64,000 bases of DNA from Heligmosomoides polygyrus polygyrus (taxonomy: Eukaryota; Nematoda; Chromadorea; Rhabditida; Heligmosomidae): assembly GCA_947396885.1 (NCBI GenBank), contig OX377205.1:20943407-21007406 (forward strand), read 5' to 3'. How positions within the stretch are numbered: position 1 is the stretch's first letter; every line of letters begins with the position of its first letter. The notes beneath the pieces are model-generated. The model did no database searches. It had not been told where the DNA came from and was given only the letters and a program-made list of their open reading frames with translations. Shown piece after piece: positions 1-64,000 of this stretch. Position numbers and translations under genes: made by a program.

Positions 1-8
1 GTTTGACA

Positions 9-300
9 TCAGTGATACACAGACACAAAGTTCCTGGAACATAAGCACTGGTCACAATACGAGCAGCGCATAAAGGCTGCTGGCTCCTCACAGTTTGCTT
101 CCATATATGGACAAATGAGATCGGCTCCATAGGCGAAATCCAATTGAAGACGTTCCCTTTCCTCTGAAACAAGAGTTCCAGCCGAAAACGTTATCATATG
201 CCCACTGCTTGCCAGCCTTTCCACGTCTATCAGTTCATTTTGCGGATCCCAACCTTCTCCTGGTTTTCCACCACTTTCAGCCGTTCGTCTTCGTTAACTT
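9..300 (-). CDS. possible Cys-rich coding remnant (unrecognised)
   Basis: An open frame on the minus strand runs from about 300 to a stop near 9. It is open without a clear start and ends in a cysteine-rich tail with two CxxC pairs (CSYCDQC then LC). I do not recognise the family. Similar Cys-rich tails occur in nematode transposon-derived proteins, so a decayed element is as likely as a real terminal exon. No splice signals were established. Confidence 0.2.
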
Positions 301-900
301 CAAGTTGACGTGCTTCGAAGTCCTTGTGTATGCTAGCCATCCGTTCGGTTAGGTTGGTGTCATTCCCATGAAGGCTGCTTATCTAAAGGTGGACCACACT
401 TCAGCATGAGCAAGTGGATCACCACTCGAGCATCGGCGACTTTGTTGGTGTTAGGTTTTAGAGAACCTCCAGCACACCTCTGATTTCCAGATGACAGGCA
501 AAGATGAGAGAACGAGTGTATTGATGCCGTTTAGGTCAATTTCCGGGATCCACAGACTTTCTCGTTTTAACCACATGTGACGTCACGTCACGGTTTCCTT
601 TGAATCCGAGCAGGATAGTTTTACCCGAGGTCATTGGCCGATGTATAGAAACAGACTGAGAGGAGCCTGCAGCATTTATACCCTGCCCATTGTGTCCAGT
701 GCTGCTTTATGCACGTTGTACCTGTGTATTCACTGGTGTTGAATATTTATGCATCATCCTGTTGAGTACCACAGCATGCAGCTGGAAAGTGCGCGGAAAA
801 CATCTGAAAATGGTATAGACGTCAGAATCCCTCAAACCTCAACCAATTATTTAAAAATCATTTAAAGTTCAATTAAAATTAATAATAAAACAATCAACTA
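301..900. other. no feature recognised
   Basis: About 600 bp without a credible ORF, RNA gene or repeat structure that I can identify. It becomes AT-rich towards 840-910. Confidence 0.4.
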
Positions 901-904
901 AAAT

Positions 905-985
905 CAATTAAAAAGCAGGAATGCAGCAGCGCATGAGGATCGAACCTCCGACCTTCCTCCCATGAAGCATCCTCACTACCCATTG
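905..985 (-). mobile_element. tRNA-like head of a degenerate SINE or tRNA pseudogene
   Basis: On the minus strand there is an A-box-like GAGCGCAATGGGTAG and, about 45 bp on, a B-box GGTTCGATCC, between weakly paired acceptor-like ends AGCAGC and GCTGCT. The T-stem and anticodon stem do not pair properly, so it is not a functional tRNA. It is best read as a Pol III-headed element remnant. Confidence 0.4.
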
Positions 986-1309
986 CGCTCCGAGCTGCTT
1001 GCCGGCAGAGGCATCGCGGTCGTACAAGAACCCAAATTCGTGATGCGCCGTTCAATTGTGACTTCAAGAACCCCCACTCCTTGGGTTTCACGACTAAGCA
1101 AAAATGAAACACATTTTATGCTAATTGAGAGGTGGCGATTATTCCTATTTAATAGGATGACTCCCTCTCCCCGTTCAGATATACGCTATCAGACCCTTCC
1201 CTTGTGAGAGAATTCCCGCCAAATGATTGCAAATCTGCCCGAAAAAGTCAGGTTATCAATGGCGCAGAGTTTGCCAGCAAGGCGCGCTAACCTCCTATTA
1301 TCCGATTTT

Positions 1310-1545
1310 TATCCGATTTTATCCGAATCATTGCGTTTTTCAAAGCCCCGGATCTTCGGATGATTCAGATGAGAGCAATTTTGAAAACCCCGGATCTTCG
1401 GATGATTCAGATGAGGACAATTTTAGAAACCCCGGATCTTCGGATGATTCAGATGAGGGCAATTTTCGACCGAGCCGGATTTCGGATAATCCGAAACCGG
1501 ATAAATCCGGCCGGATATCCGAAAATGCATGATTCGGATCCCATG
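1310..1545 (+). repeat. 42-bp tandem repeat element, copy 1
   Basis: Three near-identical 42-bp units (CCCCGGATCTTCGGATGATT at the start of each) run from about 1346 to 1478, flanked by degenerate GGATAATCCG/ATCCGAAAAT sequence and ending in GATTCGGATCCCATG. Because 42 is a multiple of three, the array stays open and would encode 14-residue acidic repeats with a DDSDE core. A diverged element of the same design lies at 17929-18148, and a decayed inverted one at about 39400-39648. Confidence 0.75.
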
Positions 1546-1647
1546 TCTAGCGTATAACTGCTTTCTTGACGAGAAAATTACGTGGCTGCTCATTTCTGGG
1601 TTCCCTCAGGGACTGTTTAGTTGTGGTTCAAAATTTTTTAAACTGGT

Positions 1648-3430
1648 CATAGAATAACGAAATTTCTGTTCGATATGGATGTCAGCAATGGCAAGCTAAA
1701 AGGACGCATTTTTCTCTCTAAACTCCGGTGTAGTGGGCAGCACCCACTAAGTAAACAACACAACATTCAACGTAAATGCAATGGAATGTTGTGTTGTTCA
1801 CGTATTGGGTGCATGGCCTGGTCTCCAGTCGAGGCGCATTACCGCTTTCTCTTACTTTAAAACTAGATTGCATTGTAGAATTTGATGGTAGCTAGGGAGC
1901 TAGTGACTGTAAAGTATTGTGTAGTCTGAAAGTGTATTCGAAGTACATCGTTAATAACACAGAATGGCAGAATGTATGGCGCAATTCAAAGAGGTATTGA
2001 TAGGCGCCAATGTTTACTCATAGCATGGAGCCAAGGAAAAGGTGAATGGTTAGCCACGTTTACCGGTTTGGCTCCAGTTCGTTTCCATTTTTATGTCGAT
2101 CAAGTGTTCCCACCTACATCTGAAGACAATGTGTTTCCCATGTGTTTGGAGCATTCGAGGATGCTTTGAAGTTTTTAAGACCAAATTTACGATTAAAATG
2201 ACTACTTAGACGTTTCGGATGCAAGCTGATATGTAATAGTCTCGGTTAGATGCGCCCACAGTTACTGCAGAGGACCAGAGTGCAGTTTTTGGATATGCAA
2301 TACTGCCTCGTAATCGAATCCATACGATGCGCATACATGGTCCTTTACAGTGTCACATCGAAGTCAAGTGAATGGCGCACACCGGACGGCGATTACTCAA
2401 ATGTTAAATTCAACGCTGTTTATTTCTACACGTCTCTTTCACCCTTCCTGTATGACTTCTAAACAAAAGGTGGAGCAGAGAGCGAAATATTTGAACACAC
2501 GCCCTTTCTTCTGGGTATAGTCTTCATCAGATTTCTGTCGCGTTCAGGTGGTCTTCATTAGATTTCCTTTATTGATTTCAAAATCCCCTTTTACGGGTTT
2601 CTTTGAAGAGTTATTCTGTAGTTCATTTATAAAGACCGCTATAAAACCTTATGTGGCAAGGAAGAAAAATCTAAAGGCATTTGGAGACAAATCGGACGTC
2701 TGTAGGAGAAATATGTGAAAAAAGCTCTAAAGTGAAGATTTGGCCTTTGATAACCATTCTGCATGAGTTGTGCTGCTTTCATATTTCTGTAAACTCTTAG
2801 CACAGCTGAAATATGTAAGTGGATTGATCTTGAATGAACTCAAAATTAACATTTAGTAAGCGTTTGTTAAGCAAAAGTCTGGAGTGCTATGTACTGAACC
2901 GTATTTGTTGAAGGGATATAAGGTTAGGTTAAGTTTGTAGAAGGGATATAAGGTTAAAGATAGGTGTGGGATCGCTGATTCTAGCATAGAAATGCTGAGA
3001 GCCTCGAATACGTGACTAAAAGTGATTTGCAAAAGTTCGATCAGGATGAGATTCGAACTCACGCGGGGAAACCCCAATGGATTAGCAGTCCATCGCCTTA
3101 ACCACTCGGCCACCTGATCACGACGTGGGGTGCCGTGGTAATCGCTGAATAGCGCGCCGCCGTGCGATGACTCTCGCAGAGTGGCACTAGAGTCGAACAC
3201 TGATAGCCTCTGACATGGCTGACAGACGATAACGCCGGGTTGAGAAACTAAAGAAGTCTAGGGAATGGTTGCGTCATCGTGGGTGAGGATTAGGTGTGGA
3301 GTTGGAAGTAGATTTATTCGAGAGAGCAGACTAGAGTAGAGAATCTCTCAATCTGTTGAATCTTTCGAGTGTTTCTGGAAAATTTTTAAGGCCAAAATTA
3401 CGAATAAAATGACTACCTAGACGTTTCGGA
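1648..3430 (+). repeat. segmental direct duplication, left copy
   Basis: This stretch matches 61984-64000 in the same orientation, including the tRNA-Ser gene and flanks. Identity is patchy: the part equivalent to about 2345-2560 is essentially identical in both copies, while 1675-2340 and 2600-3000 carry many substitutions and small indels. The left copy lacks the SINE that interrupts the right copy. A motif around 2169-2215 recurs at 3380-3435, so the segment also has an internal direct repeat. It sits just upstream of the C-terminal MAD3 exons. Confidence 0.9.
3038..3119 (-). tRNA. tRNA-Ser(GCT)
   Basis: An 82-nt class II tRNA on the minus strand. The acceptor arms GATCAGG/CCTGATC pair over 7 bp with a G discriminator. 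The A-box is TGGCCGAGTGG and the T-loop B-box GAGTTCGAATC. The anticodon loop reads CTGCTAA, giving anticodon GCT (serine AGC/AGT codons). The variable arm is long, as expected for serine. The sequence is identical in type to the copy at 63633-63714, and both lie inside the duplicated segment. Confidence 0.95.
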
Positions 3431-3434
3431 TGCA

Positions 3435-5180
3435 AGCTGTTCTCCAACAAAGCTTCCTGTGCTCGTCTGTTCTCAAAGTTCGTAGTTTTTACGGGGTTAC
3501 ATTGCGGTAATGAGCCTTTTCGTGCGACTATTTCTGCACAAGTTCGTAGAATCTCATACGTAACTGGAGTTACGTTGTTTGGAAGCCGATTGATGTGAGT
3601 GGGATCATCCGATGGTTGTTAGCACAGGATTATTCGAGCCATTCTGGCGTCGTCAACAAGCTGTGTACACAACATCCGCATTACTTTTTTCGGGCTTGCA
3701 GGATCTCCGAGGTGTCATTGATTGTTCTTGATAAGTCGAGCATTGAAGTTTTCCCATTGGCATTTCAGAACCGATTCTATTGCCTATATCTTGTTGAAGT
3801 ACTGTTTGGGTTCATTTTTACGGTAGCCTTGAACACTTCTTGTTTGACGTCCAGTCCATTAGTGTGTTATGCATCGGTTTACTGTGATCCTTTTTCTCTC
3901 TTGTGTGAAAGACATACGCACACAACTGTTTCAGATTTGTTCCCATTTTTTAAGAGTTATATAAGGGTAGTTATTTCACGAAGAGGTGCAGGTGCATTTA
4001 CTTAGACACCTACAACCCTAGAGGAAAAGTTTTCCCTTCGACGACTGTTTCGATCAAACAGGTTTACTATAGTGGATTGAAAGGTTGGTATGCCATTCTG
4101 ACGTCAAGACGGGCGTTTTTAAATCTAATTGGAAGGAAGGAAACAAGCAAGCAATCAGTCATTTAGTGTATTTAAATAAAAGAACGTGCTATGTCCTCGA
4201 CTGGATCGTCGCGATCTTTATTTGAGTGATAGTGAAAGTGCCGCTTGAAAGCGAGATACCTGTATTTATAACAAACCGTTTACGTTCCTACTATCACTCC
4301 ACTCAAGCAGAAGTTTTGCTATCAATCGAGTAAAAGTCGCGACTATCTAGTCGTTTGCACGGGGCGATCTCTTCTTTAAGTGCAATAAATAAATTGCATT
4401 CTTCCTGCTTTTCAAAACAAAACACAATTCATTATTTTTCCTTAAACAATTAAATTTACATGAAATTTCAAACAGTGTATTCACTTATTAGGACAGATGA
4501 ATTTTAAAAAAACTTCAAAGAAAATCACACTAAATTTTTCCTTGAACAAAGATTATTCTAAACGTCTATACAGTCTCGGTTTTAATGTGAAAAGGCCAGT
4601 TTTGATTTGGGAGATGTTCGGTTTGATTTCAAAAGCTTCAAGGTTCCTTGGAAGATGTTCAGTGTCATAATGAAGTGACCAAATTCATGTGAAGATAGTA
4701 TATATGTTGATAGTGATAAAATGAATAGCATTTGTATCTAAATGAAAGTTTTTTTTCGGACTGCTAGGCTCTAAGTTGACCGCCGAGTAATTGAGTAGGG
4801 TCGAGTAGTCGAGTGTTAGTATTCTATATATGCGCACTATTTCATTTAATAATGGTCAGATGTGATGTTTTTGCTGTCGGGTTTCAAAATTGACACGCAA
4901 ATGTATGAATCGGTTTTCAAAACAAGCATCAAAATTACGGTTGACTATGCGAGTCACAACTCCTTGCAAACCAGAGTACATCCAAGTTGCCTCATCGATA
5001 TTCCGTAGAAGTAAACGCATGACGCGTCGCAGAAAGGAATTGATTATAGCACACCTGTCTTCTCTATTTCGTCTTTTGACGTTAGTCGGCTGATCCCCGA
5101 AATCCGCTACATCACGTGTAAGTTTTCAGGTCTCGTGATACGAAATCTGCTTTTCCTCGTCGACTTTGATGCCACTTCTT
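3435..5180. other. non-coding stretch (probable MAD3 intron) with R repeat
   Basis: No credible exon was found. If the MAD3 halves belong together this is intron sequence. A 136-codon open frame at 3595-4005 has no recognisable domain or splice context and was not accepted. The stretch 4170-4690 is a dispersed-repeat copy, listed separately. Confidence 0.45.
4170..4690 (+). repeat. dispersed repeat R, + copy
   Basis: An AT-rich dispersed repeat recognised by a block resembling CAGTGTGTTCACTTATTGG, followed by TTGAACAAA..ATTATTCTA and then GATTTGGAAGATGTTC-like and GGTGTCCAATTTGA-like blocks. About a dozen copies in both orientations occur in this window. No coding capacity is seen. Confidence 0.6.
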
Positions 5181-5184
5181 ACAG

Positions 5185-7613
5185 CTATCGAAGATTCGAT
5201 GGAAGCGCCAGTGGTTCGTCTCCCTTGTATCGTCGGCGAACAGGGCAGCAGCAAACTGGACAGAGGTCAGGTGCAGAAGAAGCCAGTGAACAATGGAGTG
5301 CCAGCGTTTCAGGTGAAACTACTGCCACTGGGGTTTCTTAGGATTGCCCTTGTATCAACGTGGGTTTGGTGTAACTGTGTGCCCGGCTAAGCGTATCTAA
5401 TAACTCGAAAATTATTCACAATCGTTTTTGTATCCACAGAGAGCATAATTGCGGGCCGTTTCTTTCAAACCTCATATTCTCAGTGTTTTGAATGATGTAG
5501 TGGTTCAGAAGGTGTAGCTTAGCAATGATATTTTGTGTGTGAAGAGGTTTGCTGAATCAAGACGAACGTTTTCAGGTGTTCGAAGACGATGGCGATAACG
5601 CTGACCACTATCTAGAGGACATCTTCGAGATGGACAACCACATAGAGCGCTTCTCACTCAACGACCACGACGCGGAGAAGTGGAAAGCGAGCAAGGTGAG
5701 GACTCCGGTTTACTCACAGAGGAAGGTCAGTGAGCTAGGGCGGGAGATTCTGAACGAGATCTACATGGTCTCCAGGATATCATAGAACTGTTTCGTTTTC
5801 GCCGAATATCCAGGGGTAGTCCAAAAATGGCAAGGGAGCGGTATCACTTCAGTGCGGGTCGACAAGGGAGAAGTGATACCTGCAGTGACCTTGTCGTACT
5901 CAGAGTTTGGCCTACAACGGTTTGGAGCTTCAGTTATAGTTAGATCATTGCAATCTGATAACTTCCTAGGTTTCCTGAAAGAAGGTGCAGGGTACATTCA
6001 AATGATTCATTCATAACGATTGCTACAGCGACTGGATGTTCGAGTGGATAGCGATGCGGACTTGCGGGAGAAGTATTGAGGTTCGATCCAGAGATGGGAC
6101 TGCGGTTTGCTAGAAGTCTCTTTCCATTTTTGCAAACGAATTGGCATTTTGGCCTCGGTGGAGTACAGTATTATTGGGTAGTGATAACGGTGACGAGGTG
6201 GTAACCACCTGGTACCCTACCGAAACCAAATGTACTCTTCATTGCAAAAATGGGAAGAGTCCTCTAGCAGACCGCAGGCCCATATCCGCAATCGAAGCCT
6301 TGACCCCCTCCCGCAGGTCCGCATCGCTATCCACTCGCCCATCCTGTCGCTGATGAAGCCATTGCGAGTGAATCATCTAAATGTACCCCGCAACTTCTCT
6401 TCTTGGAAACCTAGGAAAATATCAGTTTGCAATGATCGAAATCTAGTTGAAGCTCCAAACCTTTTGTAGGTCGATTTCTAAGCACGGCAAGGTCACTCTT
6501 GGTGTCACTTCTCCCTTATCGACCCGCAATGAAGTGGTACCGTTCCTTTGCCATTTTTGGATCACCCAGGGCCATTTAGCAAAATGAAACTCTGTTCTGT
6601 GATCCTCGTCCGATCCCCTACAAGACCGTATAGGTTCCCTTCAGGTCTATGGACCGAGCTCACTGACCCTCTTATCAGAGACGCTGTAGATAGGAAGGGC
6701 AAGACAATTCTCTGCATTCTGACGTGGGTGGAGGATGAGAACATTACTAACAGGCTTGAGCGTCCAATATAATCATTTATAAGAGCGGTTGCATTCGGGT
6801 TGGCCCTATCTCTAACACGATATCCAAACTGCACCTCGCCCAAATTTTAACGGGTCCTGGTTTCGTAGCATCGTATTGGAGTATGTCCAGTAAAATCGTT
6901 TAATTCTCCACCAGTATGTACTTGTTTTCAGGTGCCCTTGAAGAAGCTGGCAAACTGTGTGAGCACGTTCACCGTGTGGCAGGACGACGAGGCCAACAAG
7001 GAGAACGTGGATCCACAAAACGGCAAAGCCGCCAAGAAGCCGATCCTCAAGCTGCACAAGTTCCTCATCAGAGACATGTCGATAGAGGTCTGTGCGATGG
7101 CTTCTCTTGGCAGTGTTGTACAGTCACGAAGCCGGAGGTCGGAAAAAAAAATTCTTCCAAATTTCCCACATGAGAATTATTAGTGCTGATCACTACTGTA
7201 GGTAACGGTAGGTATGGTTGATTAGGGGTGGTGGAGTTAGGATCACCAATTTCGTTGAATCCTTGCCTGAAAGGTTTTGCCGCTGATCATCATGAACATA
7301 GGTCCAATTACCTTGATCAGTCAAACCTGCTTACCTAGCGTAAATAGCGGAAGGTTTAAAAACGGATCCAATATTCGTGTTCAGCACCCCAAACGCCTCT
7401 CCCTCCTTAGGCGAATCCTGGCCCAAAATTTTTTCAACCTCTGAGGCTGTGAGAGTAGAGTGGTACTTTTCGTGGTACTCTTCTGTTTACACTCCATGAA
7501 GACAGAGCCTATACCGCTTATTTCAGGAGCACATGGCGAAATTGTTTGAGAGCAGCGAGGACAAGGAGGAGATGAAGAAGGTCGCCAGGAAAATCAACTT
7601 TGACGACGACTAA
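5185..7613 (+). CDS. san-1: MAD3/BubR1-like spindle checkpoint protein, C-terminal half
   Basis: Four exons: 5185-5312, 5576-5695, 6932-7087, 7527-7613 (stop TAA at 7611), all with GT-AG borders and consistent phases. The first exon begins with the last two bases of a codon after a CTTCTTACAG acceptor. Visible motifs are FQVFED (an ABBA motif, Fx[ILV][FYW]x[DE], formed across the first exon junction), FTVWQD (a second ABBA motif), and NKENVDP (a KEN box) four residues later. In BubR1/Mad3 such ABBA-KEN cassettes bind Cdc20 and inhibit APC/C during mitosis. There is no kinase domain, as expected for Mad3/SAN-1. The matching N-terminal exons are at 59174-61164, and the phase fits exactly. If instead the gene starts here, ATG 5199 lies 14 nt after a potential spliced-leader acceptor and would give 158 residues. 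Intron 2 contains a large foldback element. Confidence 0.8.
5808..6572. mobile_element. foldback element in MAD3 intron with tRNA-like boxes
   Basis: Two inverted arms of roughly 300-350 bp: CCAAAAATGGCAAGGGAGCG at about 5820 is mirrored by CTTTGCCATTTTTGG at about 6547, and the similarity continues inwards. Each arm contains a tRNA-like head (GAGTGGATAGCGATGCGG near 6045 and its complement near 6320) with a B-box GGTTCGATCC near 6083. The whole element sits in the intron between exons 5576-5695 and 6932-7087. No transposase is present, so it is non-autonomous. Confidence 0.7.
7340..7440 (+). repeat. fragment of the 'ATTCGTGATCAGCACCCC' repeat
   Basis: A short block around TTCGTGTTCAGCACCCCAAA recurs at 43760-44115, 47320-47370 and 57170-57700. 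It is a dispersed repeat fragment inside the last MAD3 intron. Confidence 0.4.
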
Positions 7614-8103
7614 CCGGCGTGCTCAGAGCAATACTGGTCTCGAAGGGGTCTCATCGATCAGCAGCATCTCGACACAAGATTTGTTCTATGCTATTTCCAA
7701 ACTAATCCGCCTAAGTAAGCAGCGTTTATAGTTTGGTCGCTAGTGGCGCGGTAACTCATAGTCAGATATCGATGCGTTGCGTTGCCTAATCGATACGAGT
7801 GGTTCCGTCACTGTCGCGTCGTGCGTTCATTGTATCATTTGAGTGTAGAAGTCGCTCTAGAGAGACTAATTCCAAGTTCCCATATGTGTAGCCCGAGAGT
7901 AGTTCCCGTTGTGTATGTGTCATTTATTCTGCTGTATATTCTATTGCTATTCATTGGCTCAGTTATCCTCTGCTGGTATCGCTTATATCTAACACGGACT
8001 GCCTGAATACGAAGTTTAGCTGTACATAGATCGTCTGATTTAGCATTCCCATAGTATTATCCACTGTTCATCGATTGTCAGCCTATTGTGTAATGCAGTT
8101 GTT

Positions 8104-8109
8104 AATAAA
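8104..8109 (+). other. candidate poly(A) signal for the left MAD3 gene
   Basis: AATAAA lies about 490 nt after the stop at 7611-7613, in sequence without other features. It is plausible but unproven as the 3' end signal. Confidence 0.35.
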
Positions 8110-8216
8110 TCTGATGAAGAACCAAGTTTAATGCGGTGTTGAGGAAGTTGAACTAAAAGGATTGTTGTAGAGTATTCTCATGTTCAGCTCTGAGATCTAG
8201 GTGAGAATGATTTCTA

Positions 8217-9263
8217 TTAGGTTGTCCCATAAGTCCCCGCCGTTTTTTTTTTTTCAACGATTCACTTCGGATTTCGCCGGCGGTCTCTTGCATAGCGCTG
8301 CATAGCCTTCGAAAGAGAATGATTTGCTCTATCAGAGCATGTATCGCATTTCTTTCTTCATCATGAATTTTGTCAATTTTTAGGTCGTTGAAGTGAAAAG
8401 TGAAAAAGTAGTCACTTGCGCACTTGTTCTCTCCGCTTAGCTTTGGAATTTTTTAGCGCAGTTTTTATAGCACTTGGAAGACAATGTTCTGTACTAGAAG
8501 AATATGTGTTAGTGCTATTTGCTCATTTGTCCTTTATTGATTTTTAGGTCATCAAATTGGGACGTCCGAAGGAGGATGGTTATTTTTGCCGACAGCTCCT
8601 GCTCTGTGGTTGGACTTTTTGGGTTGGTGTTATATGTTGTTCGAAAGAGAATGTCTTGCTCTATAAGAATATGTGTCGCGTTTATTGATTTCTATTGAAT
8701 ATCAACAAAATGCCAAAAAGAGAAAAATCGTCTTCACCAACAACTCCTTCTCCTTCTTCAGTTGTTGATATTCGACAGAAATCAGCGTGAGCCAATAAGC
8801 GCGACACAAATTCTTACTGAGCAAGACATCCTCTTCCAAACGACATATGACAACAAGCAAAAAAGTCCAACCACAGAACCGGAGTTTTGGTAAAAATTCG
8901 GACGGAAAAGTCGGAATTCCCAATTTGATGGACTAAAAATCAATAAAGGGCAAGTGAGAAAATAGGACCAACACATACTCTTGTAGTACAGAACATTGCC
9001 TTCCAAGTGCTATAAAAAACTGCTTAAAAATTACAAACCTAAGCGGAGAGAACAAGTGCGCAAATGGCTACTTTTTCAGTTTTTCACTTTTCAATTCAAC
9101 GACCTAAAAATTGACAAAATTCATGATGAAAAAAGAAATGCAATACACGTTCTGATAAAGCAAACATTCTCTTTCGAAAGCCATGCAGCGCTATGCAAGA
9201 GACCGCCGGCGAAATCTGCAGTGAATCGTTGAAAAAAACGGCGGGACTTATGGGACAACCTAA
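8217..9263. mobile_element. palindromic mariner-type element
   Basis: A 1047-bp element flanked by TA dinucleotides, with ends TTAGGTTGTCCCATAAGTCC, followed by CCGCCG and a poly-T run, exactly inverted at the right end. The two halves are complementary over nearly 500 bp each (for example GCACTTGTTCTCTCCGCTTA near 8430 against its complement near 9040), with the fold centre near 8740. The ends are typical of mariner elements, but no transposase remains. A transcript would form a very long hairpin. Confidence 0.8.
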
Positions 9264-9399
9264 TAATATGATGCCGAAGTAAACTCGCGTAATGTTACTT
9301 CTCGTTCAAGGTTTTCAACCGAAACGCACTTTTAATTTTAATTTTTTTATTCATGTACAAAAGAAGTAACGAACTACATCATAACTGGCCTGCCATCGT

Positions 9400-9860
9400 G
9401 ATATATGCCGTTTTCACATCAAATTGGAGACACTTTTTACGTCGAATTGGACACTCTTCTAGCTAGCCGAAGATTTGAAATCAAAGCGAATACTTCCAAA
9501 CTGATCTACATTAAACTTGGAACTCCAAAAAGGTTAGAATAATTTTTTGCTCAAGGAAAATCTCTGTATAACACTGAAGTCCTCCAGCCAGTAAATGAAC
9601 ACGCTTGGAATTTTATAAAATTTTTATTTCCTGACGAAAAATAATGCTTTAAAGCTTGTTTTCAAGGGCAGGAAGGTGGCCATTTTTTAGTGCTAAAAAA
9701 GCGATGGCGCCACGCCCTCTTCTAAGATGTCGCGACTTTTTCATTCGATTAATAGCAGAATTTCTGTTTGCTTGGAGTTGTGGACACCTGTTAACGATAC
9801 TACAAAAACAACTGCAAAGAAAACACACATTCTCATTTTGTAAGTTTATTTATTTATTTA
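9400..9860 (-). repeat. dispersed repeat R, - copy
   Basis: Contains the inverted R blocks (AAATTGGAGACACTTTT, CTCAAGG..., CCAGTAAATGAACACGCTTG). It has no coding content. Confidence 0.5.
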
Positions 9861-9952
9861 TTTATCCGTATGAACGGATGCAGTTCTGGAACATCGATAA
9901 TGTCGTCGGATACGGTGTTAGCCACCGATATATATAGCGAGAGATGGTAGAA

Positions 9953-10032
9953 CATATAAATATGTATATATATATATATAAAAATATATATATATAAAGA
10001 TATATATATAAAGATATATATACATATATATA
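9953..10032. repeat. TA-rich microsatellite
   Basis: Alternating TA/TATATA runs of about 80 bp with AAA/AGA interruptions. Confidence 0.85.
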
Positions 10033-10247
10033 TGTAGTAGTTCGCAGAGTGTAGTAGTTCACAAGGAGAATACAGACGGTAGCACTCAGTATATAACAGA
10101 GCCAGCATGTAATGGACACAGTAGACAACTTAAGTGCTGCAATATACTTTATTTTAGAGGTAAGTAAAAATCGGAAAGCAAAAAAGACTTAATCATGAAT
10201 AATCCAGATATAGATATATAGAGAGTAGTATGTAGTGTCAGTAGTAA

Positions 10248-10248
10248 G

Positions 10249-10295
<47 letters not shown>
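10248..10295. repeat. (GTT)n microsatellite
   Basis: About 16 uninterrupted GTT units. Confidence 0.9.
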
Positions 10296-10409
10296 AGTAA
10301 GTTCATGTAAGCGGCATTACACTATCAATGAATAGCGGTTGCAGCGAACGTTTCGAGTGCATGGCACAACCTGGTCTTTTGATGCGCCACATGCATGCTC
10401 TTTTATGTG

Positions 10410-10690
10410 CTTTTAGGCGAATTTTAATTTATTATTTTTCTCCTAAAATAAAAATTTTATAAAATTATTACACTTGTTGGGACAGGTAGACTAAAAAGCT
10501 TCAACGAATGTTATAACGAATTTTTCTCGAACAAAAAATGTTCTAGCCATTCCGGAGAGTCTGTAGTTTAACCAGCCTGAAGGTCATTTCGATTTGGAAG
10601 AGCCTGCCTTGATTTCAAAAGTCTTAGGTTTAGACCTAGAAGAGAAAATTTTAGAATCCTCCAATTCGACTAGAAAATGATACAAATACA
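10410..10690 (+). repeat. dispersed repeat R, + copy
   Basis: Carries the R landmarks: ACACTTGTTGGGACAG, TCTCGAACAAAAAATGTTCTAG, GATTTGGAAGAGCCTG and a CCAATTCGACTAGAAAATG end. Confidence 0.5.
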
Positions 10691-10741
10691 ACACCTTTCG
10701 TATTTTTGGCCCCGTCATCGTGCCTTTGATTTAATCTTTGA

Positions 10742-11185
10742 TTGCTGATGGAAAGGGAATGGTATGATGATTCCATCGCAGTTGCTGACACCCGTTCTCG
10801 CAGTAACATAGGAGCTGTCCCAGTTAAAAAATTCTACACTGAACTAAAGAAACTCGGATTTATCCAAGTGATGGGGAAGGGGACACTTAATCCAGTCTAT
10901 TTGACAACGACGGTAAAACTGAAAATAAACTATTTTGCAAGCACGATACGGCTAGCCTATGAGAGGGTCGTTCTCTGAAAATTCCTAGTCGGGGGAGGCC
11001 GTCATGCCTGCGTGTTTGTTTCGCTTTGTAAACGATGCCCTTCCGACTAGGATACATCCGAAAAGTCTGCCACTTATTTGCTTAGGTAACCCCAAAGTCC
11101 CAGTTCTAGTTCAAACACTTGCAGGTTACCTTGCACCTAAAATTGTAGGTCAGTACAAAAGCATTGCGGAGCTAGCCGTAAATAA
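10742..11185 (+). other. unrecognised open stretch
   Basis: An open frame of 78 codons (10742-10978), followed after a stop by another open stretch in a different frame (to about 11185) with an amino-acid composition that could be coding. There are no domains that I recognise and no convincing splice pairing. It may be an old element or exons of an unknown gene. Confidence 0.2.
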
Positions 11186-11186
11186 T

Positions 11187-11478
11187 AGGCGCGGGTGGCT
11201 CAGCCTGGGGAAGTGCCGGCTGTAGCGTGCGTGCACTCGATACCAGGTTACTGTTTCGGATTTCCCACCCAGGCCAACCAAGCCTTCCATCCCCGTGGGG
11301 TCGGTGAATCGGTACCAGACTTGTATGGGAAGGATAGAGCGCTGACTTGCTCATCGGCTGGCCACCGCAAGTCATTGTATGGCCAGATACGTATTCAAGT
11401 TACCTCCACGACATCCCTTAGAAGTAGAGCGTGGCGCATCCCAGAAGGGAAGGAACGACGCCGTCCTTTATCTGTATC
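11187..11478 (+). mobile_element. tRNA-derived SINE, + copy
   Basis: Follows the family consensus: tRNA-like head (GCGCGGGTGGCTCAG), the block AGGTTACTGTTTCGGATTTC, then CCAGGCCAACCAAGCCTTCC, TCGGTACCAGACTTGT, GGCCACCGCAAGTCATTGTA, GTGGCGCATCCCAGAAGGGA, and the tail ACGCCGTCCTTTATC. Boundaries are approximate. Confidence 0.8.
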
Positions 11479-12089
11479 CTAACCGTAAAAGTTCAAGCCG
11501 TCCATCATTAAATGACATATACACTCCCAATCAAGTAATAGTGGAACTCTGGAAAGTGCTAGGCGCAACCTGAACACACAACAAGCAGTACTCTTGCTTC
11601 TCTGCTCTTTCAAATGAGCTGCTAGGACATATCGTAGCTGAAAGGGTGTCAATTTTGTGATCATTCAAGTGGACTACACATTTCCTTAGTAGGATTTCCA
11701 CTCAACTTATTTATTATTATTATTAGTATTGTTATTATTTATTAGGCAATTATATTCATGTAGTAAAATGTGCCAAAAACAGCAAAAGGAAATAGTCAAA
11801 CAATAGCAATACACAGAATGTGCTGCTAACTATTGAATAGATAGAAACTATTATACCAACTAAACTTCGGGTGAAGTCTTCGCGTAATTCTATAATTAAT
11901 AAGGCAAAAACTGTACAGTAACAACACACAACAACAACGACAACATTCAGGAAAAACGAGTGTGTCCACCGAGCCAGATGAGTTTCATCAAGTTCGCTCG
12001 TCGACTAAAATTCAATTGCTTTTTTGTGTTCACGATTGACTTAACTCTTGCGCTGGGAAGTAAGTCCTTATACTTCCTCGCGCTGCCTC

Positions 12090-12340
12090 TTAACTACATC
12101 CTCTGGCAAGCAGCTTTTCTAAAGGATTCGGAGACACCTCCTCGTCTCCCGTGACAAGGACGGTCTCTACATTCCGATCCGCAACAAGACAGTTTTCGGA
12201 ATCGTCTGCCTCAGTGCCGGTTGTCCTCATGCGCCATGCCAACTGTGACTCCTTATCCAGACTATGGTCATGGTATCGCAGTCGAAGCGCAGGCATTCCT
12301 ATTTCACTCGAGCCCAGCACGATACTCGGGTCTTCGCCAT
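12090..12340 (-). CDS. possible terminal exon of the F-box/RCC1 gene
   Basis: On the minus strand, after a good acceptor (GTTCGTCTTGCAG), a frame of 82 codons runs to a TAA stop at 12090. The composition is acidic and coding-like (begins GEDPSIVLGSSE, ends LLARGCS). It needs one base from the preceding exon, whereas the last recognised RCC1 exon (ending 14687) finishes in phase 0, so at least one exon is missing between them or this belongs to another gene. No known domain was recognised. Confidence 0.4.
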
Positions 12341-12499
12341 CTGCAAGACGAACATTTTTGGGAGAAACTCCTTTAAATAGGGTATAGAACATTTATTGAG
12401 CCGAAGGAGATATAAAATTAGTAGAGAAAAAATACAGCAAAAGTTGGTTTTTTGAAGATTAGCGAAGGCGAAGAAAATCGCAAATCAAAAAGAAGGTAA

Positions 12500-12900
12500 A
12501 TCAACGCAGGCAAGAACTTGTATAATGCATGTGGGCGCTCTGCCATTACGAGAAGGCTAGCGTCCTATTCCTTGACTCCCTTTCAATCTTGTGCAAAAAA
12601 TGGCATCACAAGCTGTTGTAGATCTGCTAAAATATTGGCGAAAATAGAGGAAAATGAAAGCTTTGATAAGCCCCTGAATAATGGGCTCTTCTCAGCCAAA
12701 CCTCTCCAAACGTCATTTATAAACAATACTGCTTGCGAGCATTCTTTGGAATGTGCCACTGATGGTGGCACTAAACCAACTCGGCATATAGAGGTCATTC
12801 TGCAAATTTTTAGAGGGATCCCTGCTATTTTTCAAGGGGTACCGATCTGGTGGGGTATTATTGTCTCAACATGGCAATAATACTCCATCGGATCGCTAGA
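12500..12900. other. unrecognised stretch, ORFs on both strands
   Basis: A 120-codon frame on + and a 71-codon frame on - overlap here. Neither shows a recognisable domain, and the splice context is not convincing. It falls within the probable intron/3' region of the F-box/RCC1 gene. Confidence 0.2.
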
Positions 12901-13389
12901 TGGCATAGTTTAAAATCAGAACTAGGGGACTATCTAAACGCCATCGAACCTCTGCCTTTCATTCCTGATTAATGAAGGCATTATTGGCAAATGCTTTCAC
13001 CTCAGGGCGTCCCCCTGTGGTCCAGGGTACAATTAAAATAGTCCAAACCTTCGGCTGTCCACAGCGCTGTCAGATGGTCTCTCATCTCCATTCTGACGAT
13101 TCTTATATCAATGTCCAACGGCGATGGGTAGTACTCCACCTTTTCCTAAACAACGACTGAAATCGGAACGCGTGAAAATCTCTAATTAAAGCAATGGACT
13201 AATGATAAGAAATAAAATGTAGATCTCGATGACAATCAGCCTTTTGGAGTAACCCAAGAACACTGCGCCTACGAGGTGTTATAAATATAATTTCAATACG
13301 TACATATTGCGTCCCACACAGTGACTTGCGGTGGCCAAGCGATGGAGATCTCACAAGGAGAGTTTTTACAGGATGTAGGGTTCCGTGTG

Positions 13390-14110
13390 GGGAGTCCAAA
13401 AACGTGAATGCGCTTCTGTGGTCGAAAAAAGGCGTGTGGAATCGCGAGCACAAAGTTCATTACGCCCTGCTGCCACATAAGCGGATGTGGTCGGCTGGCG
13501 CAGTGGGTAGCGATGATGCCTCTCAGCCGGATCGAATGGATTTTACGGTTCGGCCCCCGGTGTCGCCATAGTTTTTGCACACATCGTGTCGTTATTATTA
13601 TTTGCTTGTGTGATCACGTGAGTCATTTTGTACACTATTACTGCTTTTACTAAGTGAAAGTATTTACCGGTATCAAACCAAACTCGTGAACTATCCCGTG
13701 AAGTGTATGTGTTTGAGAGCATTTACGATATCGTTGTTGATATGATACAGTGCAAATACGATCCGTTGAGAGATAACTCAAATGAAAGCAGAAAAGGGCT
13801 ACATTCAGTTACTAAAAGCATTAATCGTGTACAACTTAACTGCTGTGGTCACGCAAGCACATAATACTAACGACGCGATATGTGCAAAACCTGGGCGACA
13901 TCGGGGATCGAACTATAAAACCCACTCGATCCAGCAGAGAGGCTTCATCGCTACTTATTGCGCCAGCCGACCACATTCGCTTGGGTGGCAGCAGAGAGTA
14001 ATGAACCTCGCGCTCGCGCTTCCACACGCCTTTTTTTCGGCCACAGAAGAGCATTCCGAAAATATTAACTACGGTGTTGGACTCCCTACACGGGATCCCA
14101 CATCCTGTAG
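13390..14110. mobile_element. foldback element with tRNA-like arms
   Basis: An inverted repeat with arms of roughly 220 bp (about 13390-13600 and 13845-14110). The left arm reads GGCTGGCGCAGTGGGTAGCG (a near-perfect A-box) and a B-box-like GGTTCGGCCCC 40 bp later. The right arm carries the complement. The middle of about 240 bp is unique. It has the same design as the element at 5808-6572, and no transposase. Confidence 0.7.
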
Positions 14111-14159
14111 AAATTGCGTCGCAAAAGCTCACCGCTACTTTGGATGCTCTCCTTGTCAG

Positions 14160-14455
14160 TATTTTGTCTTCTTCCCCATGGTGTGTGGTGGGACAATCGG
14201 AGGAGGCGCTGCTGTCGCACGTGCCCAATTCCAGGTTCTTGTTGGAGACTTTGGGACAACGATGACGTTCCACCCGGGATCGGTGAATTAAGAGCAGAAT
14301 CGTCTGGAAAGGTAAAACCCGGCTTGTCCATTGGCTGAACACCGCAAGTCATTTTATAGGTAAAATACGCATCAGAAAGGCTCCAGGCATGCGTGGCGCA
14401 TCCCAGAAGGGATTGACCAACGCCGATATTTATCCCTTTATTCTTAACCTGCCCA
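14160..14455 (+). mobile_element. tRNA-derived SINE, + copy
   Basis: Diverged family member: GGAGGAGGCGCTGCTGTCGC head region, CAGGTTCTTG, GGGATCGGTGAATTAAG, ACCGCAAGTCATTTTATAGG, GCGTGGCGCATCCCAGAAGG, then AACGCC and a TTTATCCCTTTATTC tail. Confidence 0.75.
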
Positions 14456-14686
14456 GACATCTGGTGGTCTGCTTTCCAGTAATCAATATACGGGAACGAC
14501 TAGTAGATCCGAGCGAAACCAAGAAGTGGGCGCCTTGCCTAGGCTGCTTCTCGAGCGCAAAAAAACAACAACGAATTGAAATCAGCAAGCTCACTGAATA
14601 TGGGCAGTTATCAAATGACCCCCTCTAAATGATCAAACCTCTCTCGGTTCTCCTAGTGGAGACGACGTTCGTCTTCACAAACATAC

Positions 14687-17600
14687 CTTTTCATCTCCAA
14701 GCTGTCCGCGGTGGTTCCATCCCCACAGATAGACGTCTCCATCAGCTGCAAAAATAGTCTGATGGTTGGTGGAACAACCAAGAGATTTCGCTCACTATAT
14801 ACAAGCGTTAATGCATAAGCAAATGACTGTCTCTATTCTCTCTTGTTATCTTACAATTATGTCCTCCATCCTTTCCTTTCCTTTGTTTTCTGCACCTCGT
14901 CACGTAAGAGTCAGGTTTCCTCACAGCTACGTTCTTCATTGCCTTTGATTGCCGTGGACTTCACAAGTTTTCGGAATAAAAGAACCATCAACTATGATCG
15001 CCGCATTTCATACCTTTGGAAAGAGCCAAGTTTTTCACAGTTTGTGCTAGTATGGAATATTCCAAAATTATGAGAAAATTTCCTTCAATTCGAGGTGTCA
15101 CTCATTTGAAGAACATGATTCAAAACTTAAGATAAAAAACCTTTTCATCGGCTCTGGACAGTAACGGCAATTTGCTATGAAAATGTTAATCCTCTTTGGG
15201 TTTCCATGTCTATGTTCTATTTGTTACATTCGCATTTAGTTATGACACTAACATCTCTTTTACATGAAATTGCTTGGTTTCATTGAATTCTTAGCTCCTT
15301 ATCTTTTCATGCACTTAGTGTAAGTGCAATAAATGTTAAGCTCCTTGCGTCTCTCGAGCGAGGAGGAGCGACTGGGTCATTCTGGCACGCGACAGGGACA
15401 CCTGTAGCCGGATTCATGAAGCGACGGGAGCGGGAGATATGCGATATCATCTCTCGCCTCTCTCTCCCTCCTCGCTCTCTCACCTGGTCGCTTCCCATGG
15501 GAAGCCAGGAACGTTCCCAGGAACGTTCATGAATCCGGCTGCCATCACCCATTCGAGTAGCATAATGATCAACGGAACGACCGGTGATACTGTCAGTATT
15601 CTGTTAGATGGATGGATAGCATAAAGGGGACTGTGGAAATGACCTTCGGATACTGTTGTTGAGAAAATAAAACACCACTTTCAGCTGCTTTCCATCAGTC
15701 TATGCTCTTCAATTTTCTCAATTTCTGAAGTGATTGTGCAGTGCGCCATTTCGTTGAGTCGCAATCCCAATCCTTTCATCGTTAGAATTTCGGGCAGCAC
15801 TTACCAGTTAGAGCCCCGCTGTGCCAACCAGCCGCCGCAATTTGCACCACTTTCAGACCTTCCAGTGCCTCCACTATGGTCAGCTCCGTGACTCGTGGCA
15901 TCAGACCGACTCCCAATTCACCACGGCTGCAAACAGAAAGTGAATGAGAGCATCAGCTACAACTGTCTCCGATCTGACCGGCTAACAGTTCAGGGATTAA
16001 ATCAGAAAAACGACATGCAGTCAAAGCATTCGAGGAAAAATACCAAACCTCCCAGTTCCTAGCGAATACACCGCTCCTTTGTTCGTCAGGAAAATGCTAT
16101 GATCGTTCCCAGAGGCCGCCTGGAAATCATTACAGCCTAATAAATGGCTTCAAAAGCCGGAAACCTCATAAAGGTTAAAGAACGTACAGCGACAATACGC
16201 ACAGAGTCCTGATTCTGCACAATGATCGGCTTGATCACTCGACTTTTGAAGTAGTCCCACTCGTTGAATAGCCTAATATAGCAGTATGCACAGACATTTT
16301 GTTATGTTTGGATTCTAATATGGCCTACGTATATCTGCATGATAAAGGACAGTGTTGATCAATCAATCCCTCTTAGGATGCACCACGTCAGTGTTTTATT
16401 CCTCAAAGTCTGGTACGATTCAGCGGAAAACATTTTGAACTGAAAACGCGCAAGCAAAGCAACAGCCAATCAGCCTACATCGACAGGGTGTAATTTCAGA
16501 CAAGGCTTGTAAGGTCGGCACCCTGATTGGCTGATGTGTGTGCGTTGATCGGTACTCTGCTGCTATGAATGGCTGGCGCGTACACACCCCCCGTTGCTTC
16601 CTACTTCCGTGAGATGGACCGAAATATCTCACTGGTGTAGGAACTACAAGTAGATGACGGTATTGATCATTAGAGGTGAGATTCGCTTTATACCGGTAAG
16701 CACGCAGTACATACAACTTCAAGTAATAATTCTAAGACCGGTACTTGTGAAGCAAAGGGCCCGTGGTGCCGTGGGATTGCCTGGAGACATGTTAACGCGG
16801 CAACTCCACGGCACCGTGGGGCCGGTACTTATTATGAAGCACCCGTCCTCGGGTGCCGTGGGTTGCCGCGTTTCCGTTGCCGTTGCCGCGTTAACATGTT
16901 TCCCGGCAGCCCCACGGCACCACGGGCCCTCTGCTTCATAAGTACCCTAGAACCTTCCTCCCCATGTTGATATAAATTTGTCCATCCTACCACTGCCTCC
17001 ACGAATTTGCGGAGAAAATAAAACCAGTCAGGCTTTTCCCACCCCAATATGCAAAGATAAGCATAGCGCACTTAGTGACACCGGAAGTCAATATATAGGG
17101 CAAATGCATATTCAAGGTGTCTGCATGTTACGCGAAAAGGTATGTTAGGTTTGTTAAGCAAAAACAAATGCATGGCTCACTCCAAGGAGACTTATCGACG
17201 CCGACCTCTACTCTTTCACCCTCTGCTGCTCCTACACTTTCATTCTCTAAGTACAACTCACCTAATCACTACACTGTCCTCTCCTTTAGTACACACTAGA
17301 AATATCGACGACAACGTGGACGTCAGAATCACGTCAGAGGATGCCTTCGTCGTCTTCCACCATCCATCAGATAAGCTCGATGTGGACTGTCTTTGCGTGA
17401 TCGATTTCCATTCATCAGCTCTGAATTCCATGCTTCCAAGACCTGGACGATCGCGATCGCAACAGTACGGGTTCTGTAAACGGAATCGATTCAATCAACA
17501 ACACTTATACGTTATTTTTTCACTGTCATAGCGGGAACGAAGAACTCCTTACTGAGCAAAAAGGTGCAAATTCCTAGCAGTCTAACAAAATTCGAGAAGC

Positions 17601-20600
17601 ATCTATCCATGCACCTGAAATGCTAGTTCTTGCCAATCGTTTCTGTTCATGCGTTTAACCATTGTGTTGATTAGCTCGTTTTTAGACCTGGCCAAACTGT
17701 TTTCTATGGATTTACGCCGAGTTTCACTCTATTTTAAACGCTTCGTTGTCGTTTCTAATTAAACATGTGGTAGTCAATGGTAATAAATCTAGTTTTAATC
17801 TAACCGTAGACTAAAGAACAGCATCAGTCGCAGAGCCTCAGAGCCGGGTCAAACGTTGCGAAAAAGTAGGTGTGTATGATTTCTCAAGGGTCCTTGGCAG
17901 CAAAGATGGTGCAGTAGTGTACAGTGTACATTGGATTCGATCGAAAATCTTCGGATAATTGGATGATTCGGATAACGGCGATTTTGCGGAACCCCGGATT
18001 TTTGGATGATTCGGGTGACGAAAATTTCGCGGACCCCGGATTTTTGGATGATTCGGATAACGGCAGTTTCGCGGACCTCGGATTTTTGGATGATTCGGAT
18101 CGGGTTATCCGAATCGGCTATCCGAAAATAACTCATTCGGATCCAATGTATAGTCTACAGTTAGAAGTCCACCGGAGGCTTCACGGTTATTTATTGATCT
18201 ACTGCCTTCTTTGGAAGAAGGGTCATTATCCAACCGTATATGGGCGCCCTAATAAGAACGGTAGCAAGGCAGACATTGGGATATACCAACGTCGATGCAG
18301 AAAGACCATGTTTTTAACTTTGAAGCATGGCACAGCCATTAACAAAGGCTGTTGGATAGCCGTTCGTAGCTCCTATCTCAACTAAAATCTGCTTGACAAA
18401 CATTATAGAAGTAGACCTCAGCACTCACCTCCATCTGGTCCTTGTGTGCTATGTAAATGTGCTTGTCGGTCACTACAGCAACAAAATTATGGGTGGCGCA
18501 TGTGTCTTTAATATAGCCGTCAACAGTGACGTCCACAATGAGGCATCGACGTGGAAATCGGATCAGGAACGATGTCGAGGACACGAGCATCTCATCGAAT
18601 TGGGAGCGATTTCGCCACAGTACCTGAAACACCCACTCAATAAATTAATATAAAAACCCTAGAAAACTACAACATAAGAACTCCATGTGAAGGCCCCAGC
18701 AATGGGAGTTCCCGTCTCGCCCTACTATAAGTTCCTAATCAGAGAAAACGACGGACCGTAAGCTAACATCAAAAAGGATCGCTCACTTCCTAGCTAAGAA
18801 ATCATAGCCCTTACTGTGCTGTCAACCAATTAGATGAAATACGATCCGGCCGTAACTTCTGGCTGTTGGGCGGAAAAAGCGCAAAAAACGCCTTCTCCGC
18901 GGTTTTTTAATAGCAGGCTTCAGACTGCGTCCTTTGAAATATAAATCCGATATTTGAGATCAGCACTAAATGATCTATCCGATGAAGAGAAAAAACGCCC
19001 AGCGAATGTTTAAATGTTGCGAATGTTTTTTGTTTAGCGAATGTAAATTCGATGAACTATATTCAGAATGTCACCTTTGGGTCCGCCGTGCCGACCAGAA
19101 TATAGCTAATCGAATCAAAATTTTAAATATTTGCGGTGCGTTTTTCTTCTCATCGGATAGACCATTCGATGCTAATTTGAAATATCGGATTTATTTTTCA
19201 AAGCACGTAATACGAAGAGCGCTATCGAAAGGGGCGAAAAAGGCGTTTTTTGCGCGTTGCTTCCCAAAGACCCTAAAAACTCGACGAAAGAGGACAACTT
19301 TAATTGAATTCTGAAGAGCATAGAACCGCGCCGACTACGTCACTCGGTCAGAGCTGTCTGTCGTGTGCACCCCGAATAGAGGCTCCTAGTTCGGATCCCA
19401 GGCCAACCAAGAAGACCATCGCTACGAGGTTGGTCAATACGGGCCAGACCTGACTAGGAAGGGTAAATCACTGACTTTCCATCAGCTGGTCATCGCAAAT
19501 CATTGTATGGGCCAAATAGACATTCAAATTGGCGTCACGACATTCCGTAGAGGTGGAATGCGAGGCTGATCCCAAGAGGAATTGACTAACGCTGTCCTCT
19601 ATCCTTTTCCAGGTGGTGACACCGAGGAAGACAAAACGTAGAGTTTAAATATAGCGGAATATCATAAGCAACCACGAGATTCCTTGGGCAGCTGGAGGGA
19701 AAATGGTGGGCCAAATATTGTCTTCGAGTCACAATCACATCACATGTTCAGGTAACCGGCGACGGTTTCTGAGGTGAGTAGATAAAACTCCAATTAAAAC
19801 TGAAACGTTCACCTCCAAATGACAGCTTGTTAAGGAAAACACTGAGAAAGGACTGATCGTGAGAAAACTCCATTTTTGACCTGTGCAATTAATAGTGAAC
19901 TTTTCAGTTTAATTCCTCCTACCGTTTTCACATATCTGGTTGTGAGAGAAAAATCCCATGATGTGTTCATGTATCGGTTTCCCATCCCACAGGGGACTGA
20001 GTAATGCCGTCGCTTATCTTTCGCCTTTATTTTTACATACGAAGGCGCACTTTTCTTATAGCACGTTTAGGCCCGTTTCAGTGCTTCGACAATTTCAATT
20101 CGGAAATCGTAAACAGAATAAACTCTCGGTCCGACGTATTAGCACAAAGAAGAGTGAAAACAACAACAGCCGATGGTACATATACGGTTAGGTGCACTGT
20201 CAGAGCACATATGGGATCTCATCTGATATCGAACGCCCTTCTGACAGGTTTTATCTATGGGGCTAACCATGGTACACAATACACTTGAATCCCCGACTGT
20301 CCACAACAAACGTCACAGTAAGTAAAATGCATTCACTTGCTGAACTCCTTAATTAAGGTTCTACTCCTACTATTGCTTTGCTAAATTAGCTATAGAATAT
20401 TCACTTATTATAGACGTGGATATTCACGCCATAATATATTTTAAAAAACTCAGCAAAACTGCAGTCCAGCGAAAGGAAAATGGAAATGGAAAAAACAGAA
20501 GAACAGGTAGTACTAGGATTATTCATAACACAAAACACACTGTCTAGGAGGATGGCAAACTAATAGGCTTCCTGGAGATACCGGTAGACCACTGTTTTGT

Positions 20601-20988
20601 ATTGCTTTAGTGAGATCAGCAAATTGTTTTTATTGAAAAATATCAGGAATTCGATGCCTGCTCGACAAGTGAAGAACTAAGATCTTATGTTGCCTCCTTC
20701 TCTGGGAATCTGAATCTTCCACTGCCTATTCCTTGTGCTAGAAGAAGAAATTCAATAAAACTATATAACTCCTCTCATGACTGGAACTGCTGGGACTGCT
20801 GGGACTGCTGGGACTAAGAGAAGATGGAATGAGGCACTGTCAGTTCGAAGAATCTGATTTAGATGAACCTCTTCGCGTGCTTTATCTCTGCATATGCTAG
20901 GCAGTCTTGAGAAATATTTCAAAGATAACGACAACGTGGAGAGATCACGCGTAGGTAAGATCTGAAGCATAAGGAGGACACCTTCCAT
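14687..20988 (-). CDS. F-box and RCC1-repeat protein
   Basis: Seven exons in 5'-3' order: 20988-20869, 18623-18429, 17473-17262, 16272-16188, 16119-16049, 15926-15805, 14745-14687. All have GT-AG borders and every junction keeps phase. Exon 1 (40 codons, ATG 20988) is an F-box: ILPTRDLSTLSLSLKYFSRL, then REE and, across the junction, VLWRNR, the usual LWR end of an F-box. Exons 5-7 carry RCC1 repeats (AASGNDHSIFL, LGTGSRGELGVG, QIAAAGWHSGAL, ADGDVYLWGWNHRGQLG), most like RCCD1; F-box plus RCC1 also occurs in FBXO24. F-boxes bind Skp1 in SCF ubiquitin ligases and RCC1 blades usually bind partners, so a substrate-adaptor role is inferred. The exon 1 donor (GAG/gttcat) is weak. The 3' exons are uncertain. 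Introns hold SINEs and hairpins. Confidence 0.75.
15406..15540. mobile_element. short MITE, 15-bp inverted ends
   Basis: AGCCGGATTCATGAA at 15406-15420 is perfectly inverted at 15526-15540, enclosing CT-rich sequence. Related ends (GATTCATCAAC) bound the element at 40796-40950. Confidence 0.6.
16741..16945. mobile_element. GC-rich inverted-repeat element
   Basis: The left arm (GTACTTGTGAAGCAAAGGGC, then CCGTGGTGCCGTGGG) pairs with the right arm ending GCTTCATAAGTAC at 16945. GTTAACGCGGCAAC and its complement extend the pairing, and a third partial arm (GTACTTATTATGAAGC) lies at the centre. It is a non-coding MITE-like hairpin inside an RCC1-gene intron. Confidence 0.7.
17929..18148. mobile_element. 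42-bp-unit element, copy 2, with inverted ends
   Basis: A 220-bp element with TA on both sides and inverted ends CATTGGATTCGA / GGATCCAATG. Inside are about three and a half 42-bp units (CCCCGGATTTTTGGATGATT) that stay open in one frame and would give 14-residue repeats with LDDSD cores. It sits in an intron of the F-box/RCC1 gene. Confidence 0.75.
18865..19262. mobile_element. imperfect foldback, AT-rich
   Basis: GCGCAAAAAACGCCTT at about 18870 is mirrored by GGCGTTTTTTGCGC at about 19250, and ATAAATCCGATATTTGAGAT / GATCTATCCGATGAAGAG near 18945-18990 are mirrored near 19145-19195. It has no coding content. Confidence 0.6.
19335..19610 (+). mobile_element. tRNA-derived SINE, + copy
   Basis: Diverged copy with CCAGGCCAACCAAGAAGACC, GGTTGGTCAATACGGGCCAG, ATCAGCTGGTCATCGCAAAT and tail ACGCTGTCCTCTATCC. 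Confidence 0.7.
19955..20035 (+). mobile_element. SINE 3' fragment
   Basis: Only the family's 3' end is present: TTTCCCATCCCACAGGGGAC, TGAGTAATGCCGTCGCTTAT. Confidence 0.5.
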
Positions 20989-21474
20989 AAGTTCATCTAC
21001 AGTTCATGCTGCCTGTTCAATCAGGTGGTGCGGTGTTGTACAGACGGAGTTGGTTCTTTAATTGCGATTTTTTTTTTGCGCTCACTGCTACGAACTCTCA
21101 GGACGCTCCAGACACCCGGCGCACTCTCTTTGTTTTCCATCAAGCGACTAATGCCGATTTTTTTCCATGGACCACATGATTCAAATCGCAGCCAGCCCGA
21201 CGGAGTGCCGCCTTTGTACGGGCGCACTCACTGTGTCTTTGTTTTAGGAGAGTTCACATGTGTGAGTAACGCCGTAGACTAGACGGTTAGCTTCCAGTTC
21301 TCGAAGTAACAGCAGAAGTCCGGCTCGGCGGCTCCCGGACGAATGCATCTCCAAAAGGAGTTTTACGCGTTGACATCAAGTGCAGCTCACCAGGAACAGA
21401 GACCATGAACGGAATTCGGCCTAACCGCTTCTCAATCGTCTGCGCATTTTCTTCTACACATCTGTGACTTAAAG

Positions 21475-21535
21475 AGATAAAGGATAAAGGGCCCCGTTAA
21501 TCAATCCCTTTTGGGATGCGTCACGCTTTCTATTT
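21475..21535 (-). mobile_element. SINE 3' fragment, inverted
   Basis: GATAAAGGATAAAGGGCCCC then AATCCCTTTTGGGATGCGTC is the complement of the family tail. It lies head-on against the next + copy. Confidence 0.6.
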
Positions 21536-21539
21536 ATAG

Positions 21540-21805
21540 TCAGAAGAGGCGCCAACTGTCGTGTGCACCCCGAATCGAGGTTCTTGGTTCGGGTCCCACC
21601 CATGCCAATCAAGACGTCCATCGCTACAGGGTTCGTCAATTGGCACCAGACCTGACTGGGAAGAATAAAGCATCGACTTTACTATCAGCTGGTATCGCTA
21701 ATCCTTGTATGGGCCGAATGCACATTGAAATAGCCTCCACGATATTCCGCAGAAGTAGAACGCGTGACCCATCCCACGGAACGCCAACCTTTAACCTTTG
21801 TCTTT
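21540..21805 (+). mobile_element. tRNA-derived SINE, + copy
   Basis: Family blocks AGAAGAGGCGCCAACTGTCG, GAGGTTCTTGGTTCGGGTCC, GGCACCAGACCTGACTGGGA and GATATTCCGCAGAAGTAGAA are all present. Confidence 0.75.
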
Positions 21806-21919
21806 AAGTGGATTCGAGTTCACGATTCGACCATTTTGTCGAGCGAAATCTCGGTTTGGCCGAAAATTAGGTGCACCAGCATTCTTCTGATACCCTAAAG
21901 AGTAAACGCTAAATGACAA

Positions 21920-22015
21920 AGAATGAAGGATACGGCGTTAATCCATCCCTTTGGGGATTCTCCGCGCATTCTACTTCTACAGGATGTCACCGGAGCAATT
22001 TGAGTGCATATTTGG
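21920..22015 (-). mobile_element. SINE 3' part, inverted
   Basis: Complement of the family 3' end: GGCGTTAATCCATCCCTTTG, GCATTCTACTTCTACAGGAT. Confidence 0.6.
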
Positions 22016-22024
22016 TCTATGTAC

Positions 22025-22308
22025 GAACGCACAAAGCGCAGTCGCCGGCTGTTGCGTTCACCTGCCTCCAGGTTCCTGGTTCAGATTTTCCATCCAGCCC
22101 ACCAACCCTTCTACTCTTCCTAGCTAGATGAATTGGTACCAGAATTGTCTGGGAAGGATAAAGCGTTGACTGCTCATCGACTGACCACTGCAAGTCATTG
22201 TATGGCCAAATACGCATTCAAATCGCCTACACGATATCCTGTAGAAGTAGGATGCGTGGCGCATCCCAAAAAGGATTGAGTAGCGCCGTTTTTTGTCCTT
22301 ATTTGGTC
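22025..22308 (+). mobile_element. tRNA-derived SINE, + copy
   Basis: Well-conserved copy: AGCGCAGTCGCCGGCTGTTG, CAGGTTCCTGGTTCAGATTT, ATTGGTACCAGAATTGTCTG, CCTACACGATATCCTGTAGA, GCGTGGCGCATCCCAAAAAG. Confidence 0.8.
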
Positions 22309-22311
22309 TAC

Positions 22312-22490
22312 ACAATGGCTTGTGTTGACCAGCCGATGGACAAGTGGTTTATCCTTCCCAGACAAGTCTGAGACCAATTCACCGACTCCATAAGGATGGA
22401 AGGCTTGAAAAAAAAGAAATCCGAACCATGAACTTGGAATTGTGTGTAAGCGACGGCGAGCGCATCGTCCGACTGCGCTATCACAAACCT
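22312..22490 (-). mobile_element. tRNA-derived SINE, inverted 5' part
   Basis: Complement of the family body and head: AGACAAGTCTGAGACCAATT, CCATAAGGATGGAAGGCTTG, CATCGTCCGACTGCGCTATC. It forms a +/- pair with the copy directly before it. Confidence 0.7.
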
Positions 22491-22882
22491 TACAAATAGT
22501 TAAATAGTCAGCTAGCCGGAAGTGATCCTCAAGCTATGAGGGAAATCGAATTTTTAAGGGAAAAATATGGCTCACTACTCCTAAGGAAGATTATCTCTTT
22601 ATAGATCATTCAAGAGGTCACTACGGCTACACAGCCAAATGTTTTTCTCGAGCGATCAGATAAGCTGGGCTCAGCAGCTTTCAAGCCAAGTGTGCGCCTC
22701 GGTCGCCGTAGTGTTCTTTGTGGTTGTTATCTGATGGTTTCCTCCTCAATAATGTCAACACTTCCCCGTCGGACTCGCTGACAGTCAAGCGCCCGACCAC
22801 TAACTATGGAAGAAGATACGGTACAGCCCCGCCCTGTCTCAGCTCTGACTCAGCCAACCCGCCTGAAGTCATTGCGACGACG

Positions 22883-23676
22883 ATGCTGACCGTCGTTAAC
22901 GGATCGCATTCTTCCTCTTCATCGTTGCTAAATTCGCCTAGCGATAGTGTCACGGCTCCTGATCCAGGGCTCGTCAAGAATGAAGAGTCTCTCACTGCTG
23001 CTCTTGAAAATCTCTTTATTGACATGGACGACAATGCAGTTCTGACCGTGAAAGATGCTCGAGCCCTTCGTGATGCTGTGTGCGAGACCATCGCTCGGCT
23101 GCAGCGTGACTTCCAGTCCCAGACGTGCAAAGTGGCCGAACTTATCGAAGAACGAAATGCTGAGATCTCGCAGAGTGTGCAGAAGTTACAGCAGGAGCTG
23201 GAAAAGAAGATAAGTGCGCTTCAGGTGGTCAATGTTTTCCCAGTGGAACTCCCGGCAATCCCACTCTTTACTGGGATCGGCGACGAGAAGCCGTTTTCCC
23301 TGTGGCTCCGTCGTCTCGAGGATATTCAGAGAATAGCACTAGCGGCACCCACCGATGAGAGGAAGTCCTATTTCCTCACAGCTCACCTAGATGGTCTAGC
23401 AAGGGACAAGGTCGATGAGCTGCCAAAGGAGGCACGCACCAACTATGCGGAGCTGAGATCTCACCTCAAAACCTACTTCGACACTCTGCAGGTTTGTTTC
23501 GTCGGATTTTCGTTTTCAGTTCGCCAGTCAGCGGAATTCATCTTTATTTCAGAGTCACATCGGAAAACGTCGCTATGGACAAGGAACAGCGTCGTGGAGC
23601 GTGTGCTTCAATTGCGGCGGTGCCGGTCATTCCAGCCAGCTCTGCCCTTCTCCTGCGAACAGCATCGGCCGCAAAG
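22883..23676 (+). CDS. gag-like protein with zinc knuckle, intron-containing
   Basis: Exons 22883-23491 and 23553-23676 are joined by a 61-nt GT-AG intron. The frame is open upstream to 22718 without an ATG. The N-terminal third is Ser-rich, followed by a probable coiled coil (LIEERNAEISQSVQKLQQEL). Then comes a retroviral/BEL-type gag region (AIPLFTGIGDEKPFSLWLRR, LDGLARDKVDELPKEARTNY), and in exon 2 a CCHC zinc knuckle CFNCGGAGHSSQLC. Gag binds RNA and assembles particles in LTR retrotransposons. Here no LTRs, protease, reverse transcriptase or integrase are seen within several kb. The second exon ends in a good donor (AAAG/gtatgt), so more exons may follow. It could be a truncated element or a domesticated gag. 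Confidence 0.6.
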
Positions 23677-23759
23677 GTATGTTTGAACCTCTTCGATTTC
23701 CGTTCGTTCACATAAGCAACGGATAATGATAACTATTTCTTCAAGTATTAGCTATCTTA

Positions 23760-23810
23760 TTAGGTTGCTCCAAATATAATATCGGTTTTTGTCACTCTAT
23801 TTTCAACGGA
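23760..23810 (+). mobile_element. solo mariner-type end
   Basis: TTAGGTTGCTCCAAATATAA after a TA resembles the left end of a mariner element. No matching right end was found, and a SINE follows immediately. Confidence 0.45.
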
Positions 23811-23814
23811 GGCG

Positions 23815-24090
23815 TGTAGTAGCGCAGTCGGAAGAGGCGCCGGCTGTCACGTGCACCTCGCATCAGCTTTGTCTCGGTACCTGCCCATGCCAACCAAGGT
23901 TTCCATCTCTTCGGGGACAGCTACTTGGTATCAGTGTTGACTGGGCTACAACACTGACTTGTCCATCGGCTGGCCACCGTAAATCATCGCATAGACCAAA
24001 TACACATTCGAATTGTCTCCACGATTCCTGTGGAAGTATAATGCAGGGCTCATCCCAAACAGGGATTGATTACCACCATCCTTTCTCTAT
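23815..24090 (+). mobile_element. tRNA-derived SINE, + copy
   Basis: GTAGCGCAGTCGGAAGAGGC head, GCCGGCTGTCACGTGCACCT, GGCTGGCCACCGTAAATCAT, and a CCATCCTTTCTCTATC tail. Confidence 0.75.
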
Positions 24091-24224
24091 CATCCTTATG
24101 TTCAATTGGTTAAAACACTAAGATTTTGGAATTTTTGAAAACAGAAATGTATTTATTGAAGGCGGAGGCATGGCCTGTAGCAAAGCGTTAAATGTGACAT
24201 GAAAATTGAAAATATACTTAATTT

Positions 24225-24425
24225 CTGGGTTCATGCCGCGAAGATGGGCAGCATTGGAAGACAAAAAGCGAAGGCGTCAGTACCAACCAGAGCACCTGCC
24301 AAGCATCCGCCATCCAATCAGAATGCTGACTACACAAACCTTCCGAATGGCATGCCAATTTGGTTCCATGTGATTGGCTGACGCGCCCCCACCTCCCAAT
24401 GCTGCCCATATTCGCGGCATGTACC
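24225..24425. mobile_element. MITE with about 30-bp inverted ends
   Basis: Left end TTCATGCCGCGAAGATGGGC + AGCATTGG; right end CCAATGCTGCCCATATTCGC + GGCATG. The element of roughly 200 bp is non-coding inside. Confidence 0.7.
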
Positions 24426-24439
24426 AATTTTCGCAAGAT

Positions 24440-25020
24440 TTATTTTCTCAATCAAATACCTACCTCCTCTGAATTTATAATAATTTCACCTATGAGTGTA
24501 CAATAGAGAGTACAACCCTGAGAACAAATCTATAAGTCCTAGCGGAATTAGGATCGGTTATTCCCTAAAGATCAGCGGACAGCTCAGCTTTTGCCCAAAA
24601 CATTACAAGAAGAATTCTTGGTTTCGTGAAGCTTTGCAACGAGATCGTTACAGCACCTTATTCGGCTTACGATTCTGTGGTTTCGCCTTCTTCGGAGCCT
24701 GGAAGAGTCCAAATAACACTTGGAGAACTGCTCCCAAAGACCATTTAATACTACAGAAAGAAATTCAAAGATGAATGGGATGAAAACGACATCGAGAATG
24801 ATAAAGGGCTAACCTTTGTGGTGGAAGTCGAGGAGCTCCACCAGTCACCATCTGGTGGAGGTGAACGTTGGTGAATGAGTTTGCAAGAAGAAAAGTAGAT
24901 TCTTCAACAGTGGTCAAGTTGTAAGTGATAAGCAGAGAATGACAAGTTCTCTATGGAGGGATAAAAAGTGCGTAGTGAATATGACCATCTCTTACCGAAC
25001 CATACCGAAAGCGAAGCGCT
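24440..25020. other. no feature recognised
   Basis: A 92-codon open frame at 24496-24774 shows no domain or splice context. Nothing else is supportable. Confidence 0.4.
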
Positions 25021-25029
25021 TCAAGATGC

Positions 25030-26510
25030 ATACCAGCGTTGCACATTTAACGGTTAGCGATGTAACGAATTTAATGAATTAACGGCAATTTTCGTTAAAA
25101 TCTCACTTAACGACATTTTTCGGAAATTTTCAAAATTTCAACGGAATTTTTTCTCTATAAGTGTATCAGTTTTCTACTTAATCTTCACTACAATTGCAGG
25201 CCTCACCCCACCTCCCCCCCCCCCCGATTAGGACTGCTCCTGAAGAACTATTGAAATCCATGGCGTATTCGAATTTTCGAAAAAATGTATTTAGAAGCTA
25301 GAAAAGTTCTTCGCCGAGCCACCAAGCACGTCGGCGAACTCGCTAACAATTCTGTGAACTCCCCCCCCCCCCCCCCCCTCCGATTCTCAACAAGGCCTAT
25401 ATAGTTTTAAAGGGGATCTAACAGGAAGCACAAGGGTGTAATTCCTTATTGCTGACAGTCCAAAAACGGCAAGAAATTGTCGCCTAGTAAAGCCGTTTCG
25501 AACTGCAGCGCCCTTGAGAGGAATGGAGACCACGAGATTTCTAATCTATGTGTTAAAGAAATTCTAGCCCACCTTTGATTTAAAATTGACAGGCTTACCC
25601 GCATTCTGTTTCAAGGGAGAGCGAAGAAGGGGAAAGGTACACGCTCCATCATGTGACTCCCGTCCATGAGTTGCTAGGCGACACTTTATTTTTTCTCTCA
25701 TTTTTGGACCACACAGTGGCCCACAGCAAAAATCAACTTCACCACTGTGCTCCTTGTCGCATGCACTACGACCACTTATGGTGAGAATTTGATGAAAGTA
25801 CTCTTTCTGGGCACTTGAAACATTCGAGACGAGGTGAATGTCTTCTGTCGCTGGACGTATTTTGAACGATCTGCGAAAAAGGCTAACAACAGAAATTTTG
25901 AGAAGTACTTCTCCAGAGTGTCAACAGTCTACTGATGGGCTTTTAATACTGCCTTTATTAATTCTTTTGGTACTTAGCGGGCTCGTGCCCGCACCTGTAA
26001 ATCCCACATGCTCGTAGAACATGTCACTCAAAACGGTGTGGCACAGAACTAGGGAAGGGAAGGATATCCGCGGTCTGCTTGATCTAATTTACATTTTAAG
26101 ATGCCTTGCCGGCAACAATGTGCATACCAGCTCACGAAGTGCCGTTACCCTGAATGATACCTTCCGTACTGTTCTTCTTTCACACTCTGAAGATAATTTG
26201 TTGCTGAAAGCTGGTATTTTGCTGTCCGCTATTTTCTATATTATTATTTTATTTATTTTTTTATAGTAAATTGTCTATGTTACATTGTAGTATGTTACGC
26301 TGCGTTCGTCGAACTTCATTTTTAGTTTGATGACCTTCTAAAATTTGGGCATGAAATGGTTTTCCTGACTTTTTTCATATGTAATAATAATTCACTGCTA
26401 ACTGTATTTTTAACGATATTTAACGATTAACCGCAAATTTAAGGAAAATTTTCCGTTAAAAAATCGTTTAAAACGCCAAGAAATTTTCGTGCATTCTTGA
26501 TGCATACGTA
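25030..26510. repeat. TTAACG-rich region with poly-C tracts
   Basis: AT-rich blocks with repeated TTAACG/CGTTAA motifs bound both ends (25055-25150 and 26400-26480). Between them lie two C homopolymers (about 25209-25225 and 25363-25378). It may be a decayed element. No coding is seen. Confidence 0.35.
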
Positions 26511-26599
26511 CTTTGTGCGTATAACGGAAATGAAAAAAATATATACATAAATGGGAGAAAATTCTCAGCAGTTGAAACCAGAATGACTGGCCCGAAGAG

Positions 26600-27060
26600 A
26601 ACAGGAGCACTCAGTATAGAGAGAAATTTTCTTTAATTCAGGGAAACAGCAAAAGTCATTTCTCAACTACAGCAATGTCGATGAGGATTGGATTCTCCAC
26701 TAAATCAAGAACGGCTAGTGAGCACAGATGAACCTACGAGCTTTATAATTATTTTTAAGAGACTTTGCATCTGTAAAGAACTGTGAGCAATGCACAAGTG
26801 CATCTCTCAAATCATACAGATCACTCATGAAACTAAAACAGCAGTATAGAACAACCCTGATCAGGAAAAGCTGGCCGGCATCCGGAAGTTTGGTGAAAAT
26901 ATTAGTCAGAAGACGTGAAAACTGATCTCTAAAGAGCCGAATACCTCATCAAATGCATTCCAAATCTTCTATAAAAACGACATGGGTTAAATGTTGAACC
27001 AAAGTTAATACCGAGCTTCACAAATTCATCGAGGCTAAAGTCTAGAACAGCGTGCTCGTC
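26600..27060. other. no feature recognised
   Basis: No gene or repeat could be supported here. Confidence 0.4.
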
Positions 27061-27065
27061 AAATA

Positions 27066-28308
27066 TTAGGTTGAGTCATAAGCTTTGCAACAAAATTTGC
27101 CTTCCAGCCAAAATAAGATTATATCACAAAAGAAAAGTGATTCACTTAAACGAAGAAATTGCCGTTATTCTCAATGAGTTTCTTCCGCTTTTCATGAACT
27201 GAGTGGATTACATCTCCGTAGAATTTGGTCGGTTTCGACCTAAAGAAGTCGTGCACCACCTACGTGACCTCATCGACTTTGGCGAAGCTCCTACCATAGA
27301 TGAAGTGATCCATCGAGTGAAGGAGATGGCAGTCAGGCGGCGCAATGTCCAGGGTATATGGTGCTGGCTTGATTTTGGTCCAGTCCGATTTCTAGGTTTT
27401 TGTCAGCGTCTGAAGTGCCGTAAGCAGTCGACTGTTGTTCTGGTGGATCAAACATTGTCTTGTATCATCTTCTTTCTCCACTATTATTTGATGGAACTAG
27501 GCGAGTTGTTGGCAAAAGCGAGCATCGAAGATGGTTTGACTACGTGGAGCATCTCCCGGTGCACTGGAGCACTACGCATCAACCAAACGCAAGCAGGACC
27601 TTCTTTCGGAGCTCCGTTTTTGATGTCAGGACCCCTAGCTCGTTGCGTTCCAGCCATTGCTTTCCGGCTTGTAGTGAAGCATCCCGTTTTCATTGCTGGT
27701 AAGGATTCGACCAAGGCCCCCTCGCTTGAACCGGTGCCGGAGCTCTCGGCAGTTCGAAGCACAGCGAGTTACTTGGGTTTCCATCAAAGCATGAGGCACT
27801 GACGAAGGCGATTTTGGAGACCTTCCAATCTGCTGCAGCTGACGAGCGGTGGTTCATTGGGAATTGTGGAGATCAGCGGGCAGTCGTAGTGTGGTTTGAG
27901 AATTCGACTTGATGAATGGCGCACGCGCCCTTTGTTTACAGCAGTTGCTCTTGCCGGGAGTGGTTTGTTTTTGTTGTCCTTCTGGGCTGAAAGGAACTCC
28001 TGATACTATCTCCAATAATTTACTCGGTTAGGAGTGAACCTGCTGGTGACTTCCTGAATGTGCTTGACCTCCGTCGCTGGGTTGCTGCCGAGTTTGAACT
28101 AATTGAAAATGAAACCACACACTTTTTCACTTTGAGTGGTCATTGTTCTAGTGAAAAAAACTTTTCAAAAACGCAAGGAAAATTAACAATTCATAGCTCA
28201 AAATGATCGCAAAGAAACATGCTTTCAAACAGAATATGATACTTCAGCGGGTTTACTTTGAACTCCAGAAAAAAAGAGAAATGTTGCAAAATTTATGACT
28301 CAACCTAA
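27066..28308. mobile_element. mariner-type element, 1243 bp
   Basis: Flanked by TA on both sides with 27-bp inverted ends (TTAGGTTGAGTCATAAGCTT left; the right end differs at two bases). The length is that of a complete mariner. However, the 199-codon + frame at 27203-27802 and the - frame at 27484-27762 do not show the DD34D catalytic motifs of mariner transposase (no WxDE or HDNARPH-type motif). It is therefore either heavily decayed or a non-autonomous element carrying foreign sequence. Confidence 0.7.
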
Positions 28309-28508
28309 TACCATCATACTATCATAATTCTTTTCTCGAAAAAGGGTATAAAGATTTTGACTGTTTTTTTTTGGACTCGCAAACTGATCTTTGAGAGGGA
28401 ATATTTTGGTTTGGATGTTGTGGGTTAGATATGACGTTATTTTTCGATCAACCTATAACAGAATAGCAAACACTTCAGCAGATATACCCTTATGGTACGC
28501 ATCAGGGG

Positions 28509-28520
28509 AGGGGGCAAGGG
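28509..28520. repeat. poly-G tract
   Basis: A run of ten or more G within a GGGGGCAAGG context, one of about a dozen G/C homopolymers in the window. Confidence 0.7.
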
Positions 28521-28644
28521 GGGGGGGGGGAAGGAGAGGGAGGACAGACATTGCTCGAATCGCATCACTGCTGCACGACGTCGCGTCTCTGCTACACTCA
28601 ACGGCGATGAGTATGCGCCGGGCCCTATTCGCTTTTTCGTATGC

Positions 28645-28850
28645 GACACTATCGCCGCAACGTTGGCGCAATGTCTTGGAGCCAGGATTTCACCCATCCT
28701 TGACAAATCTGGTACCGATTCATCAACCCGAATGGACATGGACTGATGATAAGGAGAGGTGGTGAAGTGTTTTGTTCCGGCCAGGAGTCGAACCCGGAAC
28801 TCTGATTCGGGGTGTTTGTGAGGATCGGCGTCTCCTCCGATATCGCTATC
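28645..28850 (-). mobile_element. tRNA-headed SINE, variant subfamily
   Basis: On the minus strand a head TGGTGCGCGGATAGCGATAT (A-box) and B-box GGGTTCGACTCC precede a body sharing TGAATCGGTACCAGATTTGT with the main SINE family. Head and spacing differ from the main family, which suggests a second subfamily. Confidence 0.6.
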
Positions 28851-28949
28851 CGCGCACCATAGTAACTTAGCTATGGGTCATAATGGGAAAGAAAACGCAA
28901 GGAAACAAAATCGTACGTACGTTGGAAGCTGACAAGGAGTGATAATGGA

Positions 28950-29420
28950 ACAATTGTTACTGTGAAGCTCAATGTATGCAGAAATTCTGCTCTCAATCTA
29001 ATAAGAATCGCGACGCCTTGGAAGAGAGTATGGCGCAATCTCCTTTTTTGGTACTGAAGAAGATCGCCTCTATGCTCTTTAAAACAAGCTCAAAACCACA
29101 ATTTTTCCTCGAAAAATAAAATTTTTATAAAATTTCAAGCAGTGTGTTCGCTTATTGGCTAGATGAATTAGAACTTCATAGAAAGTTATACTCCTACTTT
29201 TCTTGAACAAAAAATTATTCTATCCTTTTTGGAGAGTCTCTAGCCTGATGTGGAACAAGCTCACCTCGATTTGGAAGAGCTCGGTTTGATTTCAAGTCTT
29301 GAGCTAGCTTAGAAAAGTGTCCAATTTGATTTGAAAGCTGTACAATTTGACGTGAAAGGTGTCCAATTCGACGTGAAATTGGTGTATAAAGCGTAACAGT
29401 TCCTCCAGAAAACAGCGTTG
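28950..29420 (+). repeat. dispersed repeat R, + copy (good reference)
   Basis: Clear R blocks: AAGCAGTGTGTTCGCTTATT, TCTTGAACAAAAAATTATTC, CACCTCGATTTGGAAGAGCT, AAAGGTGTCCAATTCGACGT. Confidence 0.65.
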
Positions 29421-29479
29421 GAAAACAGACCACACCTCAACACTGTGTCGCAAAATTTGGATAGACAAAAGGGCTTTCT

Positions 29480-29800
29480 CTAGGTCACCAGTTTCTACTT
29501 TGCAGTTTAGTAGCAATATTGGTATTTCCTTTGAGGATATTCAGTAGTGTACTCAACAAGCGAAGAACCCGCTCGAATATTTTGGGACAACTCCCTTTGA
29601 CTGCAACCGCTCCTTCGTCACCGCCTTCTAAACTTCCAATGTACGTTTGCTGTTCTATGTTCCCTTGCGTTTTCTTTTCTACTTGAGATTCCTCCAAATA
29701 TACGGCGGTGCTTGTAGCACAGTAGGATGACGCACCGAGTCCCATGTTCACCAAAGTGAAAGCTCCATGTTCAGCTCCATTTTGGGACAACATATTCCAC
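29480..29800. other. weak coding-like stretch on minus
   Basis: A minus frame (about 29720-29560) reads EESQVEKKTQGNIEQQTYIG and continues acidic. It could be an exon, but the splice borders are unclear and the 5' part of the frame is SINE-derived. Confidence 0.2.
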
Positions 29801-29809
29801 CACTCGTGA

Positions 29810-29995
29810 GAAGGTGAGTTAGTGGTACCATACTTCTCTGGGAAGAATAAACACTGTGGCATTGGCAGCCCTACAATTTATCGTTCAGGCCAAGTACGCA
29901 TTCAAGTGGCCTTCATGATATCCCTCAAAAGTAAAGTGCAGAGCACATCTCATAAAGGCGGAGACTGACACCGACCTTTATCCTTTTCCTTATAA
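29810..29995 (+). mobile_element. tRNA-derived SINE, 3' half
   Basis: AAGGTGAGTTAGTGGTACCA, CCTTCATGATATCCCTCAAA and a CCGACCTTTATCCTTTTCC tail match the family 3' half. Confidence 0.65.
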
Positions 29996-30152
29996 TAGTA
30001 ATATAGTAATATAGTTAGTAATAAAGTACTATAGTTTAGCTAAGTGAGAAGCCTTGTAAATGTTACGCTAGCGAATGTCTGGATCTGCTGCGGTCGTAAT
30101 GTAGCGCCTTTTCCTCTAATTTTCAGTGCTATTCAACGCTTCCTACTTTCAG

Positions 30153-30273
30153 GACCTGCACTTATGCGAGACAGTTCAAACGACGTTCGGATGGCACTCG
30201 GCTGTCTCCCGTCTACTCGGTACCTGAAGCTATGAACCCTCAATCTACTCCTTCGACAGCTCGCTCGTACTAA
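30153..30273 (+). CDS. candidate terminal exon of an unknown gene
   Basis: After a CTACTTTCAG acceptor a frame (one base carried over, then 39 codons and TAA at 30271) encodes a basic then Ser/Pro-rich tail: CTYARQFKRRSDGTRLSPVY and, at the very end, STPSTARSY. An AATAAA lies 40 nt after the stop, the expected distance. Upstream exons were not identified, and the family is unknown. Confidence 0.4.
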
Positions 30274-30312
30274 TCCGTTCCAATTGTGTGCATATTCCTT
30301 GTGTCACTTTTT

Positions 30313-30318
30313 AATAAA
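30313..30318 (+). other. poly(A) signal
   Basis: AATAAA 40 nt after the stop of the candidate terminal exon. Confidence 0.45.
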
Positions 30319-30319
30319 A

Positions 30320-30840
30320 ATTTGTTATCTGTTCGCTTTTTGAGCGGATAAAAATATGCACCTCTAATCGATACAACAGTGGCTGTATTAACGTTTACAA
30401 GATCTACGTACCTCGGATTTATACTTCAGGTGGAGTGGAGTGGTGAAGCCTACCAACATCAACTAGGTGATGTAGACGACCCTTACAGGTAGGTTCCATA
30501 TAGTCACTACACTTGGCGGTTGAAGTATGAATTCCACCCATACATTTACCTTGATACACGTCCTCCTCCTAGCTAGCGTAAAGCGTTGTATGGCAAAACA
30601 TGACGCGACTTCTGGGGCTCTCGATCTGATTCAGAGGAAACGGTATGATCAAAATCCCTAAGTGTTTTTTGTATCGCAGAATCCGTAAGTGAGCCCACAG
30701 CGAAATATCGCGATATCGGACACCTCCGGGCCTGCCCCCCCACCAACTAGGAATGGATCGAGGTGCGAACATAATGGTGTAGAGATGTTTCTAGCTTCTA
30801 AAAGGCCTTACATGTCCTAAATGGTAATCTAGAAAATCAA
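30320..30840. other. no feature recognised
   Basis: No supportable gene, RNA or repeat. Confidence 0.4.
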
Positions 30841-30845
30841 CTTAC

Positions 30846-30920
30846 TCCATCTGGCAAACCATCGCCATCAGCGTCATCACCGGCACAAACAGAACGAGTA
30901 TCGTCAACAGTCGTCGTCAT
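30846..30920 (-). CDS. candidate start exon, acidic DxDxDG motif
   Basis: ATG at 30920 opens 25 codons ending in a good donor (GATGGA/gtaagt), phase 0. The peptide contains a DADGDGLPDG motif like the calcium loops of EF-hand or thrombospondin type-3 repeats. One loop is not enough to name the family. The remaining exons, expected at lower coordinates on the minus strand, were not found. Confidence 0.35.
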
Positions 30921-30924
30921 TTTT

Positions 30925-31540
30925 CCTTAACACTCCGTCGATAGGGATTTCTAATCGTTGCAGGTCTACCCAGTTTAAAAAGAGGACGAGAAAAGCATAT
31001 TTCCGATGAAACGATCAGCTCTTCACACGCATAAGACGCAAGATTCTCGGCTCCTTTATTCATACATGCGCAAATACATCACTGAATAAAACGTCACAAT
31101 TCAAAGGAATAAAAGAGACAACAAAAACAACCCGTAAGCACGTCATCTTGATGGATAACCAAATATGCTGAAAACTGACAGGACAACCTCACAAATATGA
31201 GCAGATGACCAAGCTGCAAGGAATCGGAAAAGAGAGCGCCGCTAACCTTTTCAAAAACTTTCCCATTTCAGCATTTTCACAAAGGCGGTTGATACTAGCT
31301 TAGTCGTATTAGTTCGCGAATCCCAGATTGACTATGCAGACATGGCTTATTCTCTTAAGCACAATAGTGTCCGTCCTCCGTCCACGCAAAATTAGTAGCC
31401 GCTGCGCATGCCTCACTACGTGGGACACAAGCAATAATCTTATTAATAAATCGAGACGAGCACTATAGCCACTTAATTTGCTCCACAGCATGTGAGAGAC
31501 ATCGAAACCATCAAATATCGATCGATATTATCGAACCTGA
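30925..31540. other. no feature recognised
   Basis: Non-coding as far as I can see. ORFs of about 60 codons only. Confidence 0.4.
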
Positions 31541-31544
31541 CCGC

Positions 31545-31800
31545 ACTTCAGCGCAGCCGAAGAGCCGCCGGCTGCCGCGTGCATACGATTCCAGGTTCTT
31601 GGTTAGGATTACTCGCCCATGCCAACCAAGTGTTCCACCCTTCTGGGCTCGGCGAATTGGTGTCAGACAGGTCTGGAAGGGATAGACCGGCTGCCGCACG
31701 TTATTGCATAGAGCAAATACGCATTCAAATTCCCTTCAACATAGGAGTACAGTGCGTGGCGCATCCCAAAGGAGATTGATTAACGCCGTTCTTTATCCTT
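31545..31800 (+). mobile_element. tRNA-derived SINE, + copy
   Basis: GCGCAGCCGAAGAGCCGCCG, TTCCAGGTTCTTGGTTAGGA, GGCGAATTGGTGTCAGACAG, GTGGCGCATCCCAAAGGAGA and an ACGCCGTTCTTTATCC tail. Confidence 0.75.
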
Positions 31801-32039
31801 TATTCTTTGCTGCTGCATATCCAAACACTGTATTGGGAATAATTTCTATTCAAAATTTCCTGCCGTCACGGTGCGTGTGAATACTGATGCACGCGGGATC
31901 CATATAGCCATGTTTTCTTTCGGCTTGTGGAACTTCAGAAGCCGGTTGCGCGCTATGGAACGCGGAAGCCGTGCCGCTTCACTGTCCTACCAGCCAGCTT
32001 TGTTAAAAATCAATGGAACCGTTCTATAAACCATTTTTT

Positions 32040-32160
32040 CTTGAATTTTGACAACATTTGGAAACAAAACTGAACACCTTTCAAATAAAAACGAACGCCT
32101 TCCAAATTAAATTTTTATTAAAAGCTATTTTCAACAGCCCTTCCTTCTCTTTAAAAAATT
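32040..32160 (+). repeat. partial R-type repeat
   Basis: AACACCTTTCAAATAAAAAC / TTTTTATTAAAAGC blocks similar to R, truncated by the following SINE. Confidence 0.35.
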
Positions 32161-32189
32161 CAGTATTGTTACATTTTATGAGAATGAAG

Positions 32190-32468
32190 GGCGTGGTGCG
32201 CAGTCGGAAGAGGCGCCGGCTGTCGAATGCACCCGAAACCAGGTTCCTGGATCGGATTTCCCGCCCAGGCCAACCAAGCCTCCCATCCCTCCGGGGTCGG
32301 TGAATTGGTACCAGACTTGTCTGGGAGGGGTAAAGCGCTGACTTTTCATCGGCTGGCCACCGCAAGTCATTGTATGGCTAAATACGCATTCAACTCGCCT
32401 CCACGAGATCCCGTAGAAGTAGAATGCGTGGCGCATCCCAAAGCGGATTGAAAAAACGCTGTCCTTTA
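32190..32468 (+). mobile_element. tRNA-derived SINE, near-consensus + copy
   Basis: GCGTGGTGCGCAGTCGGAAG head, CCAGGTTCCTGGATCGGATT, CCCTCCGGGGTCGGTGAATT, GGTACCAGACTTGTCTGGGA, GGCTGGCCACCGCAAGTCAT, GAGATCCCGTAGAAGTAGAA. It is one of the least diverged copies. Confidence 0.85.
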
Positions 32469-32934
32469 TGTTAATCTATGAGAATGAATTTGAAAGGACG
32501 CTGAAACAATTTTTAATAATCTAATAATTTAATTTTGAATGCATTCATTTTTAATTGGAAGGTCTTCAGTTTGATTTCGCAAGTTGTAGAATTCAATTCT
32601 TTGATTCACATCCTGTTATGGCTAATGTTCACTTGTTTCATACAAATCTTCGCAACCTGATAGAAAGTTTCAAAGTTATGAAATATGCGACTTACTGGGA
32701 CAATTCTAAAGCGAATGTCACCCAAACCATATCTAAGCCGACAAAGAATTCGTGAAAGAAGAAACTAATCGCAGTCCAAACATCATCAAGCTCGACGCAG
32801 CGCGGCTGTGATAACGACGTTTTGCTGCGATCAAAACTTCAAATCAAAACAACAACAACAGCGGCCGACTCATCCCGATATAGGGGTGACTGCCGATCAG
32901 TCCCACGAAGTGTGGATTTTGCGTTTGACCAGAC

Positions 32935-33010
32935 GGGGCCGGTGGTGTAAAGGCGTAGAGCATTCCCGCCCGGTCAGAGGGAGGTGCGGGTTCGGGTTCC
33001 GCCGCGCGCT
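32935..33010 (+). mobile_element. tRNA-like Pol III head
   Basis: GCCGGTGGTGTAAAGGCGTA (A-box region) and GCGGGTTCGGGTTCCGCC (B-box arm, paired) at tRNA spacing, but without a proper acceptor stem. It is a tRNA pseudogene or the head of another SINE. Confidence 0.45.
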
Positions 33011-33559
33011 AGAAGTTTTGCTCGCAACAAAACATCGTTATGACATCTCACAACCTCGATACCAGCCACTTGAGGCATAAAGTGGCGCCCTATTACTGGT
33101 TGAACTTCAGGAATATGATATAGCGATTTCTGTTGATGATTGCGTAATTGTCATTACTATTCCCAATTGTAGACAGAAGTTTGCTCGTTTGTTCTCTTTA
33201 TTTGATTTGTTCGCTTACGCTAGACTATGATCTACGCCTTGAAATAAATAAATAAATAATAAATAAAGAAACTGATTTGAATGGATGGAAAAGGACGGCT
33301 TCACAGCGTGATGTGGACACTGTCTTTCTACGCCAGATGACGGCGGAAGCAGATAGGATTGAGGCATCTCAACTATCCACACAAGTTGAAACAAGTAAGA
33401 ACAGTAAACGACGTGTTACACACACCTCTGCTGTTCAATCTCGTTTCCTCCTCTGAGGGCGTCATGTGCAAGCCACAATGTTTCCTTCTTTTTTGTTTTT
33501 ATTTGGTTATAAGTCCAGAAGATTAGCCGGTTAATCTTACTTTGTGTACACCATTTTCT

Positions 33560-33930
33560 GGTCAAGTTGGACACTTTTCAAATCAAACTGTACACTCTTC
33601 TAAGCGAGCATGACGGCTTCAAAATCAAACTCCAAACCAAAATGAGCATTTTAAACGCAGTACTAAACCAGAGGATCTCCGAAAATCTTAAAATAACTTT
33701 TTGTTCGTGAACATTTAGTCCGACTTTCTTTGTTTTCAATTGTTTTCATTTCACCTGCCCCAATAAGTGAACACATTTTTAAAAAATTAAGGAAAATGAT
33801 TATTTAAAGTATGCCTTAACGAAGAGGAACGTGGCAATTTTAGCTAAAAAGGAGACTGCGCCATACACTCGACTTTGCAATTTTCACTTGACTGATAGCA
33901 AAATTATATTGTTGTGGAGTTACAAATTTT
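33560..33930 (-). repeat. dispersed repeat R, - copy
   Basis: Inverted R blocks: AAGTTGGACACTTTTCAAAT, AAACCAAAATGAGCATTTT, CCCCAATAAGTGAACACATT. Confidence 0.6.
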
Positions 33931-34039
33931 CATCGGGACAACAATTTTCTAATTGTGGAAAACACGCATATCCTCACCTCGCTGTTTAAATAACCAGCAA
34001 TTGCACTCCCACTGAAACTAAAATCGCAACAATCCAGTC

Positions 34040-34325
34040 AAGCGCGTGGCATGACCTATTCTATAAAAACACTACACGATGGCTGACGTCCTTCCCATTG
34101 TTCAAAACAAAATTTGTTTCAATATTTTCTTTACAATTAGAAATTTATAACATTTCAAACAAAGCAGAATTGAATTGAATTGAAAAATTCGAAAAAGTCA
34201 TCCTGTTTATTTAACATTTCATTGAACAAAAAAGTATTCTAACTGGTCTCGGAGAATCTCTATTTTAAACCGCAACACGCTCATTTTGATTTTGAAGATG
34301 TTATGTTTGATTTGAAAGGTGTCCA
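34040..34325 (+). repeat. dispersed repeat R, + copy
   Basis: TTGAACAAAAAAGTATTCTA, ACGCTCATTTTGATTTTGAA, GATTTGAAAGGTGTCCAATT. It ends where the MITE at 34329 begins. Confidence 0.55.
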
Positions 34326-34328
34326 ATT

Positions 34329-34464
34329 AGCCCTAGTTTATACTTGCGCCGACGCGCGGTGCGGCACCACTATCGCCATAGATATCGATTTTATGCGCCG
34401 CCCGGTCGATACCTATCCGACCATGGTGCCGCGCCGCGCAGCGACGCAAGTATAGACTAGGACT
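34329..34464. mobile_element. GC-rich MITE inserted at the edge of an R repeat
   Basis: Inverted ends AGCCCTAGTTTATACTTGCG and its near-complement ending AAGTATAGACTAGGACT, then GC-rich palindromic blocks GCGGCACCA / TGGTGCCGC. About 136 bp, non-coding. Confidence 0.7.
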
Positions 34465-34670
34465 TAGACGTGGAAATGGTACATCAGCAGTACGTAAAGT
34501 CCACCCACATGTTCAGGTCCGCACTGCACCTCAAACTCACTTAAAGGTCAAAGCTATATACAGCGTTTATGGAAATTGGTCCAAAAAATACTTAGGAGAG
34601 CTCATAGTTCGAGATCGTCATCGATATGATTTCCGCTAGATCCGAAACTGCTCGAGGCCGCTTCATGCAG

Positions 34671-37600
34671 TCACTTCTCCGTCTTCAAAATACTCTCCGC
34701 CAGTCTTTCGTTCCGTCTCGCCAAAATCTTCGGCAGATTGGGGAAGCACGTGCGCACCACTTGTGCCCAGGCTTTCCTCACGTGCTCGTCGCTAAAGAAC
34801 ATCCAGAAGTGAGTGTAGAAGTCGAAATCAGGCCAGTCCAAGTCCATCGACTCACTCACTTATGCTCGATGACCGCCGTGTAGCCGCGTCTGTGCTGGGC
34901 GTAGATGTGCTTCCTAACGAGTGACTCGGTGTTGCTGCCGAACCCGCACTTGTCGCACTCGAACTGCTTGATGTGATAGTGCGCCTTCGCATGCAGCACA
35001 ACACTGATCAGCTCTTTTCCGTTGATCACTCGCTCACACAGCTGAAACTCGGCACTGTACTTCTATACAAGAAGACTTTAATGATTAACATTCAAGTCCG
35101 TCAAGAGAATTGTGACGCAGTGGAAACTCACGGAGCATAACAGCGATCCCAATTCGCTGGTGGCTGCTAGATTAGCCTTCACAATCGCAAGCAGTTCATT
35201 CGACACCTCCTCAGTCACCTCAGCGCTGCCGTCAGTCGTCAGTGATTTCGTGGCCTTCTTGCCATTCAGTTTACCATTTTCTGTAATAATAAAGGACGGC
35301 GTTAATCAATTCCTTTTAAGATGCGCCATGCATTTTGCTTCTACGGGATGTCGTGGACGCAATTTGAAAGCAAATTCGGCGGATCTATCCTTATCGGGGG
35401 GGGGGCACATTCTAAAAAGTATGTACCAAATCGACTTGAGACCTACCGAGCGGCTCCTACAGAGCAAGATAGGACCTAAACTAGAACAACTCCCGAAGAA
35501 AAAAAATATATGTGTTTTTGCCGCGGTTGTAAGCAGGCAATGTTATGTGCCTTCCTCAGCATATTATATCCTGGTTATAACATGTCAGGCGGTGGTCAGC
35601 ACACGGCATGCCTCCGTTGCGTCGCTCTTTGCCCGCCGAGACGGTTGTAAAAACTGCGACGGTTCAATTTTTTTGTTCGCCCGTTCGTTTTTTGTACCTT
35701 TCAGGTTTCACGTTATTCTCTAGGAAGTCTCAATTCGATTTGATATATACTTTACCCCCGACTAGAATAGATTCCAACTCGGCCTACAGAATGAATTTTG
35801 GTGGTCAGCGAATGAAAGAATTGGTGCTTTGTCTTTCCCAGACAATCCTGGCGTCAACTCAACGACGCCAGAGGGATAGAAGGCTCGGTAAGCCTGGGTG
35901 GGAAATCTGAGGCAAGAACCATTAGCCTACCTGGTAAACAAACGGTGTAACGAAGGTCCAAAACATGCACACTAGGGCCTGTGTTATACTCCCGCGGGAG
36001 CATCCGCGGAACGTCCGCGGACGAAGGATGCACCGCGGACGGCGGGCGTGGCGGGGCGCGGTCATTGGCCAGTTGAAGGATCTCGGCGCGATTCCCGCCC
36101 TTCCGCGGATCCTCCCGCGGGAGTATACATAGGCTTAGTCCTGATCAGCAAAACTCACCGGCCTTTGACCGATCCTCTGATGCAGCGTTTGGTGTACCAC
36201 TTTGTCTCACTTCGTGCTCTGCCATTAGATGATCACGAACTTCGTTCTGAAACGTTAGCCTTAGAGAGTGACCAAAGAAGGCTATTTCAATAACAGCATC
36301 TCTTCTTTTCTTCTTCTTTCTAATTACAGAAAAATAATAGGGGGGGGGGGGCTGAAGTTTCCACCCGTTTTCGATTTTCAAATACAAATGCTCATAACTC
36401 TGCTCATATTTAACACGTTGACGACGAGAGCGGTTTTCGCGTGTCTGGCTCGTGAGACGAAGCTCACCGCGCAAATGTGACACGACATACCGTGAGCCAA
36501 ACTTCTCTAAGGATAAATTTGGGATGCCAAACATGATGCTAATGTTCATCTTAACAGTTACGGCCGGTTACCCCCCTCCCCCATAATTCTATCATTTCAT
36601 TGTTATTTATATTTTATTATTTATATTTATTTTTTATTTTTTATTATTTAATTTTTAAAGATAAAAATAATAAATAAAAATTTGCCTTAATGCACAGCAA
36701 ACAGGCAAGCATATAGCGCATTAGAAGATCAGGTCGCGCCATGCACGCAAAAATTTCGCCGCAACTTTTGTTCGATTGATAGCGTTGATGCCACTTACAT
36801 TAGCCGTCAAATTGAGGATATTGTGTTCTTCGCAGTGTTTTTTGCTGTATCGTCAACAGGTGTCAAACTGCATGCGAACAGAAATTCTACTATCAACTGA
36901 ATCAGATTCGCGAGCTCTTGGAAAAGGGCATGGCGCAATCTCGTTTTTTGACACTGAAAAATGGCCGCCTTCCTGCTCTTTAACACAAGTTTTAATCCAT
37001 TGTTTTCCTCAAAAAAATTTCATAAAATTTTTATCAGTGTGTTCACCTACAGAGTAGCCAAATTAAAAATTCGATGGTCCTGACACGACTATCGTTTAAG
37101 AAGGAAACCGACCGTAATCGTCCAAGAGGACAGACGGCTGTCGCGCATCATTGAGCTACATTGTCGTCAACGTGTTAATACTTTTACTCAAAGTGAGCAT
37201 TCCTACGTTCAAAACCCGTGTCAAAGCAAAGCTGCTGAAAAGAATTTTGCAGCAGGAACTAATTGAGATATTAGAACTAGTGAACTAAGGATAAGATTGG
37301 CGTTAGTTAATCTCTTTCGGAATGCCCGACGTATTCTTCTTCTACGAAGTGTGGTGTAGACATCCCGTTTTTATAGGTGTATTTGGACTGTAAAATTACT
37401 TGAGGTCGTCATCCAATGGATAAGTCAGTGTACGCTCTTTCCGAGACAAGTCTGGTACCAATTAAGTTACCCCAGAGGGATGGAAGACTTGGTTGGGTAG
37501 GGCAGAAAATCTCAGCCAAAAACCGTGAATTAGAGTGATTGATCAAACGGGCGCACCGCAGCGCACTGGGATGCACTGGCTGTCGCGTGCGCCTTGAATA

Positions 37601-40600
37601 GGAGTTCTTGGTTCAGGTCCCGTCCAGCTAACCAAACCTTCCATCCCTCTGGAACAGTGAACCGTCATGAGACTCGTCTGGAGAGGATAAAACATTGACT
37701 TGGTCACCGTATTTTGTATAGGTCAAATGCGCAATCAAATTGTCTTCCTGTAGAAGAAATGCGTGACGCATCCTTAAAAGGGACTTCGGTTTTTCAGCAA
37801 CATTTCTAATTACTTTGTATTTACACCTTCACGTATCGTAAGCTACATTAAAAGCATGAATCGAACCGTGGTGGTGAGAACATTGAAAAAGGCTGGAATA
37901 CTTGCAACAGCGAAACGACGGAATATTTCGGCGCGACCTAATATCTTAAGCTGCCTCAAGTCTCAACAACAAACACAGGAATCGAACCCCAACTAGTCAT
38001 CCTCGACAATAACGAAGAGATGCAAAAGCTACCGCTGTAAGAGCATTAAGCTGGTCAATGCAAAGGTCACTAAAATGTGAAAAGATGGAACCAACTGGAT
38101 CAGTTCCCTGGAAGCCGCACTTGCCGCAAACAAACGTGACATCTCCACCGTCTGTGTTTGGCTGCTGCTCCTCTTCCTCTTCAGGAGGAGGAGGAGGAGG
38201 AGGAGCCGGCTAAAACAATGCGGTAACATAGGTTTAAATCTCATTGGCATCGAGATAGGAAGGTGAACCAACCTGTTGGCAAAAGTTGGAGAAGCAATTC
38301 GGAAAGCACTTCTTCACCAGGTAATCCCAGACCTGCTGCGTCTCTGGCGTTGTGTTATCTATGGGATCAGACACCTCGTCGGAATGCCAGCCAGACAAAT
38401 GAGTACGCATCTGAAAAAGACGGAAGGCAGCCTTATATCAACGCGAAGTGAGGTGGTGCACTGCTCGGCATACCTTTGAAAGCTCGTTAAGTTGCACATC
38501 ACAGTGGAGGCACTTGTACTTTTTGATCGCTGCGTGTCGACGGGCGTGGTTCGAGAGATTCGAGAACCTAAATCCAAGTGTTTTCGCGCCAGTAAAGAAG
38601 AAGTCCCTACAGTAAGCGGAATATAGATCTCACCTCGACGCTGATATCGTATTCTTGCACAGTTGACAGCTCACGTAGCCCCCTCTCATCTCGATTTTCT
38701 GTTTCGCGCCATCTATAAAAAGGCTTAGAGTGCAGGTCTAGAGGAGAGAGGGGTTCACCCAACACCTCTTGCTTAGCAGACAGCTTTATCTTATCGGAGC
38801 AAGCCAAGACGACTTTCTACAGTTGGAAGGTTATGTAACCGGGAACTACGCTCTGATGGTGAGCTCAAAATTTTACTGTAAATTATCTGAGCGACGAAGA
38901 ATAGGGTAAACTCCCTTGGATTTGCGCCACCTATGCAACAAATTGCTCAGGTTCCTCATGAAAACGATACAGTTGAAAGGACAACTGTGGGTTTTCATTC
39001 TTTTTTCATCTTTTTCACAAATCTGTGCTGCTGCACTGGACGACATCGCCGCATATTACACACTTTCAGAGCCAACTAATCCTACGACTTTACTAGTTTC
39101 CCTACCCAACTTGAATTGAACTCAAACAAGTTCAGCTTACAACAAGGTTATCTCCCGATGCTGAGCTTAAAATGGCCTTGAAAAGCACAATGAAAAGCAA
39201 AGATCAGTCTCGGTGTTACTAAACATAATTGGAATGGACCGCATACCCTACACTTTCCTGACCTGGATACCTAACTGGCACATACCGAGTCGAGTAATTC
39301 GGATCAGCCTTTTTCTTTTGACCTCGGATAGGCGCTTTATACGGACAATGATACTCTTGAAGAAAAAGCAGAGCTATTAGGGTAAATCAGTTTTTTAGCA
39401 TACCGAATATTCGGAAGGTTCCGATAACCCATTTGGATCACAAATCCGACATTCTATTCGAATCGGGTAATCGATATCAAGGAGGAATCACAACTGAATC
39501 ATCCGGGAATTATTGTGCAAATGACCCTTATCTGAATCATCCTAACAGCTTTTCAAAAATGCCATTGACCGAATAAGTCATTTACCCGGGGCTTGAAAAA
39601 AAACGTCGCGTTTTAATTATCCGAACCGACGTCAATCCAATGTATTATACCTAGGACGCATTCGTCGAAATTAAAGGAATTTAAGAGATTTTCAATGGCT
39701 CACTATAATTTATTTGTTTCCTATGGGTAGAGAGCCCGCGCGCATACAAAGAACTCCAGGATGTGGTCCATCTACTACTCTTGCGTCACATTTCGCCACA
39801 TCCTGGAGTTCTGTCAGCATTCCGTCACCAGAGGGGAGCACAAAACCCTGCAAAAGTCCTCGCTTTTCGTGCACCCGCTCACTGCCCTATAAATACCATT
39901 TATTCTATCGAAGACATTTGGTAGGAACTTGTATGTGGAAAAAAGATGAATCGTGGTGCTGGACCACCGAGTTAATTTGAACCCCACAGGACTGCATCAG
40001 TTCACTCCTGATTTTTTGCAAGTCATTAAAAAAACTCCCACCCCCATTTCACTTCCTCCTCCAAAAACAGCCTGTTACTGATCACATTACGACAGACAAC
40101 TACGCTTCTAACCCTACCCTCTAAATACATACCTTCCACACCGCCATCTGACGCTTCATTAGTTCCTCCACGCCGACGAACAAATTCCTCATCGTCGTTG
40201 TACGCTGAAAAAGCCCAATTCAATTTCACTTCAGCCCTGCAACGAGAATAAATAAAGACTATAAATCGCATTGCTCCCAAAAGAAAATCCTCTATGGACT
40301 TCAATACAAGACTGTTCTAGCAATACGATACGGAACATCGTGGAATCATAATTGGGCTTGTAAAGTGGCTTGTAGCGGCCAGCCGCCAGAAAGATCAGGT
40401 GTTTTGTCCTTTTCAAACTAACCTTATAAAAACCACTAACCGTGGTTGTGACTTGGCTGCTTTTTGAGCAAATCGGATCTGAACCTTTTATATCGATTTG
40501 CTCAAAAATCAGAATGCTCCTTTCTGATCGGAGTGTTCGCTAGGATCAGCGCTTCCTTCAGACAGCACCTCTCCCCCTCGGAAGGCAATAATCCCATATG

Positions 40601-42682
40601 TTTCAAAGAATAAATGGATAATGAGCGGCGCTAGTAACCTACTCTGTAAGATCATAAACGCATCTTACTTCTACAGAATACCATGAAGGTGATTTAATGG
40701 GCATTTGGCTTGTACACCGACCTGCGGTTTCCAACTCATGAGCAAGACAAGTTTTTATTTCTTTCAGAGAGATCTGGTACCAATTCACCTATCCTGGGTC
40801 CAGATTCATCAACGACCTACCCACGGGAATAGGGGGTAGAGATACCCACGATGAAGTCTGCGTCTTTGACTCTTGCCTTATCTCCTCTATCTGACTCTTT
40901 CTTATCTCTAGCCCATATACCCCGGGTTTAATTGTTGATGAACCCGACCCCTGGAGGGATGAGAACCTTGTTTGGCATAGGACATACCTGAACTAAGAAG
41001 TTTGATTCACGGCGCACGCTACAGCCACCGCCCTTCCGACTGTGCAACCATGGGCAACTGCCAAGCTTGAAGGTTAATATCAGACTTGATCCCGATAGAA
41101 TGCGTCATGCGCTCTACGTTCACCAATCTGTGAGAGCCTAATGAGTAATGCAGCTTTTTCCTCTTCTCGGTTGTGTGACAGCACAGCAGGAGGAGGCTGC
41201 CACGTGGACCGAATTAGAGCTTAGTTGAGGTCCTGCTACGTCAACGAAGCTTTAAATTGACAGTGTCGCATGGTTGCGCAGTCGGAGCGGTGGGTGTCGC
41301 GTGCGCCCCGAATCAATGCTCCTGGTTCAGGTCTCTCCCAAACCGACCAAGGTGGTCACCGATAGGTGAGTTGGTATCCGCAGTCTGAAGGATATAAAAA
41401 TTGCCGTTTTCATCAGTTGGGCACCATAGGTCGTTGTATAAGCCAGATACACATTTAAATCACCTCCATAGTATTCCGTAGAAGTAAAATATGTGGCTGA
41501 TCCTACAAAGGAGTTGACTAGTGCCGCTCATTATCCGTTTTTTCTTCAAAACTTCTGGCATTACTGATCCTCCATCCTTCCAGGATAGGTGAGTTGATGA
41601 TACCAGGATCGCCTTTCAAGGATAAAACACTGCTGACAGTTGCTGATCGGCTGAACAAGTTCTTATATGAGACGAATACGCACTCAAATCGCCTCCACAA
41701 TATATTGCAGAAGTAGAGTTTGCGGTGCAGGGATTGACTATCCTTTCGTATTTTATCCCTCATCTTTTAGAAGTGGATTTTGGTTACAAGGAAACGATAA
41801 AACGGCTTGGTTGACCCGGGCGCAAATCAAACAAAAATGGATCGATTTGTAGATAAGATCTCCTAGGAAGTGCAAAGCATCCACCTAAAACTTGATTGAT
41901 GCAAGCAAGGAGCCATTCAATCATCCCATCATTTGCATTAGCTGAAAATCCCAATCACAGTAATGTAATTAGCAGTTCCATGTTTTTCTTCCCCCCCCCC
42001 CCCTCCTCCTATTTCATCTAAAGCTCTATGGTGGTGCCGCAGTACTTCCTTATCTATCAAAATCTTCTATACATGACAGAATGCTTCACGCACAAAAGGA
42101 AGAATGCACCCAAACAGGTGAAGACGACTCACAAGTGGTTGCCCCTTCGTGATCAGCAATGGTGAATGCCTTCGCCTCACCGCCATCGCTAGGCGCTCCT
42201 CCCAACAAGTCGGTGGCTGAGAATTCCTCATAGTACTGCCCGTCATCAGCCTTTTCTCCTGAAACGATAGGGTGGTAGCGAGGTTGTAGAGGCGAAGTAA
42301 ATGCTAGCAAAGCGATATTGTGTTCTTTCTTGAAAAACGAAACGGAGAAACTGTCAAACGTACCATCCCCATCACCGGGTTCCTCACTGGAGCCTGGACG
42401 CTCTTCTCCGCCTTTATTGAAAGTCATCTGGAATGTGAAGCTATTAGATGTAAAACAGCGAGTGAAGAATGGAAGTGAGGAGCTATTATGAGGAGAGCTC
42501 ACCTCAAGGTCAGGGTGGTCCTCAAGGTTGTTGAGAAGCAGAAATTCATTGTATCCGTTGTTCATCTTGAAAAGGTAAATTTATGAAGAAATTTCGCCAC
42601 ACCAGCTTACGTAGCACGTACCAGCAAATCGTAAATCTCATCGCCAGATTCTCCTTTGATGTCGACAACCACATAGCGGTAC
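34671..42682 (-). CDS. C2H2 zinc-finger protein, 14 exons found, 5' end missing
   Basis: Exons 5'-3': 42682-42622, 42565-42503, 42427-42364, 42258-42133, 40204-40133, 39355-39286, 38816-38759, 38712-38634, 38567-38474, 38410-38273, 38209-38071, 35280-35132, 35062-34860, 34791-34671 (TGA). All junctions keep phase except 39286/38816, where a small exon is probably missing. The first exon starts mid-codon, so there is more upstream. The N-terminal part is acidic. Fingers: CQLCKNTISASRFSNLSNH + ARRH; CLHCDVQLNELSKMRTH + LSGWH; CGKCGFQGTDPVGSIFSH (incomplete); CDKCGFGSNTESLVRKH + IYAQH. Two fingers are each followed by a W-x(3)-V/LV-x(2)-CFPN motif (VWDYLVKKCFPN, AWAQVVRTCFPN), a repeated module. 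Exon 38209 begins with a Pro then Glu run. A nuclear DNA-binding role is inferred; I cannot name the orthologue. SINEs and MITEs fill the introns. Confidence 0.75.
35285..35390 (-). mobile_element. SINE 3' part, inverted, abutting a zinc-finger exon
   Basis: ATAAAGGACGGCGTTAATCA, AAGATGCGCCATGCATTTTG, CTTCTACGGGATGTCGTGGA are the complement of the family 3' half. It begins only a few bases upstream of the acceptor of exon 35280-35132. Confidence 0.7.
35400..35790. other. intronic sequence, nothing recognised
   Basis: Includes a G tract near 35398-35407. The 203-codon + frame over 35112-35723 is a shadow of the minus exon plus SINE. Confidence 0.4.
35795..35945 (-). mobile_element. SINE 5' part, inverted
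   Basis: GGTGGTCAGCGAATGAAAGA, TTTCCCAGACAATCCTGGCG, GGGATAGAAGGCTCGGTAAG are the complement of the family body. Confidence 0.6.
35971..36139. mobile_element. MITE with SacII-rich inverted ends
   Basis: Left end ACTAGGGCCTGTGTTATACT then CCCGCGGGAG; right end CTCCCGCGGGAGTATACATA then GGCTTAGT. 169 bp, with CCGCGG repeated inside. Confidence 0.75.
36600..36700. repeat. AT-rich palindrome
   Basis: TTTATTATTTATATTTATTT-type runs facing AAATAATAAATAAAAATT. Low complexity. Confidence 0.5.
36700..37060 (+). repeat. dispersed repeat R, + copy
   Basis: CTTGGAAAAGGGCATGGCGC, GACACTGAAAAATGGCCGCC, TTTTATCAGTGTGTTCACCT. Confidence 0.55.
37280..37530 (-). mobile_element. tRNA-derived SINE, - copy
   Basis: GATTGGCGTTAGTTAATCTC, TTTCCGAGACAAGTCTGGTA, CCCCAGAGGGATGGAAGACT; complement of the family, diverged. 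Confidence 0.7.
37555..37795 (+). mobile_element. tRNA-derived SINE, + copy
   Basis: GCACTGGGATGCACTGGCTG, GAGTTCTTGGTTCAGGTCCC, TCCATCCCTCTGGAACAGTG, GCGTGACGCATCCTTAAAAG. It is tail-to-head with the inverted copy before it. Confidence 0.7.
39400..39648 (-). mobile_element. 42-bp-unit element, copy 3, decayed
   Basis: Inverted and degraded units (CTGAATCATCCGGGAATTAT, TCTGAATCATCCTAACAGC) end in TCAATCCAATGTAT, matching the end of the 17929-18148 element. It lies in a zinc-finger gene intron. Confidence 0.5.
39748..39811. repeat. short perfect hairpin
   Basis: AGAACTCCAGGATGTGG pairs perfectly over 17 bp with CCACATCCTGGAGTTCT across a loop of about 30 bp. Confidence 0.7.
40615..41045 (-). 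mobile_element. tRNA-derived SINE, -, split by a MITE
   Basis: The SINE 3' half (ACGCATCTTACTTCTACAGA) and 5' half (GGAGGGATGAGAACCTTGTT, CACCGCCCTTCCGACTGTGC) are separated at the GGTACCAATTCACC block by the element at 40796-40950. Confidence 0.7.
40796..40950. mobile_element. MITE inserted in a SINE
   Basis: Inverted ends GGGTCCAGATTCATCAAC and GTTGATGAACCCGACCC. About 155 bp, CT-rich inside, similar in ends to the element at 15406-15540. Confidence 0.7.
41275..41525 (+). mobile_element. tRNA-derived SINE, + copy
   Basis: GGTTGCGCAGTCGGAGCGGT, AATGCTCCTGGTTCAGGTCT, CATAGTATTCCGTAGAAGTA. Confidence 0.7.
41560..41755 (+). mobile_element. tRNA-derived SINE, + partial
   Basis: Lacks the head. 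CCATCCTTCCAGGATAGGTG, TCAAATCGCCTCCACAATAT and GCAGAAGTAGAGTTTGC follow the family body. Confidence 0.6.
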
Positions 42683-42729
42683 CTTAAAGCACTTTATAAG
42701 TCGGCTTCCATAAAAATAAATGATAACGG

Positions 42730-42990
42730 CTTAAGGTCGGCATTAGTCAAACCCTTAGGGCGATGCGCCCACATTCAACTTCCACTGATGCCTTTTGAAT
42801 GCGTATTTGGTCCGTACCTTCGATGACCAGCAGATGGGCAAGTCAGCGCTTTACCCTTCCCAGACATCTGAACAAATCGGCTGACCCCGGAGGGAAGGAA
42901 GGCTTGGTTGGCCTGGGCGGAAAACCCAAACCAAGAAGGTCGAATCCGGTGCACGGGACAACCGGCACCTCCTCCTACTGCGCTACCATG
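42730..42990 (-). mobile_element. tRNA-derived SINE, - copy
   Basis: TTCAACTTCCACTGATGCCT, TTCCCAGACATCTGAACAAA, GGCTTGGTTGGCCTGGGCGG, CGGCACCTCCTCCTACTGCG; complement of the family. It lies just upstream of the first recognised zinc-finger exon. Confidence 0.75.
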
Positions 42991-43064
42991 TGCCCACTCA
43001 ATAAGTATCAGCGTGAGTATCCGCATCTGTTACCTATAAACAGGGAAAAGAGCGTTGGGGCGAG

Positions 43065-43183
43065 TAAAGGCCGCCACAGACTTCTGCGGCGCCGCTGGAG
43101 GCGAGCTCTGCGTCGCTGCCCTATGCTTAACCATAGGGCAGCGGCGCCGCCGAGCGGCGCCGCAGAAGTCTGTGGCGGCCTTA
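43065..43183. mobile_element. GC-rich perfect hairpin, MITE-like
   Basis: The 28-bp arms at 43069-43096 and 43153-43180 are perfect complements (start GGCCGCCACAGACTTCTGCG). A second inner stem, CTGCCCTATG / CATAGGGCAG, caps the loop. TAA/TTA bases flank it. No coding. Confidence 0.8.
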
Positions 43184-43329
43184 ATACTGCACCTGGTCTG
43201 CGATATAGTCCGATCTTCTAAGCATAAAGGGTAGTAAAACCCAGTCGTTTTGCCTCCATTCCAAAGGTAGCATACCTCCCTGAGAGGGACAAAGCGCTGA
43301 ACCATCCATACAATACCACTACTTTCTCA

Positions 43330-43700
43330 GAATCTATAGATATAAACTACCTTTTAAATCAAATTGGACACTCTTTAGCAAACTCGACCCAACTTAACAT
43401 CATCAAAATCAAAATGAGCGCCTGCCAGACTCACCTAAAGATTTTCCAAAGCGGTTAGAATAATAATTTATCCTACGAAAAATTTGTGACGTCTCTTGAA
43501 AATTTTAATTCACCTGTCCAATAAGTGAACAAGCTGTTTAACATTTTATAGAAATTTTAATTATCAAGGAAAAATTATAACCTAAAGTTTCTTTTAAAGT
43601 ACAAGAAGGCAGCAATTTTTTAGTGTTAAAAGAAGAGAAAGTTGTAATCTTAATCTGATTGGTAACAAAAATTGGCACTAGTTAAAAGTTCCGACTCCAC
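43330..43700 (-). repeat. dispersed repeat R, - copy
   Basis: TCAAATTGGACACTCTTTAG, ATCAAAATGAGCGCCTGCC, CTGTCCAATAAGTGAACAAG. Confidence 0.6.
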
Positions 43701-44165
43701 CGACAAGACTTCTGTCGAAAAATTTTTTTCGCTGAAACTTTGTCTAGGGGGTGTCTAGGGGGTGATTATTTGGGGTGCTGATAACTATTCTGACATCCGT
43801 TTTCCGTTTTACGCCGGAGTTTGGGCGAAATCGGTGACCATTACCTTAGTTACCCGTAGCTACCATAACCTACCGTAATCGGCCGCAATTTCAAAAACGG
43901 ACGTCAGATTCGTGATCAGCACCCCAAATAACCCCCCTAGACGAAGTTTCAGCGAAATCGTTGACCCTGCTTGGACCACCCATGTTAACGGCATAGGTGG
44001 TCTTCGACCGAATCGTGAAAAACGGATGTCAGATTCGTGATCAGCACCCCAAATAACCCCCTAGACAAAGTTTCAGCGAAAAAATTTTTTCGACCGAAGT
44101 CTTGTCGGTGGAGTCGGAACTTTTTACTAGTGCCCAAAAATTTTGTCTCCGTAGCATTACACACT
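43700..44165. repeat. 'GATCAGCACCCCAAATAACC' repeat cluster
   Basis: Several direct and inverted copies of TTCGTGATCAGCACCCCAAA and TACCGTAACC-type blocks. AAAAGTTCCGACTCCACCGA at 43684 is inverted at about 44110. Same family as 57170-57700. Confidence 0.6.
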
Positions 44166-44167
44166 TG

Positions 44168-44420
44168 TAGACGACACAATACAAGACTTTTTCGGGCGGA
44201 CGCATCAAATTGGCATCGTCAAATTAGGTGTTGGTAGTGCAATCACGGACACACCCTTATTTGACGTCTTATCACTAGTAGACGTACTTAGAAGAATTAT
44301 TCGGACCTGAAGGCACGTTTGCTGCAATGAGGTGAAACAGATAAACTACTGGCCCCAGCACTTAAGAGAAGGGCTCCTAACTTGAATTATTGGAGACTTC
44401 TTCCTGGATTATGGATTGAA
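44168..44420 (+). repeat. long inverted repeat, left arm
   Basis: ACTTTTTCGGGCGGACGCAT through TTATGGATTGAACTTCAT is the reverse complement (about 85-90% by eye) of 45735-45990. Its + frame is broken by several changes. Confidence 0.75.
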
Positions 44421-45249
44421 CTTCATACAAAGTCGCTGTCCTAAGGAAACTGGTGAAAGATCCCTCAAAAGATTCCTTTCCGGACGAAATTCAGGCCGAT
44501 TTTATTTACGCCACCACTGGATTCTTCTAAAAAAGCATTCTTTACACTTCCCAAAAGAAACCCGAGCAGTGCGCTTCGGGTTTTCTAAGTGGATTGAATT
44601 CAGTCATCCATGTTTCTTCAAACGAATCTAGAAGAAATATTAAGGCAAGAGTGTTAGGTGGATAGCGGTTTTCAGACATTGATTGTAGATCGCTAAGACT
44701 CTATTAATCGCTTCTATCCAGCTAAAAATGGCGCACTATGTTGCTGGAAATATATTGAATCAGCCTCAAAATGCTCAACAGGGTTCTCAAGTCGTTAGTT
44801 CAAAATGCACAAAAAGGTGGAAAAGGAAACGAAAAGGTAGGACGAATGCAGGTAAGGTGCTGGAGAAAGATCATGCAATCATTATCCAGCACTTCCGTGA
44901 CCATTAAAATATTTGTACCCCTTCGAACTTCCTTGGAAGGATAATGAAATATTAGGGAAATTTCCTAGCGGAGCGTTTATTTTTATTTTTATTTTTCACA
45001 ACTTTACGATTAAGCGAAATGACTGAGTGACCTGATGATCTCCTGGTTTGTACAGCACTTTGGCATCCCTTTATCAAAAATTGTTGTTCAGTTAGCTCTT
45101 ACCCCATCGTAGAGTATCCTGATGGAATAGCGTTAGAAATGAGCGTTGCGCTCATTTCCTCACAAGGCGAGCAGTGTTCAAGAGCTTCGGTTGCGGAATC
45201 TTCTTGCAGCTTCATGACTTGTAGAGGGGCTTAAAAACTTTTCGGGTCG

Positions 45250-45390
45250 CAGAAGGATGCACGCAAGCTAACTGCAGGTTTCCCTTAAAAAGTGGACGCC
45301 GTGTACCAGACATCTCTCCAAAGGATGAAGCGCTGATTTGCTCATCTGCTGGCCACCCAATCTATTGTATTAGTTTAGCATGTTCAAAAT
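45250..45390 (+). mobile_element. SINE fragment
   Basis: GATGCACGCAAGCTAACTGC, AGCGCTGATTTGCTCATCTG, CTGGCCACCCAATCTATTGT; middle part of the family. Confidence 0.5.
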
Positions 45391-45734
45391 ACAAAAGGGC
45401 TTGCTTTTTTCTACAGCACTATGTGCTACTGTTGCTATTATACAATGGTGTGTTCAGTGTGTCCATGTTTTTGTTACACTTTTAACGGCTTTTATTGCTC
45501 TTACGTTTCTGCGCCTTCGCCTTCTTCGAAGCCTGGAGAAGTGGGAGATATTCGCAACACTACCGAAATCGAGTCGGCAAACCAGTCAATACACCCAACA
45601 GTCATCCTAAAAGTGACTCTCTTGGTGTATTGGTCAATAAGACCAAACGATAATCAGGTATGTCATGCGAACATTCATTGGAGGTCGAACCTGGGGAACT
45701 AAGAGCCTTCCGAAGGCCCGGAACCTTAGGACGG

Positions 45735-45990
45735 CGACTTTATATGAAGTGCAATCCATAATCCAGGAAGAATTCTGAATTATTTTAAGTTAGGAGCCCT
45801 TCTTTTGAGTTCTGGAGCCAGTAGTTTATCTGTTTCGCACCATCTCATTGCAGCAAACCTGTCCTCAGGACCGAATAACCCTTTAAGCACGTCTACTAGT
45901 GATAAGACGTCAAATAAGGGCATGTCCGTGATTGCACTACCGACACCTAACTTGACGGTGCCAATTTGATGCGTCCGCCCGAAAAAGTAT
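45735..45990 (-). repeat. long inverted repeat, right arm, coding-like
   Basis: Complement of 44168-44420. On minus it stays open and reads FFGRTHQIGTVKLGVGSAIT, then PLFDVLSLVDVLKGLFGPED and on to a stop near 45780. The composition is protein-like but unrecognised; the left arm is broken. It is possibly the terminal coding part of an element, or a duplicated gene fragment. Confidence 0.55.
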
Positions 45991-46139
45991 TGTCGACACA
46001 ATAAACGCAGTTGTGGAAAACAACAAAACAAAAGGAAAATAAAAAGTAATAATAAACAAATAAATAAATCTGCCTTTTGCATTCAAGAACAAACTTGAAA
46101 CCATTTTTTTCCAAAAGAACTGTAAAACCTTAAACAGCA

Positions 46140-46400
46140 TTCTATTCAATTATTCGTGCAGATGAATTTAAAAATTTCAAAGAAAACCATACGAAATTTT
46201 TATTGGGTAAAAATTGTCCCAATCGTCTCGAGAGTCCCTAGTTTAATCTGTAAGATGCTTGCATGTTAGGTTGGAATTCAAAAGCGCCAAGCTTGCTTAG
46301 AAGAATTTCCAATTAGACTTTAAAGGTGTCCAATTTGGTTTGAAAACTGCCCAGTACAGTTTGAGTGGTTCAATTTTACGTGCAAATGGTATGTAGGGCA
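46140..46400 (+). repeat. dispersed repeat R, + copy
   Basis: AAAATTTCAAAGAAAACCAT, ATTGGGTAAAAATTGTCCC, TTTAAAGGTGTCCAATTTGG. Confidence 0.5.
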
Positions 46401-46404
46401 ACGG

Positions 46405-46845
46405 TCTAGGTCGAGTCAGCTTATGTAATAGCTACGATGAAAAAAATAAAATGATGGGAAGGCCGTGGCGATCCTATTCCCACTCACTGAAACGGGATGA
46501 AGCTGGTAGTAGCAAGTCATGTCATGTTTTTTCATGTTTTAGCTTGTTTCGACGCCTGATGACTCTATAGACGCTCGTTTACCGTTATCGCCTATTTTAT
46601 CTACTTCAGTTATATAAGGGTACTGGCATTTTAGTCACTATTTCCCTGTTATACTCATCTACTTTATGCTCTTATTTGTCCAACCGCAATAGCCTTCCAA
46701 CAACAAGTTTCCTACCCGGCTGGGAATTACCTTTGGACACCTCTTTCGCTTATTTAGGTTGTTAATTTTATTTTCGAGATTTGCTTATTTCCTTAGGCAA
46801 TAAATATGGATGATGAGCTTTTACATGTGAGGGCAAGATGGTGGA
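46405..46845. other. no feature recognised
   Basis: No gene or repeat supported. Confidence 0.4.
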
Positions 46846-46849
46846 TCAA

Positions 46850-47060
46850 GTTTTCTTAGCGCGAATAGGCTGGGGGGGGGGGGAGGGGTGGGTCATCATG
46901 TACTCAGTGAATATAAGCCTTGGTAAGAAGGCACATGCATGTCCAATTACATCAGAAATAGCCTAGCTCAGTTCAACATAGTGTAGAACACACCGGTGCT
47001 GAATGAAATTTTTAGTTTCATACAAAAACAGAACGTTATGTGGGACCGTCCTATATGGTG
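46850..47060 (+). mobile_element. relic of the GGCGCAAATAGGG MITE
   Basis: GCGCGAATAGGCTGGGGGGG, then TACTCAGTGAATATAAGCCT and TAGAACACACCGGTGCTG parallel the intact elements at 48760-48972 and 54655-54857. Confidence 0.55.
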
Positions 47061-48090
47061 ACCTACTCTCGACCTTACTTGCTCCTTTCCTTGTTATCCT
47101 TTTCAGCTTTGAGTGCTACAAGGTCTTGCCGTCAGTATCGTACCGAGAAAACAAAATACACTCCTGTCGTTCAATTGGTAGTGTCCTTACTCGTCACCCA
47201 TTAATATTCTCATTTCACATTTCTCAAAGCTGATCTACACAGCCTTCGTGCTTACTTGGCCATGACCTTAGCCACCCGTCACCACCATAACCACTGATAG
47301 GCAGAAATTTCAAAAACGGATGTCGGAGTCGTGATCAGCAGCCCGAATAACCTTATGAACCAGGTTGTGCGTGAATTGTTTTTTTTTTTTGTTGTTGCAC
47401 TAAGCGGACTGCTGCCCGCTGTACACGAGCAAGGTATCTTAAGACGGGTATGTTAGATCAGCCACACCCCGGAGTTCCTTCCCCTGCCTAGTTCTTTGGT
47501 CTCCTCCGCTGAGCGGAACCGTGTTTATTTGAGCGTTCCATGACCATGGCTTCATAATGGAGCGGACACGAGCCCGCTTGGTACCGTTTTTTTATTTCTC
47601 GACCTCAGAAGCCGTGAAAGTACAATAGCCTGGGAAACCATAGAATCTAATGGCTCACCTTGCTTTCCTTTTTTGATTCACCTTCATGGGAGCACAGTAT
47701 TGCCTTTGCACCGCTAGACAGAGTGCTAGTCAGTTTTGTTGAATCTCGTGGAAAGAAGTCTAGCAACTAATATCATCCCTAGATAGCGCCAGTTGGCGCC
47801 AGTCTACAACATACAATCGTTGTGGGACCACTGCGACGCGCCGCAGTCATACGCAACTTAAAATGTACGGCGGGATACCAAGATATTTAAAATCCCAGTT
47901 CTATTCAAAGCCTTCGAGATTTTCCAATTGCCTACTACCGCCTAAGAGTGCCCCTCCCCCTAACCCACATAGCACCCTGTTTCATTCTTTTAGAGTACTA
48001 ACGTCACAATGACCCAACTGACGTGAAGGAAGACTGATAGTAAAGAAAACAAACAAATAATGCTGTGACTCTGTTCCGTGCTAGATTTAG
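47061..48090. other. no gene recognised
   Basis: Contains a 'GATCAGCA' repeat fragment near 47330 and short GC blocks. No coding feature could be supported. Confidence 0.35.
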
Positions 48091-48320
48091 GCAGGGGGAG
48101 GGATTCCAGGTTGGGGTTCAAGTGACGCATCCGTGTTAAGATTGTCTACATCCTGGAGTTCCCTCCTTTGTCCAACTACCAACTAGGAAGCGCATAAGAC
48201 GCAGATCTATAATCGAAACGAAGAGATAAGACTGCATTTACATTCACTGTATGTAGCCACTCGCAAAGCCGGCCCGCCGCGCCATGCTGTGGTGACCCCC
48301 CTCCCCCCCCCCCCCCGGAC
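48091..48320. repeat. repeat related to 52080-52210
   Basis: CGAAACGAAGAGATAAGACTGCATTTA and GCCATGCTGTGGTGACC followed by poly-C recur, diverged, at 52110-52205 beside the gap. Confidence 0.5.
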
Positions 48321-48759
48321 CCTATTTGTTCCGGAAGGTTTTCGTTTGCGGCAGTTTATCTTGACTAGGGAAGAGTCTTAGGCATACTTCTGAAAGGATA
48401 AAATGCATACCACTGCGAGAAACTGCATTAATAAAGTAGAAGAAAGGTATGCACCACTTTCGGAAAGTCCTTGAAGTTACCAAGTTACTATGAAATCGTG
48501 TAGCAGCAGAAGGCAACAGCTTCAAAACAGCGAACACGCAGAAAACACAAGAAACTCTGCAATCCAATGAATCAAACATCTGATTCCGTGCTTATGAAGC
48601 GGTATTATTTCATTCTCCTGTTCATTCAGTGTTTAGATAGTACTGGCTTGTGCAACTTTGCGATTATAGTGAAATTTCAGGATGCCTAACTCGACATGTT
48701 CGAGGACTTCGTAAAAACGGAGCATACCTTGCTACTATTTGAGGGACGGAGCATTTGTA

Positions 48760-48972
48760 GGCGCAATGTGGCTCGGGGGGGGGGGGGGGTCACCCCCCTA
48801 CTCAGTGGTTGTCCGCCTTAGTAAAGGATACGTGAGTGTGAAATTACATCGGAAATGGCCTACCTCAGTTCACTGTAGGGGTAGAACACACCAGTGCTGC
48901 AAAAAAATTCCGGTTTCAAAAAGCACAAACCGTTGTGTAGGGGGGTGACCCCCCCCCGAGCCACATTGCGCC
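48760..48972. mobile_element. MITE with G-tract inverted ends
   Basis: GGCGCAATGTGGCTCGGGGG ... TCACCCCCCTAC is inverted at the right as GTAGGGGGGTGACCCCCC ... GAGCCACATTGCGCC. 213 bp, non-coding. Same family as 54655-54857. Confidence 0.8.
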
Positions 48973-48974
48973 CA

Positions 48975-49600
48975 TTTGTATTCTGAACTATAAAAATTAG
49001 CCAGAATTTGTACAATGGTATTCATTTTCACCAACCAGACGTACGCCTGAGTCTACGCCGATGACTAGAAATGGATGTTAGCAACTTAACGCAACGACGT
49101 GACAACGTCCAACACCCAGCCGATTATACCGTTGGAATAGAGAGAAAGAAGAGGGCATTTTGCTTCACAATTCTCTCCCTCGAATTGGTCCGAGAACTCC
49201 GCCAGATTCCTCACGAGATGACAGCTTTCATATTTACGATTATGCATGATTTATTTACGAGAGGGCTTGATGTAGGAGGAGATACTCAGCGCTCACTCCG
49301 GACTCTCTCTCCACACCCCCACTGGGATTGATTCTATGAAAATGAGCGAATATAAGCGCAAAAAATGGCAATGCAAGAGCACACTGGACGAATCGGACGA
49401 ACGAATGAAAACGACCAAGAAAACTGGCACCGTCAATTCCACACGAGGTCGTCCTTGTTGAAATAAAGCAAGTCGTTGAAGACTTGGCACGATGTCCCGT
49501 CCCTGTTTCATTTTGATTCAACTCGACGCCGCAGTCCTAGTGAGGGGTTCCACCTTATAACGGTACTTTCGTTCTACCCCTCATCCTCTTGGCGTATCCA
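48975..49600. other. no gene recognised
   Basis: Frames of about 85 codons on both strands (49071-49331 +, 49255-49521 -) lack domains and splice context. Confidence 0.35.
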
Positions 49601-49611
49601 CTGGGGCGGAC

Positions 49612-50122
49612 CCGACATTTCAACAACTTCGTCATTTTCAAAGGCCTGAAGGAAGTCCGAAACCTAAAACCAGGCACTCATCTCGGCAACGATGTATCAT
49701 TCTCCAACTCTTTCAGTTTCAATGTTTCCTACGAGTTCAAACGGAATCTCACAGAAGCAAATCGACTCCTCATTGTCCCACAAGTGCTTGGGGAATGCTC
49801 GGCTCTGCGATCACCACTGAGCAACTGAGACCTACCAACTGCGAATCCATACAGATTTTAAGTTTGCACGGCCTCAGAGCTCGCGCAGAGGGATGGACAG
49901 CAGTTAGTTGCTCAGTGGTGATCGCATAGCCGAGCATTCCCCAAGCACCTATGGAACAACGGCAGTTCGGTTTGCTTCAGTGACATTCCGCTTGACATTC
50001 GTAGGAAGCATTTAAACTGACAGAGTTGGAAAATGACGCCTTTGCCGAGACGAGTGTTTGATATTAGGTTTCGAACTCCTTTCAGGTCTTTGAAAACGAC
50101 GAAGTTGCTGAAACATAAGACC
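49612..50122. mobile_element. foldback, about 215-bp arms
   Basis: TTTCAACAACTTCGTCATTT near 49617 pairs with AACGACGAAGTTGCTGAAAC near 50095, and GGGGAATGCTCGGCTCTGCG near 49790 pairs with its complement near 49925. The spacer is about 80 bp. Both arms keep partly open frames, but no domain is recognised. Confidence 0.7.
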
Positions 50123-50394
50123 TTGTACAATATGTTGCATGTGTTTCCATTTCAACTATTGCTTAAATGTGTGTATAAGGTAGACTCCCCTCCCTAATGG
50201 GATTGCACCGTCCAACGCATGCAACGCACGTACTGCCACTGCACGTTTGTTCTCAACATTTTCCGCTGCTGGCGTTATTGTTGCATTCGTATGTGAAAGA
50301 GCTACAGGATGACCCCTCCAGTAACTTTGCACCGACCTACGGATATCAATAAATACAGCAATATGTAGAAAAACTTTCAAAACAAAGTGAATAA

Positions 50395-50691
50395 TTACCC
50401 CTCTTTGTGGGAGTCACTATGCTCAGAACTGCTCTTCGGCGCAGGGTTCTCCGACGTGCCATTCATCTGATCGACAGCAGACGCCACCTTCTCATCGTCA
50501 AACTGCGATCGCGGCTTATCGCATATCGAGCCGGTTTCCTTGAATTTGGCGAGCAGATTGCCGACGGTCGCATGTGAGATCGGTTTGCGGTTAGGATTCA
50601 ACTTGCTGAACTCCTCTGCGATCTCCCGATGCGTCCGACCATTTCCAGAGAGCAGAACTATCTGGACGCGTTCCTCGATAGATAGCGTCAT
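50395..50691 (-). CDS. helix-turn-helix protein of transposase origin (DUF4817-like)
   Basis: ATG 50691 lies 33 nt after an acceptor (CATCTACAG) that could take a spliced leader. 98 codons follow to TAA at 50395. Residues 1-65 match the N-terminal HTH found in insect and nematode Tc1/mariner-like transposases: MTLSIEERVQIVLLSGNGRT, EIAEEFSKLNPNRKPISHAT, then FKETGSICDKPRS. A Ser/Glu-rich tail replaces the DDE domain. There are no inverted ends or TA-flanked termini nearby, and the frame extends open upstream to 50913. It could be a domesticated DNA-binding protein or a transposon remnant. A GGG/gtaatt donor before the stop would fit the phase of the zinc-finger gene exon at 42682, but there is no direct support for that. 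Confidence 0.5.
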   Translation of the reverse strand: MTLSIEERVQIVLLSGNGRTHREIAEEFSKLNPNRKPISHATVGNLLAKFKETGSICDKPRSQFDDEKVASAVDQMNGTSENPAPKSSSEHSDSHKEG

Positions 50692-50989
50692 TCCCGAACG
50701 CAGAACAGTGGTTGCAGGTGAACTCTGTAGATGAGGGTGAAACTTGGGGAGCAATCGAGAACGTTTAAGCACAGACAGAGCAAGATTGCAGCCAGACACT
50801 CGGACGTCAAATGTGTGATTCCGTAGGCACACACTTTGCGTGTCGTCCACGTGCAAGTTTTGTCGAGATGAGTTAGATTTCGTCTGGACATTCTTCCTGA
50901 GCTGCTGGGACAAGATGTAGATGAGGAAATGTTAACTTCAAATCACTATCTGGCCCAGTACGAACTAGGGGGGGGGGACAAGATATAAG

Positions 50990-51300
50990 TCTAGAGCAGT
51001 GTTTGATAAACTTACAACCGGAAAAGAACAGTGTTTGATGAACTTACAACGGAAAAAACCCGTCTGAATTATTCACCGTAGTTTCGGAGTGAAATTCAAG
51101 GAAATCGTTACGGGACCGAGTTGCCTATCCCTCTGCTAATCAGTCGCTGCAGCTAGTGATATTTACTTGCATGCTTTTCAGGCGCAAATAGGGTCGTGGC
51201 GGGGGGGGGGGGGGGGGGAGCGTCTGATGGGCAGAAAATCCCATAGAGCGTCGTAGCGTCGCTAATGTCCTTCATCCCTATCTGCAGCGTATAAAGCTTG
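50990..51300 (+). repeat. tandem segment duplication, unit 1
   Basis: GTTTCGGAGTGAAATTCAAG ... GCAAATAGGGTCGTGGCG + G tract ... TCCCATAGAGCGTCGTAGCG recurs at 51400-51665. Confidence 0.7.
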
Positions 51301-51399
51301 TAGTAAGGGCGTTCCATGGTTAATAAAAACCATGTTTGAATCGCGCGGCTGTGGGCGTTGCACCCCGGACAACTCGGACGGGTTTTTTTTCCGGTTGTA

Positions 51400-51665
51400 A
51401 GTGTATCGGCGAGTGAAAGGAACTCGTCTGAGTTATTGACCGCAGTTTCGGGGTGAAATTCAGGGAAATCGTTACGGAGCCGAGTTGCCTATGCCTCTGC
51501 TAAGTACTCGCTGCAGCTAGTAATATTTGCTTGCATGCTTCTCTGGCGCAAATAGGGTCGGGGGCGGGGGGGGGGGGGGGGGGGGGGCTTCTGATGGGTA
51601 GGAAAATCCCATAGAGGTTGTAGCGTCGTTAATGTCCTTCATCCCTGGCTCTGACGTATAAAGCC
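51400..51665 (+). repeat. tandem segment duplication, unit 2
   Basis: Diverged copy of 51040-51300 with a longer G tract (over 20 G at about 51565-51588). Both hold the GGCGCAAATAGGGTC end of the MITE family. Confidence 0.7.
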
Positions 51666-51810
51666 TGGGTACTATTGTACTTTTGGTACCCCCACTTAAT
51701 CTTGTTTAAAATAGGTCTACTAGGGGTAGTCTGCCATGGGAAGAACGAATATCATAGTCGTTATTTGTGGAAATGCCTTATAAGCCCGTTATATTAAGCT
51801 CTAATTGCCT

Positions 51811-52289
51811 AAGGCCTTGCGAGATAACGCGCGCTGATAAGAGACGCAGAGACTCCGCCTCCTAACGGTGCGCACTATTTCGCTGCCCCTAACCTGCAGC
51901 AGAGATTAGCCAGGGCATAAGCCTTGAAATCTCGAAAAGGCTTGAAAACTCTGTTGGGTGCTCTCTTTCGCTCACGTGAAGGAGAGCACATAACTGGACA
52001 GGGGAAGGGACTCCGGGGTGTGGGTCCCCTAGGACACCCGTGGTAAATCGCATTCATCCTAGAGGTCCCTTTCCTGCCCTATTCGGAAGAAAATAAGATC
52101 CGAATCTGTATTCGAAACGAGGAGATAAGACTGCATTTAATTCGCTGCAAGTATCTAGCCGCTACACCTGCGCGCCACGGCATGCTATGGTAACCCCCCC
52201 CCCCTCCACGGAGGCGGCCGAGAATGCGTGCTGGTAGGGGGCGGAGTCTCTGCGTCTCTTACCAGCGCGCGCTATTTCGCAACGCCTTG
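51811..52289. mobile_element. element with about 52-bp inverted ends beside the gap
   Basis: AAGGCCTTGCGAGATAACGC then GCGCTGATAAGAGACGCAGA at the left; TCTCTGCGTCTCTTACCAGC then GCGCGCTATTTCGCAACGCC at the right. The interior resembles 48091-48320 and carries a poly-C tract at 52193-52204. Confidence 0.75.
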
Positions 52290-52297
52290 AGCGATTC

Positions 52298-52497
52298 NNN
52301 NNNNNNNNNNNNNNNNNNNNNNNNNNNNNNNNNNNNNNNNNNNNNNNNNNNNNNNNNNNNNNNNNNNNNNNNNNNNNNNNNNNNNNNNNNNNNNNNNNNN
52401 NNNNNNNNNNNNNNNNNNNNNNNNNNNNNNNNNNNNNNNNNNNNNNNNNNNNNNNNNNNNNNNNNNNNNNNNNNNNNNNNNNNNNNNNNNNNNNNNN
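52298..52497. other. assembly gap, 200 N
   Basis: Exactly 200 undetermined bases, probably a fixed-size placeholder. The order and distance of the two flanks are therefore not certain. Confidence 0.95.
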
Positions 52498-52499
52498 CT

Positions 52500-53100
52500 T
52501 AGCAGCAGGGATTCTACAGCCATCAAGTATGCGTAAGCACTCTTTTCTCATGCCATCAAGTCTGTCCTTTCCGCATTAATGCGCTCGATGCACACGATTA
52601 ATTCGCTGCTTGCGGTTTTTAGCATCCGCCGTCAATGGTTGCCTTTTTGGCTCTAGTACAAGACGGCGAATCGAGGACTGCTAGTCTTGAGTCATCTTCC
52701 ATTGTTATAACCCCAACTGAGCAAGTCTTTTGTGTCAGAACGACAATGCGTTGTTTACAATGTTGCGAGCGTGGAATTGCTTTGATCTTGGCAGCTGATC
52801 CAGATGTGAACTAGCCTCCAGTGTGTTCATCTTTCTCCTTCCATTGAGATTGCAAAAATGAGAGCGAGGCTTTTTCTCCAGTGGCATTCGTGATCAGTTT
52901 ATTATTTATTTATTTCGCTGCACAAATGTGTGCACAAATTTAATGTAACAAAATGCTTTAAATCACTAACAAAACATTAAGTCAAAACGCAAGACATACG
53001 CTATTGCTAGGGTTTCAGGCTATCTCAAGACCTTGGTCCTAAACGCCGCAGAATTCTTTCTATTGAAATTGAGATCTCGTATATGAGGTGAGCTTCACAG
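52500..53100. other. no feature recognised
   Basis: AT-rich sequence after the gap without a supportable gene. Confidence 0.4.
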
Positions 53101-53104
53101 CAGA

Positions 53105-53285
53105 AGAAAAATTGGGTGTGTAGCTATACAAACGATTCGTATGCGGCGGCGCGGCGACAGAGGCCACTCAGCGCGACGTCCAGGCCGGCCGATGCGTTGA
53201 CCTCGTCGCGCGGGCGGGGACTGCCGCCGTGACGCGACGAATGCCAATTACCGCTCAGGAGGCCTATTCTGCTGCGGCTTTATCC
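53105..53285. repeat. GC-rich inverted-repeat arm
   Basis: TGTAGCTATACAAACGATT then GC-rich sequence is mirrored at about 55670-55805 (AATCGTTTGTATAGCTA). The arms enclose several other elements. Confidence 0.45.
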
Positions 53286-53290
53286 AACTA

Positions 53291-54173
53291 CAGGGTGTCG
53301 CAAAAAATGTATACACTGTTTGGAAGGTGATAACTTTGCTCACAGTAGAGGTACTGAAGAAGTTAAGAGCTCATATGAAAGCTTAAGAAAATGGAAATTT
53401 TCTGACACATGAGTGGTATGGATTACGCCATGCACTCGTCTGAAATTTTGCGTTTTACACTCGATTGATTGTGCTTCGCTTGAATACTTGCTATAATTTC
53501 TTCGCAAAGTGATCGTATCGATTTATTTGTGCTTCTTTTAAGGTTTAAAGCTCAAAAACACCCTTCTGATTGCGAAAAATGCAGAGTATCTCAAAAATGC
53601 AGGTACTGTTTGAAAGGTTCTAAAATTGCTGCTAGTGAAGCTTTTAGAAGATGTTTGAGAATCATATGAAAACAAAGATTAACGAGATTTCTGTGGCGCG
53701 TAAATAGTAAAGATCGCGCCATGCCCCCGTCTTAAATCTTGCATTTCAGACTCAATCGATTGTGCATGTGTGAATGCTTGTTACGTTTAGAACTTGACAA
53801 TAATGTGAAAGACAAGTGACATGCGAGGTTGCTAATTGCACAAAATGTGAGCAGGAGCCCCATTTTCCAAGACGGATTCTGTGGACTGATGAAGCGACAT
53901 TCAAGCTGAATGGAGAGGTTAATCGCCATAATTGCAGCTCCTGAGCAACGGAAAACGTTAGAAGAAGCACAACACAGGTTAATCTGGCGAAGTAGTAACA
54001 GGAGAAAAACAAAGTAACAAGCAACAACCGCATGGAGCAATTCATACCACTTATATGTTTAAAAAATTTCCATTTTCTTAAGCTTTCATATGAGCCCTTA
54101 ACTTTTTCAGTACATGCACTGCGAGCAAAATTATGACCTTTCAAACAGTGTATACATTTTATGAGACACCCTG
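53291..54173 (+). mobile_element. decayed Tc1/mariner-type transposon
   Basis: 883 bp, TA on both sides, long inverted ends (CAGGGTGTCGCAAAAAATGT left; ...TTTTATGAGACACCCTG right; about 130 bp similar). At 53822-53941 the + frame reads [19 protein letters not shown], then EVNRHNC and a stop. This is the DDE transposase region containing the second catalytic Asp (WTDEATF). The rest of the transposase is lost. A degenerate second left end lies inside at about 53577, so another copy is nested. Confidence 0.8.
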
Positions 54174-54654
54174 TATTCTAGAATTCGAGGAAAGCTGAAG
54201 AAATTTATGAAACTGCCATAGCCAGTAAGGCTGCCAGAAACGTAGAAGTCGAATGTCGCTATGACCGTGGTTTGTTTAGAGAAATTGCGAAGCAATGGAG
54301 ATTGCCTTGTACTTGAGGTCACACGGACACTTCATAGTTAGCAAGTTAAAGCAGCAATCAGCATAAAAATTTCCCAGTTAGAATCCTTTGTTCAAATCTC
54401 GGAATATTAACTTCCCCTCAATAAACTTGCAAGGAACAACGACAAAGAGACGAGCTGAAGGAATGATTCTATGACCACTTCCAACATCCCTTCACGTGTT
54501 ATGTTGATTCCTCCTGTTAAAAACCTCGTTTGCGACCTTGTCATTAACAAGAGACTGCCGGCTATTTAGCGCGCAATGGAGGGTCCGAAAGGTCAATTTG
54601 TGCCTAGCATCGGCACACATTAGTCGATTTCCTCCGGCAATGCGAAAAAGGAGT

Positions 54655-54857
54655 GGCGCAAATAGGGTCCAGGGGGACGTCACCCCTTACTCAGTGGTGT
54701 ACGCCTTGGTAAGAAGGCAAGTATAGTACAGTTACTTCATAAATGGCGTACCTCAATTCACTGTAGGGGTAGAACACACTATTGCTGCAAAAAGTTCCGG
54801 TTTCAAAAAGCAAATAGGGCTGTATTACATAGTGACACCCCAGACCCTATTTGCGCC
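54655..54857. mobile_element. MITE with GGCGCAAATAGGGTC ends
   Basis: Left GGCGCAAATAGGGTC, right GACCCTATTTGCGCC. 203 bp; interior TACTCAGTGGTGTACGCCTT and TAGAACACACTATTGCTGCA match 48760-48972. Confidence 0.85.
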
Positions 54858-55019
54858 AAAAGAGTAGGAGTACTTACCAAAATGGTAAGAATTATATCCT
54901 TCCCAGCCGTGAAGGCGAAAAATCCAACATTTTTGAACGCTATGAAATATTCAGAGAATCATCATTTCATTACAACGGGGCGAGGGTATTAAAAATCTTG
55001 TAGTCTATAAATACAAACA

Positions 55020-55620
55020 TTCATCGACTACCCTCCAGCGACCTCGACTAGCCCCAGGGCTGAAGTTTCTAGCCGCTGTCGATCACCATCAATCGTTAAG
55101 TACCGCCAATACACCGTGCCCCCACTGCAGTTGTGACGGATGGAAACACACACTAACTTTTATATATAGTAGGATCGACAAATTGATCAATACCGGTTGA
55201 CGGCGATCGATACCCCAAAAAAGAACTGCAGATTCGTGTTCAGCGACCTCGACTACCCCAGGGCTGAAGTTTCGGACCGCTTGAACAACATCCATAAAAA
55301 CCTACAATTTGATCAATATCGATTGATGGCGATCGATAGTTCAAAAACGAATTCCAGATTCGTGTTCAGCGACCTCGATTACCCCCAGGGCTGAGATCTC
55401 GGACCGCTTTAACGATATCCGCAGAAAATTGATGATTTGATCAATACCGGTTGATGGCGATGGATACTTCAAAAACGAACTTCAGATTCGAGTTCAGCGA
55501 CCTCGACTACCCCCAGGGCTGAAGTTCCTAGCCGCTGTCGATCACCATCAATCGTTAAGTACCGCCAATACACCGTGCTCCCACTGCAGTTGTGGCGGAC
55601 GGATGGAAACACACACTACA
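55020..55620 (+). repeat. about 127-bp tandem repeat array with duplicated flanks
   Basis: Units beginning CAGCGACCTCGACTACCCCC start at about 55037, 55241, 55367 and 55495. The first and last units are followed by the same roughly 100-bp extension (GCCGCTGTCGATCACCATCA ... CACTGCAGTTGTG). Confidence 0.85.
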
Positions 55621-55802
55621 CTTTTTATATATAGTACTAAACCTACCTTCAACGTCATACAGCACCCCTACACCAACATTGGACCTCGTCGCGTCCGCCG
55701 CGCTCGACACGGCCTCTGCGGCAGTGGCGGCCGACCCTCTGACAGCTGCCGCGCTGGCTGACCTCATGCCGCAGACGCGACAATAAATCGTTTGTATAGC
55801 TA

Positions 55803-55818
55803 CCCCCCCCCCCCCCCG
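55803..55818. repeat. poly-C tract
   Basis: About 15 C directly after GTTTGTATAGCTA. Confidence 0.9.
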
Positions 55819-55819
55819 A

Positions 55820-57160
55820 AAAATTCATAACCATGCGATTAATGCGTCTGTAGCAAACAAACAAACAAGAACAAATCCTGCAACTGCCAAAGGAACAAAC
55901 TGCGAAAATTAGAGCCAAGAAGCTGAATTATAACTAAGAGTAAGGACTGGTCAAGAGTCCTCTTGTACTTCTTAAAGATGAAATATTTTTTCGAGATCTT
56001 TTTTCGGCAGCGGTTTGAGAAAAATATTAGTTTTATACCACTTTTTGACCACGGTATCAGGATTTTTCTTTGATCAGCATATCACGCGCCTGAAACTCTA
56101 CAATGATGCATATCTCGCTTCATGAACTGGTCAGTTTTTTCTGCAATTTCAGTCACGCTTCTCATCTTCCTTTTTGCGGTAGCATTCCGTCCATCCATTT
56201 TACCTCCCTTTAAGCTTTCTCTGTTTGTTGGCCTGCGACGTTGGTTTTTATCCAGAGGTCTCCCACTTTCCACATCAATGTATGGTAGGTTGCGCTCGTC
56301 ACGCAGTCCCTTTGTACGATGTCAGGGTGCTGTTTAGAGCCTGAATAGCGCTTTCTGCCGAAGATCTGGGAACGGTCCGTTGCATGTAAGAGAATAGGCA
56401 CACCGTTCGATGTTGAACTTCAAACAGCCGCTCGTTTACGTTAAACACTTACTGATTTTAAGCAGTCATTTGGGGGTTTTCTAAAGGCAAATCCATGGTG
56501 AACGTCGTTTGACACGCGCAAATCGATCGACGCCCGATTGCATGCCAAGTATGTATCCTATCCTTTTCTATATCATCTTTTAGTCCATAAAGTCATCAGC
56601 TCTTTTCCTGACTACACCCTGATTATCATTCGAACTCAGCTCTTCCGTTTTATCTTCTTGCTCCATATTCATTTTTTGTCTGTCCTTCATTTAAAACATC
56701 ATTTCCGATCATCGACACAGAAGTATATATCAGTTAGTCAGGTAATCGGCCCAAAAGTATACATCAATCGTATATGCACCGAAATTCTGCCTTCCTCCAT
56801 GTTAATAATGAGCTTGATGTGCTACGATTTCTTTCCTTTCAATTGAACAATTTTTTACTAGTTCGACTAATAGGATCGATAGCATTTCTGTTACCATTAC
56901 ATGTTTTGTTTCATTCGATTAGAGCGCATCTACGATTGCAATAAATAAATAAATAAGTATAAATAGTCGACAAATTGTTAGCCACTTTGTACAAAAAGGA
57001 CAAAACAGCGACTTGCTTTTCGATTGTGCGTGCACACCAGTGGGTGAGCCAAGTCCGCCGTCAGAAGCGTTTTCGACATAAGGCTAAATGGGGCTATTCG
57101 TTGGTTCCTACCTATTTCGACCAATTTGTGGGTTGACATCATTAAATATTCAGCACTATT
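55820..57160. other. no gene recognised
   Basis: ORFs up to 102 codons (56538-56846) without domains. An AATAAATAAATAAATAAG simple repeat lies near 56940. Nothing supportable. Confidence 0.4.
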
Positions 57161-57169
57161 GTACTTTCG

Positions 57170-57700
57170 GGACTCCAAAGGTCGAGGAGAAGTCGAAAAA
57201 AATTCGCCCAAACTTCGCCTAGGGGGGTTATTTGGGGTGCTGATCACGAATCTGACATCCGTTTTTCGTTCTACGCTGGAGTACGGTAGGTTATAGTAGG
57301 TACGGGTGACTAAGGCTGCCGAAGTCAAAATCACCAATTTTGCCCAAAGTTCGCCAATTTGGGGTGCTGATCACGAATCTGACATCAGTTTTTCATATTA
57401 CGCTGGAGTTTGGGCGAAATCGGTGACCATTACCTTAGTCATCCGTGCCTACCGTAACCCGCCGTACTCCAGCGTAAAACGAAAAATAGATGTCGGATTC
57501 GTGATCAGCGCATCAAATAACCTCCTTAGGGCGAAGATTGGGCGGAATCGGTGATTATTACCTCGGCAGCTTTAGTTACCCGTACCTACCGTAACCTACC
57601 GTAGTCGGTCGAAATTTTAAAAACAGATGTAAGATTCGTGGTCAGCGCCCCAAATAGCCCCCAGGCGATGTTTGGGCGAAAATTTTTTTTCGACCTCCCC
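57170..57700. repeat. 'GATCAGCACCCCAAATAACC' repeat cluster
   Basis: Alternating direct and inverted blocks (GGGGTGCTGATCACGAATCT, ATTCGTGATCAGCGC, CCGTACCTACCGTAACC), the same family as 43700-44165. Confidence 0.65.
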
Positions 57701-57704
57701 TCGT

Positions 57705-59165
57705 GCTCTGGAGTCACCAGAAGTACAATAGTGCTAAACATTTCATTCAGATCTTCTCGAGTTTTCTTCTAAACATGATTCTGCTCGTTGTAGTTCCTTC
57801 TAGTTTAAATTATGTTTCAACCGAAGCGTACCAGCCCTATTTAACCATGCTCCCTTCCTGCGTTCGAATTTTGCTTGCAACTCTTCTGGGGAGAGGAGAG
57901 TTAGTGCCAGATTGGTGTATGCGAGTGGCAGCAGTCTGCGCGTGGGCCGTAATTGTTCCAAGCTAGGAGGTCGAGTGTGCGGTCTGTAATAGAGAGCCGC
58001 CCCATTTGGTTGGAAACGCCTTCCTGCTGGACATAAAAACGGTTAGTGGCAGTTTGCCGTGGTTATTGAACCAAATATAGACCTCTATCAATATTATACT
58101 ATTAATACTAATATTGGACTATATTTCATATTGTCTTCTTCTGCATTTAATTGAAGTTAATCGAAGAGGGAGAGAGATGTATTATCTTAGAGGGGTTGTA
58201 AAGAAGAAGCAATTAGCAGCTGGCGATCTCCACAAAAAACAGGTGGATGTCAAAATTAAACAAAAAACATCTAAATGAGCAAAGATTATCTTCTCCTGAT
58301 TGAGGGCTTTTAATGCCATTCTTATTCTTTGGTTTCTAAAAAGTTCGACCCAATTATACGTGACTCCTTTTTTCTTCTTTCTAAGTCTTTCTGCATTGTT
58401 GAACTCGAAAAATAGTTGTCGAATATAGAATTCTCCTTAATTTTTCTTAGCCAGGGGTTTTTCTGTTTTATTCTACGAGAGTCATTCCTAGTTATGTTCA
58501 CGTCGAAGAGGTTTGTAAGGATGGCTGTGATGTAGGGAGGCTTTTGGGTTCAATCCAGCAGGTGTTGAGATTGCCACCAAGTCCTTAAACTACGCTTCAA
58601 ATGCTTGCTTTTGCTGCAGTCGTTTCTTTCCTAAACCCGCATGAGTAGGGTTCAGTTATCCTCCTAAGCAGTACGCGTTCTTCGCTCATTATCGGTTAAA
58701 TCAACCATTCATTCAGTGAAGACTGGCTGACAATGGTCATGCTCATGTTGTCCTCTCTCTGTCTTCTTCAAATTTTCTCATTTTGATGTTCTGTTGCTGC
58801 CTCTTTAAACATTCCTTTCGTTCCTTGCCCTTTATAGCCGAAGGTGATTGAAAAACACAATAATTTCTAAGAATGCGCTAGAGAGGCATGGAAAATCACT
58901 AGGAATTTGAAAAGAGACGGTCATTACCGTTCATTCTGCTTTCGTTGAGCTGGGACGAGGTCCAGAATTCTGGTTTGTCGCAGAGAGGACCCAGCATTTT
59001 CGGCAAACTCGTTCATTTCTTCGATACTCCTGGAAGTTTGGCCATAGGCTGAGAAGTCAATGAATCCTCCCACGTAGTTCATGCGTTTTCCACCGTGGAG
59101 GAGATTCTCGCAGTCCTCGACTTTGTGGTCATTCGCCAGCTCTCTATTTCATAAGGTGCACTGTG
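57705..59165. other. region upstream of the right MAD3 half, nothing recognised
   Basis: No credible exon on either strand. The last acceptor-like site before the MAD3 start is GTGTTGCAG at 59163-59171. Confidence 0.4.
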
Positions 59166-59173
59166 TTGCAGCA

Positions 59174-61164
59174 ATGCCGAGTGGCACTCCTGAAGAGGAA
59201 CCATCGCAGCCGGAGCCCTCCGAGTTCGTGTGGGAGCTGTGTCGTGAGAATGTGAAGCCGCTGAAGTCTGGGCGTCGTGTTGAAGCCATTAATCAGGTAG
59301 GCTTTTCGCCATGTGTGCCATGTTCTCGTCAAATTGGACACCTCTCTAAGCCGAAATAAAACTGAACGTCTTCCAAAGCAATAGTAGCGTCCTCCAGGTT
59401 AAGCATTTCATTTCGACATGGCTAGAATAATTTTTGTTCATGAAAAATTTGAAATATCCTTCCTTGAGTTTTTTAAATTAACCTATCTCAACAAGTGATG
59501 ACACTATTTGAAATTTTATGAAGTTTTATTTTTTAGAGGAAAATAATGAAGTAAGCCTTATTTATAAAGCTCGAGGGACTCGAGGTGCTCGCTCGATGGA
59601 CTAGTATATTGGCTTTGATGTCAAAATGAAGCTCGAGATGACATTAGGTCACTCTAGGTGGTCTACTTGCTCTTTCGAACTTTTCTGTGGGACGGTTTCG
59701 TTCTATAACCATCATAGGTTGGGAGTGTTCTTCCTAACTTATGTCTTATACCGCAGAAAGGCAACTGGCATTTAGTATGTTAAAAAAGAGATCGCGCCAC
59801 TCAACTAGCTCGTCGCGTCTAAATTTGATTGATAGTGTGAGTGAGCGCTGCGTACTTGTAATAGGAGAATAAGGCGATGTGTGTTCCTGTAGCTGTTCCT
59901 TTCGTGCGGTTAACTTCTTTGTTACTCCATGTGAAGAGAATTTTTGTTATCAATCGATTAAAAATTGTGACGATCTAGTAGAACATATGGAGCGATCTTC
60001 TCCTTAATACAATAATTTAAGTGATCAATTGAATCGCATTACTGTTTGATTTATTTAATTCCTGATTACGTGTGCTTTAAAAATATAATTCATTATTTTT
60101 TCTTAATACAATATTTCTAAATAAAATTTCGAATAGTGGGGCAAGTGAGTTTAAAAATGTCGAAGGAAGTTGTGCTAAATTTCGCTTCAAAAATCATTCT
60201 ATCCGTGTTGAAGAGTCACTCGTTTAATATCGAGGACACTCATTTCAGTTTGCAAGATGTTCAGTATGATTCCCAAAGCTAAGCTTGCGTAGCAGTGCGT
60301 CCAACATGATTTTAAAAGTGTCTGGTTTGACGCGAAAATGCTACACCTTTGCTCGGATTTTCACCGTAAAATCATTCCTTGGGATTGAGTGGTGGACTCG
60401 TTTCTTAGGAAGCAGTCGATAGTTATTTACCGAAGGAAGCGTTCCCCTTCAGGCTCTGACTAGAAGTGCGTGTGGTCCGAAGGCGCAGACCCTGGCGACG
60501 CAGAAGTTCGACGAGACCATGCAGCTGTGCGAGGCGTCATCAGATCCCCTCAAGCACTGTCTCGAGTTCTGCACCTGGTTCGATCAGACGTTCCCGAACG
60601 GTCGACAACGTCTCTACTACTCGCTTCTGTGGAAGATTGTGAACAAGTGAGGCAGCTTCCGCTGCGAATCGCACACATTCCTATCTTCATCCGAACCTTT
60701 CAGGTACGCAAAGCTGCCAGAATACCTCGACGACGAGAGAATGTTACGCATCTGGGAGAAGCTGGCCGACAACAGTCTCGACCACGGCTGGGAGATCTAC
60801 CAGCACGCGAATTCCATCGGATCTCTGCTCAGGTGATCCCAATCGCGAAGAGTTATGGCTGCGCGTGCCGACGACCGTTGGTTGGTCCCGCCGTGCGATA
60901 ACGCTCGTTGCAGACATGCTCCGCTGTATGTACGGTGGTCACAGGATCTCGAGATGCGTGGCGCGATAGCGGACGCCAGAGCGGTGCTGCGCCGCGCGCG
61001 ACGCGTCGGTGCCCTTCCGCTGGACGCCATAGACGCCGAGGAGGACCAGCTGGAGATGCGAGAAATTCGGCGCCATCTGCAGAGCGCTGAGGGTGGCGAC
61101 GACTCGTGGGACGAGGACGCATTGGACGAGAACGGAAAGCGCGTCGCCTTCACCAGGCTGGCAG
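59174..61164 (+). CDS. san-1: MAD3/BubR1-like spindle checkpoint protein, N-terminal half
   Basis: Exons 59174-59296, 60453-60646, 60704-60832 and 60914-61164, all GT-AG and in phase. ATG 59174 follows a TTGCAG acceptor by two bases, fitting spliced-leader addition. The fold is the Bub1/Mad3 N-terminal TPR domain: WELCRENVKPLKSGRR at residues 20-35 (human BubR1 has WELSKENVQPLRQGR), DPLKHCLEFCTWFDQTFPNG, and APLYVRWSQDLEMRGAIADA (human [20 protein letters not shown]). In BubR1/Mad3 this domain with its KEN box inhibits Cdc20-APC/C until kinetochores attach. Here the first KEN is REN. The last exon ends one base into a codon with donor GCAG/gtagct; no following exon is in the window on this side. 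The exons at 5185-7613 fit its phase and biology. Intron 1 holds two R repeats in opposite orientation. Confidence 0.85.
59330..59560 (-). repeat. dispersed repeat R, - copy in MAD3 intron 1
   Basis: TCAAATTGGACACCTCTCTA, GAATAATTTTTGTTCATGAA, CTCAACAAGTGATGACACT. Confidence 0.55.
59760..60340 (+). repeat. dispersed repeat R, + copy in MAD3 intron 1
   Basis: GATCGCGCCACTCAACTAG, AATTTCGAATAGTGGGGCAA, ACACTCATTTCAGTTTGCAA, TGTCTGGTTTGACGCGAAA. With the copy at 59330-59560 it could form a long intronic hairpin. Confidence 0.6.
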
Positions 61165-61169
61165 GTAGC

Positions 61170-61980
61170 TAATACAACAGCTGGCTGTGTCTACATAAAG
61201 GGAGAGTGAAAATGTGGCCATTAACCAAGTCCTTGCAAGCGCCATGCGTTTTACGTCTACAAGATATCCGAAAGCATATTTACACTCTTTGAATTCCTTT
61301 ATTGAATTTATGGGCTTTATTTATTCTGTCTTATTAAAAGGCAAAAATCCTCTGGTGTGTTAGATTTCGAGGTCGCGCCAGGCAGCTTTTTCGCAGAAAT
61401 GTTTCGCTTTTGCTCCTGGCATTACCGAGCCTTAATTTTGTGCACTTTTTTATAACCCAAGATCACAAACAAAGTTTTGAGCTAGAGCTGCTGTTTCTGC
61501 CAAAAAAGTAACTACGTTAGCTTCTGATGGAAGAATGGTTTCATTGGTCACAAATGGCCTCCAAATTTTGGTTGGAAGGTGGAGTGGGCACTGGCCGAGC
61601 TTTATCCAGTATCGGATGATATTCGGTATTGATGGCAAATCAGCAGCCAGTGTTTTCACGATTCCAACGTCAATGGCGGGCAAAATTGATCGATGATTAT
61701 CGTCCGATAGATATTGCTCATTTGTTGTGAAGACTGTCCAAAAATTAAGTTTACTGGGTTAGGTTTCTCTATTCATACGGCCAGCTCCGCACGAAATCGA
61801 AAGTGTTGATCGATAAGGGCTTTCGGATCAATATTGTCTACTTACTGTGAAGTATATGCAAAACATTCACCTCATCATAAACGGTCAACTGCGAACGAAA
61901 AGTCAATGAAATCGGTCGATATTGGTCGCCCGGTCGATATTTCTTGAGCATTATGTGAAACTCGCCCAGATAGTTACGCT
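61170..61980. other. probable MAD3 intron, nothing recognised
   Basis: No coding feature. It does not match the sequence left of 1648, so the segmental duplication starts only at 61984. Confidence 0.4.
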
Positions 61981-62023
61981 TGGTCGATCATAGAATACGA
62001 AATTTCTGTTCGATATGGATGTT

Positions 62024-62323
62024 AGGGCGTGTGTAGCGCAGTCGAAGGAGGCGCGACTGTCGCGTGCACCCGATACCAGGTTCCTGGTTCGGATTTCCCG
62101 CCCAGGCCAACCAAGCCTTCCATCCCTCCGGGGTCGGTGAATTGGTACCAGACTTGTCTGGGAAGGATAAAGCGCTGACTTGTTCATCGGCTGGCCACCG
62201 CAAATCATTGTATGGCCAAATACGCATTCATGTCGCCTCCACGACATCCCGTAGAAGTAGAATGTGCTGGCGCATCCCAGAAGGGATTGAGTAACGCCGT
62301 CCTTTATCCTTATCCTTATCCTT
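62024..62323 (+). mobile_element. complete tRNA-derived SINE with target-site duplication
   Basis: 300 bp bounded by the 9-bp direct repeat ATGGATGTT (62015-62023 and 62324-62332). Head AGGGCGTGTGTAGCGCAGTC, body as the family consensus, tail with TCCTTA-type repeats. The unoccupied site is at 1675 in the left copy (ATGGATGTCAGCAATGG). This copy defines the ends of the family. Confidence 0.95.
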
Positions 62324-63632
62324 ATGGATGTTGAGCAATGGCAAGTTAAAAGGACGCATTTTTCTCTCTAAACTCCTGTGTAGTGGGCAGCACCCTCTAT
62401 GTGAACAACGCAACATTCAACGTAGATGCGATGTGAATGCTGTGTTGTGCAGTTATTGGGTGCATGGCTTGATCTCACTTTCCAGGCGCATTTCCGCTTT
62501 TTCTTCCTTTAAAACAAGATTTCAGAATTTCATGGTAGCTAGGGAGCTAGTAACTGTAAGGTTTTGTGTAGTCTGAATGTGTATTCAAAGTAAATCCTTA
62601 ACAACACAGAATGACAGAATGCGCGGCGCATTCCAAAAGGGTATTGATATTCGCTAATGTTTAGTCTAGCGTGAAACCAAAGAAAAGGTGAATGTTTAGC
62701 CGCGTCTATCGGTTTGGCTCCAGTTCGTTTTCTCTTTTATGCCGATCAGGTATTCCTTTATACATCTGAAGACAATGTGTTTTCCATGTGTTTCGAGCAT
62801 TCGAAATTCCTTGAAATTTTTAAGACCAAAATTACGAATAAAAATGACTACTTAGACGCTTCGGCTGCAAGCTAATCTGTAATAGTCTCGGTTAGATGCG
62901 TCCACAGCCACTGCAGAGGACCAGTGTGCAGCTTTCGGATATGAAACACTGCCTCGAAATAGAATCCATACGATGCGAATACATGGTCTTTTACAGAGTC
63001 ACATCGAAGTCAAGTGAATGGCGCACACCGGACGGCGATTACTCAAATGTTAAATTCAACGCTGTTTATTTCTACACGTCTCTTTCACCCTTCCTGTATG
63101 ACTTCTAAACAAAAGGTGGAGCAGAGAGCGAAATATTTGAACACACGCCCTTTCTTCTGGGTATAGTCTTCATCAGATTTCTGTCGCGTTCAGGTGGCCT
63201 TCATTAGATTTCCTTTATTGATTTCAAAATCCTCTTTTACGGGTTTCTTTGAAGAGTTATTGTGTAGCGCATTTTTAAAGACCGCTATAAAACCCTATGT
63301 CGCAAGGAAAAGAAAAGCTAAAGACATTTGGAGACAAATCGGACGTCTGTAGGATAACTATGTGAAAAAAGCTCCAAAGTGAAGATCTGGCCTTTGATAA
63401 CCATTCTGCATTAGTTGTGCTGTTTCATGTTTTTGTAAATTTGTAGGTGAGTTGGTCTTGAAAGAACTCAATTAGCCTTTATTAAGCGTTTGTTAAGCAA
63501 AAGTTGGAGTGCTGTGTATTGAATCCTATTTGTATAAGTGATATAAAGTTAAAGATAGATGTAGAGTCGCTGATTCTAGCGTAGAAATGCTGAGAGCCTC
63601 GGATACGTGACTAACAGTGATTTGCAAAAGTT

Positions 63633-63714
63633 CGATCAGGATGAGATTCGAACTCACGCGGGGAAACCCCAATGGATTAGCAGTCCATCGCCTTAACCAC
63701 TCGGCCACCTGATC
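63633..63714 (-). tRNA. tRNA-Ser(GCT)
   Basis: Same 82-nt tRNA as 3038-3119: GATCAGG/CCTGATC acceptor stem, TGGCCGAGTGG A-box, CTGCTAA anticodon loop (GCT), GAGTTCGAATC T-arm. It is part of the duplicated segment, and its preserved structure suggests that both copies are functional. Confidence 0.95.
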
Positions 63715-64000
63715 ACGACGTGGGGTGCCGTGGTAATCGCTGAATAGCGCGCCGCCGTGCGATGACTCTCGCAGAGTGGCACTCGAGTCGAACGCTGATA
63801 CTGACGTGGCTGGTGGACGATAACGCAGGGGTTAACGCTAAGAGAAACTAAAGGAGCCCCAGAGTTGCATCATCGTGGGTGAGGATTAGCTGTGGAATTA
63901 GAAGTAGAAGAGAGCCCAGACTAGCTTAGAGTCACTCTCGATCTGTTGAATCTTTCGAGGCCTCCTTGAGAGTTTAATACCAAAATTACGAGCAAAAATC

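Follow-up and report, generated by a model that had tools for sequence, protein, structure and literature searches.

The window analysed here, a stretch of 64,000 nucleotides from Heligmosomoides polygyrus polygyrus at positions 20943407-21007406 of its scaffold, displays the two halves of a spindle-checkpoint gene, MAD3/SAN-1, in swapped order, with the C-terminal half near its left end and the N-terminal half near its right end. This raises the question of whether a gene has been broken, a chromosomal segment has been duplicated, or the arrangement was made by the assembly.

Two whole MAD3 genes cut by the window edges

All eight exons proposed in the first-pass annotation were recovered where it had placed them, with GT-AG borders. 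The last donor of the N-terminal half (after 61164) falls one base into a codon, while the C-terminal half opens with two codon bases and closes with a stop; the proposed join of the two halves does give one frame of 395 residues, in which G and CT together specify an alanine. That join, however, mixes two genes, its N-terminal half coming from what we term copy B and its C-terminal half from copy A. We examined the flanks, 50 kb leftward and 250 kb rightward of the window (364 kb in all), and there tblastn found the missing halves just beyond its limits, as had been predicted: the N-terminal exons at -4083..-2096 and the C-terminal exons at 65957-69685 (window coordinates throughout, with negative values lying to the left). 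Copy A extends over -4083..7613 and copy B over 59174..69685, each with eight exons; they share the same orientation and stand 61-63 kb apart on the scaffold. Their parts are as follows:

-4083..-2096, left of the window, + strand: MAD3 copy A exons 1-4 (tblastn, splice model)
1..5184, + strand: MAD3 copy A intron 4, right part (whole intron -2095..5184)
5185..5312, + strand: MAD3 copy A exon 5 (splice model)
5576..5695, + strand: MAD3 copy A exon 6 (splice model)
6932..7087, + strand: MAD3 copy A exon 7, bearing the KEN at residue 338 (splice model, alignment)
7527..7613, + strand: MAD3 copy A exon 8 with the stop (splice model)
59174..59296, + strand: MAD3 copy B exon 1 (splice model)
60453..60646, + strand: MAD3 copy B exon 2 (splice model)
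60704..60832, + strand: MAD3 copy B exon 3 (splice model)
60914..61164, + strand: MAD3 copy B exon 4 (splice model)
61165..64000, + strand: MAD3 copy B intron 4, left part (whole intron 61165-65956)
65957-69685, right of the window, + strand: MAD3 copy B exons 5-8 (tblastn, splice model)

Intron 4 measures 7,280 bp in copy A and 4,792 bp in copy B, and both window edges fall inside it. Because the window begins in intron 4 of copy A and ends in intron 4 of copy B, what looks like one gene appears both cut and swapped; the split look is an effect of the window edges cutting both copies. The "circularly permuted order" initially described was thus produced by the window, and a circular permutation of MAD3 is ruled out, each half meeting its own partner in the flanks.

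Intron 4 of both copies also contains an antisense tRNA-Ser gene with the anticodon GCU (3037-3120 and 63632-63715, both on the - strand), and intron 6 of copy A harbors a long imperfect inverted repeat (5779-6603, 75%).

The encoded protein and the divergence of its two copies

Copy A by itself encodes 395 residues. In agreement with the Bub1/Mad3 domain read from the sequence at first pass, its product matches the Pfam family Mad3_BUB1_I (PF08311) with 70.9 bits against a cut-off of 31.4; this is the sole Pfam family at E <= 0.001, and the stop stands at residue 396, which bears out the earlier description of an ending without a kinase. Judged by these sequence features, the protein is a kinase-less member of the Bub1/Mad3 family, namely MAD3/SAN-1, SAN-1 being what we take to be the Caenorhabditis elegans counterpart of the MAD3/BubR1 gene. 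It resembles the MAD3/BubR1 checkpoint proteins in its Mad3_BUB1_I domain, its KEN near the C-terminus, its lack of a kinase and its length, and differs from them in that its first KEN box is replaced by REN. The C-terminal motif (KEN2) lies at residue 338, shortly after a Trp, and is also kept in several relatives in our alignment. Near the N-terminus KEN1 was not found: REN stands at residues 24-26, aligned to SKENVQPL of human BUBR1. Among the 12 aligned rows, REN is present in all eight strongylid rows that cover the site (the present sequence and seven others), two rows do not extend over it, and two other nematodes display different residues. The corresponding codons belong to exon 1, which lies to the left of the window in copy A and at 59174-59296 in copy B. 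For C. elegans san-1, a passage of the literature reports both KEN boxes to be degenerate (PMC5204127).

In a search of protein entries clustered at 90% identity, the closest proteins among the best 15 matches from 5001 candidates were from strongylid nematodes, with a Nippostrongylus protein showing 82% identity over the full query. The same search returned a 219-residue protein labelled Heligmosomoides polygyrus, with 93% identity over 59% of the query. It corresponds to the N-terminal half of copy B extended into intron 4, minus a stretch of 15 residues, and is otherwise identical to it; copy A differs from it by one residue. A count of MAD3 genes in the relatives from this search was dropped, given the 90% clustering, the limited candidates and the origin of the three Nippostrongylus entries from different assemblies.

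Over 1187 aligned bases, the coding sequences of the two copies show 20 differences (dS 0.075, dN 0.002). Since 18 of these differences are synonymous and two nonsynonymous, the comparison says that both copies have been under constraint and would have remained functional over most of the period since their separation. Relative to copy A, exon 6 of copy B has gained 6 bp, which keeps the frame, and its exon 7 has lost 1 bp; this deletion shifts the frame, which then ends at 367 residues, and is probably either recent or an error of the consensus.

The contig of copy B and the origin of the duplication

A direct repeat of about 2 kb had been noticed beside the two gene halves. It is real (1674-3409 versus 62323-63997, 85%), but merely the visible part of a homology of ~22 kb, in which 52498-75377 aligns colinearly to -8017..13435 from its first to its last base, with indels. 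The blocks of this blastn chain range from 72 to 94% identity; 73% of the copy B contig lies in colinear blocks, the rest being insertions, and large insertions occur on either side of the alignment. The copy B block coincides exactly with one contig of 22,880 bp (52498-75377), bordered by scaffold gaps of 200 N at 52298-52497 and 75378-75577. Against the first contig, which bears copy A, its first 43 bases match at 40 positions and its last 43 at 42. Both of its ends are thus inside the homology, with no unique flank and no junction between duplicated and unique sequence within the contig. The corresponding features in the window are:

1..13435, + strand: first copy of the ~22-kb block, in-window part (whole block -8017..13435; blastn chain)
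52298..52497, no strand: 200-N scaffold gap, left border of the copy B contig (N run)
52498..64000, + strand: copy B contig, in-window part (22,880-bp contig 52498-75377; next gap 75378-75577)

Such full containment of one contig in the homology of its neighbor is the expected appearance of an alternative haplotype left unpurged, and comparable situations recur close by. Within the 364 kb, seven 200-N gaps delimit eight contig pieces, the outer two being cut by the limits of the retrieved region. A contig of ~20 kb (160963-181334) partly duplicates the first contig, with 36% colinear coverage, and another of ~20 kb (181535-201676), in inverted orientation, partly duplicates 201877-253552, with 50% colinear coverage; about half or more of each is without a counterpart within the 364 kb. 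The ends of two long contigs overlap for ~6 kb at 95-97% identity (154829-160762 versus 201877-207626), with the two short contigs lying between them. As a background, we took 60 tiles, each 22,880 bp long; those that touch none of the pairs above show at most 9% colinear coverage. We also asked whether contig 160963-181334 bridges the end of the first contig and the one that follows copy B, and found no such link.

Across the genome (656.17 Mb in 1130 contigs), the N-terminal-half region gave 57 matches among the best 40 of 1222 candidates, two of them full-length and the other 55 short, and no third full-length place was seen among those 40 scored candidates. The short matches are all confined to intron 1 (query 430-1446), the pattern that dispersed repeats would give. 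A genome-wide Pfam search returned neither this family nor any of its 14 controls and so carries no information.

The published description of the H. polygyrus assembly gives 656.6 Mb in 1278 scaffolds; its 3460 gaps total 691.6 kb of N, which works out at 200 per gap. It reports scaffolding with YaHS, the use of purge_dups and the removal of 24 haplotigs by hand; the genome BUSCO duplication amounts to 2.5%, versus 1.2% in H. bakeri, and the heterozygosity, described as high, to 1.67% (PMC10682056).

With respect to the origin of copy B, the first-pass annotation had offered two readings. Good support exists for the one in which the assembly had placed haplotypes or contigs one after another, as the 200-N gaps bound the copy B contig exactly. 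In our reading, the duplication was most likely made by the assembly: the copy B contig is very probably an unpurged haplotig that carries a hyper-divergent MAD3 allele, with no split gene at the locus. The two copies would then be alleles, as inferred from the sequence and the layout of the contigs. We favor this reading because copy B occupies its own contig between N gaps, because the ends of that contig lie within the homology, and because the same pattern is seen in neighboring contigs. The published heterozygosity, BUSCO duplication and hand-removed haplotigs also speak for it, as does a dS between the copies near that between H. bakeri and H. polygyrus. The 22.9-kb contig would represent the other haplotype of the copy A locus, which may have escaped purging, probably on account of its divergence; Hi-C scaffolding would then have set it beside its allele, and the 64-kb window would cut both alleles in intron 4. 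Several observations count against it: the divergence between the copies is far above the mean heterozygosity of the species, the frameshift in copy B also fits a decaying duplicate gene, and the two other duplicated contigs are only partly covered. Likewise, the hyper-divergent calls of PMC10682056 were made in H. bakeri, with stress on host-interaction rather than mitotic genes.

The same divergence and the same 1-bp deletion, together with the presence on a single scaffold of two copies that are colinear and in direct orientation, would suit a real segmental duplication of ~22 kb or more that took in the whole of MAD3 and left copy B as a second locus with a now truncated frame. We consider this unlikely, as copy B is bordered by assembly gaps instead of junctions with unique sequence, its contig ends within the homology, the pattern recurs in the neighboring contigs, and the constraint on both copies is explained equally well by alleles. 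The other reading of the first-pass annotation, a tandem duplication of ~60 kb with breakpoints in the MAD3 intron, drew on the C-terminal half preceding the N-terminal half inside the window, with the repeat on both sides. It does not survive the flanks: the repeated unit measures ~22 kb and includes MAD3 in full, both genes are complete once the sequence beyond the window is read, and the intron is broken only by the window edges. Moreover, nothing in the contig that follows copy B (75578-112562) is colinear with the ~39-kb spacer (13.4-52.3 kb), of which the part at 41.8-51.4 kb finds its sole counterpart at 161.3-171.6 kb, in a further short contig. Such a tandem is ruled out as long as the flanking contigs are not misjoined, and we grant it a very slight probability. 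Slighter still is the chance of two separate half-genes, trans-spliced or independently transcribed: the exon order inside the window, taken alone, would suggest them, but each half has a partner of the same orientation up- or downstream, with matching splice phase.

Divergent haplotypes and a probable false gene duplication

A haplotig of this kind would parallel the heterotype false duplications described in vertebrates (Ko et al. 2022, PMC9516828), in which a divergent second haplotype kept separately produces a false extra gene; there, reads sorted the false duplications from the true, whereas the present case is argued from the assembly sequence. In this assembly, a MAD3 that looks "split" or "duplicated" is most likely an artifact. 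Two further contigs on the same part of the scaffold partly duplicate others, and gene counts taken from such regions would overstate families.

The dS of 0.075 between the copies is close to that between H. bakeri and H. polygyrus, given as 6.6% for BUSCO genes or 0.074 for 9,753 orthologues (PMC10682056). That study (Stevens et al. 2023) describes hyper-divergent haplotypes in H. bakeri, where identity drops under 90% in many regions, along with old shared haplotypes whose divergence is at the level of the species dS and some hyper-divergent genes whose sequences from H. bakeri and H. polygyrus are not resolved into separate clades. The MAD3 locus resembles these in a divergence comparable to that between the two species, its large indels and its identity below 90% in places. 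It differs in that the published calls, in H. bakeri, are enriched for host-interaction genes, and in that both haplotypes would here stand on one scaffold. Should the two copies be allelic, the haplotype pair, about as diverged as two species, would hold a mitotic housekeeping gene. We more tentatively raise the rather doubtful possibility that the locus lies in an old hyper-divergent haplotype, with divergence near that of the sister species, in which the protein of one haplotype is truncated after the KEN at residue 338; in that event wild worms may carry a segregating variant of the spindle checkpoint, in a gene outside the host-interaction class from which haplotypes of this kind are known.

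The two copies also differ by mobile sequence. Copy A bears an insertion of ~1.05 kb at ~8216-9264 with terminal inverted repeats, a TA target duplication and a longest stop-free stretch of 81 residues, which is presumably a non-autonomous mariner-type element; copy B presents its clean empty site near 70280. A dispersed repeat of ~300 bp at 62022-62326 has 71 matches in the 364 kb, 49 of them at least 200 bp long.
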